From assembly GCF_040730185.1 (NCBI RefSeq), contig NZ_CP160402.1:4650001-4714000 (forward strand): a stretch of 64,000 bases of DNA, written 5' to 3'. Source of the stretch: Streptomyces sp. Je 1-332 (lineage in GTDB: Bacteria > Actinomycetota > Actinomycetes > Streptomycetales > Streptomycetaceae). The position numbers were made by a program, and so were the translations under genes. A model generated the notes under the pieces. That model had not been told where the DNA came from and did no database searches. It saw nothing but the letters and a program-made list of their open reading frames with translations. Below are positions 1 to 64,000 of this stretch, piece by piece (positions within the stretch are counted from its first letter, which is position 1; each line of letters begins with the position of its first letter).

Positions 1-604
1 GCACCAGCCAGGTGTTGTGCTCGGTCTTCCTGAGCGTTGCGGTATTGCGGATGAAGTCCTCCGGGCTTGGCTTCACCTTCAAGGCCTTGCCCGACTTGAT
101 GTCCTTCGCGAACGCCTTGGTCCGGTCTTCGCAGTAGGTGACGATCGCGCGGTCGTCGGTGTTCTGCTCGACCTTTCGGTCGTAATACCGGTACGTTCCG
201 GTGATGGTGCGGCCTTCTGACTTGGACTTCTTGATCTCGCCGACGTAAAACTCCCGCGCCTCGTCGGCGTAATAGCGGGTCAGGTAGCGTGAATTGGGAT
301 CCAGGTCCACGTAGAGCCGCTGCCGGGCCATAAGCCCCTCGGCTTGCTCCTTGAGGATCTGGTCCTTCGCCTTGTCGCCCGTCTGATTCGGTTCGATCTC
401 GACCTTGATGTCGTCGGGGAGGCCGAAGTCGGAGACCTTGGCAGGGGGAGTGGCGGATGCCGTGGGGCTCGAGGTGCTTGCGCTCTCCTCCTTGCCCGCC
501 CCCTCGATCTTGTCGCCCGGATCGGATCCGCTGCCGCAGCCGGCCAGGAGAAGGGTTGCGGCGATTGCGGCGGTGACGGGCAGGTGGGGGGTGCGGCGTT
601 TCAA
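1..604 (-). CDS. lipoprotein, family A (partial, runs off left edge)
   Basis: Only the first ~200 codons are in the window. I place the start at a TTG (604..602) because GGGAG lies 6 nt upstream and the product then begins MKRRTPHLPV, followed by a hydrophobic stretch and the lipobox LLLAGC, so it should be an acylated extracytoplasmic lipoprotein. After a Ser/Ala/Pro-rich linker come motifs shared with the lipoproteins at 5361-6017 and 25536-26165: an ITG..RYYDR stretch, a TYC motif, and a KAFAKDIKSGK segment matching WFGKDRKTGK and GFSKDLKTGK in the relatives. These conserved blocks suggest one small alpha/beta or NTF2-like domain, which is inference. In the two relatives a four-cysteine secreted protein gene follows immediately, so one is predicted just left of this window. 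No biochemical function is known to me. Confidence 0.8.
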   Translation of the reverse strand, partial: MKRRTPHLPVTAAIAATLLLAGCGSGSDPGDKIEGAGKEESASTSSPTASATPPAKVSDFGLPDDIKVEIEPNQTGDKAKDQILKEQAEGLMARQRLYVDLDPNSRYLTRYYADEAREFYVGEIKKSKSEGRTITGTYRYYDRKVEQNTDDRAIVTYCEDRTKAFAKDIKSGKALKVKPSPEDFIRNTATLRKTEHNTWLV

Positions 605-994
605 GTCGGCTCCCGGTGGGGCGAGGGGTATTCCAACAGGCCACGGTATCCGCCGGGTTCTTCGTTTCGCCAAGGTGATAACGGGACAAGCCACGCAATT
701 TCGATGGACTGTCATCCCGTCGTTACGTGCAGTCCGAGACGGTGAACTCCTCAGCTGGTTTTGCGGCCGGAGGGGGCGGGGTCGCTGCAGCTGCCCGTCC
801 GGAAGGCCGTCGCGTCGGCCCGGAGGGGGTCTTCACCGGCCGCGCCGAGCGTGCCGCAGAGCTCGTGGGGGTATTGACCTGGGCCAGGACCGCCCTACCG
901 TCTAGGTGAGGTCAGGAGAGTGGAATTGCCGGGGTCGTCGGTGGGCCCGGGTCGGTATCCCCACTTGTCGATTAGTGAACGGGGGCTGTTGGAG
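605..994. other. divergent intergenic region
   Basis: 390 bp between the leftward lipoprotein gene and the rightward type VII-like operon. On the minus strand it holds a block (about 605-725) resembling the region upstream of the lipoprotein gene at 5361-6017, including GATGACAGT followed by TCGAAAT and CTTGTC. On the plus strand there is a candidate promoter at 874-901. No convincing gene is seen; the open frames here lack Streptomyces-like third-position GC bias. Confidence 0.5.
874..901 (+). promoter_or_regulatory. candidate promoter for the 995-4229 operon
   Basis: TTGACC (874-879) and TACCGT (896-901) are separated by 16 bp and match the housekeeping pattern TTGACN/TANNNT. A start of transcription near 908 would leave a leader of about 87 nt before the ATG at 995. 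Based on pattern only. Confidence 0.4.
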
Positions 995-1300
995 ATGTCG
1001 GATCTCACGGTCGATATCGAATTGCTGACTGCGTCAGAGAAGCAACTTGCCATCATTCAGGGCGAGTTCAAGGGGATTGGGGACTGGAAGAAGGAGATTC
1101 AGGCGGCCCTCGGGGCGGACCGCATGGCCGGCGCGATGGGCAAGTTCGTCGACAACTGGGACAGGCACCGCAAGGAGCTCGTCGGGGAGATCGACAAGGT
1201 CGGCGGATTTGTCAGCAGTTGTCGGAAAAACTTCGAGAAGCTCGACAAGCAACTTGAGGAGTCGGCCCGCGAGGCGCGACGGGAAAAGAAGGAGAAGTAA
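995..1300 (+). CDS. small WXG100/ESX-like helical protein
   Basis: 101 aa, starting MSDLTVDIELL. I chose ATG 995 rather than the upstream ATG at 920 because the upstream residues are not protein-like and GGGGG lies about 9 nt before this ATG. The protein is all-helical in appearance, with no signal peptide: helix, a turn around KGIGDWKKE, a second amphipathic helix rich in charged residues, and a Lys/Arg/Glu-rich tail. Size and layout fit the WXG100/ESAT-6 superfamily, although a canonical W-x-G is absent; GDW occupies the turn. It is the first gene of a tightly packed operon, 2 nt before the next start, which argues that it pairs with the type VII-like protein encoded next. Family assignment is by shape and context. 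Confidence 0.6.
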   Translation: MSDLTVDIELLTASEKQLAIIQGEFKGIGDWKKEIQAALGADRMAGAMGKFVDNWDRHRKELVGEIDKVGGFVSSCRKNFEKLDKQLEESAREARREKKEK

Positions 1301-1302
1301 CC

Positions 1303-2544
1303 ATGGCCCGTCCCGTGGACTGGAAGCCTCTCGCGGCCGTCGACCCCGTACCCGGTGATCCCAAGGAGATCCGGGAAGAAGTCGAGCACATGAAGAACGT
1401 CGCGAAGAAGCTGCGCGACCAGGCGGACAAGCTTGAGAAGATCGCGAAGAAGGAAGGCCTGAAGGGGAAATATTCCGAGACCCTGACGGAAGGGGCCGGA
1501 GATCTCGCCAAGAAGCTCGATCAGGCCGCCGGTCGCTACGAGACGGTCAAGACGCACCTGTCCGGCTGGGCGGACGACCTTCAGGCAGCTCAGACGAAGG
1601 CCGGGACCGCCCTGGACCTGGCCCCCAGCGACGAGGAACAGGCCAAGAAGGACCTGAAGAAGGCCAAGCAGGACTACGACGACGCGGCTGACCACCACGC
1701 GGGGCTGATCGAGAAGGCCATCGACGACGATGCGCTGACCGACAGCTGGTGGGACAACGTCAAGGACTGGGTCGACAAGAACGCCGGCTGGCTGAAGGTC
1801 GTCATCGAGATCGCCAGCTACGTGGCGACAGCCCTGGCGATCGCGGCCATCTTCGTCTCCGGCATCGGTATCGGTATCGTCCTGGCTGCGGGAATCGCGG
1901 TCCTTGTGGCGAGAGTTGGCATGGCCGCCGCGGGCCAGGGCTCTTGGGCGGACGTCGCCCTCGACGTGTTCGCACTGGCCACGATGGGCCTCGGCCGTGG
2001 CGCCGTGACCGGGCTGAAGGCCGGCCAGGCCGCCACCCGGCTGGCCGCCGGGCAGGGCGCGAAGAAGGCTGCCACCAGCGCCGCGAAGAACGGCATGAAC
2101 AAGGTGTACGGGCAGGCGGGACGCACCCTGGCGGCCAAGGGCGCGACCAAGGGACAGCGGAAGGCGGCGCGGGAGGCCATCGAGAACGCGAACAAGCTGG
2201 CCGGCAAGGCGGGTGACGGCGCGGAGATGCTGGCCAAGAAGGCACCATTGCCGAAGGTCAGCAAGATGGACATCATCAAGGCGGGCGGAGACAAGGACGC
2301 GGCCGTGGCGTACAAGGACATCATGAAGACGCGGGCGGCCTATGCGGCTGATGACGGCGTGCACGCGGCCAGTCAGGGAGCCGAGGACTATCTGCGGCAC
2401 AGCCAGCAGGTCTTCGCCGCGGGTCAGGGCATCGACCTGGGCGGCAAGGCCCTTGGCGCCAGCGACACCGTGGACAAGCCGTACTTCGAGCCGTTCCAGG
2501 ATTACAAGAACGAGTACACGGCCGAAGTCGGATCCACCTGGTGA
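1303..2544 (+). CDS. putative type VII-secreted protein
   Basis: 413 aa. The N-terminal ~150 residues form a long, highly charged helical region (KKLRDQADKLEKIAKKEGLK and following), ending near a WWDNVKDWVDKNAGWLK segment. Two adjacent hydrophobic segments follow at roughly 165-210 (rich in Ala, Ile and Val), then an Ala/Lys-rich helical C-terminal half. This is the layout of the putative T7SS-secreted protein domain at the front of many actinobacterial polymorphic toxins (established for the class), but here no toxin domain follows: the protein ends PYFEPFQDYKNEYTAEVGSTW after a helical tail. It may therefore be a structural or pore-forming substrate rather than a toxin (inference). Its start lies 2 nt after the WXG100-like gene and its stop overlaps the next start by 4 nt. 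Confidence 0.65.
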   Translation: MARPVDWKPLAAVDPVPGDPKEIREEVEHMKNVAKKLRDQADKLEKIAKKEGLKGKYSETLTEGAGDLAKKLDQAAGRYETVKTHLSGWADDLQAAQTKAGTALDLAPSDEEQAKKDLKKAKQDYDDAADHHAGLIEKAIDDDALTDSWWDNVKDWVDKNAGWLKVVIEIASYVATALAIAAIFVSGIGIGIVLAAGIAVLVARVGMAAAGQGSWADVALDVFALATMGLGRGAVTGLKAGQAATRLAAGQGAKKAATSAAKNGMNKVYGQAGRTLAAKGATKGQRKAAREAIENANKLAGKAGDGAEMLAKKAPLPKVSKMDIIKAGGDKDAAVAYKDIMKTRAAYAADDGVHAASQGAEDYLRHSQQVFAAGQGIDLGGKALGASDTVDKPYFEPFQDYKNEYTAEVGSTW

Positions 2545-3035
2545 GCCGGAGGAAGCGCCTGGAGCCCGGCGAACGCTACTTCGCCGCGCTGGCCCGCAGC
2601 CGCGAGGAGGAGGAGCGTGCGGCGGAGGAGCAGGCGAGTGCTTACGCCAGGGACGTCGGCGTGGTGCGCGTGATCGCTCTGGTGCCCCCGCTGCTGTTCT
2701 GCGCGGCCATGATCACAGGTGCTGTCTCGGACGATGTCGCGCATGTTGTTCTGCGGTTTGTGCTGGGCCCCGTGAGTACGGTCGCCACGGCCTTCGTGAT
2801 CGGCCTGATCCTCAAGTACGAACGCTCGCCTCAGCGGGACTTTGGCGTCCCGATGGTGGTCTTCGGCGGCTCTCTCCTCAACTGCCTGGCGGGATTCGCC
2901 ACCGGGTCGATCGTCTACGTACTGATCCCGCTGGCAGCGCCGCTTACTCAGTGGGCGTTGCCGAAACTCCGTATCCTGCGAGAGAGAACAGCGCCCGTGA
3001 AGATCGACCGCCGGCCGAAGGCCGACCATGACTGA
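2541..3035 (+). CDS. integral membrane protein of the type VII-like operon
   Basis: 164 aa, translated from GTG overlapping the previous stop (GTGA). The first ~40 residues are charged and helical (SREEEERAAEEQASAYARD). Four hydrophobic segments follow, approximately at 42-62, 70-88, 100-120 and 122-142, and a short basic tail ends the protein. No family recognised. The topology predicts a cytoplasmic coiled-coil N-terminus on a small four-helix membrane domain. It overlaps the next gene by 8 nt, so it is probably translationally coupled; a membrane anchor or accessory for the operon's secreted pair is possible but unproven. Confidence 0.65.
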   Translation: MSRRKRLEPGERYFAALARSREEEERAAEEQASAYARDVGVVRVIALVPPLLFCAAMITGAVSDDVAHVVLRFVLGPVSTVATAFVIGLILKYERSPQRDFGVPMVVFGGSLLNCLAGFATGSIVYVLIPLAAPLTQWALPKLRILRERTAPVKIDRRPKADHD

Positions 3036-3651
3036 CCGCCGTGTGGCCCCTCGCGGCTACCAGCTGATCCTGCCGCCCGAGTGGGCCCGCATCCCGATGC
3101 GAACGGGCACGGACGAGGCGATACGGGGCATCGTCGACGACGCCTTCGCCACGCTTCCCGCGGACGCACCGCAGGACAGGATCGGGCCGTACCGGCGCGA
3201 GCTGGTGCGCCGCCTGAAGGACGCCGTCAAGGAAGCGCGCAAGGCTGAGGCACTCGACCTCTACCTGCCGCTTGAGCGCATGCACGGCATCGTCGTCGCC
3301 GCCTCCATCGTGGTGTCGGAGATGCGGTTCCCCGACGAGGTCGCCAGCGACCCCTCGGCGGTGGCCCGGCGCCTCCTCGAAGCTCCCGGTCGTGCGGGGA
3401 CAACCAGCTCCGTCGAGGTGGACCACGCTCCTGGAGTACGTACCGAACGGACCACGAAGGCCGATCAGGACGGTTCGGAGCTCGCGTCCCGAAGGGTCGA
3501 CTATGTGATCCCGGTGCCGGACGACCCCGGACGGTGGGTGAGTGTGGTGTTCTCCACGGTCGGCGCGGGGCAGCCGGATGATGAGCTGGCCGACCTTTTC
3601 GTGGAACTGTTCGACGCGATGATGAGTACCTTCCGATGGAGCCGCTCGTGA
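3028..3651 (+). CDS. conserved-type hypothetical protein of type VII-like operon
   Basis: 207 aa, soluble, no signal peptide or membrane segment. It opens RRVAPRGYQLILPPEWARIP, then a helical region of about 60 residues, a LDLYLPLERMHGIVVAASIVV segment near residues 75-95, and a C-terminal half with a YVIPVPDDPGRWVSVVFST strand pair. The GYQLILPPEW opening resembles the start of small proteins that resist or present substrates in mixed alpha/beta folds, but I do not recognise the family. It overlaps both neighbours (8 nt and 16 nt), so it is expressed with them. By position it could be a chaperone for the secreted pair, which is inference only. Confidence 0.6.
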   Translation: MTDRRVAPRGYQLILPPEWARIPMRTGTDEAIRGIVDDAFATLPADAPQDRIGPYRRELVRRLKDAVKEARKAEALDLYLPLERMHGIVVAASIVVSEMRFPDEVASDPSAVARRLLEAPGRAGTTSSVEVDHAPGVRTERTTKADQDGSELASRRVDYVIPVPDDPGRWVSVVFSTVGAGQPDDELADLFVELFDAMMSTFRWSRS

Positions 3652-4229
3652 GCTGGCCGCACGTGGACTACGACCCGGACCTGTGGATGCAGGTTCCCAA
3701 CTCCTGGGAGGGGACGCCGTGGAAGGGCCCCAAGGAGTGGAGCCGTCACATGTCCGAGGCGGCATGGGGCGACAGCGGATCGGAGGCGACTCGCAAGGAC
3801 CTCAAGGGCCTGGCCGCCACGCTGCGCGCCTGCGCGGAACAGTTCCCGCAGAGCCACCCCGGATTCGACGTCTACCTCCACCTGCCCGACCCTCGGTTCA
3901 TGCCGCTGCCCGTGTACGTGGCCTCCATCGAATCGGACGGCGAGCGTGAGGAGACCTTGCGGGCCCTGGTGACCACGGACGACGCGGACCTTGTCGAGGA
4001 GCCGATCGTGGAAGACTTCGGCACCGGACTCCTCGGCACCGGTCTGCGGTCCCTGCGCTATACGCAGACCGGCGCGGAGCGCACCATTGTCGCGGGTGTG
4101 CGGTATGCGTGGCGGGCGGAGGAGGCCGGCTGCGATGTCGTCGTCATCGTGGCCGCCCCGGACCCACGCCGTGTGCTCGGAGCCATGGAGGACCTCGACG
4201 CCTTCGCCGCCCGGATCAGCGTGGCCTGA
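3636..4229 (+). CDS. hypothetical protein, last gene of type VII-like operon
   Basis: 197 aa, soluble, beginning within the 3' end of the preceding gene (16-nt overlap, ATG preceded by a purine-rich stretch). N-terminal WPHVDYDPDLWMQVPNSW, then a helical section (RKDLKGLAATLRACAEQFP), strands around FDVYLHLPDPRFMPLPVYV, and a C-terminal region with TGLLGTGLRSLRYTQ and CDVVVIVAAPDPRRVLGAM. No catalytic motif is visible. Its size and the VPxxW opening parallel the gene before it, so the two could be a distantly related pair acting together; that is a suggestion from size and layout only. The convergent secreted-protein gene ends at 4342. Confidence 0.6.
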   Translation: MEPLVSWPHVDYDPDLWMQVPNSWEGTPWKGPKEWSRHMSEAAWGDSGSEATRKDLKGLAATLRACAEQFPQSHPGFDVYLHLPDPRFMPLPVYVASIESDGEREETLRALVTTDDADLVEEPIVEDFGTGLLGTGLRSLRYTQTGAERTIVAGVRYAWRAEEAGCDVVVIVAAPDPRRVLGAMEDLDAFAARISVA

Positions 4230-4341
4230 ACGCGTACGCGCCGCCGGCCGCCGTGGCCTTTCGCACCTTAGCCCTTCTCGGCCGACACACCGTGCTCCCG
4301 GGCAGGTCGATGTGGCTCTGCTGCGACTGGGCTCCGTCGCC

Positions 4342-5364
4342 TCAGCGGTTGATGGACTGGATTTCCTCGACCGTGATGTTCTGCGTGGTGCCGAAGGCGC
4401 CGGCGGGCAGGTCTCCCCCCGGGACGCCCGTGCCCTTCCAGGTGACCTTCCAAGTGACGGTTGCCTTCAGCTCGTATGTTCCGTCGCCGGACGAGCGGAG
4501 GTAGGTCACGCCGCACGGTGGGATCTTTTCGGCGTTGCCCCGGGCGTAAGGGACGCCGATACTGCCGTCCTTGTTGATCGCGCACTCTCCCGAAGCGGGG
4601 TGGCTCTGCGCATCCTTCGTGCCGGGCTCGATCTTGAGCGATAGCGGTTCGGCGGTGGTCGTGGCCTCGATGTTCTGGCCGCCCGCGTTGAGGGACGCGG
4701 TCACTGACACGGGCTTGAACTTCGCCTTGTCGAGCCAGGCCCAGGTGTGGAGGTTCACCTTCGTGACGTTCTCGGGGGCGAGAGCGACCTTGGTACCGGG
4801 GATCTTGATCCGTGCGTAGGCGAGTTCGGCGAGGATCTCGGGCGTCACCGCGTTCTCGACCACCGGGGGTTCCCCGTTGTCGACCCAGAAGGGGGGCTTC
4901 TTGCAGGCGAAGATGTCGCCGCCCTCCTCGTAGGGCAGGGCGGCACGGTCCCAGAACATGCCCTTGCCCCTTTTGTCCATGTTGTAGTTCTTGTAGGGGT
5001 GGCCTTCGACGTAATGCTTCTCGAATTCGGCGACCGCTTCACCGAGCCCACTGGCGTGGGGGAGGTTCTTGGTCTTCATGTGGTCAGCTTTGAGCTGTTC
5101 CGGCGTGTACTTGGGTTCGTACCAGCACGGGGGCGGGGACCAGTCGGACGACTTCACCGTCATGGGGCCGCTGGACGGGCCGCTGCCGTTGCGGGAGAGG
5201 TCGAACCGGACTACGGACTCGATCTCTTCGTCGTTCCTGTCTCCGGACTGCTCGACGCTTCCTTCCGAGCCGCCGCCGGGCCCGTCTGCGAAGGCGGTGC
5301 TGGGCACGATCGAGATTCCTGTGGCTGCGAGAACCAACACAACGTTCCGCAGAGGCATCCTCAC
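4342..5364 (-). CDS. secreted four-cysteine protein, copy 1 of cassette
   Basis: 340 aa from a GTG (5364) that overlaps the lipoprotein stop as GTGA; an ATG two codons later (5358) is an alternative. A signal peptide (NVVLVLAATGISIVPSTAFA) precedes a Gly/Ser/Glu-rich segment. The mature part has four cysteines in PPPCWYEP, FACKKPP, SGECAIN and PPCGVTY, consistent with two disulfides. The same four cysteines, the YTPEQLK and YKNYN motifs and the C-terminal EIQSINR occur in the protein at 24463-25533, so they are paralogues. The C-terminal half alternates short beta-like segments and may be Ig-like. Function unknown. It is coupled to the upstream lipoprotein, so both probably act together outside the membrane. 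Confidence 0.75.
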   Translation of the reverse strand: MRMPLRNVVLVLAATGISIVPSTAFADGPGGGSEGSVEQSGDRNDEEIESVVRFDLSRNGSGPSSGPMTVKSSDWSPPPCWYEPKYTPEQLKADHMKTKNLPHASGLGEAVAEFEKHYVEGHPYKNYNMDKRGKGMFWDRAALPYEEGGDIFACKKPPFWVDNGEPPVVENAVTPEILAELAYARIKIPGTKVALAPENVTKVNLHTWAWLDKAKFKPVSVTASLNAGGQNIEATTTAEPLSLKIEPGTKDAQSHPASGECAINKDGSIGVPYARGNAEKIPPCGVTYLRSSGDGTYELKATVTWKVTWKGTGVPGGDLPAGAFGTTQNITVEEIQSINR

Positions 5365-6017
5365 GGCTGGCACTGGTCTGCTCCTCTTTCCGACGAGACG
5401 GCAGTGGTCTTCCACACGCCCTTAGTGCTCTTCTTGAGGCTGGCGTCGTAGAAGACGTAGGACTTTTTCGTCACCGGAGTTTTATCTGGCTTGCCGGTCT
5501 TGCGGTCCTTCCCGAACCACTTGCTCTCGTCGCCGCAATAGGTGAGCCGGGCGGACCCATCGGCCCGGAACTGCACATTGCGGTCGTAGAACCGCACCGT
5601 GCCGGTGACGGAGTAACCGTCGTCCACCACGGACTTGATCCACTGGATGGCGCTGGCCGCGGCGTCGCCCTCCGAGTAGAACTGGACCGCTTCGGAACTG
5701 GGTTCGCCCTTGATGATGGCGGAGTCGATAGCGCGGTGCCGTTCCGCGTTGTCCGCGAGCACGGCATCCTTCTTCGCGTCACCTGTCTTGGCGTCCTCGA
5801 ACTTGAGGATGTCGTCCTTCGGCAGCGTGATCTTCGGGCGATCGATGCCGGCGTCGGCCGGAGCGCTGGGGGACGCGGACTCCTTTGCACCGCCCTGGTC
5901 GGCGCCGGCGATCTTGTCGTTGTCCTTGGCGCCGTCGTCCCCGCTGCCGCAGGCCGTCAGGAGCAAGGCTGCGGTCGCGGCGAGCGCGGCAGTGACAGGC
6001 ATGGTGCGGCGGTTCAC
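5361..6017 (-). CDS. lipoprotein of cassette copy 1
   Basis: 218 aa from GTG 6017, preceded by GGGAG. Begins MNRRTMPVTAALAATAALLL with lipobox LLLTAC, then an Asp/Gly/Ser/Ala-rich linker and a domain starting around IDRPKITLPKDDI. Conserved motifs are YSVTGTVRFYDR, LTYCGDESKWFGKDRKTGK and a C-terminal GVWKTTAVSS. The IDRPKITLP/VDRPEITLP entry and the C.DES..F.KD.KTGK motif also occur in the lipoprotein at 25536-26165, and most of the latter in the partial one at the left edge. Its stop overlaps the start of the secreted four-cysteine protein gene. Probably an outer-leaflet partner of that protein; no enzymatic motif is visible. Confidence 0.8.
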   Translation of the reverse strand: MNRRTMPVTAALAATAALLLTACGSGDDGAKDNDKIAGADQGGAKESASPSAPADAGIDRPKITLPKDDILKFEDAKTGDAKKDAVLADNAERHRAIDSAIIKGEPSSEAVQFYSEGDAAASAIQWIKSVVDDGYSVTGTVRFYDRNVQFRADGSARLTYCGDESKWFGKDRKTGKPDKTPVTKKSYVFYDASLKKSTKGVWKTTAVSSERGADQCQP

Positions 6018-6169
6018 GGTCGGCTCCCGGTGGGGCGAGGGGTCTCCAAAGGGCCGACGTTAACTGTGGGGTTGTTGGTTCCGCCAGGGCCGCTAGCCTG
6101 ACAAGTCGCCTCATTTCGACGAACTGTCATCGTGTCGTGACTCACGATCGCCGAATCGGCCTCAGCTGC

Positions 6170-6919
6170 TCAACTCAGCTTCTTCTCCTGCGATTTGACG
6201 ACCGCAGGAAAGATCTTTGCGTTGCCGGTGCGCGCCTGCAGGTAGGCGTTGCCGTCTATCGCGAAGTAGATGGCGATGGTGTCGCCGTGACGGGTGGCCT
6301 GGGTGCGCACGGTGTGCGAGTCGCCCTGGTACTTGGTCGTGGCCCTGAAAGACAGGGACTCATCGGCTCCGGGTGTGGGCGCGGCCCCTGTGGTCTCGGA
6401 GGCGAGTGACTCGTACACGTTGGAGGCCTTGTCCCCCTTCGCCGTGAAGCCGCCGGCACAGGCGCTGACCGCCTTGGTCATGTCAGCCATGGCGTCCTGT
6501 GCCTCGCCGGGCGCGTACGTGGCGAGGGTGATGTAGGTGAAGGCGCCGGTGAACTCCTTCTCCTCGGCGACGCGGAGGTAGCTGTCCTGCGGGGCGCCGA
6601 CGGGAAACTGGCCCATCGCATAACCGAGCGGGGCACAGACGGACTTGTCGACCTTGACGTTGTCCCTCGACTTCGCGAAGGCGTAGTCGTCGGCGGGCTC
6701 CACGATGGCGTGAGCGGGCACTTCGTTCTTGGTCAGGGAGAGCTGCGCGGCCGATTTGGCGGGCTTCTTCTCCGCGGGAGGCGCTGAGGACTCTGCTGCC
6801 GCATTGTCGGAATCGCCACCCTTGCTGCCCTTGCCGTCATCCCCGCCTCCGCAGGCGGTGAGGACCAAGGCCGCGGTTGCGGCGAGCGCGGTGACGAGAG
6901 GCATGGCGCGGCGGTTCAC
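6170..6919 (-). CDS. lipoprotein, family D
   Basis: 249 aa from GTG 6919 with GGGAG 7 nt upstream. The first ~30 residues (NRRAMPLVTALAATAALVL, lipobox VLTAC) and the 20-odd bases before the start are nearly those of the lipoprotein gene at 5361-6017, but the mature domain differs. It has a Ser/Ala/Lys/Pro linker, then LTKNEVPAHAIVEPADDYAF, a cysteine in KSVCAPLGYAMGQ, a helical AQDAMADMTKAVSACAGGF stretch, and strands ending in DTIAIYFAIDGNAYLQARTG. The fold resembles lipoproteins of the LpqN/LppX-like sensor type only in general layout. It lies 151 nt upstream of the cassette lipoprotein on the same strand. Confidence 0.75.
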   Translation of the reverse strand: MNRRAMPLVTALAATAALVLTACGGGDDGKGSKGGDSDNAAAESSAPPAEKKPAKSAAQLSLTKNEVPAHAIVEPADDYAFAKSRDNVKVDKSVCAPLGYAMGQFPVGAPQDSYLRVAEEKEFTGAFTYITLATYAPGEAQDAMADMTKAVSACAGGFTAKGDKASNVYESLASETTGAAPTPGADESLSFRATTKYQGDSHTVRTQATRHGDTIAIYFAIDGNAYLQARTGNAKIFPAVVKSQEKKLS

Positions 6920-7241
6920 AGTCGGCTCCCGGTGGGGTGGGGGGGGTGTCTTCGGCGAGCCGACGCTATATGTGGGGGGTGGAGTGGCGGAAGACCCGGA
7001 CCGCGTGGTGGCTACCGAGGGGGTGCCGCTCGCTGTGGCGCGGACGGTCCGGCCCCGGTGATCACATTGCCGGTCGCGGGGGCCGAGGCATGTCGAAGCG
7101 CAGGGCGACCGAGACTGCCAGGGGCAGCGATTGACCGTACTGGAGTGGATCGTCCGTGTGCCGGGGGCTGGGTGTGTGGGTGCGGGCGGCGTCTGCGGGA
7201 GAGCGTGTGACTGCCCGGGAGGCCCGCCTAGGGTGGATTGC
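6920..7241. other. intergenic region between divergent genes
   Basis: 322 bp between the leftward lipoprotein and the rightward membrane protein. It carries the shared lipoprotein ribosome-binding region (CACCGGGAGCCGAC on the minus strand). A longer plus-strand reading from 7131 into the membrane protein gene was not accepted as coding because its third positions are not GC-biased. I see no other feature. Confidence 0.4.
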
Positions 7242-7757
7242 ATGTACATATCGCCCCGCGCACTCGAAGGTGGCCGGCGACACCGGCTGGCCGTCGGCAC
7301 GATGTTGTTTCTCTGCATGTCGCTCGTGGGGGTCGGACTTTCGGTCTCGGCCGTGAACGGTGCCGTTGGGGAACTCGCACGCGCCGGGCTCGTGGCCGGT
7401 GCCGTGTCGATGTTCGCCGTTGCCTGGTGGTGTGCCCGGTACTGGTACGCCGCCTTCTGTCAGGGGCGGCGTGCGGAACCGGTGCCGGATCCCAATCCGT
7501 GGCCGTGGGTGCTGCCTTGGGCGGTCGCCGTCGTGGCGCTCTTCGTCACCGGGATACGGCAGTTGGCGAGCGGGGACGACGGGGGCTGGTTCTCGCTGGG
7601 GGTCGGGACCTTTATGACGATGCCGTTGATCGTCGGTGGGGTGGCGGGGCTGTGGGGGATGGTTCGGGCGTCCCGGTGGCGGACCCAGGGGCCGGCGGCC
7701 TCTTCCGGGCACGCCGAGCCGGTGCGGCCGCGTCGTGACTGGGGCCCGATCGGCTGA
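7242..7757 (+). CDS. small integral membrane protein
   Basis: 171 aa from ATG 7242, chosen because GGGTGG stands about 7 nt upstream and the upstream in-frame residues are Cys/Gly-rich junk. Four hydrophobic segments are visible near residues 18-38, 44-64, 86-106 and 120-140, separated by short loops; the C-terminus is basic and Pro/Arg-rich. No family recognised; it resembles many uncharacterised Streptomyces four-helix membrane proteins. It stands alone between the lipoprotein genes and the toxin region. Confidence 0.65.
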   Translation: MYISPRALEGGRRHRLAVGTMLFLCMSLVGVGLSVSAVNGAVGELARAGLVAGAVSMFAVAWWCARYWYAAFCQGRRAEPVPDPNPWPWVLPWAVAVVALFVTGIRQLASGDDGGWFSLGVGTFMTMPLIVGGVAGLWGMVRASRWRTQGPAASSGHAEPVRPRRDWGPIG

Positions 7758-7788
7758 GTGGCGTTTGTGTCCGCGCCGCCGCCGCGCT

Positions 7789-7830
7789 GTCGTCGCACGC
7801 CGCGATATGCAGCTGGTCCCGGCGGCCCAA
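7789..7830. repeat. 42-bp direct repeat, left copy
   Basis: Starts GTCGTCGCACGCCGCGAT and ends CGGCCCAA. It matches 9427-9468 at about 36 of 42 positions in the same orientation. The two copies bracket exactly the orphan immunity gene and RHS relic. The remainder of 7758-8054 holds no recognisable gene. Confidence 0.6.
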
Positions 7831-8054
7831 TGCGGGTGGCACGTCGGGTTCCGGAGGGCGGCGGCTGAGGGCGTTGGTATCGAACGCACCTATCGGCACC
7901 GTGGGCTCTCTATGGGGTTTCCTGGTCGTAGTGCTGCGCTGGGAATCTAAGAGGCGTGTAGGCGTGACTGTCCATCAACCACGCTGTAGAGCCCTATAGC
8001 GTCGTGCGCGCCCGCCAAGCGATGGCCCCCTCTTCGTCCACCAGCTCGGAGGGC

Positions 8055-8474
8055 TCAATTGTTCTCAGGTAGCGACCTGAGGAGTTGTTCGACCTCTTGT
8101 TTCACGTAGCGTGAAAGGCCGTGCAGTCCTGCAAGTACCTCTTTGAGCTCGCGTGCAAGGTCGGGATCAGCGGCCCAGACTTCTGGCTTTCTTGAGACGA
8201 CCGCGTACAACAGGTCGTCATCGAACCATCCTCCCGCTGCCTGTTGCGGCGCGGTTTCGCGCAGAATCTCGACGGCAAGTGGCAGAAGCCAGGAAAGCCC
8301 CTCGTCCTGAGTGATCAGGCGGGCCAACTCGTGCGGCTCCAATGCCCCGATGGGGCGGTGCCGCAGCTCGTGCACGTTCTGGACCATGGGGGTCGCGTCG
8401 GTGGGCGGTTCAGGCCAGCGCCGACCCTCCAGTTGCTCAAGCGAGCAATCGCGGTCAGGAGGCTTGGACATCAT
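8055..8474 (-). CDS. orphan contact-dependent growth inhibition immunity protein (CdiI_2-like)
   Basis: 139 aa from ATG 8474 (a second ATG follows directly), with GAGAGG about 5 nt upstream. The sequence follows the pattern of the CdiI-type immunity family: SLEQLEGRRWPEPPTDAT, then HELRHRPIGALEPHELARLI, GLSWLLPLAVEIL, and a central DDDLLYAVV followed by W...PDLARELKEVL. Such proteins bind and neutralise a cognate toxin in the cytoplasm. No intact toxin gene is next to it: immediately upstream on the same strand is a frameshifted RHS relic with a short toxin-tail-like reading frame ending at 8559. It therefore looks like an immunity gene kept after its toxin decayed. Confidence 0.7.
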   Translation of the reverse strand: MMSKPPDRDCSLEQLEGRRWPEPPTDATPMVQNVHELRHRPIGALEPHELARLITQDEGLSWLLPLAVEILRETAPQQAAGGWFDDDLLYAVVSRKPEVWAADPDLARELKEVLAGLHGLSRYVKQEVEQLLRSLPENN

Positions 8475-8558
8475 CGGGTCCTCTCATAGTGCTGGCCGAA
8501 ACGGCGTGAAAACAGTGACACTGTAGTGTGACCACGATCTTCGAAGTACGGATCAACG

Positions 8559-9405
8559 TCATCCGTGGCCAATGGAGTTAAGGAAGCGGTTCAGCCGCTC
8601 AAGTTCCACGATGGTGTCCTTGCGTTTCCTGCTCAGCACCTCCCTGCCGCGTGCAGTTATTGTCGCAGGTGGGGTTCTGTAGTTCCTTTGTCAGGAGCTT
8701 CCGGATTCCCTCCAAGCCGTTCCGAGCCTGCTTCAGGTCGCTTGATGTGGCCGAGTGCGTCTGTGATCGCGGCCGGATGGCCGGCCCTGCTGTAGCTGAA
8801 CTGACTCACGGCGCCAGCCGGATCCGTGACGCTGGTGAGATTGCCGCGCTCGTCATACTCCCGCTGCCACAGGCTCTGATCCTCCTCCGCGACCGATGTC
8901 GGTAGTCCGAGTTCGTTGTACGTGGCGGTCGTGCCCGGCCGGCCGGGCGGGTCCCCGACACCACCAGCCCATCCTCGTCATATCGAGATCGGGTGGTGTG
9001 CCCGAGCGGATCGACGAACGCGTGAGTTGGCCTTCGTCATCCCACTCCTGAGTGGTGACGTGGCCCAGCGGATCGGTCTCGCGGATCAGGCGGTGGGAGT
9101 CGTTGTGTTCGTAGACACGGATGTGACCGAGGGAATCCGTCACACGGGTGGTGTGCGTGGTCTCCTCGAACGTGAGGATGGAGGCCAGGGCGTTGCCGGT
9201 GCCGCCGGTGGCTGTGACTCGGCCCTGGTCGTCGTAGCGATACCAGTACGTGGAGCCGTTGCGGTCGGCCCAGGACGTGATGCGGCCCGCGTCGTCGTAT
9301 GTGTAACGCATGGGCAGCCCCGAGGAGTTGAACTCTTCGGTCAGGCGGCCTGTCTCGTCGTAGCCGAAGGTCAGCAGGGTGGTGCCGAGCTGGTCGGGGG
9401 CGGCG
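8559..9405 (-). pseudogene. RHS toxin relic with toxin C-terminal remnant
   Basis: From about 9405 leftwards the minus strand reads LLTFGYDETGRLTEEFNSSG and further YD repeats that closely match the intact RHS gene near 13.0-13.4 kb. After EWDDEGQLT the frame is lost; homology continues in another frame (FVDPLGHTTRSRYDEDGL) and then a third (TYNELGLPT, LWQREYDERGNLTSVTDPAG, HPAAITDALGH) to about 8750, so there are at least two frameshifts. After another frame change a final piece, REVLSRKRKDTIVELERLNR..., ends at a stop at 8559, 84 nt before the immunity ATG. That piece has strong third-position GC bias and looks like the end of a toxin domain. No start codon or N-terminal delivery region is present. 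Confidence 0.75.
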
Positions 9406-9822
9406 TGGCCCCGCCGCCTAGGTGCAGTCGTCGCACGTCGCGATGTGCACCTGGTGCCGCCGACCCAACGAGCTTTGTGGGGCCGGTGGTTGCGTCCCAA
9501 GAGCCGCAATCCCCGCCAGCTCCGGCAGCCCCGAGCCGAGTCGCGACCAACTCCCCGCGGCTGCGTACGCATCAAGGGCTCGCCCAAGCCCCGGAGCCGA
9601 GGAGCCCGCACCCCTTATATCCGCTGGGCCACGAAGAACTCGAATCGGTGCTCCCACTCGCTGACCGCGCGGCCACGGCGCGTAAATCGGGCCGGAGGAT
9701 CCGCTCAGAGCCGGGGCCGAATCGGCGGGCATGTCTAAAAGTTACGTGATTCCGGAGCTCCAGCGGAGAGGCGCCCACTCACCTCCTACCGCAGCAGACT
9801 GCCCTTCGTGGGGGTGCCCCAC
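9406..9822. other. intergenic remnant region
   Basis: 417 bp between the RHS relic and the candidate immunity gene. It contains the right copy of the 42-bp repeat. On the minus strand around 9600-9700 a short frame reads RGRAVSEWEHRFEFFVAQRI and stops, which looks like the end of a decayed protein, but nothing upstream of it in frame is coding. Otherwise I see nothing. Confidence 0.4.
9427..9468. repeat. 42-bp direct repeat, right copy
   Basis: Starts GTCGTCGCACGTCGCGAT and ends CGACCCAA; about 6 mismatches against 7789-7830. Same orientation as the left copy. Confidence 0.6.
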
Positions 9823-10407
9823 TCACTCGGAACGAGTGTGCTCCAGCCACCGCGCCACGGCGTCTCGTGTGGACAGTGGGAGGTCAGTCCAATGGGCCAT
9901 GTCGGCGCCGAGCTCCCGGATCTTCTGCACCCGGTGTGGATTCCTCAGGAGGACACAGTCCGTGTACTGCTCCCCCGTCGAGCCACGAGCGATGACGTTG
10001 CCGTCGCCGGACAACATCACAAACTCCGGCCGCCCCTGCCCGTTCCCCGTGACGCCGGCCGCGGCGCCGGCCCCGGCCAAGTCCCATTCCGTCTCCAGCG
10101 CGACCCGCGCCCACCACAAGGCATTGGAGGGGTCGGATTTTCCCTCGTTCACGGCGAGCAGAAACTCTGGCTTGCTCGAAGGGAACAATCCCTCGCTCAG
10201 GCAGAGCCTGTGCCATTCACCATTGAAGCTCTCTACCAGGTTCGGCGCGACGTTTTCCAGACCGACAGCAGCACAGTGACCGTCAGCGGCCGTGGAATTC
10301 ACAAAGGACGCAAGGTTGGGTGGGATTAGTGGCGCGAGCGAATCAATCATCCCCAGGTACGTCAGGCCGGCTTTGGCCAACGACCTTGCCAATTGTGTTT
10401 CCTGCAT
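9823..10407 (-). CDS. candidate immunity protein for the RHS toxin
   Basis: 194 aa from ATG 10407, chosen because AGAGG stands about 6 nt upstream; an earlier TTG five codons before lacks such a site. The gene starts 43 nt after the RHS toxin stop on the same strand, the normal place for the cognate immunity gene (established for polymorphic toxins). The protein is soluble: an N-terminal helical part (LARSLAKAGLTYLGMIDSLA), a central SNALWWARVALETEW helix, strands with FVMLSGDGNVIARGSTGEQY, and a C-terminal segment DMAHWTDLPLSTRDAVARWL. I do not recognise the family. Confidence 0.6.
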   Translation of the reverse strand: MQETQLARSLAKAGLTYLGMIDSLAPLIPPNLASFVNSTAADGHCAAVGLENVAPNLVESFNGEWHRLCLSEGLFPSSKPEFLLAVNEGKSDPSNALWWARVALETEWDLAGAGAAAGVTGNGQGRPEFVMLSGDGNVIARGSTGEQYTDCVLLRNPHRVQKIRELGADMAHWTDLPLSTRDAVARWLEHTRSE

Positions 10408-10450
10408 TAGATCCTCTGTCAAACGCGATCATTCCACGAGGCTGCCTGAG

Positions 10451-13400
10451 CTACGGCCTCTTTGCCCAGGGGTATGGAATGACCTGGTCATAGTTGTGTG
10501 AACCATCTTTGCGCCTGCCGAAGTAGGCAATGTTCCCATCGCCATCGACTACGACCCGTAGCTGGCTCGTGGGGTTTCCGTTGTCGTAGATGGGTGATCC
10601 TGCCCACCGTTGTCCAGCTCGGCTGTTACCTCCTTGGTAGAAGTCGGGCCGCTGGTTGTGCGCTGGGCCGGTCATTCGTTGTGGGTAGTTCGGGTTCCTC
10701 ACGATGCGCCCCACCAGATCATGCGCATCCTGCGGAGTGTTGAACCAAGCTGCACGATCCGCGTTCCCCTCGTTGCGCCTGTCGACCGCATCAATTGAAT
10801 AGTTCTCATCCGGTACCCATTCACTCGGGGGCGGATCTCCGCACTCTGGTGCGAGACCGAGGGGATCTGACCATGTGCATGGATTGTGTGGGTAGGTAAG
10901 CGGGTTGTCCGCGGGGCTGAGCCCGAGTGGATCTGGAGAGTGGTAACGGCCTGTGGCAGGGTCGTAGTACCGAAAGTAGTTGTAGTGCAGACCGGTTTCC
11001 GGGTCGAAGTACTGACCTGGAAACCGAAGTGGTGTATAGGCGACGCTTTCCGCAGCCCAGGCTGTCGTACCCCAAAGAGCGGAGCGAGTGTGCCAAGCAA
11101 CGCTCCCGTCTTCATCGATCAGTTCCGTCGGGGTGCCGATGAGGTCGGTGACAATGGCGTAGAAGCGTTCGTCAATCTGCTCCTGGTCGGCGTCGCCCGC
11201 GCATTTGCGTTCCGTCTGGACGAGCGGCCGTGTCCCGTCGTGATCCCATGTGAGAACGACAGGGCCACCGAGCGCTTCATCGTGGGTCGTCTGCTCACAA
11301 AGGGTAGTGCCATCCCAGGTGAAGTCGACACGCTCGGCGACCGTCTTCCCGTCGTCCGAGATCCGCTCCTTGGCGATACGCCGCCCGAGGGGGTCGTACG
11401 TATAGCGCCACTCCGCGCCGTCCGGGGTGATGACCGACGTGAGCCGGTCCTCGGCATCCCAGGTGTATCGCCAGGTGTCAGGCTTGCGAGAAAGGCGGGT
11501 CCTCTGACGGAGCACGATGCGCCCTGCGGCATCGTGCTCGTACCGGGTGCTGCCGGACCGCAGGATCCTCGTCCCCGTGTAGTCGCGCTGCCCTTGTTCT
11601 GTCTGATCGGAATGCGCCGCCGGCCAGGAAGCGTCCGTCTGGTTGCCTGCCGAGTCATATGCATAGCTCTCGCGCCATCCATCGGCTCGGACCCCTGTGA
11701 CACGGCCAACCTTGTTCAGCTGGAAACGTGTTGTGCCGCCGCGCAGGTCGTCCTCGATGCCCGTCACGTACCCGTCCGCTCGGTACCGATATGTACGACC
11801 CTGGATGAGACGCTGCTGCGGGCCCGTGACGGTCTGGGTTTCCGGCCGACCCCGCTCGTCGAAGGTCTGGGCGAAGGTAAGGTGCTCGCCTATGTGACGG
11901 GCGATCTCGCGCCCTGCCGCATCGTGCTCGAAACGGAGGCTCCGGCCTGCCGCTGTCAGCTCAGTACGGTTTCCGACAGCGTCATACGACCATGTGCTGA
12001 CGGCCCCTGACGGCGTGGTGCGCCGCACACGGCGGCCGAGACCGTCGTAGTCGTAGCTCAACTCCAGGCCGGCAACTGTCTCCGAGCGCAGTTGACCGGT
12101 CTCATCCCAGAGCAGCTCGAGTATGGAGCTCGGTGCGGCCGCTCGCAGCATGCGGCCCGACACATCGTACGAGAACTCGGTTATCCGCCCGGCTACGTCC
12201 TTCCTCGTCACTTGCCCGAACGCGTCACGCCTGTACCGAATGGTCTCACCGAGCGGAGTCGCCCGCTCGGCCAAACGGCCTGCCGCATCATGCGTGTAGC
12301 GCTGCACCCGGCCGTCGAAATCTGACTCCTCGACCAGCCGGCCAGCCGGGTCGTACTTGTAATCCCAAGTCAGACCTTGCGGATTGGTGACCTGGGTGAG
12401 CCGCAGTTCGGTGTCGTACGTGAATTCGTGACGCACCCCGTCAGCACTGGTTCGCGCCGACATGACATCGAAGTTCGAGAATTCGAAGTGTGAGACACCA
12501 CCATTTGCATCCGTACGATGTGTGCAGTTTCCTTCCCCGTCGTAGAGCCACACCTCCTCCGAGCCGTCGGCCTCGACGCGGCGCGAGAGTCTGCCCTCGA
12601 CCGTCCACTCCGTGCGGGACCGCGCACCGAGAGCGTCGGTCAGGACGATGTGGCGCCCGAACGCGTCACGCTCGTAGGCGCTCACCGCCCCCAGTGCGTC
12701 TGTCACCTCGACGACCAGGCCCGCCTTGTCATTCTGCAGCAGGGTGAGGTGTCCAAGAGCATCGGTGAAACGGGTGACACCACCGGCCTGGTCGTAGCTG
12801 TAGCGCGTGGTGCGGCCAACCGGGTCGGTGACTGCCTCAAGATTCCCGGCCTCGTCGTACTCCCGGACCCACCGAGAACCGTCGAGGTCAACTACCAAGG
12901 TCGGCAACCCCAGTTCGTTGTATTCCGCGGATGATTCCGTGCCATCTGGCAGCGTCACACATGTCACGCGGCCGTTCTCGCCGTAGGCGTATCGCGTGAC
13001 GTGGCCCAATGGGTCTGTTACCGACAACAGTTGCTGTTCATCGTCCCATTCCTGGTCGGTGACGTTGCCCAGCGGGTCGGTCTCGCGTATGAGTCGGAAG
13101 CCTTCGTTGTGTTCGTAGGTGCGGGTGTGGCCGTGAGAATCGGTGACACGGGTGGTGTGGGTGATGGAGTCGTAGATGAGAGTGGAGGCGAGGGCATTGC
13201 CAGTGCCTCCGGTTGCCGTGACCCGGCCCTGGTCGTCGTACGCGTACCAGTACGTGGTCTCGTTCCGGTCGGTCCAGGAGGTGATGCGGCCGACGTCGTC
13301 ATAGGTGTAACGCAGCGGCAGGCCAGACGAGTTGGTCTCCTCGGTGAGGTGGCCGTCCGTGTCGTAGCCGAACGTGATCAGCGTGGTGCCCGCCCCGGTC

Positions 13401-14866
13401 GGGTCTGCGGGGTCCAGCAGACGCAAGCCGACGATGCGGGAGAGGTCGTCGTCGCGGTCCAGGGCGATGTGGTACCCGCCCGAGTGGACCACCGCTGCAG
13501 GGATGTCGGCCTCGACGTACTCGATGGTGATGCGGTTGCCGTTGCGGTCCTGGATGTACTGGAGCGGGAGATCGACCGCTTCGTCGTCGGCCGCCGGGAC
13601 CGGGCTGTGGAACACCTGGAGCAGGCCGGTGTCCGGGTCCGTGATCCGGACCGCGCCGTCGATCTCGTCGTCCCAGGTCAGGGAGAGGCGTGAGCCGGGT
13701 GTCTCCGGCGTGACGGGGCCGCCCGTCTCCGGGTCGGGCATGGGGAAGCAGAGGCGGGCACCGTCTGCGGCCGCGTACACGAAGCCCTCGTCGTCGGCTT
13801 GGACGCGCTGGTCGAGCGTCGAGGCCCAGGACGGGCCGAACCAGCCGCCGAAGCGGTAGGAGGAGAGGTGTGTGCGTTCCAGGAGCAGCGGCAGTACGCC
13901 GGGCAGTTGGACGTCCGCCCGTGTGAGGGCCATGTCGCCGGTGGCCACGTCGATGGGGTCCCGGACGAACTTCTTCAGCGCGTTGCGCACCGATGCGGGC
14001 AGCTTGTCGAAGCCCGGCCGCATCGAAAGGCGCTGGAACGAGGCGCAGTTGAACTTCATCGCGCCGCGTAGCTTGGCCAGGTCCTTGGGCTTGAGTTTGC
14101 CAAGGCCCTTGCCGAGGAGTTTGCCGAGGCCTCCGAGTCCCACGCCCATCGCCGCGCCCAGGGCGAGAGTCTCCGCGAGCTTCTTGGGATCTTTGAAGGT
14201 GGACGGGTCCTGTAGCAAGGCGTCCAGGGCCGAATACTTCGCGCCCTGGCCCGCCATCCTGCCGACCTTGGCGATCGACTTGATGTCCTTGAGCGCCTTC
14301 AGTGCGCGGGAGAGGCCGCGGATGACTTCGAGTACCGCGCGGATCGTGCGGGCCATCGCCGTGCCGGCGTGCTCGATCCGGCCGATCACCGCCATCGCCT
14401 TGGCGAACCGGGCGCCCGCCGCCAGGCTGCCGACGACCGCGGAGGCGCCGCCGGTCAGGACCGAAAGGGCGAGGCCGGCCAGCTCGACCTCGATGATCTC
14501 CAGGATGATCACGTTGAGCTCGGTGAGGAGCTCGTGCGCTTCGTCGGCGAACTTGTCCAGCGCGTCCGCGCCGTCGCGCAGCGAGTCGGCCATGGTGGTG
14601 GCCTGCGTACGGGTCTTCTTGGCCCGCTTGGAGAACGCGGTGGCGGTCTTGCCTTCCCAGGTCACGTCCTTCAGCGCGTGTTCGGCCTCCTTGACGGAGG
14701 CGTCGACCGCCTTGGCCAGCGCGCGCCACTTCTTGGCGATCTCGCGGATGCCGTCGGGGTCGACCGCCGGGTCGGAGATCCCGAGGAACTCCATCATGCT
14801 GGCCATGTTGTCGCCGGCCATGTGGTTGAACTTGTTGATGTAGTGCAGGGGGTTGAGGTCGACCAC
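10451..14866 (-). CDS. RHS-repeat polymorphic toxin with type VII-like N-terminus
   Basis: 1471 aa from GTG 14866, 5 nt after the stop of the upstream helical partner, with GAGG about 9 nt before. Residues ~1-130 form a helical WXG-like delivery region, including TWEGKTATAFSKRAKKTR, then a hydrophobic stretch (~140-170). Around 300-340 is DPIDVATGDMALTRADVQLP, the DUF6531-type entry to the RHS shell. About 25 YD/RHS repeats follow, ending in the RHS core motif FPGQYFDPETGLHYNYFRYY and DPLGL. The last ~120 residues are the variable toxin tip: HDLVGRIVRNPNYPQRMTGP, then RVVVDGDGNIAYFGRRKDGS and NYDQVIPYPW. I cannot assign the tip to a family; a nuclease is common in this position. The RHS shell is expected to encapsulate the tip and autocleave after DPLGL. 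Confidence 0.9.
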   Translation of the reverse strand: MVDLNPLHYINKFNHMAGDNMASMMEFLGISDPAVDPDGIREIAKKWRALAKAVDASVKEAEHALKDVTWEGKTATAFSKRAKKTRTQATTMADSLRDGADALDKFADEAHELLTELNVIILEIIEVELAGLALSVLTGGASAVVGSLAAGARFAKAMAVIGRIEHAGTAMARTIRAVLEVIRGLSRALKALKDIKSIAKVGRMAGQGAKYSALDALLQDPSTFKDPKKLAETLALGAAMGVGLGGLGKLLGKGLGKLKPKDLAKLRGAMKFNCASFQRLSMRPGFDKLPASVRNALKKFVRDPIDVATGDMALTRADVQLPGVLPLLLERTHLSSYRFGGWFGPSWASTLDQRVQADDEGFVYAAADGARLCFPMPDPETGGPVTPETPGSRLSLTWDDEIDGAVRITDPDTGLLQVFHSPVPAADDEAVDLPLQYIQDRNGNRITIEYVEADIPAAVVHSGGYHIALDRDDDLSRIVGLRLLDPADPTGAGTTLITFGYDTDGHLTEETNSSGLPLRYTYDDVGRITSWTDRNETTYWYAYDDQGRVTATGGTGNALASTLIYDSITHTTRVTDSHGHTRTYEHNEGFRLIRETDPLGNVTDQEWDDEQQLLSVTDPLGHVTRYAYGENGRVTCVTLPDGTESSAEYNELGLPTLVVDLDGSRWVREYDEAGNLEAVTDPVGRTTRYSYDQAGGVTRFTDALGHLTLLQNDKAGLVVEVTDALGAVSAYERDAFGRHIVLTDALGARSRTEWTVEGRLSRRVEADGSEEVWLYDGEGNCTHRTDANGGVSHFEFSNFDVMSARTSADGVRHEFTYDTELRLTQVTNPQGLTWDYKYDPAGRLVEESDFDGRVQRYTHDAAGRLAERATPLGETIRYRRDAFGQVTRKDVAGRITEFSYDVSGRMLRAAAPSSILELLWDETGQLRSETVAGLELSYDYDGLGRRVRRTTPSGAVSTWSYDAVGNRTELTAAGRSLRFEHDAAGREIARHIGEHLTFAQTFDERGRPETQTVTGPQQRLIQGRTYRYRADGYVTGIEDDLRGGTTRFQLNKVGRVTGVRADGWRESYAYDSAGNQTDASWPAAHSDQTEQGQRDYTGTRILRSGSTRYEHDAAGRIVLRQRTRLSRKPDTWRYTWDAEDRLTSVITPDGAEWRYTYDPLGRRIAKERISDDGKTVAERVDFTWDGTTLCEQTTHDEALGGPVVLTWDHDGTRPLVQTERKCAGDADQEQIDERFYAIVTDLIGTPTELIDEDGSVAWHTRSALWGTTAWAAESVAYTPLRFPGQYFDPETGLHYNYFRYYDPATGRYHSPDPLGLSPADNPLTYPHNPCTWSDPLGLAPECGDPPPSEWVPDENYSIDAVDRRNEGNADRAAWFNTPQDAHDLVGRIVRNPNYPQRMTGPAHNQRPDFYQGGNSRAGQRWAGSPIYDNGNPTSQLRVVVDGDGNIAYFGRRKDGSHNYDQVIPYPWAKRP

Positions 14867-14871
14867 CGGGC

Positions 14872-15186
14872 TCAGCCTCGCTTGTCGGCGCGCAGAGCAG
14901 CTTCGATCAGCACGTCCAGCGCGTCGAAGGCCTCGGACAGGTCGGTCATCAGTTTCGCCTCTGCCTCCCACTCATCGGCGAGGTCCTTCGCGAGATCGGA
15001 GAGCGTCTCCATGCCCTCGCGCACATCATCGGTCGCGCTCATCAACGCGCCCAGCGCGCCCAGGGCCGACAAATCGTGCGACTCCGCCTTGAAATCGTGC
15101 AAGGGCTTCGCGATGTGATGCGGAGCCTTGCGCAGCAGCGGTGCCGCCTTCGCTATCGACGCCGACTCCTTGCCCAGATCACCCAT
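14872..15186 (-). CDS. small helical partner of the RHS toxin (WXG100-like)
   Basis: 104 aa from ATG 15186 (MGDLGKESASIAKAAPLLRK). An ATG nine codons upstream is possible, but a GGGGGCGGG tract lies about 10 nt before the chosen one. The protein is entirely helical with heptad-like spacing and ends DVLIEAALRADKRG; no signal peptide. It precedes the RHS toxin by 5 nt. Small helical proteins in this place are the WXG100-type partners or chaperones of type VII-delivered toxins (known for LXG/RHS toxins), and I infer that role here. It lacks a clear W-x-G. Confidence 0.65.
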   Translation of the reverse strand: MGDLGKESASIAKAAPLLRKAPHHIAKPLHDFKAESHDLSALGALGALMSATDDVREGMETLSDLAKDLADEWEAEAKLMTDLSEAFDALDVLIEAALRADKRG

Positions 15187-15357
15187 AGCTGCCGCCCGCC
15201 CCCGTAGTTCCATCCGTGCGCATACCCACGCGACCGTATCCGGAGCGAGTCTAGGGCGCGTATGTGTTCTCTCATACAGACGTAAAAGCGCTGGTCAACG
15301 GGGTTGGCCTGGTCGAACTCGGCCCAGCGGCGAAGCCGGGCCGAGCTCGCGCACACG

Positions 15358-16257
15358 TCAGCCGCGGTTCATCGCCCGCGTGACCCTCTTCCCACCCGCC
15401 GACTCATCCAACGTCTTCCACACGTTCGACGAGCTCACCGACGTGTACACCCCCGGAGCCCCCTGCGCCCCGCATCCGTCCCCGTATGAGACGACGCCGA
15501 TCTGGATCGGGGCCCTGCGGCCGGGGACGTTGCGGAAGATGGGGCCGCCGCTGTCGCCCTGGCAGGAGTCCTTCGTTTCGACTCCCGCGCAGAAATTGAC
15601 CTTTGCGTCGTATTCGGCGTAGCTCGTCCTGCATTCCGCGTGCGAGAGGATCGGGACCTTTACCTCGCGTAGGCGGTCCGGGGTGTTGGGGAGGTCCGTG
15701 TCCGTGTTTCCCCAGCCCGCGACCGTGGCCTTCTGGCCGGGGCGGATCAGGGCGTCCGTGCCCTGGGTGGGGAGCGCGATCGGGCTTATCCCCTTTACCG
15801 GCTTGCTGAGTTGGATGAACGCGATGTCGTAGGCCTCCTGGCCCTTGAGGTAGCGGGGGTGTACCACCACCCCGCCCTTCGCGACGTTGCGTATCTGGCC
15901 CTGGCCCGCGGACGAGAGGACCGTGCGGCCTACCGCCACCTGGAGCTTCTTCGGGCTCAGTGGCTTGCCCGCGTCGTTCACCAGGCAGTGTGCCGCCGTC
16001 ATGATCGTGTCCGCCGTGACCAGGCTGCCGCCGCAGAACTGGCGGTCCAGCGGGCTGCCGGCGCCCTTGTCCAGCACGGCCGCCATGAACGGGTAGGCAT
16101 CGTTGGACACTTCGGTGCCGCCGATGATCGCGTGCGCCGCGGGGGTGCCGGTGGCCAGCATGGCAAGGGCGGCTGTAGCCACGCCTGTTGCCGTCATGGC
16201 CTTGCGGGAAGCCCTCCGTGAGGGACGTCGGGTGCGCGTGGGAGAGGAAAGTCTCAT
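15358..16257 (-). CDS. secreted trypsin-like serine protease (S1 family)
   Basis: 299 aa. A twin-basic N-terminus and hydrophobic segment end in PAAHA at residue 43, followed by the mature N-terminus IIGGTEV typical of an activated S1 protease with a very short or no propeptide. The catalytic triad is visible: H90 in TAAHC, D144 in YDIAFI, S236 in GDSGGP. D230, six residues before the serine, is the S1-pocket aspartate that gives trypsin-like Arg/Lys preference. Six cysteines are placed for three disulfides. It stands alone, transcribed away from the Tad locus; its stop is about 170 nt from the RHS partner gene. Confidence 0.92.
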   Translation of the reverse strand: MRLSSPTRTRRPSRRASRKAMTATGVATAALAMLATGTPAAHAIIGGTEVSNDAYPFMAAVLDKGAGSPLDRQFCGGSLVTADTIMTAAHCLVNDAGKPLSPKKLQVAVGRTVLSSAGQGQIRNVAKGGVVVHPRYLKGQEAYDIAFIQLSKPVKGISPIALPTQGTDALIRPGQKATVAGWGNTDTDLPNTPDRLREVKVPILSHAECRTSYAEYDAKVNFCAGVETKDSCQGDSGGPIFRNVPGRRAPIQIGVVSYGDGCGAQGAPGVYTSVSSSNVWKTLDESAGGKRVTRAMNRG

Positions 16258-16330
16258 GGGGGTTGAAATTCTCTTCCGTGTCTAGCAGAGCAGGAATTTC
16301 CGGTGCGGCACGCCGTATCGAGCTCCGTTG

Positions 16331-16360
16331 GTGCGGGCTGGTGCGGGCTGGTGCGGGCTG
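16331..16360. repeat. 10-bp tandem repeat, three exact units
   Basis: Unit GTGCGGGCTG at 16331, 16341 and 16351, followed by a decayed fourth unit (GCGCGTGCCG). Confidence 0.85.
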
Positions 16361-16400
16361 GCGCGTGCCGCCGGCCTGTCAGACGAAGCAGGCCGAGCCT

Positions 16401-16484
16401 CGGTTCATCGGCCGACGTATGCGGTTCATCGGCCGACGTATGCGGTTCATCGGTTGACCCATGCGACTCACCGAGTGACGTATG
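16401..16484. repeat. 21-bp tandem repeat, four units
   Basis: Units start at 16401, 16422, 16443 and 16464. Units 1 and 2 are identical, beginning CGGTTCATCGGCCGACGT; unit 3 has TTGACCC in its second half; unit 4 is diverged (CGACTCACCGAGTGACGT). There are no spacers, so this is a minisatellite-type array and not a CRISPR. Confidence 0.85.
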
Positions 16485-16924
16485 CGGCCGAAGCCCCCCA
16501 GCCCTCCACACATGGCCGAACCCCGCCCAACCCGAACCCCCGGGAACCACTCCCGTCCCTCCCCGCGTCATCCGTGCGGCTGACGGATCAACCGCTCATC
16601 GGCCGGGCGATCAGCCGGTGTTCCTCGTCACCACGCCCCACAAGCGCCCGTTGCGCAAAGGGGAATTATTCGCGTACGCACATCTCCCTCCCTGCCCGCG
16701 ATCCCGGAATGCGTGGGAACCATGGAGTACGGATTGCGCGTGGGTAACGATGGGGAGCGAGGGCTCCGGCAGCCAGAACGCGCCTTGAGGGGCTTATGTG
16801 CTGCTGATACGGTGCGATGACTTGACACTGTGCCTGGGGCTGAATAGCCCGCCCGAGGTTGGCGAAGAGAGTCGCGAGTGTCTGAAAATGACCGAATCTT
16901 CTTGGGCGTGCGGGGAGCAGTTGC

Positions 16925-17662
16925 GTGAAGATCCAAGAGCGTACGGGGGCGGGCAACAGCCGTTCCGCCGCGCCGGTTCAGCCAGCGGTAGGTGAGCGCC
17001 TTCCCGCGCCGCCTCGCGAGCGCAAACCGGCACTCGCCGCCCTGGCCGTTCTGCTCATCCTCATCGGCGCCCTCGGCGCCACCGTTCTCGTGCTGCGCGC
17101 GGGGGAGCGGGTGGAGGTCGTGAAGGTGACCGCGGAGATCGCGGCGGGGGAGTCGGTGAGTGAGGACAACATCTCCTCCGTCATGGTCGCCGACGACGCG
17201 GGCATCAACTACGTGAAGTGGTCGCAGGTCCCCGAGCTGAAGAAGCTCAAGGCCACCAACACCATCCCCAAGGGCGCCCTCGCCGTGGGCGAGATGTTCT
17301 CCGGCAAGAGCGGGCTGCCCGCGGGCAAGTCGGCCGTCGGCGTCTCCCTCAAGGAAGGGCAGTACCCCGCGAGGGGTCTGAAGTCCGGCGACAGCGTGGA
17401 CGTCTACCAGGTCGGCGACTCCACCTCCGGAGGGAGCTCCAGCGACAAGGGGACCGGCGGTTCCGCCGGCACCGGCACGAGTGACTCACCCATCGTCTCG
17501 GCCGCCCGCGTTACCGCTGTCGCGGACAAGAGCGATGCCACGGTGAGCACCGGCTCCCTCGGCATCACGCTCCTGGTGGACAGCGCCGACGCCGCAGCCG
17601 TCACCAGGGCCGCGTCCGCCGGTGCCGTCTCTCTCGTCCAAGTGTCTCCCAACGGCAACTAG
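16925..17662 (+). CDS. cpaB: CpaB/RcpC-like Flp pilus assembly protein (SAF domain)
   Basis: 245 aa from GTG 16925, with GGGGAG 7 nt upstream. A basic, Pro/Arg-rich N-terminus precedes one membrane helix (LAALAVLLILIGALGATVLVL). The extracytoplasmic part contains an SAF-type domain (VVKVTAEIAAGESVSEDNIS, then TNTIPKGALAVGEMF) and a C-terminal region with DSVDVYQVGD followed by a Gly/Ser-rich insertion and LGITLLVDSADAAAVTRAAS. In Gram-negative Tad systems CpaB/RcpC supports the secretin; here there is no outer membrane, so the protein probably stabilises the pilus passage through the cell wall (inference). First gene of the Tad operon, 17 nt before the CpaE-like gene. Confidence 0.75.
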   Translation: MKIQERTGAGNSRSAAPVQPAVGERLPAPPRERKPALAALAVLLILIGALGATVLVLRAGERVEVVKVTAEIAAGESVSEDNISSVMVADDAGINYVKWSQVPELKKLKATNTIPKGALAVGEMFSGKSGLPAGKSAVGVSLKEGQYPARGLKSGDSVDVYQVGDSTSGGSSSDKGTGGSAGTGTSDSPIVSAARVTAVADKSDATVSTGSLGITLLVDSADAAAVTRAASAGAVSLVQVSPNGN

Positions 17663-17679
17663 AGGCGAGTAGAAGAGAC

Positions 17680-18594
17680 ATGGCGCTCATTGCTCTCGCC
17701 GCTGACAAGGGGTCTCCCGGAGTCACCACCGCGGCCGTCGCGCTCGCAGCCGTCTGGCCGCGGCGCGTCCTCGTCGCGGAGACCGACCCCGCCGGCGGCG
17801 ACCTGGTCTACCGCAGCGCCGCCGCGCACGGCGGCCCGCTCAACCCCAACACCGGGATGCTCAGCATCGCGGCCACCGCCCGTCGTGGGCTTGTCCCCGA
17901 TCAACTCTGGGACCACACACAGCCGTTGAGCGGCGGGCTCGAAGTGCTCGTCGGGCTCGGTGTGGCCGAGCAGGCCGCCGGGCTCGCGGGTCTCTGGCCG
18001 ACGCTCGGCCGCGCCTTCTCGCAGCTCGCCGACTCACCCCACGCGCCCGCCGACGTCATTGCTGACTGCGGACGCATCAGTGGGGACACTCCCGCCGTCG
18101 AGCTCTTCCCGCAGGCGGCCCTCGTGCTGCTCGTCTCGCGGACCGAGCCCGAGGCCATCGCCCGCGTACGCGACCGTGCCGCGGCCCTCGCCGCCAAGCT
18201 GCACGGCGGTTCACGCGGGGCCGCGTCGCTGGCGACCCCGCTCATCGGCGTACTCCTGATCGCCGATCCGTCGACATCCGCGAAGCTCGTCCACCAGGTG
18301 AACGACATGCTGATGGCCGCGCAGACCGGCGCCCGCGTCGTCGGCACCCTCGCCGAAGACCCGGCGGGCGCCGAGCAGTTGGCAGGGCGGAAGCGCGGGC
18401 GTCTCGACAAGTCCATGCTCATTCGCTCGGCCCGCAAGGTGACCGTCGACCTTTACCAGCAGTACGGCGCCGCCTGGGCCAACCCGAACACGGGCGTCCA
18501 CGGAGCCATGGGCGCTCACGGCCACGGCACCGTGGGCATGCAGGGCACGCAGGGCACGCAGGGCATGCCGGGCACCCACGGGACCGGCCGATGA
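17680..18594 (+). CDS. CpaE/MinD-like ATPase-fold protein with degenerate P-loop
   Basis: 304 aa. It opens with the MinD/ParA fold (ALIALAADKGSPGVTTAAVA), but the P-loop reads KGSPGVTT where active members have KGGxGKTT, so the phosphate-binding lysine is replaced by valine while the signature lysine is kept. Further fold motifs remain: VLVAETDPAGGDL and ADVIADCGR. ATP hydrolysis is therefore doubtful. The C-terminus is a low-complexity tail of Gly/Thr/Gln/Met/His. CpaE homologues position Tad pilus machinery at the pole in Caulobacter; here the protein sits between CpaB and the TadA ATPase and overlaps the latter by 4 nt (ATGA), so it belongs to the same complex or regulates it. Confidence 0.75.
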   Translation: MALIALAADKGSPGVTTAAVALAAVWPRRVLVAETDPAGGDLVYRSAAAHGGPLNPNTGMLSIAATARRGLVPDQLWDHTQPLSGGLEVLVGLGVAEQAAGLAGLWPTLGRAFSQLADSPHAPADVIADCGRISGDTPAVELFPQAALVLLVSRTEPEAIARVRDRAAALAAKLHGGSRGAASLATPLIGVLLIADPSTSAKLVHQVNDMLMAAQTGARVVGTLAEDPAGAEQLAGRKRGRLDKSMLIRSARKVTVDLYQQYGAAWANPNTGVHGAMGAHGHGTVGMQGTQGTQGMPGTHGTGR

Positions 18595-19901
18595 GCGTTC
18601 CCGTCGATCATCAGCTCGTCAAGCGGTTCCGGCAGGACGCCGGTGACCGCATCGCCGAGCAGCGCCGCCTGGACCAGGTCTCCGGCGTCACCCCCATGTC
18701 GGGCGAGGACGAGCGGCAGTACGCCCGCGCCGTCATCGCCCAGATCCTGGAGGAGTACGCCCGGATAGAGATCAACGCCGGGCGCACCCCGCTGGACGCC
18801 GAGACCGAGGAGAAGTACGCGGCCGCCGTGCACGCGGCGCTCTTCGGCGTCGGACGGCTCCAGCCGCTGCTCGACGACCCCGAGGTCGAGAACATCGACA
18901 TCAACGGCTGCGACCAGGTCTTCGTCGGCTACGCCGACGGCCGCGAGACCAAGGCCGATCCGGTCGCCGAGACCGACGAGGAGCTCGTCGAGCTCATCCA
19001 GATCCTCGGCGCGTACTCCGGTCTCTCCTCGCGCCCCTTCGACTCCGCCAACCCGCAGCTCGACCTCCGGCTCCCCGACGGCTCACGTCTGTCGGCCGTC
19101 ATGGACGTCACGCGACGCCCCGCGCTCTCCATCCGACGTGCCCGCATGGGCAAGGTCTTCATGTCGGACCTGGTGGGCAACGGCACGCTGACCCCCGAGG
19201 TCGCCCACTTCATGGCATGCGCGGTGCGGGCCCGCAAGAACATCATGATCGCGGGTGCGACGAACGCCGGTAAGACGACTCTGCTGAGGGCCCTCGCCAA
19301 CGAAATCCCGCCGCACGAGCGTCTGGTGACCGTCGAGCGCGCTCTGGAGCTCGGCCTCGACCAGTTCGCCGACCTGCACCCGAACGTCGTCGCGTTCGAG
19401 GAGCGGCTGCCCAACTCCGAGGGCCAGGGCATGATTTCGATGGCGGAGCTCGTACGCCGTTCGCTCCGTATGAACCCCTCCCGCGTCATCGTCGGTGAGG
19501 TACTCGGCGACGAGATCGTGACGATGCTGAACGCGATGTCCCAGGGCAACGACGGCTCGCTCTCCACGATCCACGCCAACAGTTCGAGTGAGGTCTTCAA
19601 CCGCATCTCGACGTACGCACTCCAGGCCACCGAGCGGCTGCCCATCGAGGCCAGCCAGATGCTCGTGGCCGGAGCAGTCAACTTCGTCGTCTTCATCCAG
19701 CGGCGCAACAACTACCAGACCGGCGGCAAGCTCCAGCGCATGGTGACCTCGGTCCGCGAGGTCAACGGCGTCGACGGCCGCGTCCTGTCCAGCGAGGTCT
19801 TCGCGGAGGCCGCGAACGGGCAGGTCGTCGCGCACGCGCCGATCGCCTGCATGGACGACCTGGCCGCGTTCGGCTACCGCCCCGCCGGGCAATGGGGGTG
19901 A
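18591..19901 (+). CDS. tadA: TadA/CpaF secretion ATPase
   Basis: 436 aa, the hexameric type II/IV-like ATPase that powers Tad (Flp) pilus extension. The N-terminal ~180 residues form the helical and PAS-like N-domain (EVENIDINGCDQVFVGYADG). The Walker A motif is GATNAGKTT at 222-230; the Asp box and Walker B region include ERALELGLDQF and PSRVIVGEVLGDE, and the His box is STIHANS. Length fits the family. It starts inside the end of the CpaE-like gene and is followed 7 nt later by tadB, so the motor and its membrane platform are made together. Confidence 0.95.
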   Translation: MSVPVDHQLVKRFRQDAGDRIAEQRRLDQVSGVTPMSGEDERQYARAVIAQILEEYARIEINAGRTPLDAETEEKYAAAVHAALFGVGRLQPLLDDPEVENIDINGCDQVFVGYADGRETKADPVAETDEELVELIQILGAYSGLSSRPFDSANPQLDLRLPDGSRLSAVMDVTRRPALSIRRARMGKVFMSDLVGNGTLTPEVAHFMACAVRARKNIMIAGATNAGKTTLLRALANEIPPHERLVTVERALELGLDQFADLHPNVVAFEERLPNSEGQGMISMAELVRRSLRMNPSRVIVGEVLGDEIVTMLNAMSQGNDGSLSTIHANSSSEVFNRISTYALQATERLPIEASQMLVAGAVNFVVFIQRRNNYQTGGKLQRMVTSVREVNGVDGRVLSSEVFAEAANGQVVAHAPIACMDDLAAFGYRPAGQWG

Positions 19902-19908
19902 GCACGAC

Positions 19909-20970
19909 ATGAACTCACTCGGCTCGATGGGCGGCGTCTTCTCGCTGCCCGTCCTGTACGCACTGGGCTGCGGCATCGCGGTCGGCGGAGGCCTCGCGGT
20001 CCTCGCGATCGCGCTGCGCGGGCTGCCGGTGAAGCCGGAGCACGAGAAGCAGAAGGCCAGCGAGCGGATGAGCGAACTCATCCGGTTCGCGGGACAGCGC
20101 GGCTCGCTCGCGATCGGCGTGGGCCTCGTGGTCCTTCTCCTCACGCGCTGGGCGGTGGCGGGCATCGCGTCCGGCGTCCTCGTCTTCTTCTGGGACAAGC
20201 TGTTCGGCGGCGCGTCCGAGGAGCGGGCCCAGATGAAGCGCGTCGAGGCGCTCGCCGCCTGGACGGAGTCGCTGCGCGACACCATCGCGGGCGCGGTCGG
20301 CCTTGAACAGGCCATCCCGGCGTCGGCGCGGGCGGCGGCACCCGTCCTCCGCCCCCACCTGGACGCCCTGGTGGACCGACTGCGTGCGCGTACGCCGCTT
20401 CCCGAGGCCCTGCAGATACTGGCCGACGAGATCGACGACGCGTCGGCGGACATCATCGTGGCGGCGCTGATCCTGAACGCGAAGCTGCGCGGCCCCGGAC
20501 TGCGCCAGGTCCTCGGCGCCCTCGCCAAGTCGGCGCGCGAAGAGGTCGACATGCGCCAGCGCGTGATGTCGCAGCGCGCCTCGACGCGGCGCTCGGTGCA
20601 GATCGTGGTCGCGGTGTCGATCGCGTTCGTGCTCGGCCTCTCGATCTTCAACCGCGACTTCGTCGAGCCCTACGGCACGGCCGTCGGCCAGCTCGTACTC
20701 GCCTGCGTCTGCGGCCTGTTCGCGCTCGGCTTCTGGTGGCTGCGCAAGCTCTCGACCGTGGAGACCCCGGACCGCTTCCTGGTCCGCGACGAGCCCGGCG
20801 TGCAGTTCGTGCGGCCGCGGGGGCCGGGTGCTGTGCCCGGGGCGGGCGCTCCGGGTGAGCAGGCACCGCTGACGGGCCCGGCGGGGCCGTACGGCCAGCC
20901 GCAGCCGGGCGCGAGCCCTGGCCAGCCCGGCCAGCCCGGCTACTCGAATCCCGAGGGGGTACGTCGATGA
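19909..20970 (+). CDS. tadB: TadB inner-membrane platform protein
   Basis: 353 aa from ATG 19909. A T2SSF/GspF-type fold: two N-terminal membrane helices (~14-34 and ~62-85), a cytoplasmic four-helix domain (EALAAWTESLRDTIAGAVGL to LAKSAREEVDMRQRV), and two C-terminal helices around 235-285. The last ~70 residues are a Pro/Gly/Gln-rich tail, unusual in length for TadB. TadB pairs with TadC to form the platform on which TadA acts. The stop overlaps the tadC start (ATGA). Confidence 0.9.
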   Translation: MNSLGSMGGVFSLPVLYALGCGIAVGGGLAVLAIALRGLPVKPEHEKQKASERMSELIRFAGQRGSLAIGVGLVVLLLTRWAVAGIASGVLVFFWDKLFGGASEERAQMKRVEALAAWTESLRDTIAGAVGLEQAIPASARAAAPVLRPHLDALVDRLRARTPLPEALQILADEIDDASADIIVAALILNAKLRGPGLRQVLGALAKSAREEVDMRQRVMSQRASTRRSVQIVVAVSIAFVLGLSIFNRDFVEPYGTAVGQLVLACVCGLFALGFWWLRKLSTVETPDRFLVRDEPGVQFVRPRGPGAVPGAGAPGEQAPLTGPAGPYGQPQPGASPGQPGQPGYSNPEGVRR

Positions 20971-21902
20971 GCCTGACGATGCCGATAGTGATCGGCGCCA
21001 TCATGGGCCTTGGCATCTACGCCCTCGTCCGTGCCCTGATGCCCTCCAAGCGGAGTGCGGTCGCCACGGTCGCGCGGATCGACGCGATGCGGGCGCGGGG
21101 GGCGGCGTACGAGTCGCATCGCTCGCCTGCCGGGGACAGCAAGAAGGCCTCCGGACGCCTGGAGACGACGCGCTCCCGGGTGGGCACACGGGTCGCCGAG
21201 TTCTACCTCCAGCAGGGCTGGGAGCAGCGGTCGCTCCGTGCCGACCTGGCGGTGCTGGACCGCAGCTGGGAGAAGTTCCTGGCGACGAAGACGCTGCTGG
21301 CGGCCGCGGGGCTCTTCTTCGGGCCGTTCATGTTCGTCATCGTCTGGACGCTGGGAGTCGGTCGCAGCCCGATCATCCCCGTATGGCTCGCGTTGATGTT
21401 CGGCGTCATCTTCTTCTTCCTTCCCGACCTCGAAGTACGTCGGGACGCCGCGGACAAGCGCCGCGACCTGCGCCGCGTCATCGGTGCCTATCTGGACCTG
21501 GTGTCGATGAGCCTGGCGGGCGGCCGCGGCCTCCCGGAGGCCCTGATGGCGGCGGCTGAGGTCTCCGACGGATGGGCGACGCAACGTATCCGAAGCGCCC
21601 TGGCCGACGCGCGGATCACCGGCATCAGCCAGTGGCAGGCGCTCGGTTCGCTCGGCGAGGAGCTGGGCGTCGAGGAGCTCAAGGACCTGTCGGCTTCTCT
21701 CGGCCTGGTGGCCGACGACGGAGCCAAGGTGCGCGAGTCGCTCGCCTCCCGCGCGGAGACGATGCGCCATCGCGAGATGGCCGAGATCGAGGGCAGCGCG
21801 GGCGAGAAGTCGCAGTCGATGCTCGTCGCTCAGCTGCTCCTGTGCGCGGGCTTCCTGGTCTTCCTCATCTTCCCGGCGGCGATGCGCGTGTTCCAGGTCT
21901 AG
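20967..21902 (+). CDS. tadC: TadC inner-membrane platform protein
   Basis: 311 aa. One N-terminal membrane helix (MPIVIGAIMGLGIYALVRAL), two central helices (~108-155), then a T2SSF cytoplasmic domain (YLDLVSMSLAGGRGLPEAL, SLGEELGVEELKDLSASLGL, MRHREMAEIEGSAGEKSQSM) and a C-terminal helix ending AAMRVFQV. Partner of TadB in the Tad platform. Overlaps tadB by 4 nt and is followed 86 nt later by the pilin gene. Confidence 0.9.
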   Translation: MSLTMPIVIGAIMGLGIYALVRALMPSKRSAVATVARIDAMRARGAAYESHRSPAGDSKKASGRLETTRSRVGTRVAEFYLQQGWEQRSLRADLAVLDRSWEKFLATKTLLAAAGLFFGPFMFVIVWTLGVGRSPIIPVWLALMFGVIFFFLPDLEVRRDAADKRRDLRRVIGAYLDLVSMSLAGGRGLPEALMAAAEVSDGWATQRIRSALADARITGISQWQALGSLGEELGVEELKDLSASLGLVADDGAKVRESLASRAETMRHREMAEIEGSAGEKSQSMLVAQLLLCAGFLVFLIFPAAMRVFQV

Positions 21903-21988
21903 CTCCAGCGGTCTTTACGAGCGAAGGACGGGCCGGCCGACGGGGGCGGCCCGACAACCTCCCCCCACTCCTGAGAGGACAACTCACC

Positions 21989-22240
21989 ATGAACGGACGG
22001 AACTTCAGCACCGGCAACCCGGCTGTGGACTTTCTTGTCACCTTCCTGAAGGGCCGCGTGCAGCGTGCCCGCTCCGGCGAGCTCGACCGCGGTGCGTCCG
22101 CGGTCGAGTGGGTCATCATCTCGGCGGTCGTCGTGGCGATCGTCGGCGTGGTCGCCGCCGTCATCAACGGCGCGCTGAAGGGCGGCGCCGAGGACGTCAA
22201 GAAGTGCATCGAGGGCGCCGACCAGGACGGCACCTGCTGA
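21989..22240 (+). CDS. Flp-type pilin
   Basis: 83 aa from ATG 21989, with GAGAGGAC about 9 nt upstream. The type IV pilin-like cleavage region is ELDRGASAVEWVIISAVVV: a basic leader, Gly, then a hydrophobic helix with glutamate as the fifth residue after the Gly. The mature pilin would be short (about 45 residues), as is normal for Flp pilins, and ends DVKKCIEGADQDGTC with two cysteines. The prepilin peptidase at 29752-30477 is the likely processing enzyme. The 86-nt gap before this gene is the largest inside the locus and may hold its own ribosome loading or processing site. Confidence 0.8.
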   Translation: MNGRNFSTGNPAVDFLVTFLKGRVQRARSGELDRGASAVEWVIISAVVVAIVGVVAAVINGALKGGAEDVKKCIEGADQDGTC

Positions 22241-22274
22241 TCAGCCGTAGACCGGGGAGCGAAGGCGGATACGA

Positions 22275-22727
22275 GTGCACGGGCGTGTGAAGCGATGGGT
22301 ACGCCGCAGGGTGGAGGCAGCCTCCACCCGCGGTGAATCCGGCATGACCGCGATCGAGTTCGTGCTGCTCACCCCGGTGCTCTTCTTCATGATCTTCGCT
22401 ACGGTGCAGTTCGCGCTGTACTTCTTCGCGGACCATGTCGCCCAGGCCGCGGCCCAGGCGGGCGCGCGCAAGGCGCGTGCGACGGCCGACGAGAATCCGG
22501 GCGGGTGGCGGGGCGACGCGCGTGACGTGGTCGACGACTACATCCAGCAGCTGGGACCGCAGTTGGTCCTCGGCCCGGACGTGAAGACGGTGGAGCCGAA
22601 GGCGAACACCGTCGGCGTGGAGATCACCGCGAAGGTGCCCTCTGTCTTCCCCGGCCTCGACATGACGGTGCGCGCGCAGTCGTCCGGGCCGGTGGAGCGG
22701 TTCGTCGAGGAGGGTGAGGGCGGCTGA
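22275..22727 (+). CDS. tadE: TadE-like minor pseudopilin
   Basis: 150 aa from GTG 22275, after GGGGAGCGAAGG. A basic leader of ~22 residues, then GESGMTAIEFVLLTPVLFFM, the TadE cleavage site (Gly followed by a hydrophobic helix with Glu5). The extracytoplasmic part has a helical AQAAAQAGARKARATADENP stretch and a beta-rich end. TadE proteins are minor pilins or assembly initiators in the Tad pilus. Its stop overlaps the next start by 1 nt. Confidence 0.88.
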   Translation: MHGRVKRWVRRRVEAASTRGESGMTAIEFVLLTPVLFFMIFATVQFALYFFADHVAQAAAQAGARKARATADENPGGWRGDARDVVDDYIQQLGPQLVLGPDVKTVEPKANTVGVEITAKVPSVFPGLDMTVRAQSSGPVERFVEEGEGG

Positions 22728-23224
22728 TGAGGAACGTATGGGCTGAGATGTCGGGCCGTGCGTCGAACCGGCTGCCGGAGCAGGTAACCAACGGGTCGTC
22801 GGAGGACGCGTCGGACCACACATCGGTCGGCGCCTCGGACCGGGGGCTTTCGACCGTCGAAGTGGTCATTCTCGCGCCCGTGATGATCCTCTTCATCCTG
22901 CTCCTGGTGGCCTTCGGACAGCTCGTCGACGCCCGGGGGGCCGTCGACGGCGCGGCGCGTGACGCCGCGCGCGCCGGCTCGATCCAGAAGGACAGCGGCA
23001 CGGCGATGGCGGAGGCGCGTGCGGCCGCCGTGGCCGACCTCGAGGGCTCATGCGTCGGCCCGGTCACCGTCAACCAGACCAGCCAGGGCTTCGAACCCGG
23101 CACGTTCTTCACGGTGGAAGTCAGCTGCGAGGTACGGGGGTTGGGCATGCTCGGCCTCGACATGGAGACGACACTGAAGGCCAACTTCAGCTCGTCGCTG
23201 GACCCCTACCGGAGGTCGGCGTGA
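22727..23224 (+). CDS. second TadE/TadF-like pseudopilin
   Basis: 165 aa. A long polar leader of ~40 residues precedes DRGLSTVEVVILAPVMILFI, again a Gly followed by a hydrophobic helix with an acidic residue at +5. After the helix come AVDGAARDAARAGSIQKDSG, typical of the TadE/F superfamily, and a domain with two cysteines (EGSCVGP and VSCEVRG). It overlaps both neighbours, by 1 nt and by GTGA. Likely a minor pilin; TadF is the usual name for the second such gene. Confidence 0.8.
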   Translation: MRNVWAEMSGRASNRLPEQVTNGSSEDASDHTSVGASDRGLSTVEVVILAPVMILFILLLVAFGQLVDARGAVDGAARDAARAGSIQKDSGTAMAEARAAAVADLEGSCVGPVTVNQTSQGFEPGTFFTVEVSCEVRGLGMLGLDMETTLKANFSSSLDPYRRSA

Positions 23225-23706
23225 GCACGACTCCTTGTTTCAGCTCTCGTATGCGTGAATGGCATGAATGGGCGGCCTCCCGTCGCGAACGCCTCGACGA
23301 CCGGGGTTCGGGCGCGGGCGCAGTCATCATCTTCGCGATCGTCTTCCTCACCCTCTCCGCTTTCGTCATCGACGGCGGCATGTCCATCTCCAAGCGGGAG
23401 CGTGCGGCGGACATCGCGGAACAGGCCGCGCGCTACGCCGCGCAGGACCTGGACACCGAGGGCATCTACGAGGGCGCCAAGGGGGCGCCCATCAACTACG
23501 AGAACTGCGGCGCACGAGTACAGGCGTACGCACGCTCGACGGGCATGCGAGGCGGGGACGTCGCGGCGACGCACTGCGTGACGGCGAACGCGGATCAGGT
23601 CGAGGTCGAGGTCCAGATGACCTACAGCCCGGTGTTCACGGGGATGTTCTACGGCGGCGACGTGACGGTGCAGGGACGTGCCGTGGCGGAGAACGCGGTG
23701 GGCTGA
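23221..23706 (+). CDS. TadG-like pilus assembly protein
   Basis: 161 aa from GTG 23221, overlapping the previous stop (GTGA). The segment DDRGSGAGAVIIFAIVFLTLSA is the hydrophobic, pilin-like N-terminal helix of TadE/G-like proteins, but the acidic +5 residue is missing, as usual for TadG. Then FVIDGGMSISKRERAADIAEQ, a helix, two cysteines (NCGAR, THCVT) and a beta-rich C-terminus. Shorter than Gram-negative TadG, which carries an extra VWA-like domain. Last gene of this pilus block; the next feature is on the opposite strand. Confidence 0.82.
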   Translation: MSTTPCFSSRMREWHEWAASRRERLDDRGSGAGAVIIFAIVFLTLSAFVIDGGMSISKRERAADIAEQAARYAAQDLDTEGIYEGAKGAPINYENCGARVQAYARSTGMRGGDVAATHCVTANADQVEVEVQMTYSPVFTGMFYGGDVTVQGRAVAENAVG

Positions 23707-23910
23707 GCGGGCTGGGAACGCCGTTCTGCGTTCCGCTTCACTCGGGCTTCCACTGGGTGGCTGTCCGTTACCGGTGTTGACCTTGAGCAGGGAATCGTTC
23801 CTGATCTTGCTCAGCGGAACGGGGTTGGGCAGATTGGCCTCGCGCGCGATGTCCCTCGTGCCCCGGCCGTGAGCTGGTACGCGGCGGAGCCTCCAGGGGG
23901 ACGCGCCACC

Positions 23911-24435
23911 TCACTGGGGAAGCGACAGGAAAGCGCGCACTTCGTCCATGCTCGTCTGCCACTCGGAAATCTTGTTTCCGTCCTCGTCCACGGTTGTGCG
24001 CGGCTCCACGGATCGCCATGGTTCCTCGGGAAGAAACTCCTCCGTCAGTTCGTCCAGGAAGATGAGCGAGTTCTGGACGTACACGTCTTCTCCGTGCCTG
24101 TAGAGAGGCCAGCAGAAGATGAAATTGCTGTTCGTCGGGTCTGCGATGGACGAAATGAGGCAGGTACTGGCGGTACTTCCTTCATCAAGCACATGCAGGG
24201 CCGCGGACCAGCTGTCCCGGTAGTCGTCTTCGCTCCAGTACGTCAGGTCCATCGGAAAGTCTTCCGTGAAGTCGCGCATCGTGATCCTGCCGATGGCGCT
24301 GGGCGTGACTTGGGATTCGGCACCCCCAGCGCAGTCGTCCAGCGACGCTGATGAGGCCACGCGGATGGAGAAGCCGTTATTCCTTGATGTAGTTGAGGTC
24401 TGCGACGAGGGCGTCCCAGTTGTTGTGGTGCCCAT
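23911..24435 (-). CDS. probable orphan immunity protein (CdiI_4-like)
   Basis: 174 aa if ATG 24435 is used (AAGGG 7 nt upstream). The first ~19 residues are Thr/Ser-rich and do not look like part of the fold, so translation may begin later, near NNGFSIRVASSA. The core reads GRITMRDFTEDFPMDLTYWS, then SWSAALHVLDEG, TCLISSI, SNFIFCWPLYRHGEDVYVQN and WRSVEPRTTVDEDGNKISEW; this resembles the CdiI_4-type immunity family from contact-dependent inhibition systems (my recollection of the pattern, moderately sure). No toxin gene is adjacent; a short overlapping frame just upstream may be a toxin remnant. It sits between the Tad block and cassette copy 2. Confidence 0.5.
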   Translation of the reverse strand: MGTTTTGTPSSQTSTTSRNNGFSIRVASSASLDDCAGGAESQVTPSAIGRITMRDFTEDFPMDLTYWSEDDYRDSWSAALHVLDEGSTASTCLISSIADPTNSNFIFCWPLYRHGEDVYVQNSLIFLDELTEEFLPEEPWRSVEPRTTVDEDGNKISEWQTSMDEVRAFLSLPQ

Positions 24436-24462
24436 GGTGCGCCCTTGCTCCTCGTGCGCCGG

Positions 24463-25533
24463 TCAGCGGTTGATCGACTGGATCTCCTGGACGTCCATGT
24501 CCTGGGTCGTCTCGAAGGTGCCGTCAGGCAGCGTGTCGCCTGTGCCGCCCGAGCCCTCCCAGGAGATTTCCCAGGTGATCGATGCCTTCAGCTGGTACGG
24601 CTTTCCGTTGCTCGCTCGGAGGTACTTGATGCCGCACGGAGGGTCCTGCTTCGACTTGCCCTTGGTGTAGGGCGTGCCGATGCTGCCGTCTTCGTTGATC
24701 TTGCATTCGCCCGATGCCGGGAATGTCTCGGCGTCGGCTGTGCCGGGCTCCAGGTGGAGGCTCTTCGGCGTCGCCGTCGTCTCCGCCCACAGGCCCGTGT
24801 TCGGAAGCTCCGCGCGGACCCTGACGTCCTTGAAGGTGCCCTTGTCCAGCCAGACCCAAGTGGGCAGATTCACCGTCGACTTGGCCTCGGGCTTCAGCTC
24901 GACCTCGGTGTCGGGGACCTTCACCTTGTCGTAGGCGTACTCGGCGAGCATCTTCGGCGTGGGGGCGTGCGGGATGTCGGGGACCGTTCCCGCGTCCTGC
25001 CAGAACATGATGCGGCCGCAGTCCCAGGAGTCCGGGTCGCTGTCGTCCGGTGCGACACCGCGCCAGAAGTAGCCGTCCTTGCCGATGTTGTAGTTCTTGT
25101 AGCCCTCGGCGTGACTGTTCTCGTCGTCGAAGTTGTTGCTGTCCTCGCCTTTGTCGTAGTGATCGATGAAGAGCGAGTCCGACCAGAACTCGTGAATCCC
25201 GGCGTCGTCGACTTCGCCGGCCTCCGCCGCCTTCTTTAGCTGCTCGGGCGTGTAGGCGGGCTCGTACCAGCATGCCGGGGGCTTCCAGTTGGGGTCGATC
25301 GGCGCCAGGTTCCCCTTCTTGCCACCCCCGTCGCCGCCACTCTCGTACGAGATCTTGATCGAGGAATGGGTGACACCGGCCCCGAGGTTGCCCTCGTCGT
25401 CCACGCTGCCGCCGCCTTCGTGGCCCGGCCCGCCGAGCGCCAGCGCGGGCGAAGGAAGGAGGGCCGAGGCGATCGCCAAGGGGGCGATGACCCGGACCAC
25501 GGCGGTGCCTATGGTGCTGCGAGTGGAGCGCAT
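24463..25533 (-). CDS. secreted four-cysteine protein, copy 2 of cassette
   Basis: 356 aa from ATG 25533 (GGGGG lies 9 nt upstream); ATG 25542, overlapping the lipoprotein stop, is an alternative. Signal peptide with IAPLAIASALLPSPALALGG, then a Gly/His/Asp-rich segment. Four cysteines occur in PPACWYEP, DSWDCGRI, SGECKIN and DPPCGIKY, in the same order and context as in copy 1 (4342-5364), with YTPEQLK, YKNYN, and the C-terminal EIQSINR also shared. The middle is longer and acidic (DHYDKGEDSNNFDDENSHAE). Function unknown; coupled to the lipoprotein gene before it. Confidence 0.75.
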   Translation of the reverse strand: MRSTRSTIGTAVVRVIAPLAIASALLPSPALALGGPGHEGGGSVDDEGNLGAGVTHSSIKISYESGGDGGGKKGNLAPIDPNWKPPACWYEPAYTPEQLKKAAEAGEVDDAGIHEFWSDSLFIDHYDKGEDSNNFDDENSHAEGYKNYNIGKDGYFWRGVAPDDSDPDSWDCGRIMFWQDAGTVPDIPHAPTPKMLAEYAYDKVKVPDTEVELKPEAKSTVNLPTWVWLDKGTFKDVRVRAELPNTGLWAETTATPKSLHLEPGTADAETFPASGECKINEDGSIGTPYTKGKSKQDPPCGIKYLRASNGKPYQLKASITWEISWEGSGGTGDTLPDGTFETTQDMDVQEIQSINR

Positions 25534-25535
25534 GA

Positions 25536-26165
25536 TCAGCATCCCCCAGGGGCGGTCTCTACCGAAGTCGTGATCCAGACGCCGTCGTCGCTCTTCTCCA
25601 GCGCGGTGCGGTACTGGACCTTGGGGGACTCGCCTTCGGGAGTCCCCTCCTTCTTGCCGGTCTTGAGGTCCTTGCTGAAGCCCTTGCTCTCGTCCACGCA
25701 GTAGAAGAGAGTCGCCCGGCCCTTCTCGCGGATCTCTGCCTCGGGGTTGAAGGCCTTGACCTCGCCGGTGATCGTCAGCCCCTTGTAGCCCTCGACCCAC
25801 TTCTCGCCGCTCGCGAGGGCGGATCGGGCGCTGTAGAAGGCCAAGTAGTCGGCCTTGGGGTCGGCTTCACCGATCGCGGCGTACGTCCCGCGCAGCCGCT
25901 CCTTGCCGTCGTTCAGGATGGACTGGATCTTGGGGTCGCTGTCCGTCCAGCCTTGGAAGTCGGCCTCGAAGGACTTGGGCAGCGTGATCTCGGGCCGGTC
26001 GACGTCCGACGACTCCGACGCGGTGGGCGTCGGCTTGGCCGACCCGTTGCCCGCCCCCTCGATCTCATCCGAGGGACTGTCGTCCCCACCACCCCCACAG
26101 GCACTCAGGAGCAAGGTCGCGCCAGCCAGCAGAGCGGCGACGACGGGCACAGTGCGACGGGCCAC
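25536..26165 (-). CDS. lipoprotein of cassette copy 2
   Basis: 209 aa from GTG 26165, with GGGGG about 8 nt before. Signal VARRTVPVVAALLAGATLLL with lipobox LLLSAC, then a Gly/Asp-rich linker and VDRPEITLPKSFEADFQGW. It shares with the lipoprotein at 5361-6017 the VDRPEITLPK entry, LTITGEVKAFNP, LFYCVDESKGFSKDLKTGKK, and a C-terminal GVWITTSVET. It probably works with the four-cysteine protein encoded immediately downstream. Its 5' region does not share the GGGAGCCGAC leader of the copies further left. Confidence 0.8.
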   Translation of the reverse strand: MARRTVPVVAALLAGATLLLSACGGGGDDSPSDEIEGAGNGSAKPTPTASESSDVDRPEITLPKSFEADFQGWTDSDPKIQSILNDGKERLRGTYAAIGEADPKADYLAFYSARSALASGEKWVEGYKGLTITGEVKAFNPEAEIREKGRATLFYCVDESKGFSKDLKTGKKEGTPEGESPKVQYRTALEKSDDGVWITTSVETAPGGC

Positions 26166-26642
26166 GATTGCAGTCCCCCAGGGTTCGACAGCGTTGGACT
26201 TGTTGCAGGAGAGAATGGAGCCGGATGACGCTACCAGGCGTGGGTTTCCGGTACTGGTGGGCTTTGTGAAGGTTCTCGCGTTCCGTGCGATGACGGAAGT
26301 GAGCGGAAGCGAACGGAAGCCGGCGGGCCCCAAGTGCTACCCGGGCGCAGCGAATCCGTGCCGGAGCTGTTACGGGCGGGGGTGAATGGCCGGGGATGCC
26401 CGACCTGGGTGGGTGTTCGGCGGGACGAGGCGGGACGTCCGCCTCGTGCGGGGATAGGTGGGCCTACCGTGCAACCCGGGAGGAAAGGGGCGGCCGTCGA
26501 AGCCCGCAGGCGCCCCCGGCAGCCGCTGCCCCTGTATGACCTCCGGCCCCTTCCGTACCATCGCCTCAGTACGCTCAGCCCACCGCGGCACAGACCGCTG
26601 ATCCCCACCCGCTCCCTCTCAGAGGACAACAGGACTCCCGCC
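26166..26642. other. intergenic region upstream of LysM-BTAD gene
   Basis: 477 bp between divergent genes. The reading frame of the downstream gene stays open back to 26334, but the upstream residues are Arg/Pro-rich without GC3 bias, so I do not count them as coding. I see no confident promoter, repeat or RNA here. Confidence 0.4.
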
Positions 26643-29642
26643 ATGGCGCGCACCACATCAAGTTCGACAGGCGGCCCGTCGGCTCCACGGAATCGGACGC
26701 CGCAGCCGCTGCCCCGGCGTCGTCGTACGTTCGGGGACTTCGTCAAGGCGTTCCTCGCCTTTGTCGCGTTGGCCGCGCTCGTCTTCGGCGTGCCTGGCGC
26801 CCTCGCGATCGTCGTGGGGTGGCCTCTCCCGGGCGGTATGCCCTCGCTGGACTGGTTGCAGCAGGAGATCACGGTCGGGACGTTCATCAATGTACTGACC
26901 GTCGTCGTCTGGCTCGCCTGGGCCCAGTTCACCGCCTGCGTGCTGGTCGAGGTCAAGGCCGCGCTCTCCGGGGTCGGGATGCCGGGTCGCGTTCCCGGTG
27001 CCGGTGGCAGTCAGCTGCTCGCGCGTCAGCTCGTCGCCGCGCTGCTTCTCGTGGGCGCGACCGCGGCCAGTTTCACGCCGGGGCTCTCGCAGTTCGGGCA
27101 GTCGCTGGAGGGCAACCAGAAGCCCGCGTCCGCCGCTTCCGCCCAGCAGACGCCCGGCGGGCTCTTCGGGCAGGAGCAGGCGCAGAGCGCCGCGAGCGCC
27201 GTCGCCGAGCAGGCCGAGCAGGCCGCCGCCCACGCGGGTAGCACCGCCAAGGACGGGGACACGAAGTACTACCGGATCCAGCCTCCCGAGGGCCGTCACC
27301 ACGACTCCATGTGGGAGATCGCCGAGCGGCACCTCGGGGACGGGCGGCGGTACAAGGAGATCTACCAGCTGAACAAGGACCGCGAGCAGCCCGACGGGTC
27401 CCGCCTGTCCGAGGCCAGCCTCATCCGGCCCGGCTGGATCATGGAGATGCCCGCGGACGCGCACGGCGGCGAACTCGTCGAGATGCCCGACGAGGCGCCC
27501 AAGGTCTCGCAGGACGTCAAGGAGCAGATCTCCGACTACGCCAAGTCCGGGGACCAGCAGCAGGGCGGCGGCCAGCAGGGCGGCGGCTCCCAGGAGCAGG
27601 GCGGCAGCGGCTCCGGATCCGGCTCCGGCGACCGTGACACCGCGCACATCACCATCCCCGAGCAGCGGCCCTCCGACGCGGGCAAGGGGCAGGGGCAGCA
27701 GGAAACTCCCGTCGCCGCCAGCCAGTCCGAGGAATCCTCCTTCGGGCTGCCCGAGGCTCTCATCGGTGCGCCCCTCCTCGCCGCCGGGCTCCTCGGCGCT
27801 CTCGGACGCCGCCGCCGGCACGCGCTGTGGCAGTCGGCCATGGGCGCCGTCGGTGGCCGGCGCGGCATGGAGCCCCCGACGCCGACCGGGGGCGCCGCCG
27901 ATGTGCAGGACGCGCTGCTCGTGGGCGCCGACCCCGAGGGCGTACGGCTGCTCGATCTGTCGCTCCGCGGCCTCGCCGCCGCGCTCGCCGAGGAATCGCG
28001 GGCACTGCCGACCGTCTACGCCGCCTGGCTCAGCAACGGCGACCTGCACCTCCAGCTCGCCCAGCCCGCCGGACGGCCGCCCGCTCCTTGGCAATTGGGG
28101 CAGGACCAGACGTTCTGGATGCTGGCGCGCACCGATGCCGAGCGGTACGAGGAGACGGAAACCGCCGCTCCCTACCCGGGTCTCGTCAGCCTGGGAACGC
28201 TCGACGACTCGCGGCTGCTGCTCAATCTCGAGGCCGTGCCCGGTGTCGTGTCGCTGAGCGGGACCGAGGCCGACCGCGCCGCCGTCTTCGCCTCCGTCGC
28301 CGCCGAGCTCGCCACCAACGGCTGGTCCGACCGCATGACCATCACCCTCGTCGGCTTCGGGCAGGACCTGACGCCGCTCGCGCCCAACCGGCTGCGGCAC
28401 CTCGAGGACATCGAGGCGCTCATCGAGACGATGGAGGCCGAGACGCGGCAGCGGCGGGGCGCACTGGGTGCCGCCGGGCACGACTCGGTCCTCACCGGTC
28501 GTACGGGGCCCGCCCAGCACACCCGCTGGGCGCCGCACCTGGTGCTGCTCGCCGCCGAGCCCACCGGGGACGACGCGGTGAAGCTCGCCGAACTGGCCGC
28601 CGACGCGAGCCGGTTGGGCATCGGATATCTGGTCGGCACCGAGTCCGGTGACCTGCCGGGCGCCGCCTGGGAGATGGAGATCACCCCCGGGGGCAAGCTG
28701 CTCGCCCCGCTGCTCGGGCTCGAACTGGAGGCGCAGGCGCTGCCCGAGGCCCAGCAGCGGGCCGTCGTCGAGCTGTTCGTCGACGCCGATCCGGGCGAGG
28801 GCGGCACTGCAAGTTCCGGTTCCGGGCGTACGGGGGTCACGCCGCCGTTCCTCGTCGACGTCACCGAGCAGGGCAGGCCCGCGGTCTACGCCCGCCTGGT
28901 CGGTACGTACGAGATCATCGGCCTCGAAACGCCGGACGGCGAGCGCAGCCCGCTGATGCACGAGGCGCTCGCGCTGCTCCTGCTGCACCGTGAGGGCGTG
29001 CACCCGCGGGTGCTCTCCTCCGCGCTGTGGCCGCGGGGCGTCACCGAGGACGTACGGGACGCGCTCATCGAGCGGCTGCGGGAGTGGCTCGGCACCGAGC
29101 CCGACGGGACGCCCCGGCTGCGGGCAGACGGCAGCGGGCGGCTCACGCTCGCCAAGTCCGTGGTCTCCGACCTGGACGTACTGCGGTCGCTGTACCACGA
29201 GGCGACTCAGGGCCGCGGTGCCAACAGCCGTGCCGTGCGCGGGCGGATGCTCACCGACGCTCTGGTGCTCGTCCGGGGGCCGCTGCTCGCGGACCGGCCG
29301 CAGGGGCGGTACGCGTGGCTCACGCACGAGATCATCGACGCGCAGCTGCCGCTGCTCGTGGCCGACATCGGGCTCGCCCTCTCCGAGTTCCACCTGGAGA
29401 AGCAGCGCGCGGAGAAGGCCATCGAGGCGCTGAACGCCTCGCTGAACTCCGCGCCGGGCGACGAACGGCTCTGGAACGAGCTGCTGCGGGCCACCCACGC
29501 GGTGGGCGACCCCGCGCGGCTCCAGGCCGTCGCCGCCGATCTCGTTGCCCGGAGCGGGGCTCGAGGCGTGCCGCCCCGTACGGAAGCCTTGCTGGACGAG
29601 TTGCTTCCTACCTGGCGTAGTGGGCTTTCCGCCGTCGGGTAG
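26643..29642 (+). CDS. LysM and BTAD domain membrane protein of the Tad locus
   Basis: 999 aa from ATG 26643. Two membrane helices near the N-terminus (~30-60 and ~78-105) and a third near 130-145. A LysM-like domain follows (KYYRIQPPEGRHHDSMWEIA, QLNKDREQPDGS, LIRPGWIMEMPA), then a Gln/Gly/Ser-rich linker and another membrane helix (LPEALIGAPLLAAGLLGALG). The large C-terminal part ends in a bacterial transcriptional activator domain (LLLHREGVHPRVLSSALWP, then tetratricopeptide-like helices FHLEKQRAEKAIEALNASLN). BTAD is normally a SARP regulator domain, here tethered to the membrane and a wall-binding module. It precedes the prepilin peptidase, so a structural or sensory role in the pilus is plausible; DNA binding seems unlikely. 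Confidence 0.75.
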   Translation: MARTTSSSTGGPSAPRNRTPQPLPRRRRTFGDFVKAFLAFVALAALVFGVPGALAIVVGWPLPGGMPSLDWLQQEITVGTFINVLTVVVWLAWAQFTACVLVEVKAALSGVGMPGRVPGAGGSQLLARQLVAALLLVGATAASFTPGLSQFGQSLEGNQKPASAASAQQTPGGLFGQEQAQSAASAVAEQAEQAAAHAGSTAKDGDTKYYRIQPPEGRHHDSMWEIAERHLGDGRRYKEIYQLNKDREQPDGSRLSEASLIRPGWIMEMPADAHGGELVEMPDEAPKVSQDVKEQISDYAKSGDQQQGGGQQGGGSQEQGGSGSGSGSGDRDTAHITIPEQRPSDAGKGQGQQETPVAASQSEESSFGLPEALIGAPLLAAGLLGALGRRRRHALWQSAMGAVGGRRGMEPPTPTGGAADVQDALLVGADPEGVRLLDLSLRGLAAALAEESRALPTVYAAWLSNGDLHLQLAQPAGRPPAPWQLGQDQTFWMLARTDAERYEETETAAPYPGLVSLGTLDDSRLLLNLEAVPGVVSLSGTEADRAAVFASVAAELATNGWSDRMTITLVGFGQDLTPLAPNRLRHLEDIEALIETMEAETRQRRGALGAAGHDSVLTGRTGPAQHTRWAPHLVLLAAEPTGDDAVKLAELAADASRLGIGYLVGTESGDLPGAAWEMEITPGGKLLAPLLGLELEAQALPEAQQRAVVELFVDADPGEGGTASSGSGRTGVTPPFLVDVTEQGRPAVYARLVGTYEIIGLETPDGERSPLMHEALALLLLHREGVHPRVLSSALWPRGVTEDVRDALIERLREWLGTEPDGTPRLRADGSGRLTLAKSVVSDLDVLRSLYHEATQGRGANSRAVRGRMLTDALVLVRGPLLADRPQGRYAWLTHEIIDAQLPLLVADIGLALSEFHLEKQRAEKAIEALNASLNSAPGDERLWNELLRATHAVGDPARLQAVAADLVARSGARGVPPRTEALLDELLPTWRSGLSAVG

Positions 29643-29751
29643 TTCTCTTGCTGCGGGGGGGGTGGGGCGGATTCGAGGCCGCCGCTTCGCGGCGGATGTC
29701 TCCCGCGCACCCGCCCACCCGCCCGTCTCGCCGCGTCTAGAGAGTGAACCG

Positions 29752-30477
29752 TTGGACCCGTTCCTGTACGTCGTCGTCGGCGGTGCCCTCTGGGGCGCCG
29801 CCGCCGGACTCCTCGTGCCCCGCGCCGCCTACCGGCTGTCCGTGGCGCCCGACGAGGCCTGGCGCGCCGAGTGCCCCGACGGGCATCCCCTCGGCGGCTG
29901 GGTGGGGCTCGCGCGGTGCGGGGAGGGCACCCGCATCGGGCCGCGCACCCTCACCGTCGCCCTCTCCACTGCCCTCGTCTGCGCCGCCATCGCCGCGGCC
30001 ACCGGCGCCCGGCCCGAGCTCGCCGTCTGGCTGCTGCTCGCACCCGTCGGCGTACTGCTGGCCGTCGTGGACTTCGGAGTGCACCGGCTGCCCGACGTGC
30101 TGACGCTTCCGCTCGCCGTGTCCGCGCTCGTGCTCCTGGCGGGGGCCGCGCTGCTTCCCGAGCACGCCGGTTCCTGGATCCACGCCCTGTACGGGGCGCT
30201 GGGGCTCGGCGGCGCGTACTTCGTGCTCTTCCTCATCAGCCCGAACGGCATGGGCTTCGGTGACGTGAAGCTGGCGCTCGGGCTCGGGGCCGTCCTCGGC
30301 TGGTACGGGTGGGGCGCGGTGCTGCTCGGCACCTTCGCCGGGTTCCTGCTCGCCGCCCTCTACGGGACGGGGCTCGTCATCGCCCGCCGCGCCGGACGCA
30401 GGACGGCGATCCCGTTCGGGCCGTTCCTGATCGGCGGAGCCTTCGTGGGGCTCCTCATGGGGGCGTACGCCGCCTGA
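29752..30477 (+). CDS. prepilin peptidase (A24 family)
   Basis: 241 aa from TTG 29752, with GAGAG about 8 nt upstream; no ATG or GTG fits this frame near the start of homology. Polytopic membrane protein with the two catalytic aspartate motifs of A24 aspartyl prepilin peptidases: LAVVDFGVHRLPDVLTLPL and GMGFGDVKLALGLG. The zinc-binding and N-methylation domain of PilD is absent, though a CPDGHPL..W..LARCG remnant is seen at 40-60. It should cleave the Flp pilin and TadE-like proteins encoded 6-7 kb upstream. The TTG start suggests low translation. Confidence 0.85.
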   Translation: MDPFLYVVVGGALWGAAAGLLVPRAAYRLSVAPDEAWRAECPDGHPLGGWVGLARCGEGTRIGPRTLTVALSTALVCAAIAAATGARPELAVWLLLAPVGVLLAVVDFGVHRLPDVLTLPLAVSALVLLAGAALLPEHAGSWIHALYGALGLGGAYFVLFLISPNGMGFGDVKLALGLGAVLGWYGWGAVLLGTFAGFLLAALYGTGLVIARRAGRRTAIPFGPFLIGGAFVGLLMGAYAA

Positions 30478-30548
30478 CGTCGGGTGCCGGAATCGGCTGG
30501 CGTACGCTGAATCAGTCCGCCCCCAACCCTTACGAAAGGGACGCCCCG

Positions 30549-31748
30549 GTGACCGAGAAGGCCGACCTTCAGTCCGTCCTCGACCGTGCCGCCGCAGGTG
30601 GGCGGATCAGCGCCGAAGAGGCGCTCGACCTCTACCGCGATGCCCCGCTGCACGCGCTCGGCTCCGCCGCCGACGCGATCCGCCGCCGCCGGTACGCCGG
30701 GACCGAGCACATCGCGACGTACATCATCGAGCGGAACATCAACTACACGAACGTCTGCGTGACGGCGTGCAAGTTCTGCGCCTTCTACGCCGCCCCGAAG
30801 GACACCAAGAAGGGCTGGACGCGCGACCTCGACGACATCCTGCGCCGCTGCGCGGAGACCGTCGAGCTCGGTGGCACCCAGGTCATGTTCCAGGGCGGGC
30901 ACCACCCGGACTTCGGCGTCGAGTACTACGAAGAGCACTTCTCGGCGATCAAGAAGAACTTCCCGCAGCTGGTCATCCACTCCCTCGGCGCCTCCGAGAT
31001 CGAGCACATGGCCCGCATCTCGAAGGTCTCCGCCGAGGAGGCGATCAAGCGGATCCACGCCGCCGGGCTCGACTCCTTCGCCGGCGCCGGCGCCGAGCTG
31101 CTCCCGGCGCGCCCGCGCAAGGCCATCGCCCCGCTCAAGGAGAGCGGCGAGCGCTGGCTGGAGATCATGGAGATCGCGCACGGCCTCGGGGTGGAATCCA
31201 CGTCCACGATGCTCATGGGCACGGGCGAGACCAACGCCGAGCGCATCGAGCACCTGCGGATGATCCGCGACGTACAGGACCGGACCGGGGGCTTCCGGGC
31301 CTTCATCCCGTACACGTACCAGCCCGAGAACAACCACCTCAAGGGCCGGACGCAGGCCAGCATCTTCGAGTACATCCGCATGATCGCGATCTCGCGGATC
31401 TTCCTCGACAACGTGGCCCACATCCAGGGTTCCTGGCTGACCACCGGCAAGGAGGCAGGGCAGCTCACCCTGCACTACGGCGCGGACGACCTCGGCTCGG
31501 TGATGCTGGAGGAGAACGTCGTCTCCTCCGCCGGTGCCAAGCACCGCAACAACCTGCGCGACATGATCGACATGATCCGCACCGCGGACCGCGTCCCGGC
31601 CCAGCGCGCCACGACGTACGAGCACCTCGTCGTGCACGACGACCCGGCGAACGACCCGACCGACGACCGCGTCGCCTCGCACATCTCCTCCACGGCGATC
31701 GAGGGTGGCACGGCCCACCCCGAGCTGAAGCTCCTCGCCAGCAACTGA
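30549..31748 (+). CDS. mqnC: cyclic dehypoxanthinyl futalosine synthase
   Basis: 399 aa from GTG 30549, after GAAAGGGACGCCCC. Radical SAM enzyme of the futalosine menaquinone pathway, converting dehypoxanthine futalosine to its cyclic form. The [4Fe-4S] cysteines are C70, C74 and C77 in NVCVTACKFCAFY. Other family motifs are VMFQGGHHPDFGVEYY, STSTMLMGTGETNAERIEHL and FIPYTYQPENNHLKG. Length is normal. The next gene starts 8 nt later and menG follows in the same direction, so this is a quinone-biosynthesis cluster next to the nuo operon. mqnA, mqnD and mqnE are not in the window. Confidence 0.95.
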   Translation: MTEKADLQSVLDRAAAGGRISAEEALDLYRDAPLHALGSAADAIRRRRYAGTEHIATYIIERNINYTNVCVTACKFCAFYAAPKDTKKGWTRDLDDILRRCAETVELGGTQVMFQGGHHPDFGVEYYEEHFSAIKKNFPQLVIHSLGASEIEHMARISKVSAEEAIKRIHAAGLDSFAGAGAELLPARPRKAIAPLKESGERWLEIMEIAHGLGVESTSTMLMGTGETNAERIEHLRMIRDVQDRTGGFRAFIPYTYQPENNHLKGRTQASIFEYIRMIAISRIFLDNVAHIQGSWLTTGKEAGQLTLHYGADDLGSVMLEENVVSSAGAKHRNNLRDMIDMIRTADRVPAQRATTYEHLVVHDDPANDPTDDRVASHISSTAIEGGTAHPELKLLASN

Positions 31749-31755
31749 GGCCGCC

Positions 31756-32355
31756 GTGCGCACACTTCACGTCGCCGAGGGGACGCCGGAAGCGGCGGTC
31801 CTGGTCGACGGGGCGAACATCGCCGCCGTCGGCCCGTACGAGGAACTGGCCGCCGCGGACCCGGCGGCCCGCGTCCGGCGCTGGCCCGGCATCCTCACGC
31901 CGGGCCTGCTCAACGTGTACGGCCCCGAACTCCTCGAAGCCACCTATCACCCCGACCCGCGCGAGGCGGACGAGTTCGGCACGGAGCCCATCGGCGGGGA
32001 GCGCGCGCGGGCCCTCTTCCGCGCCGTCCCGTCCCGCCTGGGCGCGAGCGCACGCCGGGGCGTACAGCGCCTGTTCGCCCACGGCACGGTGGCGGTGGCG
32101 GGCGAACTGCAGGCCAGGCCGGTCCTCGACACCGTCCGCAGGGCGGGCCTGGCGATCGGCCGCCGCCCGGAGCGGCTGCAGGGCCCCGTGTCCCTGTCGC
32201 CGACCCCACTGGTCCTCCTGCCGCCTTTGACGGAGGGCGGCCCGGCGCGCTTCGCGGTCTTCGACGTACCGAGCCGAGCCGAGCTGGTGCGACAGGGCGC
32301 GACGACGTGCGCGGCGACGGTGATCGCAGGCCGCATGGTGTACCGCGCCCGCTGA
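31756..32355 (+). CDS. imidazolonepropionase-like domain protein
   Basis: 199 aa from GTG 31756. The N-terminus has the layout of the composite beta domain of amidohydrolases (RTLHVAEGTPEAAVLVDGAN, IAAVGPYEELAAADP, WPGILTPGLLNVYG), but the metal-binding HxH and TIM barrel are absent, and the C-terminus returns to a strand segment (FAVFDVPSRAELVRQGATTC, TVIAGRMVYRAR). It is thus a minimal or degenerate amidohydrolase-related protein without visible catalytic residues. It is 8 nt after mqnC and probably co-transcribed; a role in menaquinone formation is possible from context only. Confidence 0.7.
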   Translation: MRTLHVAEGTPEAAVLVDGANIAAVGPYEELAAADPAARVRRWPGILTPGLLNVYGPELLEATYHPDPREADEFGTEPIGGERARALFRAVPSRLGASARRGVQRLFAHGTVAVAGELQARPVLDTVRRAGLAIGRRPERLQGPVSLSPTPLVLLPPLTEGGPARFAVFDVPSRAELVRQGATTCAATVIAGRMVYRAR

Positions 32356-32359
32356 GGCA

Positions 32360-32470
32360 GCCCCGCAGGGGCGCCTCAGGGGCGCGGGGCTGTGTCGATA
32401 TGCGGCTCCGCCGCGTGGGCGCGAGCAACCACCACGGACCCGCACCCGCCGGCGGGCCCCGCCGGGCAGA
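32360..32470. repeat. Streptomyces-type dispersed intergenic repeat
   Basis: Contains a GCCCC...GGGGC hairpin followed by GGGGCGCGGGGCTGTGTCGA and ATGCGGCTCCGCCGCGTGGG. The core GGGGCGCGGGG also appears at 58693-58703 downstream of recQ. Repeats of this kind are scattered at gene ends in Streptomyces genomes; probably a transcription terminator-like or mobile palindromic element. Confidence 0.55.
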
Positions 32471-32478
32471 GGCCCCGG

Positions 32479-32554
32479 CGAAGAGCCCGCCGCAGGCGAG
32501 AAAGCCCGCCGCAGGCGAGAAAGCCCGCCGCAGGCGAGAAAGCCCGCCGCAGGC
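32479..32554. repeat. 19-bp tandem repeat, four units
   Basis: Unit GAGAAAGCCCGCCGCAGGC, exact at 32498, 32517 and 32536; the first unit (32479) has slight changes. Lies between the amidohydrolase-like gene and menG, ending about 48 nt before the menG start. Confidence 0.85.
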
Positions 32555-32602
32555 GAAGCGGGCCGCGGCCAAGGCAGAAGACCGGCCTGACACAATGGCC
32601 GG

Positions 32603-33295
32603 GTGACCCGAGCCACCCTGGACAAGCAGCCGCACGAAGTCGCCTCGATGTTCGACGACGTGGCGGAACGGTACGACCTGACGAACGACGTGCTGTCGCT
32701 CGGACAGGCGAGGCTGTGGCGCAAGGAGGTCGCGAAGGCGGTCGACGCGCGCCCCGCGCAGAAGGTGCTCGACCTCGCCGCGGGCACGGCGACCTCGTCG
32801 CAGCCCTTCGCCCGCGCGGGAGCGTACGTCGTGCCCTGCGATTTCTCGCTCGGCATGCTCCAGGTCGGCAAGGCGCGCCACCCCTGGATGCCGTTCACGG
32901 CGGGGGACGCGACGAAGCTGCCGTTCAAGGACGACACGTTCGACGCCGTCACGATCTCCTTCGGCCTGCGCAACGTCCACGAGACGGACCAGGCGCTGCG
33001 GGAGATGTACCGCGTGACGAAGCCGGGCGGCCGGGTCGTCATCTGCGAGTTCTCGCACGCGACATGGGCGCCGTTCCGCACGGTCTACGAGGAGTATCTG
33101 ATGCGGGCCCTGCCGCCGGTGGCGCGCGCGGTCTCCTCCAACCCCGACGCGTACGTCTACCTCGCGGAGTCCATCCGCTCCTGGCCGGACCAGCCGACGC
33201 TGGCCGCGCTGCTGCGTGACGCGGGCTGGTCGAAGGTGGCGTGGCGGAATCTGACGGGCGGGATCGTGGCCCTGCACCGGGGCTTCAAGGCCTAG
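32603..33295 (+). CDS. menG: demethylmenaquinone methyltransferase
   Basis: 230 aa from GTG 32603. UbiE/MenG family: SAM-dependent methyltransferase performing the ring methylation of demethylmenaquinone. N-terminal [23 protein letters not shown] motif [17 protein letters not shown], motif [20 protein letters not shown] and post-motif [20 protein letters not shown] are all present. Start supported by family length and the N-terminal [13 protein letters not shown]. It completes menaquinone made by the futalosine route begun by mqnC, and supplies complex I encoded to the right. Confidence 0.95.
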
Positions 33296-33512
33296 GACCC
33301 GCTGGGGGGACACCCGAACGGGTAGCGCGCGAAATCCTTCGTTGTGAACCGAGTTGACGGGAACCAGCCGCCGGGCAAGATGTGTCCGTTGTGATACGAC
33401 TCCGCCGACGCGGCGTGGTCGATGCGAATCCGCTCTGTCGCATCGGCCGCCGCGGGATCACTCGGCACGGGTCGGTTCCATCTGGTCATCTCCCCAATGA
33501 CGGAGCGTTCCC

Positions 33513-36185
33513 ATGGCGTCGTACTGCCCTCACTGCGGGGCACCCACCCCTGACGAGGCCCGCTTCTGCATGAGATGCGGGCGAGAGCGTCCGCGTGACA
33601 CGACGGTGGACGCGGGGCCCGCGGAACTGCCTGCGGCAGAACTGGGCGATCCGACTTCCGCTTCCGCTTCCGCTTCCGCCGACGCGGCGTCGGTGGGGCC
33701 CGAGGCTGATGCGCCCGCCGGGGCTGACGCACCCGCCGGGGACGCGCCTGCCGGGGACACGAGTGCCAGTGACGCGCCCGAAAGCACGCCTGCCGGGCCC
33801 GGGTACACCGCAACTTCCCTCCCTGCTCCCGCACTTCCAGCCGCCCCCGCATCCCCACCCCCGCCCCCACACGTCCCCGCGGCGCCCGCAGGGCCCTCCC
33901 CGCTCGGTGCCTTCCTCGGGAGGTCGTTCCGAGGAGACTGGGCGGGAGCCGCCCAAGCCGCCCTGTGGCCCGTGGGACTGGTGCTCGTCGCGGCTGTCGC
34001 GTTCGCCATCCCCTCCTACGGGCAAGGCGACGGCGACGTGGTCGTCGGGTTCGGCGACCGGCTACGGATCGCCCTCGCGCTGCTGCTCCAGGCCGTGGGC
34101 GGCGGCTTCGAGATGTCGGGAAGCGAGCGCCAGCAGTCGTCCCTCTTCGGCGGCGAGAGCTCCAGCGTCGACGTCGCCTTCGACGGCAGCGCCTCGCTCC
34201 ACCTCATCCCGCTCACCGTCACCGCCCTGTGGATCGGGGCCCTCTTCATCGGCGTACGCATCCTGCGCAGCCGCGTACTCCTGCGTACCGGCGGGCAGGG
34301 CGGAGGCACCGCCGGGCTCGAAGCGGCCGTGCGTGTCAGCCTGTTGGTGACCGTGGCCACTCTCGTGCTCAGCCTCTTCGCGCAGCCCGAGATCGAGGGC
34401 GTCGAACTCTCGTCGTCACCTGTGCTCGCCGCGCTCGGCGCGCTCCTCCTCGCGGCCGCTGTCACCTGCGGAGTGCTGCACCGCCACGACCTGGCCCACT
34501 GGCTGGCCGTGCGGCCGGGTTGGCAGGCGGCGTTCCGTGCCACCGGCACCGCACTGCGCGCGCTCGCGGTCGTACTGGCCCTCTGCTCGGTCGTCGCGTT
34601 CATCAGCCTCGCCCAGGTCGACGACCTCGAAGGCGTCGCCGACCTCGAAGATGCCGATGTCTCCCCCCTGCTCATCGCCCTGCTCCTGCTGCCGAACCTC
34701 GGCATCGCGGCCCTCGGGCTCGGGTGGGGAGCACCGCTCAAGGCATCGGTGGAGGGCAGTAGTTCGGCGTTTGGAGGTGGCTACGAGAGCGAGTCCTTCG
34801 GGCTCTCGGAGCTGGGCGACGTCACCAACGCCTGGGCGATCATGGGGGCGTTGACGCTCGGGCTCGTGAGCGCGCTGGTCCTCGGCCTCCTTGCCGCGCG
34901 CCGCTCCGCGCACCGGGGAGAGCAACTGCTCGCCGCCGGTGTCTTCTTCGGGCTCTTCCTGCTCATCGCCGGGGTCGGCGGCTTCAGCATCGACGCGACC
35001 GGAAGCGCGTCCTCGCAGTTCGGTGGCGGCGCAGGCGGCAGCGGCTCGGGCAACGGCAGCTTCGAAACGGGCGTGAGCGTGCCGGACGCGCTCCTGTTCG
35101 GCCTGCTCTGGGCCTTCGGCGCCGCGCTCATCGCGCCGTTCCTGCTGCAGATGACGGGGCAGCGGACGGGGCTCGACGCGACGCCGATGCCACCGGTCCC
35201 GCCGATGCCGTACGGCGGTCCCGCGAGTGCCCTTGGTGCGACCAGCGCTCCCGGCGCTCCCGGCTCTGTGGCCGACGCCCCCACCGAGGGCGCTGTCGGC
35301 TCCGTAGGGCCAGTAGGCCCCGCTTCAACTGGCGTTCCCGCACCCGCGGTTACCCCGGCACCCGCCTACGCCCCCGCCGCCTACGACCCCACCCCCCACG
35401 CCCCCACCCCCTACGACCCCCACACCTTCCAGCTGCGCCAACAGCCGCCCGCCTCGCCCGCGTCCCGCCGCACCGCGGTCTGGGTCGGCACCCTCGCCGC
35501 CGCCTTTCTCATCGGCAGCGGTATCGCGGCCGGGGTCCTGCTCTGGCAGAACGACGACGACGGCTCGGCGGACAAGGCCGGAGGCAAGGACGACAAGCCC
35601 GCCGTCAGCAGGACCGAGGACCCCACGCCGCCGCCCTCGCCATCCCCATCGGCCACCCCTACACAGGACACGGAGAGCCCGGCCGAGCCGAGCGCGAGCC
35701 CGGACGCCCTGGACGACGCACCCGAACTGCCCGCGGACTCCGACCTGGTGTCCGACGTGAGCGGCTTCGAGTTCGCCGTGCCCGAAGGCTGGACCCGGCA
35801 GGGCGAGGAGAGGCCGGGCCAGATCGTGTACGCCGGGTCGACCGGCCCGGAGGGGTTCATCGTCGGCGTGGTCCCCAGCGCCCCGTACACCTCGTACGAG
35901 AACTTCACGACGATCGAGAAGGACGCCAAGAAGGACCCGAAGAAGTCGGACTACCAGCGGATCCGTCTTGAGCCGAACACCTTCCAGGGGCGCCCTGGCG
36001 CGATCTGGGAGTACACCTACACCGACGGGGCGGGCCGCGAGATCCATGCGCTGAACCAGAGTTACGTCGCGGACAACGGCACCGAGTACGCCATCCTGCT
36101 CTCCTGGCGCGCGGACCACTGGCCCGCGGGCGAGGGCGAGAAGATCCACGGGACCGCGCTCGACCACTGGCGGCTCAACGGCTGA
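33513..36185 (+). CDS. zinc-ribbon polytopic membrane protein with PsbP-like C-terminus
   Basis: 890 aa from ATG 33513. An N-terminal zinc ribbon (YCPHCGAPTPDEARFCMRCG) with four cysteines is followed by a long Ala/Pro/Asp-rich linker. Then at least eight hydrophobic segments (~150-540), a second Pro/Ala/Tyr-rich linker, a single membrane helix (VGTLAAAFLIGSGIAAGVLL near 655-675), an acidic Ser/Thr/Pro linker and an extracytoplasmic domain beginning DVSGFEFAVPEGWTRQGEER and ending DHWRLNG that resembles the PsbP/DUF1795-like fold. Function unknown; the combination suggests an envelope sensor or anchor protein. It stands alone between menG and the GNAT gene. Confidence 0.7.
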   Translation: MASYCPHCGAPTPDEARFCMRCGRERPRDTTVDAGPAELPAAELGDPTSASASASADAASVGPEADAPAGADAPAGDAPAGDTSASDAPESTPAGPGYTATSLPAPALPAAPASPPPPPHVPAAPAGPSPLGAFLGRSFRGDWAGAAQAALWPVGLVLVAAVAFAIPSYGQGDGDVVVGFGDRLRIALALLLQAVGGGFEMSGSERQQSSLFGGESSSVDVAFDGSASLHLIPLTVTALWIGALFIGVRILRSRVLLRTGGQGGGTAGLEAAVRVSLLVTVATLVLSLFAQPEIEGVELSSSPVLAALGALLLAAAVTCGVLHRHDLAHWLAVRPGWQAAFRATGTALRALAVVLALCSVVAFISLAQVDDLEGVADLEDADVSPLLIALLLLPNLGIAALGLGWGAPLKASVEGSSSAFGGGYESESFGLSELGDVTNAWAIMGALTLGLVSALVLGLLAARRSAHRGEQLLAAGVFFGLFLLIAGVGGFSIDATGSASSQFGGGAGGSGSGNGSFETGVSVPDALLFGLLWAFGAALIAPFLLQMTGQRTGLDATPMPPVPPMPYGGPASALGATSAPGAPGSVADAPTEGAVGSVGPVGPASTGVPAPAVTPAPAYAPAAYDPTPHAPTPYDPHTFQLRQQPPASPASRRTAVWVGTLAAAFLIGSGIAAGVLLWQNDDDGSADKAGGKDDKPAVSRTEDPTPPPSPSPSATPTQDTESPAEPSASPDALDDAPELPADSDLVSDVSGFEFAVPEGWTRQGEERPGQIVYAGSTGPEGFIVGVVPSAPYTSYENFTTIEKDAKKDPKKSDYQRIRLEPNTFQGRPGAIWEYTYTDGAGREIHALNQSYVADNGTEYAILLSWRADHWPAGEGEKIHGTALDHWRLNG

Positions 36186-36199
36186 GCGGGCCGGTGGCC

Positions 36200-36243
36200 G
36201 AGCGGATCGACGGCTGAGCGGATCGACGGCTGAGCGGGTCAGC
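36200..36243. repeat. short tandem repeat after the zinc-ribbon gene
   Basis: The 16-bp unit GAGCGGATCGACGGCT occurs twice in a row (about 36208-36239), with a degenerate copy before it, echoing the last codons of the gene just upstream. Probably slippage. Confidence 0.6.
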
Positions 36244-36289
36244 GGCCGACGGGTGCGCCTGCGCTGGAGCACCGCGCCGGGCAGACCCG

Positions 36290-36817
36290 CTACAGCGCGA
36301 GCCGGAAGCAGCGTGCCACCCGGTCCGTGCCCGGCGACATGAAGGTCTCGGCCAGCTCCATGCCGAGCCGGCGGGTCACCGCGATGGACCGTTCGTTACG
36401 GGCGTCGACCATCGCCACCACGTCCGGTACGCCCGCCGTGCGCGCCCGCTCCAGGGTGGCCTGCGCGGCGGCGGTCGCGTACCCCTTCCCCCAGGCGGCC
36501 CTGGAGAGCCGCCAGCCGATCTCGATCTCGCCCGTGGGCCCCCAGTCGCGCGGCCACGGCTGTGCTCCGGTGAAGCCGATCGGCTCGCCGTCCGCGTCGA
36601 GCAACGTCCAGAGGCAGATGCCGAGTTCGGCGTCGTGTCTGCGCTGCCGGGCGGTGAGCTCCTCGTACACGGAGAGCTCGGCCGATGCGCCGGTGCCGAA
36701 GAACTCCATGACGTCCGGGTCGTCGAAGAGCCGGTGCCAGACGAAGGCGTCCTCGTGCGTCGGGACGCGCAGGTGTACGACGGGCAGGGTCATGGTCGGC
36801 AGTGCCTGCTTTGTCAC
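36290..36817 (-). CDS. GNAT family N-acetyltransferase
   Basis: 175 aa from GTG 36817, preceded by AAGGG at 6-7 nt; ATG 36793 is eight codons further on and lacks a clear site. Motifs of the RimJ/RimL-like GNAT fold: VHLRVPTHEDAFVWHRLFDD, IGFTGAQPWPRDWG, EIEIGWRLSRAAWGKGYATA (acetyl-CoA pyrophosphate loop, Q/RxxGxG/A variant WGKGYA), and VVAMVDARNERSIAVTRRLG. Substrate unknown; this branch acetylates N-termini or small amines. Divergently transcribed from the flavoprotein gene, with 97 bp between the starts. Confidence 0.85.
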   Translation of the reverse strand: MTKQALPTMTLPVVHLRVPTHEDAFVWHRLFDDPDVMEFFGTGASAELSVYEELTARQRRHDAELGICLWTLLDADGEPIGFTGAQPWPRDWGPTGEIEIGWRLSRAAWGKGYATAAAQATLERARTAGVPDVVAMVDARNERSIAVTRRLGMELAETFMSPGTDRVARCFRLAL

Positions 36818-36914
36818 GGGTGGCCCTTCGGCTGGCGGATCAGTACCGCTGCATAGACTGCCCATAACCCGTGCCCGCCGGCACACAGATTTCGAGCCTT
36901 GGGGAGAACCCGCC

Positions 36915-38204
36915 GTGACCGAGCCCCAGCCCCTCACCGAACACACCGCTGATGTGATCGTCGTCGGGGCCGGGCCAGCCGGTTCCACGACCGCCTACTA
37001 CCTGGCCAAGGCCGGACTCGACGTACTCCTCCTGGAGAAGACCGCGTTCCCCAGGGAGAAGGTCTGCGGCGACGGCCTCACGCCCCGCGCCACCAAACAG
37101 CTCGTGTCGATGGGCATCGACATCTCCGAGGAGGCGGGCTGGCTGCGGAACAAGGGTCTGCGCATCATCGGGGGCGGTGTCCGGCTCCAGCTCGACTGGC
37201 CCGATCTCGCCGCCTACCCGAACTACGGCCTGGTCCGTAAGCGCGACGACTTCGACGAGCAGCTCGCCAACCAGGCACAGAAGGCGGGCGCCCGCCTGTA
37301 CGAGCGCTGCAACGTCGGCGCCCCGATCATCGACGACCGCACGGGCCGCATCACCGGCGTGCACGCCAAGCTCGGTGAGGAGAAGACCCCGGTCACCTTC
37401 CACGCTCCGCTGGTGGTCGCCGCCGACGGCAACTCGACGCGGCTGTCCCTCGCGATGGGCCTGCACCGCCGCGAGGACCGTCCGATGGGCGTCGCGGTCC
37501 GTACGTACTTCACCTCGCCCCGCCACGACGACGACTACCTGGAGTCCTGGCTGGAGCTGTGGGACCGGCGTGGCGCCGAGGACCGGCTCCTTCCCGGCTA
37601 CGGCTGGGTCTTCGGCATGGGCGACGGCACGTCGAACGTCGGCCTCGGCATCCTCGACTCGTCGTCCGCCTACAAGGAGCTGGACTGGCGCGAGGTGTTG
37701 AAGGCCTGGTGCGCCTCGATGCCCGAGGAGTGGGGCTACACCCCGGACAACATGACGATGCCGATCCGCGGCGCCGCCCTGCCGATGGCCTTCAACCGCC
37801 AGCCGCACTACACCAAGGGCCTGCTCCTGGTGGGCGACGCGGGCGGCATGGTGAACCCCTTCAACGGCGAGGGCATCGCGTACGCCATGGAGTCCGGGCA
37901 GATCGCGGCGGACGTCATCGTCCAGGCGCACGCCCGCCAGACCCCCGGCCAGCGCGAACTCGCCCTCCAGCGCTACCCGAAGGTCCTCAAGGACACCTAC
38001 GGCGGCTACTACACGCTGGGCCGCGCCTTCGTGAAGCTCATCGGCAACCCGAAGGTCATGAAGATCGCCACGCAGCGCGGCCTGACGCACCCGATGCTGA
38101 TGCGCTTCACGCTGAAGATGCTCGCCAACCTCACCGATCCGACGGGCGGCGACGCGATGGACCGCATCATCAACGGCCTGAGCAAGGTGGCGCCGAAGGC
38201 GTGA
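36915..38204 (+). CDS. geranylgeranyl reductase-family flavoprotein
   Basis: 429 aa from GTG 36915, GGGGAG 8 nt upstream. FAD-binding GAGPAG at 18-23 in VIVVGAGPAGSTTAYYLAKA, then EKVCGDGLTPRA, a conserved family motif, and the second FAD motif LLVGDAGGMVNPFNGEGIAY. Members reduce isoprenoid double bonds in chlorophyll, archaeal lipids and menaquinone (MenJ in mycobacteria). Location beside menG and directly before the nuo operon argues for saturation of the menaquinone side chain (inference). Confidence 0.85.
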   Translation: MTEPQPLTEHTADVIVVGAGPAGSTTAYYLAKAGLDVLLLEKTAFPREKVCGDGLTPRATKQLVSMGIDISEEAGWLRNKGLRIIGGGVRLQLDWPDLAAYPNYGLVRKRDDFDEQLANQAQKAGARLYERCNVGAPIIDDRTGRITGVHAKLGEEKTPVTFHAPLVVAADGNSTRLSLAMGLHRREDRPMGVAVRTYFTSPRHDDDYLESWLELWDRRGAEDRLLPGYGWVFGMGDGTSNVGLGILDSSSAYKELDWREVLKAWCASMPEEWGYTPDNMTMPIRGAALPMAFNRQPHYTKGLLLVGDAGGMVNPFNGEGIAYAMESGQIAADVIVQAHARQTPGQRELALQRYPKVLKDTYGGYYTLGRAFVKLIGNPKVMKIATQRGLTHPMLMRFTLKMLANLTDPTGGDAMDRIINGLSKVAPKA

Positions 38205-38254
38205 GGCTCTGTCCCGATTTGCCCTGACCGCGTGGGTGGTACGAGGCTGGCGGC

Positions 38255-38581
38255 ATGATTTTCATCGCCGTCAAGTTCACGATCCGCCCCGAGCACGCCG
38301 ACACCTGGCTGGAGCGGACCGCCGAGTTCACCCGGGCCACCCGCGCGGAGGAGGGCAACCTCTTCTACGAGTGGTCCCGCAGCGTCGACGACCCCCACCA
38401 GTTCGTACTCCTGGAGGGCTTCGCCTCCCAGGAGGCAGGCGCCGCGCACGTCGGCTCCGACCACTTCAAGGCGGCCATGGAGACGATGTCCGAGGCGATC
38501 GCCTCGAAGCCCGAGATCATCCACACCGAGATCCCGGGCAACAGCTGGTCCGAGATGGGCGAGTTGTCGCCGAAGGGCTGA
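38255..38581 (+). CDS. putative quinol monooxygenase (ABM domain)
   Basis: 108 aa from ATG 38255. The single antibiotic biosynthesis monooxygenase fold of the YgiN type: MIFIAVKFTIRPEHADTWLE, then EEGNLFYEWSRSVDDPHQFV and EGFASQEAGAAHVGSDHFKA. Such dimers oxidise quinols or polyketides without metal or flavin. It follows the flavoprotein by 50 nt and ends before a terminator, so it may be the last gene of that unit. Confidence 0.85.
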   Translation: MIFIAVKFTIRPEHADTWLERTAEFTRATRAEEGNLFYEWSRSVDDPHQFVLLEGFASQEAGAAHVGSDHFKAAMETMSEAIASKPEIIHTEIPGNSWSEMGELSPKG

Positions 38582-38632
38582 GGCGCACGGCTTTGCGGGG
38601 CTCACTGAGGCACGCGGCTCGCTGAGCGCACA

Positions 38633-38672
38633 GAAGGGCCGGGAACCCCCCCAGCGGGGTTCCCGGCCCTTC
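38633..38672. terminator. bidirectional intrinsic terminator
   Basis: Perfect 17-bp inverted repeat, GAAGGGCCGGGAACCCC (38633-38649) and its complement (38656-38672), loop of 6 nt. It lies between the convergent monooxygenase gene and the NlpC/P60 gene and can serve both. No U-tract, as usual in Streptomyces. Confidence 0.9.
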
Positions 38673-38691
38673 CACGTAGCTGTGAGGGCCC

Positions 38692-39501
38692 TCAGAGGAC
38701 GCGCACGGCGCCGTCGGCGGGGTAGCCCGACAGGTCCTGGATGACAACGCCCTTGCCGGGGTTGGCCGCGTCGAGGTACTGGCCGTTACCGATGTACACA
38801 CCCACGTGGTACGCGGAACCCGCGCCACCCCAGTAAAGGATGTCGCCCACCTGGACGCTGTCGAGCGAGACCGGCGTACCGGAGACCGACTGGTCCTGCG
38901 AGACGCGCGGAAGGTCCACGCCCGCCTGCTTGAACGCGGCCTGGACGAGGCTGGAGCAGTCCCAGGCGTTGGGTCCGGAGGCACCCATGACGTACGCGTC
39001 ACCGAGCTGGGCCTTGAGGAAGCTGACGACCGAGCCGACGCTGCCGCTGGCCGGGGCGGCCACATCGGCGGACGAGGCGCTGGAGCCGCCGGCGGCGCTG
39101 AGCGTCGTGCGCTCGGCGGAACGCGAGGCGCGCTCCTCCTCCGCCTTCTTCTTGGCGGCGGCCTCCGCCTTGGCCTTCGCCTTGGCCTCGGCCTTCGCCT
39201 GGTCTTCCTTGGCCTGCTTGGCGGCCTTCACGGCGGCCGCGTCCTGCTCGGCGCGGAGCTCGTAGCTGTCGGCGGTCTGCTGCGTGACCTCAGCGGACTG
39301 CGCGATCTGCGTGGAGAGGTCCGCGGTGAGCGTGGGCATTTCGATGGTCTCGGTCACCGGCTCGGCGGCGTTCGCCGTACCGGCGGCCGCGGCCACTGCC
39401 AGGGTGCTGAGGACGCCACCGGCAACTCCGGCGCGCAGGGCCATCTTCGAGGCGCTGCGACGGGGCTTCCGGTGGCTGGGTATGTGAGCGGTGTGGGACA
39501 T
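38692..39501 (-). CDS. secreted NlpC/P60 peptidoglycan endopeptidase
   Basis: 269 aa from ATG 39501. Signal peptide with ALRAGVAGGVLSTLAVAAAA ending TANA. A coiled-coil stretch rich in Ala, Lys and Glu (VKAAKQAKEDQAKAEAKAKA) follows, as in Streptomyces Rpf/NlpC wall hydrolases. The C-terminal ~120 residues are the NlpC/P60 domain: catalytic Cys in NAWDCSSLVQAAFKQAG, His in SAYHVGVYIGNGQYLDA, and a following polar residue. It should cleave D-Glu-diaminopimelate bonds in wall peptides during growth. It has no strong Shine-Dalgarno sequence; I saw no c-di-AMP riboswitch upstream. Confidence 0.9.
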   Translation of the reverse strand: MSHTAHIPSHRKPRRSASKMALRAGVAGGVLSTLAVAAAAGTANAAEPVTETIEMPTLTADLSTQIAQSAEVTQQTADSYELRAEQDAAAVKAAKQAKEDQAKAEAKAKAKAEAAAKKKAEEERASRSAERTTLSAAGGSSASSADVAAPASGSVGSVVSFLKAQLGDAYVMGASGPNAWDCSSLVQAAFKQAGVDLPRVSQDQSVSGTPVSLDSVQVGDILYWGGAGSAYHVGVYIGNGQYLDAANPGKGVVIQDLSGYPADGAVRVL

Positions 39502-39633
39502 GAGAACAACCGCTATCAGGGAGTCAGGGTTCCCATCAAGAAACGTGGGCTGCGCCACAGTTGCTCGTGAGGGCCCCGAATCCCGGGCGTGTCACTTCTT
39601 ATTGACGCCGTAACGGGCAATGCGGACAACGGC

Positions 39634-39649
39634 GATCACGCCTGTGATC
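39634..39649. promoter_or_regulatory. 16-bp palindrome upstream of NlpC/P60 gene
   Basis: GATCACGCCTGTGATC, with perfect 6-bp arms and a 4-nt centre, about 135 nt upstream of the endopeptidase start. Could be an operator; the regulator is unknown. Confidence 0.35.
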
Positions 39650-39873
39650 ATGGGTTTTCTGCGATACGCCCGAATTGCCCCCGGTCTACCACCGGTTGAG
39701 CCGGTTGGCCAAGCCCGGTTTCTCGCCCGCGCGGGGTCGTGTGGCGCAGGTCACAGGGGAAACCCCTGGGGATCTCTCTGAGATCCAGCCGAGACCTTCC
39801 TGAGATCTTCCGAAGAATTCAGGGGTGTTGCCCGTATGGGGGAACGGTGACGGGTCGGTGCCGACGGGGTGCC

Positions 39874-39988
39874 GATCCGCCCGCATGCGGGAAGTCGACC
39901 CGCCCGCCTACGGGAAGTCGACCCGCCCGTCTACGGGAAGTCGATCTGCCCGTCTACGGGAAGTCGATCCGCCCGTCTACGGGAAGTG
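39874..39988. repeat. 23-bp tandem repeat, five units
   Basis: Units start at 39874, 39897, 39920, 39943 and 39966, with a decaying sixth. Each has the core CCCGTCTACGGGAAGTCGA or a variant; the CCCGT/ACGGG arms are a short dyad, so every unit carries its own small palindrome. There are no spacers. Confidence 0.88.
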
Positions 39989-40333
39989 GATCCGCCCTCA
40001 TGTCGTCTTCGTGTGGCTGCGGCTCCGGCCGCTAGTGAATCGGCGCACGCGTCCGCGGTTGTCCACTCCCGTCCACACCTCTCCCGCCAAAGTGTGAATG
40101 AGCCGCCACTATCAAGCCAGCGCGTCCAGCGCCAATTTGCTTGCGGCGGCTATCGCTTGATAGGGCGACCCCCTCCCGACCAGCGGTAACTCGCTGAGAT
40201 GTCACCTCTGGTGATCACTCAGGCGCTTCGCGTATGAAGATCACCGCTCATCCGACTTCATGATCCTTCGTCAGGTGGTGGAGATCACAAAGCCGTTGTC
40301 GCACCCCGTGTCGCAGATCACAGACCGGCGGGC

Positions 40334-40372
40334 ATAAGATGCACGGCAGTTGGGCTTGTGACCTGCTTCACA
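40334..40372 (+). promoter_or_regulatory. nuo promoter -10 and Rex-type operator
   Basis: TAAGAT at 40334-40339 is a plausible -10 box. 17 nt further, TGTGACCTGCTTCACA (40357-40372) is a TGTGA-N6-TCACA palindrome, the pattern of the Streptomyces Rex operator, which senses the NADH/NAD+ ratio. It covers the expected early transcribed region, fitting repression. nuoA starts 85 nt downstream. No good -35 box is seen. Confidence 0.7.
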
Positions 40373-40456
40373 TGTAAGCGATCTTCGGGTCGTGGTGGGT
40401 GGTCGCGGTCCGATGCAACCGCCAACAGTCAGTGCCGACTGAGAGGAGCGAGGAGC

Positions 40457-40816
40457 GTGAACGCCTATGCGCCCATCCTCGTGCTGGGAGCCCTCGGGGC
40501 AGGCTTTGCGATCTTCTCCGTGGTCATGGCCACGCTTATCGGTCCAAAGCGGTACAACCGCGCCAAGCTCGAGGCGTATGAGTGCGGTATCGAGCCGACG
40601 CCGACTCCGGCCGGCGGCGGGCGATTCCCGATCAAGTACTACCTGACGGCGATGCTCTTCATCGTCTTCGACATCGAGATCGTCTTCCTTTACCCCTGGG
40701 CCGTCACCTTCGACGCGCTGGGGATTTTCGGGCTCGTGGAGATGCTGCTCTTCGTGCTCACCGTCTTCGTCGCGTACGCGTACGTATGGCGGCGTGGCGG
40801 CCTGGAATGGGACTAA
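40457..40816 (+). CDS. nuoA: NADH-quinone oxidoreductase subunit A
   Basis: 119 aa from GTG 40457, behind GAGAGGAGCGAGGAGC. Three membrane helices (~5-27, ~62-82, ~88-110), with the conserved loop AYECGIEPTPTPAGGGRFPI between the first two and KYYLTAMLFIVFDIEIVFLY in the second, including the DxE motif. Membrane-arm subunit at the junction with the quinone site. First gene of a 14-gene operon in the standard order. Confidence 0.97.
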   Translation: MNAYAPILVLGALGAGFAIFSVVMATLIGPKRYNRAKLEAYECGIEPTPTPAGGGRFPIKYYLTAMLFIVFDIEIVFLYPWAVTFDALGIFGLVEMLLFVLTVFVAYAYVWRRGGLEWD

Positions 40817-40836
40817 AGGTCTGAGGGGCCAAGAGC

Positions 40837-41391
40837 ATGGGACTCGAAGAGAAACTGCCGAGCGGTTTTCTGCTGACCACCGTCGAACAAGCCGCGGGCT
40901 GGGTGCGCAAGTCATCCGTCTTCCCCGCGACCTTCGGCCTCGCGTGCTGCGCCATCGAGATGATGACGACGGGAGCCGGGCGCTATGACCTGGCTCGCTT
41001 CGGCATGGAGGTCTTCCGCGGTTCACCGCGCCAGGCCGATCTGATGATCGTGGCCGGGCGGGTGAGCCAGAAGATGGCGCCGGTCCTGCGGCAGGTCTAT
41101 GACCAGATGCCCAACCCCAAGTGGGTCATTTCCATGGGGGTTTGCGCTTCATCGGGCGGGATGTTCAACAATTACGCGATTGTGCAGGGCGTGGATCACA
41201 TTGTCCCTGTTGACATCTATTTGCCCGGCTGTCCGCCGCGGCCCGAGATGCTGATGGACGCGATCCTCAAGCTGCACCAGAAGATCCAGGGCGGAAAGCT
41301 CGGGGTCAACGCGGAGGAAGCGGCCCGCGAGGCGGAGGAGGCGGCCCTCAAGGCCCTCCCCACCATCGAGATGAAGGGGCTGCTGCGGTGA
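40837..41391 (+). CDS. nuoB: NADH-quinone oxidoreductase subunit B
   Basis: 184 aa. Carries cluster N2, the last iron-sulfur centre before quinone: ligands in [14 protein letters not shown] (adjacent cysteines), [13 protein letters not shown] and [15 protein letters not shown]. The N-terminal segment [16 protein letters not shown] is family-typical. The C-terminus has an extra Ala/Glu-rich helix. Starts 20 nt after nuoA and overlaps nuoC by 4 nt. Confidence 0.97.
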
Positions 41392-42119
41392 GCGACGCGC
41401 ACGACGAACACGACGAGCACCTGAACGGGAACGGCGTTCCCGCACCCCGCGACGAGGCCGGCAAGGTCATCCGCGTCCGCAAGGGCATGTTCGGCGCCAA
41501 CAACGGCGGCGACACGTCCGGTTACGGCGGGCTCGTGCGGACCATCACCCTGCCGGGCGCCACCGCGCGCCCGTACGGCGGCTGGTTCGACGAAGTCGCG
41601 GACGAGCTGGAGGGCGCCCTGGAAGAGCAGGGGCTCCTGCCGGAGAACGCGATCGAGAAGACGGTCGTCGACCGCGACGAGCTCACCTTCCACATCGCGC
41701 GCGAGCACCTCGTCCGGGTGGCCCAGACCCTGCGCGACGACCCGGCCCTGCGCTTCGAGCTCTGCACGGGCGTCTGCGGCGTGCACTTCCTCGAGGACAA
41801 GGGCCGCGAGCTGCACGCCGTCTACCACCTGCGCTCGATCACCCACAACCGCCTGATCCGGCTCGAAGTCAGCGCCCCTGACGCCGACCCGCACGTCCCC
41901 TCGCTGGTCTCCGTCTATCCGACGAACGACTGGCACGAGCGCGAGGCGTACGACTTCTTCGGCCTGATCTTCGACGGCCACCCAGCCCTTACGCGGATCA
42001 TGATGCCGGACGACTGGCAGGGCTTCCCGCAGCGCAAGGACTACCCCCTCGGCGGCATCCCCGTCGAGTACAAGGGCGCCCAGATCCCGGCTCCGGACCA
42101 GCGGAGGTCGTACAGCTGA
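41388..42119 (+). CDS. nuoC: NADH-quinone oxidoreductase subunit C
   Basis: 243 aa from GTG overlapping the nuoB stop. The 30-kDa subunit of the peripheral arm, here separate from NuoD. A polar N-terminal extension of ~50 residues precedes the core, with the signature [20 protein letters not shown] and [19 protein letters not shown]. The protein helps form the quinone-binding region with NuoB and NuoD. It ends 1 nt into nuoD. Confidence 0.96.
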
Positions 42120-43453
42120 TGTCTGCAACTCAGGGAACTTCCCACGCTTCCGCCCGTGAGACGACCGAGGGGACCGTATATACGGTCACCGGCGGCGACT
42201 GGGACGAGGTCGTCCAGTCCGCGGCCCGGTCCGACGACGAGCGCATCATCGTCAACATGGGTCCGCAGCACCCCTCCACCCATGGTGTGCTCCGGCTCAT
42301 CCTGGAGATCGAGGGCGAGACCGTCTCCGAGGCCCGCTGCGGCATCGGCTATCTGCACACGGGCATCGAGAAGAACCTCGAATACCGCACGTGGACGCAG
42401 GGCACGACGTTCGTCACGCGCATGGACTACCTGACGCCGTTCTTCAACGAGGCGGCGTACTGCCTCGGGGTCGAGAAGCTCCTCGGCATCGAGGACCAGA
42501 TCCCGGACCGCGCGTCGATCATCCGGGTGCTCCTGATGGAGCTCAACCGCCTCTCCTCGCACCTGGTGTGCATCGCCACCGGCGGCATGGAGCTCGGCGC
42601 GACGACGATCATGATCTACGGCTTCCGCGATCGTGAACTCGTTCTCGACATCTTCGAGCTGATCACCGGACTGCGCATGAACCACGCGTACATCCGGCCC
42701 GGCGGACTCGCACAGGACCTGCCCCCGGGCGCGGTGGACCAGATCCGCGAGTTCGTGAAGAAGATGCAGAAGAACCTCGGCGAGTACGACAAGCTCGCCA
42801 CCGGCAACCCCATCTTCAAGGCCCGTATGCAGGACGTCGGCTATCTCGACCTCGCCGGCTGCATGGCACTCGGCGCCACGGGGCCCGTCCTGCGCTCGGC
42901 CGGTCTGCCGCACGACCTGCGCAAGGCGCAGCCCTACTGCGGTTACGAGAACTACGAGTTCGACGTACCGACCGCCGACACCTGTGACTCCTACGGACGC
43001 TTCCTGATCCGTCTGGAGGAGATGCGCCAGTCGCTGCGCATCGTCGAGCAGTGCCTGGACCGCCTCGCGCCGGGTCCGGTCATGGTCGGCGACAAGAAGA
43101 TCGCCTGGCCAGCGCAACTGGCGCTCGGCCCGGACGGATTGGGCAACTCGCTCGATCACATCAAGAAGATCATGGGCACCTCCATGGAGGCCCTGATCCA
43201 CCACTTCAAGCTGGTGACCGAGGGCTTCCGGGTCCCGGCCGGGCAGGCGTACACCGCGGTCGAGTCGCCCAAGGGCGAGCTCGGGGTGCATGTCGTCTCC
43301 GACGGCGGCACCCGCCCCTACCGGGTCCACTTCCGTGACCCGTCCTTCACCAACCTGCAGGCCATGGCGGCGATGTGCGAGGGCGGCCAGGTCGCTGACG
43401 TCATCGTCGCCGTCGCGTCCATCGACCCCGTGATGGGAGGCGTCGACCGGTGA
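42119..43453 (+). CDS. nuoD: NADH-quinone oxidoreductase subunit D
   Basis: 444 aa from ATG 42119. The 49-kDa subunit, related to the large subunit of [NiFe] hydrogenases; lines the quinone cavity. Seen: [20 protein letters not shown] (His of the headgroup site), [20 protein letters not shown], and the family C-terminus [20 protein letters not shown] ... DPVMGGVDR. The hydrogenase nickel ligands are absent, as expected. Overlaps nuoE by 4 nt. Confidence 0.97.
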
Positions 43454-44301
43454 CCACCACTCCTTCCCAGCAGGGTGCGGGCGTCAGCCTGGGCATGCCC
43501 CAACTCCCCGCCCCCGACTTCCCGGCCGACGTACGGGCCAGGCTCGACGCGGACGCCAAGGAGATCATCTCCCGCTACCCGGACTCCCGGTCCGCGCTGC
43601 TCCCGCTGCTGCACCTCGTGCAGTCGGAGGAGGGCCACGTCACGCGTACGGGCATGGCCTTCTGCGCGGAGGTGCTCGGCCTGACCACCGCCGAGGTCAC
43701 CGCGGTCGCGACCTTCTACACGATGTACCGGCGCAAGCCCTCCGGTGACTACCAGGTCGGTGTCTGCACGAACACGCTGTGCGCCGTCATGGGCGGCGAC
43801 GCGATCTTCGAGCAGCTCCAGGAGCACCTGGGTGTCGGCAACGAAGGGACCACGGAGGACGGCAAGGTCACGCTGGAGCACATCGAGTGCAACGCGGCCT
43901 GCGACTTCGCTCCCGTCGTGATGGTCAACTGGGAGTTCTTCGACAACCAGACCCCCGAGACCGCCAAGCGGCTCGTCGACGACCTGCGCGCGGGCGTGCA
44001 GGTCGAGCCGACCCGCGGCGCCCCCTTGTGCACGTACAAGGAGACGGCCCGGATCCTGGCGGGCTTCCCGGACGAGCGCGCCGGCGCCATCGAGGCGAGC
44101 GGCGGCGCGGGCCCCGCCTCGCTGATCGGACTGCGCCTGGCCAAGGGCGAGTTGCCGCAGCCGAGGGTGGTCCACCCCCGCGCGGGCGGCCCGCAGGACG
44201 AGGCCCCAGCCGAGCACCTCAGCTCGCACGACGCACCGCAGGAGACCTCGGCATCCGACCCGGACCACCCGGCCGGACCGACCGCCGAGGAGGGGGAGTG
44301 A
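43450..44301 (+). CDS. nuoE: NADH-quinone oxidoreductase subunit E
   Basis: 283 aa. The 24-kDa thioredoxin-fold subunit binding the [2Fe-2S] cluster N1a: [11 protein letters not shown] and [16 protein letters not shown] provide the four cysteines. The last ~110 residues are a Pro/Ala/Glu-rich tail ([20 protein letters not shown]) not found in the short E. coli protein but usual in actinobacteria. Its stop overlaps the nuoF start by 1 nt. Confidence 0.96.
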
Positions 44302-45662
44302 TGACCTTGGCTGCCGAGATCGACAACGAGACCAGCCCTGAGAAGCTGCTCGCGCCGGTGCTCTCGGCGTTCTGGGACGAGGAGAAGTCCTGGACGCTGG
44401 AGACCTACCGACGGCACGAGGGGTACGAGGGCCTGCGCAAGGCCCTGGCCATGGCGCCGGACGACCTCATCGCGTACGTCAAGGACTCCGGTCTGCGCGG
44501 CCGGGGCGGCGCCGGATTCCCCACCGGAATGAAATGGCAGTTCATTCCACAGGGCGATGGAAAGCCGCACTATCTAGTTGTCAACGCCGACGAATCGGAG
44601 CCGGGGACCTGTAAGGACATCCCGCTCCTCTTCGCGAACCCGCATAGCCTCATCGAGGGCATCGTGATCGCCTGTTACGCGATCCGTTCGTCGCATGCCT
44701 TCATCTACCTGCGTGGTGAAGTCGTCCCCGTGCTCAGGCGGTTGCACGAGGCCGTGCGTGAGGCGAAAGAGGCGGGATTCCTGGGCGAGAACATCCTGGG
44801 CAGCGGACTCGACCTCGAACTCACCGTGCACGCGGGCGCGGGCGCGTACATCTGTGGTGAGGAGACCGCGCTGCTCGACTCGCTCGAAGGCCGCCGTGGC
44901 CAGCCGCGACTGCGTCCCCCTTTCCCGGCCGTCGCGGGCCTCTACGCATGCCCCACTGTTGTCAATAACGTCGAGTCCATCGCGTCGGTTCCCGCGATCC
45001 TGAATCGCGGAAAAGACTGGTTCAAGTCGATGGGGAGCGAGAAGTCCCCCGGCTTCACGCTCTATTCGCTGAGCGGCCACGTCACCAGCCCCGGCCAGTA
45101 CGAGGCCCCGCTCGGCATCACCCTGCGCCAGCTGCTCGAGATGAGCGGCGGGATGAGGGCGGGCCACCGGCTCAAGTTCTGGACGCCGGGCGGGTCATCG
45201 ACGCCGATGTTCACCGACGAGCACCTCGACGTCCCGCTGGACTACGAGGGTGTGGGCGCCGCCGGCTCGATGCTCGGCACGAAGGCGCTGCAGTGCTTCG
45301 ACGAGACGACGTGCGTGGTGCGGGCGGTCACCCGCTGGACCGAGTTCTACGCCCACGAGTCCTGCGGCAAGTGCACACCGTGCCGCGAAGGGACGTACTG
45401 GCTGGTCCAGTTGCTCCGCGACATCGAGGCAGGCAAGGGCGTCATGTCCGACCTGGACAAGCTGAACGACATCGCCGACAACATCAACGGCAAGTCGTTC
45501 TGCGCTCTCGGTGATGGCGCCGCGTCGCCGATCTTCTCCTCGCTCAAGTACTTCCGCGAGGAGTACGAGCAGCACATCACCGGCAAGGGCTGCCCCTTCG
45601 ACCCGGCGAAGTCGACTCTCTGGGCCGACCGGCCCTCCGCACATTCGGAGGTGAACGCATGA
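44301..45662 (+). CDS. nuoF: NADH-quinone oxidoreductase subunit F
   Basis: 453 aa. Binds NADH and FMN and the [4Fe-4S] cluster N3. [18 protein letters not shown] is the NADH/FMN glycine-rich motif, and [20 protein letters not shown] the FMN site; [15 protein letters not shown] with a later cysteine (GKSFCALGD) ligates N3. Start ATG 44301 overlaps the nuoE stop. Length normal. Confidence 0.97.
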
Positions 45663-48196
45663 CAGTACTGAGTTCGAACAGCGGCTCCGCCGCGGGCAAA
45701 AGCGCTCCCTCCGGGGGCGGCGAGGCGGCGGTTCCGCCGGAGGATCTCGTGTCGCTGACGATCGACGGCATCGAGATCAGCGTCCCCAAGGGGACGCTGG
45801 TCATCCGGGCCGCCGAGCTCCTCGGCATCGAGATCCCGCGGTTCTGCGACCACCCGCTGCTCGACCCCGCGGGCGCCTGTCGCCAGTGCATCGTCGAGGT
45901 GGAGGGCCAGCGCAAGCCGATGGCCTCCTGCACCATCACCTGCACCGACGGCATGGTTGTGAAGTCGCAGCTCTCCTCGCCGGTCGCCGAGAAGGCCCAG
46001 CGCGGTGTGATGGAGCTGCTCCTGATCAACCACCCGCTGGACTGCCCGGTCTGCGACAAGGGCGGCGAGTGCCCGCTGCAGAACCAGGCGATGCAGGTCG
46101 GCGACCCGGACTCCCGCTTCGACGGCAAGAAGCGCACGTTCGAGAAGCCGGTGCCGATCTCCACGCAGGTGCTGCTCGACCGCGAGCGGTGCGTGCTGTG
46201 CGCGCGCTGCACCCGGTTCTCGAACCAGATCGCGGGCGACCCGATGATCGAGCTGATCGAGCGCGGTGCGCTCCAGCAGGTCGGCACGGGCGAGGGTGAC
46301 CCCTTCGAGTCGTACTTCTCCGGGAACACCATCCAGATCTGCCCGGTCGGCGCGCTGACCTCGGCGGCGTATCGCTTCCGCTCCCGCCCGTTCGACCTGG
46401 TGTCGTCGCCGTCGATCTGCGAGCACTGCGCGGGCGGCTGCGCGACCCGCACCGACCACCGGCGCGGAAAGGTCATGCGGCGCCTCGCGCAGGACGACCC
46501 CGAGGTCAACGAAGAGTGGATGTGCGACAAGGGGCGCTTCGGCTTCCGTTACGCGCAGAAGCCGGACCGGCTCACGACGCCGCTCGTGCGCAACGCCGAG
46601 ACGGGTGAGCTGGAGACCGCGAGTTGGCCCGAGGCCCTCGAAGCCGCGGCCGCGGGGCTAGCCGCCGCGCGTGGCCGTGCCGGTGTGCTGACCGGTGGGC
46701 GCCTCACCGTGGAGGACGCGTACGCGTACAGCAAGTACGCGCGCGTGGCGCTCGACACGAACGACATCGACTTCCGCGCGCGCGTGCACAGCAGCGAGGA
46801 GGCCGACTTCCTGGCCGCTCGTGTCGCGGGCCGTGGCCGGGACCTCGACGGCGCCGGAGTCACGTACGCGGAAGTGGAGAAGGCGCCCGCGGTCCTGCTC
46901 GTCGGCTTCGAGGCCGAGGAGGAGGCGCCCGGGATCTTCCTGCGCCTTCGCAAGGCCTGGCGCAAGCACGGCCAGCGGACGTTCTCCCTCGCCACGCACC
47001 AGACCCGGGGCCTGGAGAAGGCGGGCGGCACGCTGCTGCCCGCGGCTCCCGGCACGGAGACGGAGTGGCTCGACGCGCTCTCCGGGGAGGTCGGCCTTGA
47101 GCGCGACGGTGCCACGGCGGCCGAGGCACTGCGCGCTCCGGGCGCGGTGATCCTGGTCGGCGAGCGTCTCGCCGCCGTGCCGGGCGGGCTCACCGCCGCC
47201 GTACGGGCCGCTTCCGCGACCGGTGCGCGGCTGGTGTGGATTCCGCGCCGGGCGGGGGAGCGCGGCGCCATCGAGGCCGGCGCGCTGCCCTCGCTGCTGC
47301 CGGGCGGGCGTCCCTCCACCGACCCGCGCGCGCGGGACGAGGTCGCGACCGCCTGGCGCGTCGCCGAACTCCCGCACCGCTACGGCCGTGACACGGGGCA
47401 GATCATCGAGGCCGCCGCGACCGGCGAACTGGGCGCGCTCCTGGTGGCGGGCGTGGAGGTCGCCGACCTTCCCGACCCGGCACGCGCGCGTGAAGCACTC
47501 TCCGAGGTCGGGTTCCTGGTCTCCCTCGAGCTGCGGCCCAGTGAGGTCACCGAGCACGCCGACGTCGTACTCCCCGTGGCCGCGGTCGCGGAGAAGCCCG
47601 GCACCTTCCTTAACTGGGAGGGCAGGGCGCGGATGTTCGAAGCCGCGCTGAAGCCCGACCACATGACGCGCACGCTGGCCCCGACGGACGCGCGTGTGCT
47701 GCACATGCTGGCCGACGCCGGGGACGTACACCTGGGTCTGCCCGACCTGGCGAGCGCCCGGCGCGAGCTCGACCGGCTCGGCGGGTGGGACGGCACGCAC
47801 GCCACCGGGCCCGTGGAGACGGCCGCCCAGCCGCCGAGGCCCGCCTCCGGAGAGGCCGTTCTCGCGGGGCACCGGCTGCTGCTCGACCAGGGCCGCCTCC
47901 AGGAGGGCGACGAGGCGCTCGCCGGTACGCGGCACGCCGCGGTCGCCAGGCTCTCGGCGGCCACCGCGGCCGAGGCCGGCGTCAAGGACGGCGACGTCCT
48001 GGCCGTAACGGGCTCCATGGGGGCGACGGAACTGCCCCTTGTGGTCACCGAGATGCCCGACCGGGTGGTGTGGCTGCCGCTGAACTCGACCGGGGGAGGC
48101 GTCACTTCCGACACCGGTGCGTGCCCCGGCGACCTCGTCCGCATCGGCCCGGCGCTCCTGCCGGAGCCCTCTGAGGCCCCGGAGGTGACGTCGTGA
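45659..48196 (+). CDS. nuoG: NADH-quinone oxidoreductase subunit G
   Basis: 845 aa. N-terminal ferredoxin-like part with the [2Fe-2S] ligands ([20 protein letters not shown]), the His-ligated cluster and [20 protein letters not shown], then a ferredoxin pair region [11 protein letters not shown]. The four-cysteine motif [12 protein letters not shown] ligates the extra cluster N7 seen in some bacteria. The long C-terminal half is molybdopterin-oxidoreductase-like without a catalytic cofactor, and diverged. Overlaps both neighbours by 4 nt. Confidence 0.95.
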
Positions 48197-49575
48197 TGCA
48201 CCACATGGTGCCGCTTGCGGCGGAAGACCTGTCCATGTTCGGCCGTGACCCGTGGTGGCTCGTCGCCGTCAAGGCGGTGTTCTGCTTCGCGTTCCTGATG
48301 GTGACGGTGCTCTTCTCCATCGTGTGGGAGCGCAAGGTCGTCGCCTGGATGCAGCTGCGCATCGGACCGAACCGGCACGGCCCCTGGGGCATGCTGCAGT
48401 CCCTCGCGGACGGCATCAAGCTGATGCTCAAGGAAGACGTGATCGTCAAGCGCGCGGACAAGGTGGTGTACATCCTCGCGCCGATCGTCGCGGCCATCCC
48501 GGCCTTCATGGCGATCGCGGTGATCCCCTTCGGTCCCGCGGGCAACGAGATCTCGATCTTCGGCCAGCGCACGACGATGCAGCTCACCGACCTGCCGATC
48601 GCGATGCTCTACATCCTCGCGGTCGCCTCGGTCGGCATCTACGGCATCGTCCTCGCGGGCTGGAGCTCCGGCTCCACCTATCCGCTGCTCGGCGGCCTTC
48701 GCTCCTGCGCGCAGATGATCTCGTACGAGATCGCGATGGGCGCCGCGTTCGCCTCGGTGTTCCTCTACTCCGGGTCGATGTCGACCTCGGCGATCGTGGA
48801 GGCGCAGGCGGACCGTTGGTACATCCTGCTGCTGCCGGTGTCCTTCCTGATCTACATCGTGACGATGATCGGCGAGACCAACCGCGCCCCCTTCGACATG
48901 CCGGAGTCCGAGGGCGACCTCGTCGGTGGCTTCAACACCGAGTACTCGTCGATCAAGTTCGCGCTGTTCATGCTTGCCGAGTACGTCAACATGGTCACCG
49001 TCTCGGCGGTCTCGGTCACCCTCTTCCTGGGCGGCTGGCGGGCCCCGTATCCCATCAGCACGTTCTGGGAGGGCGCGAACCACGGCTGGTGGCCGATGCT
49101 CTGGTTCGTGATCAAGGTCCAGCTGCTGCTGTTCTTCTTCATCTGGCTGCGCGGCACGCTGCCCCGCGTCCGCTACGACCAGCTGATGAAGCTCGGCTGG
49201 AAGGTCCTGATCCCGGTCTCGGTCGTCTGGCTGATGCTCGTGGCGACGGTCAGGGCGATGCGGAACGAGGAGTACGACTTCACCTCGATCGCGCTCTATG
49301 TAGGCGGCGGAGTCATCGCGCTCCTGTTGCTCTCCGTCGTCGTCGACATCTTCCGCGACAAGCGCGAGAAGGAAGCGGCGGCATCCGAGAGCGAGGAGCC
49401 CACCGCCTTCGACCCGATGGCGGGCGGATTCCCCGTCCCGCCGCTGCCCGGACAGAGCCTGCCGCCCGTACCGCGACGACGCTCGCGCCAGGAGCGGGAG
49501 CTGATTGTCAGTGGTGGGCCGGATACTCAAAGTGACGGAACCCGAAGTGACGGAAAGGAGGCGTCCGATGGCTGA
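48193..49575 (+). CDS. nuoH: NADH-quinone oxidoreductase subunit H
   Basis: 460 aa from GTG 48193. Eight membrane helices forming the heel of the membrane arm at the quinone tunnel; motifs [40 protein letters not shown] and [19 protein letters not shown]. About 100 residues longer than E. coli NuoH because of a hydrophilic C-terminal tail ([20 protein letters not shown]), an actinobacterial trait. The nuoI start lies within its last codons (8-nt overlap). Confidence 0.95.
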
Positions 49576-50239
49576 GCCGAAGAAAGAGTCACACCAGTCG
49601 CAGCACGAGTCGAACCAATCGAAGCAGGGGTTCCAGAACCCCGTCGCAGGCTTCGGCGTGACCTTCAAGGCCATGTTCAAGAAGCGGCTGACCGAGCAGT
49701 ATCCGGAGCAGGAGAAGACCACCGCTCCCCGCTTCCACGGCAGGCACCAGCTCAACCGCCATCCGGACGGCCTGGAGAAGTGCATCGGCTGCGAGCTCTG
49801 CGCCTGGGCCTGCCCCGCCGACGCGATCTACGTGGAGGGCGCGGACAACACCGAGGAGGAGCGCTACTCCCCGGGCGAGCGGTACGGCCGCGTCTACCAG
49901 ATCAACTACGCCCGCTGCATCCTGTGCGGTCTGTGCATCGAGGCGTGCCCCACGCGCGCGTTGACGATGACGAACGACTTCGAGCTGGCCGACAGCAGCC
50001 GCGAAAGCCTCATCTACACCAAGGAGCAGCTGCTCGCGGGCCTGGAGGAAGGCATGGTCGAGTCACCGCACTCGATCTTCCCCGGCACGGACGAGCAGGA
50101 CTACTACCGCGGCCTGGTGACGGAGGCCGCGCCCGGCACGGTTCCCCAAGTGGCCCTCTCCAAGGGGGAGACGCCCCAGGAGGCCGCCTCCACCTTCGGG
50201 GAAGACGAGCCCGCGTCGGGGAAGGTGATCAACCGATGA
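49568..50239 (+). CDS. nuoI: NADH-quinone oxidoreductase subunit I
   Basis: 223 aa from ATG 49568, with a strong AAGGAGG 8 nt upstream inside nuoH. Ferredoxin-type subunit with two [4Fe-4S] motifs, [20 protein letters not shown] and [15 protein letters not shown], for clusters N6a and N6b. An N-terminal extension rich in Gln, Ser and Lys precedes [19 protein letters not shown]. Overlaps nuoJ by 4 nt. Confidence 0.96.
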
Positions 50240-51051
50240 CGCAGCTCGCCGCCTACACCACCTCCACCGGTGAGGCCGTCCAGTTCTGGGTGCTCGGCAC
50301 GGTCGCCGTGATCGGCGCCCTGTGCACGATCCTCATGAAGAAGGCCGTGCACAGCGCGCTCTGTCTCGCCGGAACCATGATCATCCTGGCGGTCTTCTAC
50401 CTCGCCAACGGGGCGTACTTCCTGGGCGTCGTCCAGGTCGTCGTCTACACGGGCGCGATCATGATGCTCTTCCTCTTCGTGGTCATGCTCGTCGGTGTCA
50501 CCGCCGCCGACTCCCTGAAGGAGACCATCAAGGGGCAGCGCTGGCTGGCCGGCCTCTGTGGCTTCGGCTTCGCGATCCTGCTCTTCGGGGGCATCGGGAA
50601 CGCCTCGGTGAACGAGTTCGCGGGAATGGGCAAGGCGAACGCCGGCGGCAACGTGGAGGGTCTCGCCGAGAGCATCTTCACGAAGTACGTCTTCGCGTTC
50701 GAGATCACCGGCGCGCTGCTCATCACCGCCACCGTCGGCGCGATGGTGCTCACCCACCGCGAGCGCACGGAGCGCGCCAAGACGCAGCGCGAGATGTCCG
50801 AGGAGCGCGTGCGCGGCAAGCACCTGCCGCCGCTGCCCGCCCCCGGTGTCTACGCCCGGCACAACGCCGTGGACATCGCGGGACTGCTCCCCGACGGCAC
50901 CCCCTCGGAGCTCACGGTCAACAAGACGCTGCGTGAGCGCGGCCAGATCCGCGATGTCTCGGACGAGGCACTCGACGATCTGCGAGCCCTCGAACAGCGC
51001 TCCACGGAGCGCCTCGAGCGGTCGCCCAAGTCCGAGGAGGCGTCGAAGTGA
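50236..51051 (+). CDS. nuoJ: NADH-quinone oxidoreductase subunit J
   Basis: 271 aa from ATG 50236. Five membrane helices; the third carries the conserved [20 protein letters not shown] with the pi-bulge segment. The hydrophilic C-terminus of about 100 residues ([20 protein letters not shown], then [20 protein letters not shown]) is an extension relative to E. coli. Overlaps nuoK by 4 nt. Confidence 0.95.
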
Positions 51052-51347
51052 GTCCGGTCAACTACCTGTATCTCGCGGCGCTGTTGTTCTCGATCGGCGC
51101 CACCGGTGTGCTGATCAGGCGGAACGCGATCGTGGTGTTCATGTGTATCGAGCTGATGCTCAACGCGTGCAACCTCGCCTTTGTCGCCTTCTCCCGGCTG
51201 CACGGCAATCTCGACGGCCAGATCATCGCGTTCTTCACGATGGTCGTCGCCGCGGCGGAAGTCGTGGTCGGCCTCGCGATCATCGTGTCGCTGTTCCGCT
51301 CCCGTCACTCGGCCTCGGTCGACGACGCCAGCCTGATGAAGCTGTAA
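51048..51347 (+). CDS. nuoK: NADH-quinone oxidoreductase subunit K
   Basis: 99 aa from GTG 51048. Three membrane helices with the conserved membrane glutamates in [20 protein letters not shown] and [20 protein letters not shown], part of a proton path. Standard length. nuoL follows after 14 nt. Confidence 0.96.
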
Positions 51348-51361
51348 GGGGTCGCTGAAAA

Positions 51362-53257
51362 GTGGAGAACCTGATCGCGCTGCTCGTAGCGGCGCCTCTG
51401 CTCGGAGCGGCCGTACTGCTGTGCGGCGGGCGGCGGTTGGACCGCGTGGGCCACTGGCTCGGCACGCTGCTCGCGGCCGCGTCCTTCGTCGTCGGCGTCG
51501 TGCTCTTCGCCGACATGCTGGGCAAGGGCGCCGACGAGCGCTCCCTGTCGCAGCACCTGTTCAGCTGGATCCCCGTGGAGGGTTTCCAGGCGGACGTCGC
51601 CTTCCAGCTCGACCAGCTGTCGATGACGTTCGTCATGCTGATCACCGGTGTGGGCACCCTGATCCACATCTACTCCATCGGGTACATGGAGCACGACGAG
51701 CGGCGGCGCCGCTTCTTCGGCTATCTGAACCTGTTCCTCGCGGCGATGCTCATCCTGGTCCTCGCCGACAACTACCTCCTCCTGTACGTCGGATGGGAGG
51801 GCGTCGGCCTCGCCTCGTACCTCCTGATCGGCTTCTGGCAGCACAAGCCCAGCGCGGCCACCGCCGCGAAGAAGGCCTTCCTGGTCAACAGGGTCGGCGA
51901 CATGGGCCTTTCGATCGCCATCATGCTGATGTTCACCACCTTCGGGACGTTCGCCTTCGGGCCTGTCCTGGAGGCCACGGGTGAGACGTCGGAGGGCAAG
52001 CTGACGGCCATCGGCCTGATGCTCCTTCTCGCGGCGTGCGGCAAGTCGGCCCAGGTGCCGCTGCAGTCGTGGCTCGGCGACGCGATGGAGGGCCCGACCC
52101 CGGTCTCGGCCCTCATCCACGCGGCGACGATGGTGACCGCGGGCGTGTACTTGATCGTCCGCTCCGGCGCGATCTTCAACGGCGCCCCGGACGCGCAGCT
52201 CGTCGTCACCATCGTGGGCGCGGTCACGCTGCTCTTCGGTGCGATCGTCGGTTGCGCGAAGGACGACATCAAGAAGGCGCTCGCCGGATCGACGATGTCC
52301 CAGATCGGGTACATGATCCTGGCCGCGGGCCTCGGCCCCATCGGCTACGTCTTCGCGATCATGCACCTGGTGACGCACGGCTTCTTCAAGGCCGGGCTCT
52401 TCCTCGGGGCCGGTTCGGTCATGCACGGCATGAACGACGAGGTCGACATGAGGAAGTACGGCGGCCTCAGGAAGTACATGCCGGTCACCTTCGTGACGTT
52501 CGGGCTCGGCTATCTGGCGATCATCGGCTTCCCGGGCCTGTCCGGATTCTTCTCCAAGGACAAGATCATCGAGGCGGCGTTCGCCAAGGGCGGCACGGAG
52601 GGCTGGATCCTCGGCTCGGTCGCGCTGCTCGGCGCCGCGATCACCGCGTTCTACATGACACGCGTAATGATCATGACGTTCTTCGGTGAGAAGCGCTGGC
52701 AGCCCGATGCGGAGGGCCACGAACCGCACCCGCACGAGTCGCCCAGGTCCATGACGATCCCGATGATCGTGCTCGCCTTCGGGTCGGTCTTCGCGGGTGG
52801 GTTCTTCAGCATCGGCGACCGCTTCATCCACTGGCTCGAGCCGGTCACCCAGCACGAACACGGCCACTCTCCGCTGAGCGCCGCCACGGTGACGGGCGCC
52901 ACCATGGTGGTCCTGCTCATCGGTGTGGGGCTCGCCTACGTCCAGTACGGCCGCCGGCCCGTCCCGGTCGCCGCCCCGCGCGGTTCGCTGCTCACCCGGG
53001 CGGCCCGGCGCGATCTCCTCCAGGACGACTTCAACCACGTCGTCCTGGTCCGCGGCGGGGAGCACCTCACCCGCTCCCTGGTCTACGTCGATCACACCCT
53101 GGTCGACGGTGTCGTCAACGGCTCGGCGGCCTCGGTCGGCGGGTTCTCCGGACGGCTGCGCAAGATGCAGAACGGCTATGCCCGCTCCTACGCGGTCTCG
53201 ATGTTCGGCGGCGTTGCGGTACTCATCGCCGCGACCCTGCTGATGAGGGCGGTCTGA
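51362..53257 (+). CDS. nuoL: NADH-quinone oxidoreductase subunit L
   Basis: 631 aa from GTG 51362. Antiporter-like proton-pumping subunit: [20 protein letters not shown] (membrane Glu), [20 protein letters not shown] (broken helix with Lys/His neighbours), [37 protein letters not shown]. The C-terminal segment after ~540 forms the start of the lateral helix and ends with a final membrane helix. nuoM starts 5 nt downstream. Confidence 0.96.
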
Positions 53258-53262
53258 TACCG

Positions 53263-54834
53263 ATGTCCTTTCCTCTCCTGACAGCGACGGCGGCTCTGCC
53301 CGCGATCGGGGCGATCGCCACGGCGGCCGTCCCGGCCGCCCGGCGTACCGCCGCCAAGTGGCTCGCGCTGCTCGTGTCGCTCGCCACGCTCGCGCTCGCC
53401 GTGACCGTACTGGTGCGCTTCGACCCCGACGGGGCCCGCTATCAACTCACCGAGTCACGCTCGTGGATCGCGGAATTCGGGGTGCGGTACGAGCTCGGGG
53501 TGGACGGCATCGGTGTCGCCCTCATCGCGCTCACCGCACTCCTGATGCCCTTCATCATCCTGGCGGGCTGGCACGACGCCGACCCTCTGGAGACGAAGTC
53601 CTCGCGCTGGCGGCCGACCCAGGGCTTCTTCGCCCTGATCCTCGCCGTCGAGGCGATGGTGATCCTCTCCTTCGAGGCCACCGACGTCTTCCTCTTCTAC
53701 ATCTTCTTCGAAGCCATGCTCATCCCGATGTACTTCCTCATCGGCGGCTTCGGGGACCGAGCCCACGCGGGCACGGACGAGAACGCCTCGGCCCAACGCT
53801 CGTACGCGGCCGTGAAGTTCCTCCTCTACAACCTGGTCGGCGGCCTCATCATGCTGGCCGCGGTCATCGGGCTCTACGTGGTGGCGGGGAACTTCTCGCT
53901 CCAGGAGATCACCGAGGCACGGGCCAACGGCACGCTGGAGATGGCCACGAGCACCGAACGGTGGCTGTTCCTCGGCTTCTTCTTCGCCTTCGCGGTGAAG
54001 GCGCCGCTGTGGCCGCTGCACACCTGGCTGCCGAACGCGATGGGCGAGTCCACGGCCCCGGTCGCGGTCCTGATCACGGCAGTGGTCGACAAGGTCGGCA
54101 CGTTCGCGATGCTGCGCTTCTGCCTCGGACTCTTCCCCGAGGCGAGCAAGTGGGCGACACCGGTCATCCTGGTGCTCGCGCTGATCAGCATCATCTACGG
54201 CGCGCTGCTCGCCGTCGGTCAGCGCGACATCAAACGCCTGGTGGCGTACGCGTCGATCTCGCACTTCGGGTTCATCATTCTCGGCATCTTCGCGATGACC
54301 TCGCAGGGCCAGTCCGGCGCGACGCTCTACATGGTCAACCACGGCATCTCGACCGCCGCCCTGATGCTGGTGGCCGGCTTCCTGATCTCGCGGCGCGGCT
54401 CGCGGCTCATCGCGGACTACGGAGGGGTGCAGAAGGTCGCACCGGTGCTCGCCGGAACTTTCCTGATCGGCGGTCTCGCGACGCTCTCGCTGCCGGGGCT
54501 CGCGCCGTTCGTGAGTGAGTTCCTGGTCCTGGTCGGCGCGTTCGCGCGCTATCCGGTGGTCGGGATCATCGCCACCATCGGCATCGTGCTCGCCGCGCTC
54601 TACACCCTCGTCCTCTACCAGCGGACGATGACGGGCCCGGTGAAGCCGGAGGTCTCGGCCATGCCGGACCTGCGGGCGCGTGAACTCCTTGTCGTCGCCC
54701 CGCTGATCGCGCTCCTGATCGGCCTCGGTGTCTACCCGAAGCCGCTCACCGACCTGGTGAATCCGGCGGTCAAGCACACCATGTCCGACGTACAGCAGAA
54801 GGACCCGAAGCCCGACGTGGAGGCGGCCAAGTGA
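53263..54834 (+). CDS. nuoM: NADH-quinone oxidoreductase subunit M
   Basis: 523 aa from ATG 53263. Antiporter-like subunit with FLFYIFFEAMLIPMYFLIGG (Glu), KAPLWPLHTWLPNAMGESTA, and KRLVAYASISHFGFIILGIF. Around 14 membrane helices. A polar C-terminus ends DPKPDVEAAK. Overlaps nuoN by 4 nt. Confidence 0.96.
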   Translation: MSFPLLTATAALPAIGAIATAAVPAARRTAAKWLALLVSLATLALAVTVLVRFDPDGARYQLTESRSWIAEFGVRYELGVDGIGVALIALTALLMPFIILAGWHDADPLETKSSRWRPTQGFFALILAVEAMVILSFEATDVFLFYIFFEAMLIPMYFLIGGFGDRAHAGTDENASAQRSYAAVKFLLYNLVGGLIMLAAVIGLYVVAGNFSLQEITEARANGTLEMATSTERWLFLGFFFAFAVKAPLWPLHTWLPNAMGESTAPVAVLITAVVDKVGTFAMLRFCLGLFPEASKWATPVILVLALISIIYGALLAVGQRDIKRLVAYASISHFGFIILGIFAMTSQGQSGATLYMVNHGISTAALMLVAGFLISRRGSRLIADYGGVQKVAPVLAGTFLIGGLATLSLPGLAPFVSEFLVLVGAFARYPVVGIIATIGIVLAALYTLVLYQRTMTGPVKPEVSAMPDLRARELLVVAPLIALLIGLGVYPKPLTDLVNPAVKHTMSDVQQKDPKPDVEAAK

Positions 54835-56495
54835 GCGCATCAGCCGTCCACAGCCTGTGGACAATGGCGTCGGCCGCGGCGCCGCAGGACCAGATCGACA
54901 AGATCGACACTCCCACGATCGAGTACGGGCAGCTGTCACCGACGTTGATCGTCATCGGCGCGGCGGTCCTCGGGATCCTCATCGAGGCCTTCGTGCCGCG
55001 CAAATCCCGTTACTACGCGCAGGTGTTCGTGGCGGTCGTCGCCCTCACCGCGGCCTTCGCCGCGGTCGTCGGGCTCGCCGCCACCGGGTACGGCACGACG
55101 AAGGCGCACATCGCGGCCATGGGCGCCATCGCGGTCGACGGACCGGCGCTCTTCCTGCAGGGCACGATCCTTCTCGCGGGCCTCGTCGCGATCTTCACCT
55201 TCGCGGAGCGGCGGCTCGACCCGGTGGCACACGGCAAGCGCGTGGACTCGTTCGCCGCGCAGGCCGGAGCGACGCCGGGCAGTGAAGGCGAACAGGCCGC
55301 CACGAAGGCCGGGTTCACCACCACCGAGGTGTTCCCGCTGGCGCTCTTCGCGATCGGCGGCATGCTCGTCTTCCCGTCGGCGAACGACCTCCTGACGCTC
55401 TTCATCGCCCTCGAGGTCTTCTCGCTGCCGCTCTACCTCCTGTGCGCGCTCGCCCGCCGCAAGCGCCTGATGTCGCAGGAAGCCGCCGTCAAGTACTTCC
55501 TGCTCGGTTCGTTCTCCTCGGCGTTCCTGCTCTTCGGGATCGCCCTGCTCTACGGGTACGCGGGCTCGGTGTCGTACGGCACGATCGCGAAGGTCATCGA
55601 CGGCAGCGTCCAGGAGGTCAACCCCGCGCTCGCCGACACCATGGGCAACGACGCGCTGCTCCTGATCGGCGCCGCGATGATCGTCATGGGTCTGCTCTTC
55701 AAGGTCGGCGCGGTGCCGTTCCACATGTGGACCCCGGACGTGTACGAGGGTGCGCCCACGCCGGTCACCGGCTTCATGGCCGCGGCGACGAAGGTGGCCG
55801 CCTTCGGCGCGCTGCTCCGGCTCCTCTACGTGGTCCTGCCGGGGCTTCGCTGGGACTGGCGGCCCGTGATGTGGGGCGTAGTGATCCTCACGATGCTGGC
55901 CGGCGCGATCGTCGCGATCACGCAGACCGACATCAAGCGGCTGCTCGCGTACTCCTCGATCGCCCACGCGGGCTTCATCCTCGCCGGTGTCATCGCCATG
56001 AACCCGGACGGCATCTCGTCGGTCCTCTTCTACCTGGGGGCCTACTCCTTCGTGACGATCGGCGCGTTCGCCGTGGTCACGCTGGTGCGGGACGCGGGCG
56101 GCGAGGCCACGCACCTGTCGAAGTGGGCGGGGCTCGGCCGGCGCTCGCCGCTGGTCGCCGCGGTCTTCGCGGTGTTCCTGCTCGCCTTCGCCGGCATTCC
56201 GCTGACCTCCGGGTTCTCCGGGAAGTTCGCGGTGTTCAAAGCGGCGGCGGAGGGCGGCGCGGGCGCGCTGGTCGTGGTCGGTGTGATCTCGTCCGCGATC
56301 GCCGCGTTCTTCTACATCCGCGTGATCGTGCTCATGTTCTTCAGCGAGCCGAAGGCGGACGGCCCGACCGTCGCCGTGCCCTCGCCGCTGACGATGACGG
56401 CGATCGGCGTGGGCGTCGCGGTGACGCTGGTGCTCGGCGTGGCCCCGCAGTACTTCCTGGATCTGGCGAACCAGGCGGGGGTCTTCGTCCGGTAG
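54831..56495 (+). CDS. nuoN: NADH-quinone oxidoreductase subunit N
   Basis: 554 aa from GTG 54831. Third antiporter-like subunit: LLTLFIALEVFSLPLYLLCA, KVGAVPFHMWTPDVYEGAPT, KRLLAYSSIAHAGFILAGVI. A loop insertion after the third helix (GKRVDSFAAQAGATPGSEGE) is longer than in E. coli. Last gene of the operon; a strong hairpin follows 38 nt after the stop. Confidence 0.96.
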   Translation: MSASAVHSLWTMASAAAPQDQIDKIDTPTIEYGQLSPTLIVIGAAVLGILIEAFVPRKSRYYAQVFVAVVALTAAFAAVVGLAATGYGTTKAHIAAMGAIAVDGPALFLQGTILLAGLVAIFTFAERRLDPVAHGKRVDSFAAQAGATPGSEGEQAATKAGFTTTEVFPLALFAIGGMLVFPSANDLLTLFIALEVFSLPLYLLCALARRKRLMSQEAAVKYFLLGSFSSAFLLFGIALLYGYAGSVSYGTIAKVIDGSVQEVNPALADTMGNDALLLIGAAMIVMGLLFKVGAVPFHMWTPDVYEGAPTPVTGFMAAATKVAAFGALLRLLYVVLPGLRWDWRPVMWGVVILTMLAGAIVAITQTDIKRLLAYSSIAHAGFILAGVIAMNPDGISSVLFYLGAYSFVTIGAFAVVTLVRDAGGEATHLSKWAGLGRRSPLVAAVFAVFLLAFAGIPLTSGFSGKFAVFKAAAEGGAGALVVVGVISSAIAAFFYIRVIVLMFFSEPKADGPTVAVPSPLTMTAIGVGVAVTLVLGVAPQYFLDLANQAGVFVR

Positions 56496-56532
56496 CCGTT
56501 TCGCACGCCGGTCCGCATATCTGTTCCACTCG

Positions 56533-56574
56533 CCGCCGCCCGGCACCCCGTCCGACAGGGGTGCCGGGCGGCGG
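56533..56574 (+). terminator. intrinsic terminator of the nuo operon
   Basis: Perfect 17-bp stem: CCGCCGCCCGGCACCCC (56533-56549) and its complement (56558-56574), 8-nt loop, no U-tract. Directly downstream of nuoN. Confidence 0.9.
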
Positions 56575-56656
56575 CCTGTGGATAACTTCCTGAGGTGTCG
56601 GTGCGGAGCCCTATCGTGGAGTCTGTGGTCGAAGCGCGACGCACGGGGGCAGGGCG

Positions 56657-58669
56657 ATGGATGGGATCGATGGCATGAGCGAGGTGACCGTACCGAGCGC
56701 GGTGACGGAGAGCGGCGTGGTGGCGGACAGCGGCGCCGTGGCGGTGAGTGACGCGCTGCGGACGCTGCACCGCGTCTTCGGGTATGACGCGTTCCGCGGC
56801 GAGCAGGAAGCGATCATCGAGCACGTGGTCGCGGGCGGGGACTCCGTCGTGCTGATGCCCACCGGCGGCGGCAAGTCGCTCTGCTATCAGATCCCGGCCC
56901 TGGTGCGCCCCGGCACCGGCGTCGTGATCTCCCCGCTCATCGCGCTCATGCAGGACCAGGTGGACGCGCTGCGGGCACTCGGCGTGCGGGCCGGGTTCAT
57001 CAACTCCACGCAGGACTTCGACGAGCGGCGTGTGATGGAGGCCGAATTCCTGGCGGGAGAGCTCGATGTCCTGTATCTGGCGCCGGAGCGGCTGCGCCTG
57101 GAGGGGACGCTCGATCTGCTCTCCCGCGCGAAGATCTCCGTCTTCGCGATCGATGAGGCGCACTGCGTGGCGCAGTGGGGCCACGACTTCCGCCCCGACT
57201 ATCTGGCGCTCTCCCTGCTCGGCCAGCGCTGGCCCGATGTGCCGCGGATCGCGCTGACGGCGACGGCGACCCACGCCACCCACCGGGAGATCACCGAGCG
57301 GCTCGGCATGCCGGACGCCAAGCACTTCGTGGCGAGCTTCGACCGGCCCAACATCCAGTACCGCATCGTGCCGAAGGCCGAGCCGAAGAAGCAGCTCCTG
57401 TCCTTCCTCAAGGAGGAGCACGAGGGCGACGCGGGAATCGTCTACTGCCTCTCGCGCAATTCCGTCGAGAAGACCGCCGAGTTCCTGTGCCGCAACGGCA
57501 TCGAGGCCGTGCCGTACCACGCGGGCCTGGACGGCGGGACGCGCGCCGCCCACCAGTCCCGCTTCCTGCGCGAGGAGGGCCTGGTCGTCTGCGCCACGAT
57601 CGCCTTCGGCATGGGCATCGACAAGCCGGACGTCCGTTTCGTCGCCCACCTCGACCTGCCGAAGTCGGTCGAGGGGTACTACCAGGAGACGGGCCGCGCG
57701 GGCCGCGACGGCCTGCCCTCCACGGCCTGGATGGCGTACGGCCTCCAGGACGTCGTCCAGCAGCGGAAGATGATCCAGGGCAGCGAGGGCGACGAGGCGT
57801 TCCGCCGCCGGGCGGCCTCGCATCTGGACTCCATGCTGGCGCTGTGCGAGACGGCCCAGTGCCGCAGGGCCCAGCTCCTCACGTACTTCGGCCAGGACGC
57901 CGCGGCGGAGTCCTGCGGGAACTGCGACACGTGCCTCGCACCCCCGGAGACCTGGGACGGCACGGTGCCGGCCCAGAAGGTGCTCTCCACGATCGTGCGG
58001 CTCCAGCGCGAGCGCGGGCAGAAGTTCGGCGCGGGGCAGATCATCGACATCCTGCTCGGCAAGAAGACCGCGAAGGTCATCCAGTTCGACCACGACCAGC
58101 TTTCGGTCTTCGGCATCGGCGAGGAGCTCGCGGAAGCCGAATGGCGTGGCGTGGTGCGGCAGTTGCTCGCACAGGGGCTGCTCGCCGTCGAGGGGGAGTA
58201 CGGCACGTTGGTCCTGACCGAGGAGAGCGGTTCAGTCCTCGGCCGGGAGCGGGAGGTGCGGTTGCGCAAGGAGCCGAAGCGGCCCGCCGCCGCGAAGGCT
58301 CCGAAGGGAGAGCGGAAGGCGAAAGCCGCGGCGGCCGTCGCCGAGCTGCCCCAGGAAGCGGTGCCGGTGTTCGAGGCACTGCGGGCATGGCGCGGCGCAC
58401 AGGCCAAGGAGCTGGGCCTCCCGGCGTACGTGATCTTCCACGACGCCACGCTGCGGGAGATCGCCACGCTGCGGCCCACGTCCCTGTCGGAACTGGGCGG
58501 CATCAGCGGCCTCGGCGAGAAGAAGCTGGCGACGTACGGGGAGGGGGTGCTGGGGGTCTTGGCGGAGCTGGGCGGCGCGGCTGCTCCGGCGCCGACGGGG
58601 GCTCTGGTGCCCTCGCAGGCCCCGGAGCCCCCGGAGGAGGACTGGCCGGAGCCGCCGGAGGACTTCTAG
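56657..58669 (+). CDS. recQ: ATP-dependent DNA helicase RecQ
   Basis: 670 aa from ATG 56657; an ATG six codons later is an alternative. 3'-5' superfamily 2 helicase: [13 protein letters not shown] (motif 0), [10 protein letters not shown] (Walker A, 69-78), [18 protein letters not shown] (DExH box and aromatic-rich loop), and TGRAGRDG (motif VI). Zinc cysteines appear in [10 protein letters not shown] and [10 protein letters not shown] winged-helix RQC region and an HRDC domain ([20 protein letters not shown]) complete the standard RecQ layout. Acts in recombination and fork repair. Confidence 0.95.
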
Positions 58670-58679
58670 AGGCGCGGTC

Positions 58680-58760
58680 GGCAGGGCCCCGTAAGGGGCG
58701 CGGGGAACTGCGCGCTCAGCCACGACGGCGCAGCAGTCGTACACGGCGCAGGGGACCGGG
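58680..58760. repeat. Streptomyces-type dispersed intergenic repeat
   Basis: Contains GGCCCCGTAAGGGGCGCGGG followed by GAACTGCGCGCTCAGCCACG, a common Streptomyces 3'-end repeat; the core GGGGCGCGGGG is shared with 32360-32470. It separates the convergent recQ and fumarylacetoacetase genes and probably terminates one or both. Confidence 0.6.
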
Positions 58761-58788
58761 GATGGCTACACCCCCGGTCTGCACAACC

Positions 58789-60081
58789 TCAGCGGCTGGA
58801 GGCGACCCTGCCAGAAACCTCTCCGAGGCCCACCCGGGTCCCGTCCGGCCCGGGGGCCCACGCCGAGAGGGTCACCTCATCACCGTCCTCCAGGAACGTC
58901 CGCTTCCCGTCCGGAAGGACAAGAGCGTCGCGGCCGTTCCAGGTGATCTCGATCAGAGAGCCGTACTGCCCCTCGGAGGGCCCGCTCACGGTGCCCGAGC
59001 CGTACAGGTCGCCCGTGCGCAGGGACGCGCCGTTCGCCGTCATGTGCGCCAGCTGCTGGGCTGCCGTCCAGTAGACGGTGGAGAAGGGCGGCTCGGAGAT
59101 GACGTGGCCGTTCAGGGTCACGGTGATGCGCAGGTCGTAGCCGCCGGGCTCGTCGGCGACGGACTCCGCCGAGTCGTCCAGGTAGGGGAGGAGTTCATGC
59201 GTGCGCTCCGGAGGGGCGACCCGCGCCGCGTCCAGGGCCTCGAGGGGGGTGATCCACGCCGAGACCGAGGTGCAGAAGGACTTGCCGAGGAACGGCCCGA
59301 GCGGCACGTACTCCCAGGCCTGGATGTCGCGCGCCGACCAGTCGTTGAGGAGGGTCAGCCCGAAGACGTGCTCCCGGAAGTCCGCGAGCGGCACCGGGGA
59401 GCCAAGATCCGACGGCGTGCCCACGACGAAACCGACCTCGGCCTCGATGTCGAGGCGGACGGAGGGCCCGAAGACCGGGGCCGTCTCCGCGGGAGCCTTG
59501 CGCTGCCCCGACGGGCGTACCACCTCGGTCCCGGAGACCACAACGGTGCCCGACCGGCCGTGGTAACCAATGGGGAGGTGCTTCCAGTTGGGGGTCAGCG
59601 GGGACGGCGCGTCCGGGCGGAAGATCTGCCCCAGGTGGGTCGCGTGGTGCTCGGAGGCATAGAAGTCCACGTAGTCCGCGACCTCGAAGGGGAGGTGCAG
59701 CGTGACCTCGGACAGCGGGTACAGCAGGGGGCGCACGACCTCGCGGTGCGCCGGGATCGTCACCCACGCGGTGAGCGCGCGCCGCACGTCGGACCACGCC
59801 GTGCGGCCCGCGGCGAGCAGCGGGTTGAGCGTGGGCCTGGCGAGCAGCGAGACATAGGGCGAGCCGAGCGCCGCGGCGGCTGCGCCGGCGTCGAGGACGT
59901 GATCGCCGAGCCGTACGCCGACCCGGCGTTCCGCGGCGGCCGAGCCGCCGGCCAGGGAGAACACGCCGTACGGGAGATTGTGCGGCCCGAAGGGATCGCC
60001 CTCCGCGAGAGCGAAGGGGTCGCCTACGGAGTGGGCGGAAGGGTCGCTCCCGGCCGGATCGAGCGGGGTGTGCTCGGACAT
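58789..60081 (-). CDS. fahA: fumarylacetoacetase
   Basis: 430 aa from ATG 60081. Last enzyme of tyrosine/homogentisate breakdown, splitting fumarylacetoacetate to fumarate and acetoacetate. Family features: FALAEGDPFGPHNLPYGVFS at the N-terminus, metal-site region YVDFYASEHHATHLGQIFRP, PNWKHLPIGYHGRSGTVVVS, the ligand glutamates in DIEAEVGFVVG, and LLNDWSARDIQAWEYVPLGP. Length fits the eukaryote-like FAH class. Stands alone; other homogentisate pathway genes are not in view. Confidence 0.94.
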   Translation of the reverse strand: MSEHTPLDPAGSDPSAHSVGDPFALAEGDPFGPHNLPYGVFSLAGGSAAAERRVGVRLGDHVLDAGAAAAALGSPYVSLLARPTLNPLLAAGRTAWSDVRRALTAWVTIPAHREVVRPLLYPLSEVTLHLPFEVADYVDFYASEHHATHLGQIFRPDAPSPLTPNWKHLPIGYHGRSGTVVVSGTEVVRPSGQRKAPAETAPVFGPSVRLDIEAEVGFVVGTPSDLGSPVPLADFREHVFGLTLLNDWSARDIQAWEYVPLGPFLGKSFCTSVSAWITPLEALDAARVAPPERTHELLPYLDDSAESVADEPGGYDLRITVTLNGHVISEPPFSTVYWTAAQQLAHMTANGASLRTGDLYGSGTVSGPSEGQYGSLIEITWNGRDALVLPDGKRTFLEDGDEVTLSAWAPGPDGTRVGLGEVSGRVASSR

Positions 60082-60257
60082 GCGTACCTGCCTCGCTTTC
60101 CATATGGGTGTGCCACACGTTACGTGGGAACCTTCGGTTGGGGCAGTGTCTAAAGAGTTCGCAATGTCCGGATAAACCTTGCTGGAGTGGTCAGTTCCGG
60201 CTTAGCGTCTTTTGGGGGGACGCGGACGGGGTGGGTCCGGGTCATACGGAGGGACAC

Positions 60258-61532
60258 GTGGGGGGACCCGTGGCCAAGAGGAACGACGACGTGCCCTTCG
60301 CGATCGACCGTGAGGTGCCCGGCCTGATCGTGAAGTTCGGGAACTATCCGCTGCACCACGGCGGCGTGGGCGCGATCCGCAGCCTCGGGCGGCTCGGCGT
60401 GCCCATGTACGCGATCACCGAGGACCGTTACACACCAGCGGCCGCCTCGCGCCATCTCACCGGCGCCTTTCCCTGGCCGACCACCGGGACCGAACAGCCG
60501 GAGCGGCTCGTGGAAGGGATGCTGCGCCTCGCGCGCCGCATCGGCAGACCCACGGTCCTGATCCCGACGGACGAGGAAGCGGCCGTCCTCATCGCCGAGC
60601 ACCAGGAGCCGCTGAGCGGTGCGGGGTTCCTCTTCCCGCGCGTGGAGCCGGAGTTGCCCCGCCGCCTCGCCAGCAAGCAGGGCCTGCACGAGCTGTGCGT
60701 GGAGCACGGCATCGTCTCGCCCGCCGCGTCGTTCCCCGAGAGCTACGGGGACATCAGGGAATTCGCCGCGACCGCGGTCTTCCCGGTGGTCGCCAAGAAC
60801 CGCGAGGCGTTCACGCGCCGCTCCCGGCCCGCGGTGAACGGGACGACGCGCATAGAGACCCGGGAGGGCCTGCTCGGCCTCGCCCGCGACTGGGGCGAGC
60901 GGCCCGGGGTGATACTCCAGGAGTATCTGCCGCGGGAGCAGGCCGAGGACTGGATCGTGCACGCGTACTTCGACGCGAACTCCGCGCCGTGCGCGATGTT
61001 CACGGGCGTCAAGGTGCGCTCCTGGCCGCCGCACGCGGGGATGACGGCGAACGCGTACGTCGTCGACAATCCGGAACTCGCGGACCTCGCCGCACGTTTC
61101 ATCAAACAGATCGGCTTCACCGGCGTCATCGACCTCGACCTGCGCTTCGACCGGCGTGACGGTCAGTACAAACTGCTCGACTTCAACCCCCGTATGGGTG
61201 CGCAGTTCCGGCTCTTCGAGAGCGAGTCCGGGATCGATGTGGTCCGCGCCATGCATCTGCACCTGACGGGGCGCCCGGTTCCCAAAGGGGAACAGCGCGC
61301 CGGACATCGCTACGTCGTCGAGAACATCGACCTGCCCGCCCTCCTCGCCTACCGCCGCAGTGGATACACGACACCGCACGCGCCCCCGCACGCGAGCGGT
61401 ACGGAACTGGCGTGGCTCGCGGCGGACGACATGAAGCCGTTCTTCACGATGCTCGCGCGTTTCGTGCGGCCCGGGGCGAAGCATCTCTATCAACTGTGGC
61501 GGACTAACCGCCGCGGCAGCAGCACCAGTTAG
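60258..61532 (+). CDS. ATP-grasp domain protein (carboxylate-amine ligase-like)
   Basis: 424 aa from GTG 60258, chosen because GGAGGG stands 5 nt upstream; GTG 60270, four codons later, is possible. ATP-grasp layout: an N-terminal pre-ATP-grasp domain (GLIVKFGNYPLHHGGVGAIR, LIPTDEEAAVLIAEHQE), ATP-binding subdomains (FPVVAKNREAF, GVILQEYLPREQAEDWIVHA) and the magnesium-binding DLDLRFDRRDGQYKLLDFNP RMG (shown in two parts). It would activate a carboxylate as acyl phosphate and couple it to an amine or other nucleophile; substrates unknown. The flavoprotein gene follows 80 nt later. Confidence 0.85.
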   Translation: MGGPVAKRNDDVPFAIDREVPGLIVKFGNYPLHHGGVGAIRSLGRLGVPMYAITEDRYTPAAASRHLTGAFPWPTTGTEQPERLVEGMLRLARRIGRPTVLIPTDEEAAVLIAEHQEPLSGAGFLFPRVEPELPRRLASKQGLHELCVEHGIVSPAASFPESYGDIREFAATAVFPVVAKNREAFTRRSRPAVNGTTRIETREGLLGLARDWGERPGVILQEYLPREQAEDWIVHAYFDANSAPCAMFTGVKVRSWPPHAGMTANAYVVDNPELADLAARFIKQIGFTGVIDLDLRFDRRDGQYKLLDFNPRMGAQFRLFESESGIDVVRAMHLHLTGRPVPKGEQRAGHRYVVENIDLPALLAYRRSGYTTPHAPPHASGTELAWLAADDMKPFFTMLARFVRPGAKHLYQLWRTNRRGSSTS

Positions 61533-61621
61533 TACCGCTCCACCAGGTAGTACAGCTCCACCACGAAGTAGGAACACGCGGCAAGTGACGTGACGTCCTG
61601 GGGAGGGACTTCGTGATCCAT
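61529..61621 (-). CDS. possible 30-aa peptide antisense to the ligase/flavoprotein junction
   Basis: On the minus strand, ATG 61621 opens a 30-codon frame (MDHEVPPQDVTSL, then YFVVELYYLVERY, stop) filling exactly the gap between the ATP-grasp and flavoprotein genes. All 13 codons of YFVVELYYLVERY end in G or C, as real Streptomyces codons do, while the opposite strand is not biased there. No good ribosome-binding site. It could be a small peptide, a remnant of a gene end, or chance. Confidence 0.25.
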   Translation of the reverse strand: MDHEVPPQDVTSLAACSYFVVELYYLVERY

Positions 61622-62815
61622 CCAGTAGCAGTGATCGGGGCGGGGCCGTTCGGCCTGTCCACCGCGGCCCATCTGCGGGCCCGAGGCATTCCGGTGCGCG
61701 TCTTCGGCGACCCGATGGTGAGTTGGCGGGCCAACATGCCCGCCGGCATGCTCCTGAAATCGACCCCCGTGGCCTCGAACATCGACGCGCCGCAGCGCGG
61801 CCACACCCTCGTCGACTACTGCGACGCGGCAGGCATCCCGCGTCTGGTGACCGACGAGGACATCATCCCGATCGAGACCTTCGTGTCGTACGGCCGATGG
61901 TTCCAGGAGAAGCTCGTGCCCGACCTGGAGCAGGTGCGGGTGGTGTCGGTGGACCGCAAGGGCACGGCGGGCTTCGACCTGAAACTGGACTCCGGCGAGC
62001 TGTTCACGGCCCGCGCCGTGGTGGTCGCCACCGGCCTCTCGGGCCTCGCGCAGCTGCCGCCCGCGCTCGCCGCGGCTGCACCCGACGGGCCGTCCCCCAC
62101 AGGGCCCGTCTCACACAGCTCGCAGCACAGCGATCTGTCGCGGTTGGCGGGGCGCGAGTTGATCGTGGTCGGCGCGGGGCAGTCGGCCCTGGAGACGGCC
62201 GCGCTCGCCGCCGAAGCCGGCGCGACCGTACGGGTGGTGGCGCGCGGCAAGGGCTCGGTGGCCTTCGGGGCGCCTCCGTGGAGCCAGCCGAAGCTGCGCC
62301 CCGAGTCGCCGTTCGGCCGCGCCTGGTCGCTCTACGCCATCAGCTACTACCCCCACCCCTACCGCTATCTCCCCCCGCAGGCACGCCACTTCCTGGTCCG
62401 CCGCATCCTGGGCCCGCTGGGCGCGTGGTGGCTGCGTGAGCGCTTCGAGGGCAAGGTCGAGAAGCGCGAGGTCCGCCGCATCGTGTCGGCGGACATCCGG
62501 GACGGCAGCCCCACCCTGCGCCTCGAAACCCTGGGCGGCCGCATCCGGGACCTCTCCGCCGACCACGTCATAGCGGCGACGGGCTACCGCGTGGACATCG
62601 CCGCGATGGACTTCCTCGGCCCCGCCCTCCGCGCCCGCCTGGCAGCAAGCCGAGGCACACCGAAACTGGGCGCGGGCTACGTCTCATCGATCCCGGGCCT
62701 GTACTTCACGGGCCTCCCGGCGGCGGCGTCGTACGGCCCGGTGATGCGCTTCGTATGCGGCACGGAGTTCGCGTCGCCACGGTTGGCGGGGCATTTGGCG
62801 CGGGCGCACGGCTGA
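61613..62815 (+). CDS. FAD-dependent oxidoreductase (flavin monooxygenase-like)
   Basis: 400 aa from GTG 61613, GGGGAGGG about 6 nt upstream. Two dinucleotide-binding motifs: AVIGAGPFGLSTAAHLRARG at the N-terminus for FAD and IVVGAGQSALETAALAAEAG near 185-205 for NAD(P)H. Also MVSWRANMPAGMLLKSTP, ARAVVVATGLSG and DHVIAATGYRVD (the ATG motif of flavoprotein monooxygenases). It belongs to the FMO/lysine N-hydroxylase-like superfamily. Likely co-transcribed with the ATP-grasp ligase, so the pair may make or modify one small molecule (inference). Confidence 0.85.
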   Translation: MIHPVAVIGAGPFGLSTAAHLRARGIPVRVFGDPMVSWRANMPAGMLLKSTPVASNIDAPQRGHTLVDYCDAAGIPRLVTDEDIIPIETFVSYGRWFQEKLVPDLEQVRVVSVDRKGTAGFDLKLDSGELFTARAVVVATGLSGLAQLPPALAAAAPDGPSPTGPVSHSSQHSDLSRLAGRELIVVGAGQSALETAALAAEAGATVRVVARGKGSVAFGAPPWSQPKLRPESPFGRAWSLYAISYYPHPYRYLPPQARHFLVRRILGPLGAWWLRERFEGKVEKREVRRIVSADIRDGSPTLRLETLGGRIRDLSADHVIAATGYRVDIAAMDFLGPALRARLAASRGTPKLGAGYVSSIPGLYFTGLPAAASYGPVMRFVCGTEFASPRLAGHLARAHG

Positions 62816-63087
62816 GGCGTCACGTCCTTGCCGAGGAAGTCCGCCATCGCGCGGCGTACCCAGCCTGCGGTCGTACTCCAGCCTGGTGTCGCTCAGGGGT
62901 GCGAGGAACTCGTGCGGCACCGCTTCTCCCGGGGGCGTCGGGCGGGTAAGTGCCGTCCCGGGGGCAGGGTTTGGCGACACGTCCAAGTGAATCCTTCGAG
63001 CGCCGGTTGTGCGACCAGCGCACTCCGCTCGTCACAGCTCTTGTGACGTTGCTTTCGGCATCGCCCGGGATCCGTATTCTCTGGATC

Positions 63088-63903
63088 ATGGCTGCACCCC
63101 TCGCATATTCACTCATCGCCACTGACCTGGACGGAACGCTGCTGCGCGGCGACGACACCGTCTCCGACCGGTCGTTGGCCGTGCTGGCGGCGACAGCCGC
63201 GGCGGGGGCGCGCCACCTGGTGGTGACCGGGCGGCCCGCGCCGCGCGTGAAGCCGCTCCTCGACGATCTGGGGGGCGGCGGACTCGCCGTCTGCGGGCAG
63301 GGGGCGCAGTTGTACGACTCCGGGGCCGACCGCATGGTCTGGTCCGTGACGCTCGACCGCGAGCTCGCCGAAGCCGCGCTCGGGAAGATCGAGGCGGAGG
63401 TCGGGCAGGTCTACGCCGCCGTCGACCAGGACGGCGTGGACGGGCTCACCCTCATCGAGCCCGGGTATCTGATGCCGCATCCCACCCTGCCCGCCGTCCG
63501 CGTGCGCAGGCGTGACGACCTGTGGACCGAGCCCATCAGCAAGGTGCTCCTGCGCCATCCCGAGCTGACCGACGACGAGTTGGCCGCCGTCGCCCGCGAT
63601 GCCGTCGGGCCCCTCGCCACCGTCACCATGTCCGGCCCCGGCACCGTCGAACTCCAGCCGCGCGGGGTGACCAAGGCGACTGGCCTCGCCCTCGCCGCCG
63701 AACGGCTCGGGATGACGGCTGAGGACACCCTTGCCTTCGGCGACATGCCCAATGACGTGCCGATGTTCGTGTGGGCGGCCCGCGGGGTCGCCATGGCCAA
63801 CGCCCACCCCGACCTCAAGTCGGCTGCCGACGAGGTGACTTCGTCGAATGAGGACGACGGGGTGGCCGTGGTACTCGAACGGCTTCTCGTAGCGGGAAAG
63901 TAG
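63088..63903 (+). CDS. Cof-type HAD-IIB hydrolase
   Basis: 271 aa from ATG 63088. HAD motif I in IATDLDGTLLRGDD (nucleophile D13, acid D15), motif II in HLVVTGRPAPRV, the lysine of motif III in VTKATGLALAAERLGM, and motif IV AFGDMPNDVPMF. The cap domain lies between motifs II and III, as in the IIB/Cof class. These enzymes hydrolyse sugar phosphates, pyridoxal phosphate or flavin nucleotides; the substrate here is unknown. The 272 bp upstream hold no clear gene. Confidence 0.92.
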   Translation: MAAPLAYSLIATDLDGTLLRGDDTVSDRSLAVLAATAAAGARHLVVTGRPAPRVKPLLDDLGGGGLAVCGQGAQLYDSGADRMVWSVTLDRELAEAALGKIEAEVGQVYAAVDQDGVDGLTLIEPGYLMPHPTLPAVRVRRRDDLWTEPISKVLLRHPELTDDELAAVARDAVGPLATVTMSGPGTVELQPRGVTKATGLALAAERLGMTAEDTLAFGDMPNDVPMFVWAARGVAMANAHPDLKSAADEVTSSNEDDGVAVVLERLLVAGK

Positions 63904-63918
63904 CGGCGGAGTAGCCCC

Positions 63919-64000
63919 CTAGCCCGCCGTACGTGGAATGCGCTTCTCCCACGTCCTGTGGAACACCACCTCGTCGCCGTCCTTGCACACCACCTCGTTC
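63919..64000 (-). CDS. C-terminal fragment of an unidentified gene (partial)
   Basis: The minus strand reads NEVVCKDGDEVVFHRTWEKR and a further IPRTAG, then TAG (63921..63919); the frame enters from the right edge with no start in view. Third positions are GC-biased, so it is very probably the end of a real gene convergent with the HAD hydrolase gene. Too short to identify. Confidence 0.6.
   Translation of the reverse strand, partial: NEVVCKDGDEVVFHRTWEKRIPRTAG

Follow-up and report, generated by a model that had tools for sequence, protein, structure and literature searches.

Two cassettes and their neighbours

The window, the whole 64,000-nucleotide stretch of Streptomyces sp. Je 1-332 analysed here, carries two cassettes (A and B), each consisting of a lipoprotein gene and the gene of a secreted partner with four cysteines, together with a Tad (type IVc/Flp) pilus cluster and type VII effector candidates (Table 1). 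The first-pass annotation had proposed two cassettes of equal order and orientation, and both were recovered at the same coordinates, on the minus strand and with the lipoprotein preceding the partner. Lipoproteins A and B were 42% identical (E 3e-41) and the partners 47% identical over 280 columns (E 9e-80), values that place the paralogy of the cassettes well beyond chance. All the shared motifs quoted in that annotation were located, and the four cysteines occupied equivalent contexts, including the one whose context had been left unquoted (FAC/WDC; C154 of A and C172 of B). The lipoprotein stop had also been said to meet the partner start in both cassettes; in A the TGA and the partner GTG overlap by 4 nt, and in B there is a gap of 2 nt, which becomes a 7-nt overlap if the upstream ATG at 25542 is used. 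Gene calls came from a simple G+C-position caller, not a trained one.

Table 1. Features of the window, with further members of the family elsewhere in the genome.
Feature	Position	Strand	Basis
Third family lipoprotein, truncated at the left edge of the window	1..604	-	
Small protein, ESX-like in size and position, encoded first in a type VII effector operon	920..1300	+	no Pfam match
Type VII effector candidate	1315..2544	+	Pfam PF21725 T7SS_signal above cut-off
Cassette A secreted four-cysteine partner, ends EIQSINR	4342..5364	-	motif reading, paralogue and family alignments
Cassette A lipoprotein, predicted NTF2-like family, lipobox LLLTAC/G	5361..6017	-	motif reading, paralogue and family alignments
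RHS-repeat protein, WXG100_2 N-terminus, type VII polymorphic toxin candidate	10451..14866	-	
Small protein, ESX-like in position, encoded just ahead of the RHS gene	14872..15186	-	no Pfam match
Tad (type IVc/Flp) pilus cluster	16925..23706	+	
CdiI_N immunity-like protein adjoining cassette B	23911..24435	-	
Secreted four-cysteine partner of cassette B, C-terminus EIQSINR, with 25542 as alternative start	24463..25533	-	motif reading, model
Cassette B lipoprotein, predicted NTF2-like, lipobox LLLSAC/G	25536..26165	-	motif reading, structure model
Large BTAD-domain protein divergent from cassette B, start uncertain	26334..29642	+	
Partner of the left-edge lipoprotein, just outside the window	genome 4648965-4649960		
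Fourth intact cassette	3.155 Mb of genome		
Decayed cassette	1.078 Mb of genome		
Lone lipoproteins of the family	5.650 Mb and 3.157 Mb of genome		

The Tad cluster encodes RcpC/CpaB, CpaE-like, TadA, TadB, TadC, Flp-like, TadE, TadE and TadG-like proteins, of which the CpaE-like and Flp-like members had no Pfam match and were assigned by position; the BTAD-domain gene is, judging by ortholog context, a recurrent neighbour of the cluster. Across the genome, four pairs are intact and one is a decayed remnant, and two lipoproteins stand alone. The third lipoprotein of the window, described earlier as cut by the left edge, starts at position 604 and ends 41 bp outside. A further lipoprotein, located beside cassette A (6170-6919), matched the family within residues 2-51 only, which correspond to its signal region.

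Pairing, conservation and predicted structure

In a sample of 61 Streptomyces genomes, all the full-length partners (52/52) had a lipoprotein gene directly upstream, and 15 of the 79 lipoprotein matches were lone, with no partner. The partner count used 69 of 79 partner rows, 10 short fragments being omitted, and comprised 52 full-length and 17 weak rows, one of the latter (G341) being full-length by coverage. The sample from other genera (far set) included 60 of the 74 genomes with a match, mostly the better-scoring ones and with one locus each; pairing was observed in 41 of 46 of these loci when the 14 of 60 whose upstream neighbours had gone into building the lipoprotein profile, and which made the full count partly circular, were excluded. 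A family of mostly single homologues, or one that had lost the cysteines or the C-terminal motif, was not seen.

Exactly four cysteines were present in 97 of the 104 Streptomyces partners long enough to count and in 28 of 36 from the far set. The C-terminal motif was kept as E[IV]Q[SA][IV]N[RHK], which ends 95 of 106 Streptomyces partners; the exact EIQSINR, identical in the two cassettes, was not universal (39/106 in Streptomyces and 0/60 in the far set), and the far-set partners retained the tail core in 28/60 cases but not the full tail.

Neither protein matched any Pfam or NCBIfam model at its cut-off. A lipobox was found in 154 of 156 lipoproteins; behind it, a long disordered linker and then an NTF2-like domain are predicted. 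In the model of the cassette B lipoprotein a block with pLDDT of 91-99 extends from residue 61 onward, and the mature domain, with its alpha+beta cone, is predicted to belong to the NTF2-like superfamily. Sequence identity to the structural matches was 7-14%, and ARC6/PARC6 ranked level with CaMKII hubs, so that the NTF2-like fold alone does not single out peptide binding. The partner, whose N-terminus reads by eye as a Sec-type signal sequence, gave a beta-rich model with a probable Ig/PKD-like C-terminal domain (about residues 205-350); its tail, conserved but less certain in the model, is plausibly a putative binding tag.

The Sec-type signal seen by eye, the frequency of the lipobox and the NTF2-like and beta-rich models spoke against a type IV pilin or pseudopilin; by eye and by the lipobox count, the pair has Sec and lipoprotein signals instead of prepilin signals. 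A type VII substrate or a small WXG/Lap partner was likewise rejected, given the lack of Pfam WXG, LXG or T7SS_signal matches and models without a helical hairpin.

The two members have not diverged equally. Alike partners were accompanied by very different lipoproteins in 88 of 327 pairs, which is unexpected for a fixed two-part scaffold, and in the BTAD slot the mean identity was 67% for the partner versus 48% for the lipoprotein. A set of 78 loci comprised the best of 303 confirmed ones and is weighted towards relatives of cassette B; numbers taken from it should therefore not be read as frequencies.

Distribution relative to Tad and type VII genes

Full-length partners occurred in all the Streptomyces genomes with a TadA of at least 84% identity (15/15) and in none of the others (0/46), the TadA and full-length lines both having been set after the list was seen; among the TadA matches listed, none fell between 50% and 84% identity. 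On a tree built from four nuo proteins, with weak branches present, this co-occurrence spans 11 changes; the Fisher p for the split is uncorrected for descent. Of the 52 full-length copies, 30 had no TadA on their contig at a distance of 20 kb or less, and of the 16 short-form copies, 14 had a TadA homologue no more than 2 kb away. In this Streptomyces sample the full-length form of the pair is present only in genomes with this Tad cluster, distant copies included.

Many Streptomyces copies lie near type VII genes. The gene following the pair was a same-strand type VII match in only 21 of 104 copies, counted by hand, and 3 of 16 Streptomyces copies (L159, L160 and L162, all from genome G089) showed no match of either kind, Tad or type VII. 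A separate scan of downstream ORFs covered 70 of 92, from which members of the pair, BTAD genes and some others had been removed by hand. In 13 of the 14 genomes with both on one contig, a type VII-like ATPase was encoded 35 kb or less from TadA; this comparison took in 21 of 44 ATPase rows, one per genome, and left out six ATPase genomes, of which five lack this Tad and match at 46-51% identity and one (G344) is in fragments. A core component of the type VII system was rejected, as 12 of the 27 genomes with an ATPase match had no full-length pair; in 11 of these 12 the ATPases were only 46-62% identical.

In other genera, Tad genes were found at 31 of 60 loci, whereas the examined stretch had no Tad gene at 28 and a single distant match at one more; some of the Tad-free loci resemble a NAD/pantothenate locus. 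No match to the type VII or RHS references from Je 1-332, which may miss distant ones, was obtained at 56 of the 60, a result at odds with the strict toxin association expected of a toxin immunity protein. Copies encoded in or beside Tad operons were found, but not all Streptomyces copies are so placed. The proposal of the first-pass annotation, an undescribed envelope module linked to type VII or Tad, is supported, with Tad as the primary link because of the complete separation of Tad genomes from the others within one genus; the type VII link, seen in Streptomyces, is secondary.

A candidate accessory of the Tad pilus

To our knowledge, there is no settled account of how Tad pili and type VII effectors get through a thick wall where an outer-membrane secretin is lacking. 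The explanation that we consider best as a whole, with a probability slightly above even, is that the two proteins form an undescribed extracytoplasmic accessory of the Tad (type IVc) pilus machine of actinobacteria, and that this accessory was multiplied close to type VII effector genes. As to its mode of action, we infer that the anchored NTF2-like domain would hold the partner, most simply through the conserved C-terminal peptide, and that the disulphide-stapled partner would form a collar or dock for the pilus within the cell wall, by analogy with what secretin and pilotin do in Gram-negative Tad systems. The unit would have been multiplied in Streptomyces; its copies lie close to type VII effector genes, about a fifth of them immediately ahead of one, and there they probably couple the release or display of effectors to the surface structure formed by Tad. 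The extra copies, often near exported-toxin genes, suggest that the two machines work together. A closer union, quite improbable in our view, would be a joint Tad-type VII machine in Streptomyces, in which the type VII ATPase moves effectors across the membrane only and the Tad apparatus takes them through the wall or presents them to rivals, the pairs acting as adaptors that dock individual effectors to Tad. Such a machine would explain why pairs lie near or head effector operons, occur many per genome, have diversified lipoproteins and were not found full-length without this Tad.

A possible, though rather unlikely, alternative is that the partner serves as an adhesin presented at the Tad pilus or in its vicinity, with the lipoprotein as its membrane tether or folding platform. 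As the pilus would present it, the partner would be useless without Tad, and the diversity of the lipoproteins would reflect different display partners; however, a ligand-binding adhesin should vary more than its tether, whereas the partner is the steadier member, and no LPXTG-type wall anchor was seen in it by eye. That the exact co-occurrence with Tad in 61 genomes spans so many changes on the tree and includes distant copies, and that the short form lies so close to TadA homologues, both argue against a mere passenger of a gene-rich variable region, moving with islands and functionally linked to neither system. This reading is disfavoured and very unlikely, although strains differ greatly in their BTAD-Tad interval and copies occur at unrelated sites, for example beside genes resembling, by eye, sdhCDAB.

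It is also unlikely that the lipoprotein and partner provide immunity or self-protection, shielding the envelope of the producer against toxins that kin deliver by type VII secretion. In favour of this, the neighbours include a CdiI_N protein and candidate type VII effectors, the lipoproteins seem to have been swapped while the partner behind them stayed steadier, and PMC3482391 describes an NTF2-fold immunity family (Imm-NTF2) and a lipoprotein immunity protein (Imm65). Against this stand the scarcity of type VII and RHS matches in other genera (distant ones may escape), the ATPase-bearing genomes without a full-length pair, and the several kinds to which the neighbouring effector candidates belong.

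The Tad accessory that we favour can be compared with several known systems. RcpC, TadA, TadB, TadC, TadE and TadG of the Tad/Flp (type IVc) component table in PMC3244431 are found here in the same operons and neighbourhood, and that table lists neither an NTF2-like lipoprotein nor an Ig-like secreted partner by such names. In Gram-negative Tad, the secretin-pilotin pair RcpA-TadD (PMC10499894) is alike in that a lipoprotein works with a second exported protein for one pilus, an analogy for which no homology is claimed, and differs in that the lipoprotein fold here is NTF2-like. In Bacillota, according to PMC11217815, the T7SSg and T7SSh type VII clusters always lie beside Tad genes and have ATPases without FHA domains, and its authors left open whether the neighbourhood reflects function or coincidence. 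In our case the host is Streptomyces, mentioned 0 times in that text, the ATPase has an FHA-like N-terminal match, and a gene pair common to both kinds of locus connects them. As this pair tracks Tad through the 11 changes, a Tad-type VII link becomes testable by deletion in Streptomyces. According to the titles of the corresponding PDB entries, the NTF2-like domain of PARC6 binds PDV1; compared with the envelope proteins VirB8, TraM and TcpC and the intermembrane-space domain of ARC6/PARC6, the present lipoprotein is distinguished by its lipobox anchor and long linker.

The gene pair and its copies in Streptomyces sp. Je 1-332

The host genome consists of a single contig of 8.27 Mb, of which the window covers positions 4,650,001-4,714,000. 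The first-pass annotation had described two cassettes of like orientation and gene order, each with a lipoprotein gene followed by the gene for a four-cysteine secreted partner; both were real and shared strand and order (see the table). Their members were paralogous as proposed, with identities between cassettes A and B of 42% for the lipoproteins and 47% for the partners; the cited motifs were found in both lipoproteins and both partners, and the lipoprotein stop indeed meets the partner start, through a 4-nt overlap in A and a 2-nt gap (or 7-nt overlap) in B. No Pfam or NCBIfam model matched either protein at cut-off, and publicly listed relatives carry the names hypothetical protein, lipoprotein, secreted protein or enoyl reductase.

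Features of the pair and of the type VII genes in the Je 1-332 genome
Feature	Position	Strand	Remark
Cassette A, lipoprotein	window 5361-6017	minus	
Cassette A, partner	window 4342-5364	minus	
Cassette B, lipoprotein	window 25536-26165	minus	
Cassette B, partner	window 24463-25533	minus	
Lone lipoprotein	5.650 Mb		without partner
Lone lipoprotein	3.157 Mb		without partner; divergent from the cassette at that place
T7SS_signal genes	4645804, 3158204, 3840521, 4651348		over cut-off
RHS proteins	4664426, 1077433		WXG100_2 over cut-off
FtsK/SpoIIIE ATPase (EssC-like)	genome 4640657-4645279 (fetched locus L009, 6658-11283)		left of window; FHA-like N-terminal match

Four intact partner copies were detected in this genome: two belong to cassettes A and B, a third to a cassette that crosses the left edge of the window and a fourth to one at 3.155 Mb. 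Partner fragments were also present at 1.078 Mb; the remnants of lipoprotein and partner there occupy different reading frames. Lipoprotein copies numbered six, two of them without a partner. Immediately downstream of the decayed cassette (8200-9000 of fetched locus L011, ~1.078 Mb) come a small ESX-like gene and an RHS gene. Cassette B adjoins a CdiI_N-domain immunity-like gene (window 23911-24435, E 4e-46). A further lipoprotein (window 6170-6919) resembles the pair's lipoprotein family in the signal region only, and its relatives (42-47% identical) occur near Tad (type IVc/Flp) pilus genes, mostly adjoining TadRcpC, in other Streptomyces loci (L022, L038, L041, L061, L062, L084, L149).

Co-occurrence with the Tad pilus

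An even draw of 61 genomes from the genus yielded 52 full-length partners, distributed in 15 genomes that were exactly those with a TadA of at least 84% identity (15/15 versus 0/46); two of the 46, G297 and G349, had a TadA of 47-50% identity and a short-form partner, a weaker and shorter relative. The lipoprotein lay directly upstream in all 52 full-length copies. No TadA was found within 20 kb on the same contig for 30 of these copies, and the nearest full-length copy to TadA was 137 kb away in G305 and 648 kb away in G341. On a tree that covers 58 of the 61 genomes, was built on the NuoG, F, E and D proteins and has some weak branches, the full-length/Tad trait required 11 changes (shuffles: mean 13.5, least 9), and thus changed many times on that tree. 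The 16 short-form partners occurred alongside more distant TadA homologues (36-50% identity), 14 of them within 2 kb of one by distances calculated by hand, the exceptions being on contigs C5 of G332 and C30 of G323. A second, diverged TadA homologue, accompanied at a distance of no more than 2 kb by a short-form partner of its own, was seen in G326, G344, G308, G297, G349 and others.

A match to the type VII-like ATPase (E 1e-100 or better) was present in 27 of the 61 genomes: every one of the 15 Tad genomes and 12 of the remaining 46 (Fisher 2.5e-7, uncorrected for descent). Identity was just 46-62% in 11 of these 12, whose ATPases may be of other kinds; the twelfth, G296, reached 63-75% in an assembly that is 79% complete. 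Low identities were also found in two Tad genomes (G325, 52%; G305, 61%). Fourteen genomes carried ATPase and TadA on a single contig; the distance between the two was at most 35 kb in 13 of them and 1.27 Mb in G307. Of the 52 full-length copies, 12 were within 20 kb of the ATPase.

Outside Streptomyces the pair is often at Tad clusters. Among 60 of the 74 other-genus genomes with a match, one locus each, 31 had three or more Tad genes within the stretch that was fetched, one had a single distant Tad match and 28 had none in that stretch. The order Tad genes, BTAD-domain gene, lipoprotein, partner was observed in L128-L136 (L137 begins at the BTAD-domain gene), and in other loci the partner is followed by RcpC, CpaE and TadA onward. 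A same-strand lipoprotein-family ORF was found within 1.5 kb upstream in 54/60 loci at E 0.05 and 51/60 at 1e-5, against 0/625 mock positions; 14 of the 60 upstream neighbours had gone into the lipoprotein profile, and pairing without those loci was 41/46. Three of the six loci lacking the upstream match were at contig ends. In six stretches without Tad genes (L146, L147, L190, L191, L196, L201), the pair or partner adjoins, by eye, pantothenate, NAD or CoA biosynthesis-like genes.

Type VII neighbours

A search of the Je 1-332 genome with the T7SS_signal and WXG100_2 models returned six genes. Each of the four intact cassettes, and the remnant too, had one of these genes no more than 10 kb away (9.7 kb for cassette B, barely inside the limit); five of the six genes, 3840521 being the exception, had a cassette or the remnant at such a distance. 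The 10-kb zones around the six genes cover ~1.2% of the genome, which by our own arithmetic, and with a radius picked once the map was known, gives a chance of ~2 in a million that three separate places would fall inside them at random. The FHA-like N-terminus of the ATPase scored 32 bits with PF16697, below the cut-off of 33.2, and its gene sits, by eye, downstream of a kinase-like gene.

Elsewhere in Streptomyces, a same-strand type VII match was the next gene after the pair in 21/104 copies, and in some loci, for example L055, L070, L075, L079, L085, L086, L089, L155 and L158, the pair precedes a small ESX-like gene and an effector candidate of like orientation. Scanning 70 of 92 downstream ORFs at E 0.01, in which a single ORF can count under several models, gave WXG100 (12), T7SS_signal (11), WXG100_2 (3), EspC (3) and RHS repeats (2). 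Twelve of 16 stretches (11-20 kb) around full-length copies, from seven genomes of the even draw, held matches to type VII or RHS references; the corresponding figure for other genera, with references from the Je 1-332 genome, was only 4/60 loci. The pair also occurs downstream of sdhCDAB-like genes, recognized by eye in L090 and L093 and from gene sizes in L077, L080 and L088.

A putative Tad accessory

The pairing, the dependence on Tad within the genus sample, the predicted folds (NTF2-like for the lipoprotein) and the type VII adjacency are computational results. Their simplest account is that the pair is a Tad accessory whose copies increased in number in Streptomyces and came to lie close to genes for type VII effectors. 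The lipoprotein would serve as anchor and the partner as the wall-embedded part, its cysteines presumably forming disulphides; the two may make contact through the partner's tail (EIQSINR in A and B), have a collar or docking role, and couple effector release to Tad. A likeness to PARC6-PDV1 is drawn from PDB entry titles; PDV1 reportedly binds PARC6 through its C-terminal end.

Distances of lipoproteins and partners were correlated (r = 0.58 over 100 pairs; maximum of 500 shuffles, 0.11). At the BTAD slot, named for the large gene divergent from cassette B, mean identity was 67% for partners and 48% for lipoproteins. Lipoproteins were less than 45% alike in 88/327 locus pairs with partners more than 72% alike, and partners were less than 50% alike in 0/108 locus pairs with lipoproteins more than 72% alike. 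BTAD-slot loci among the fetched Streptomyces loci (L020-L097, L148-L163) show dissimilar lipoproteins before similar partners, as if exchanged. From these comparisons it looks as though lipoproteins were exchanged before a steadier partner, for which the favoured Tad-accessory model offers no explanation.

In the portions of a type VII variant survey that were consulted, Streptomyces is not mentioned, and T7SSg and T7SSh of Bacillota are described as always adjoining Tad genes, a meaning its authors leave open (PMC11217815). Compared with T7SSg and T7SSh as presented there, the Je 1-332 locus provides an example from actinobacteria, in which a gene pair is common to Tad and type VII loci.
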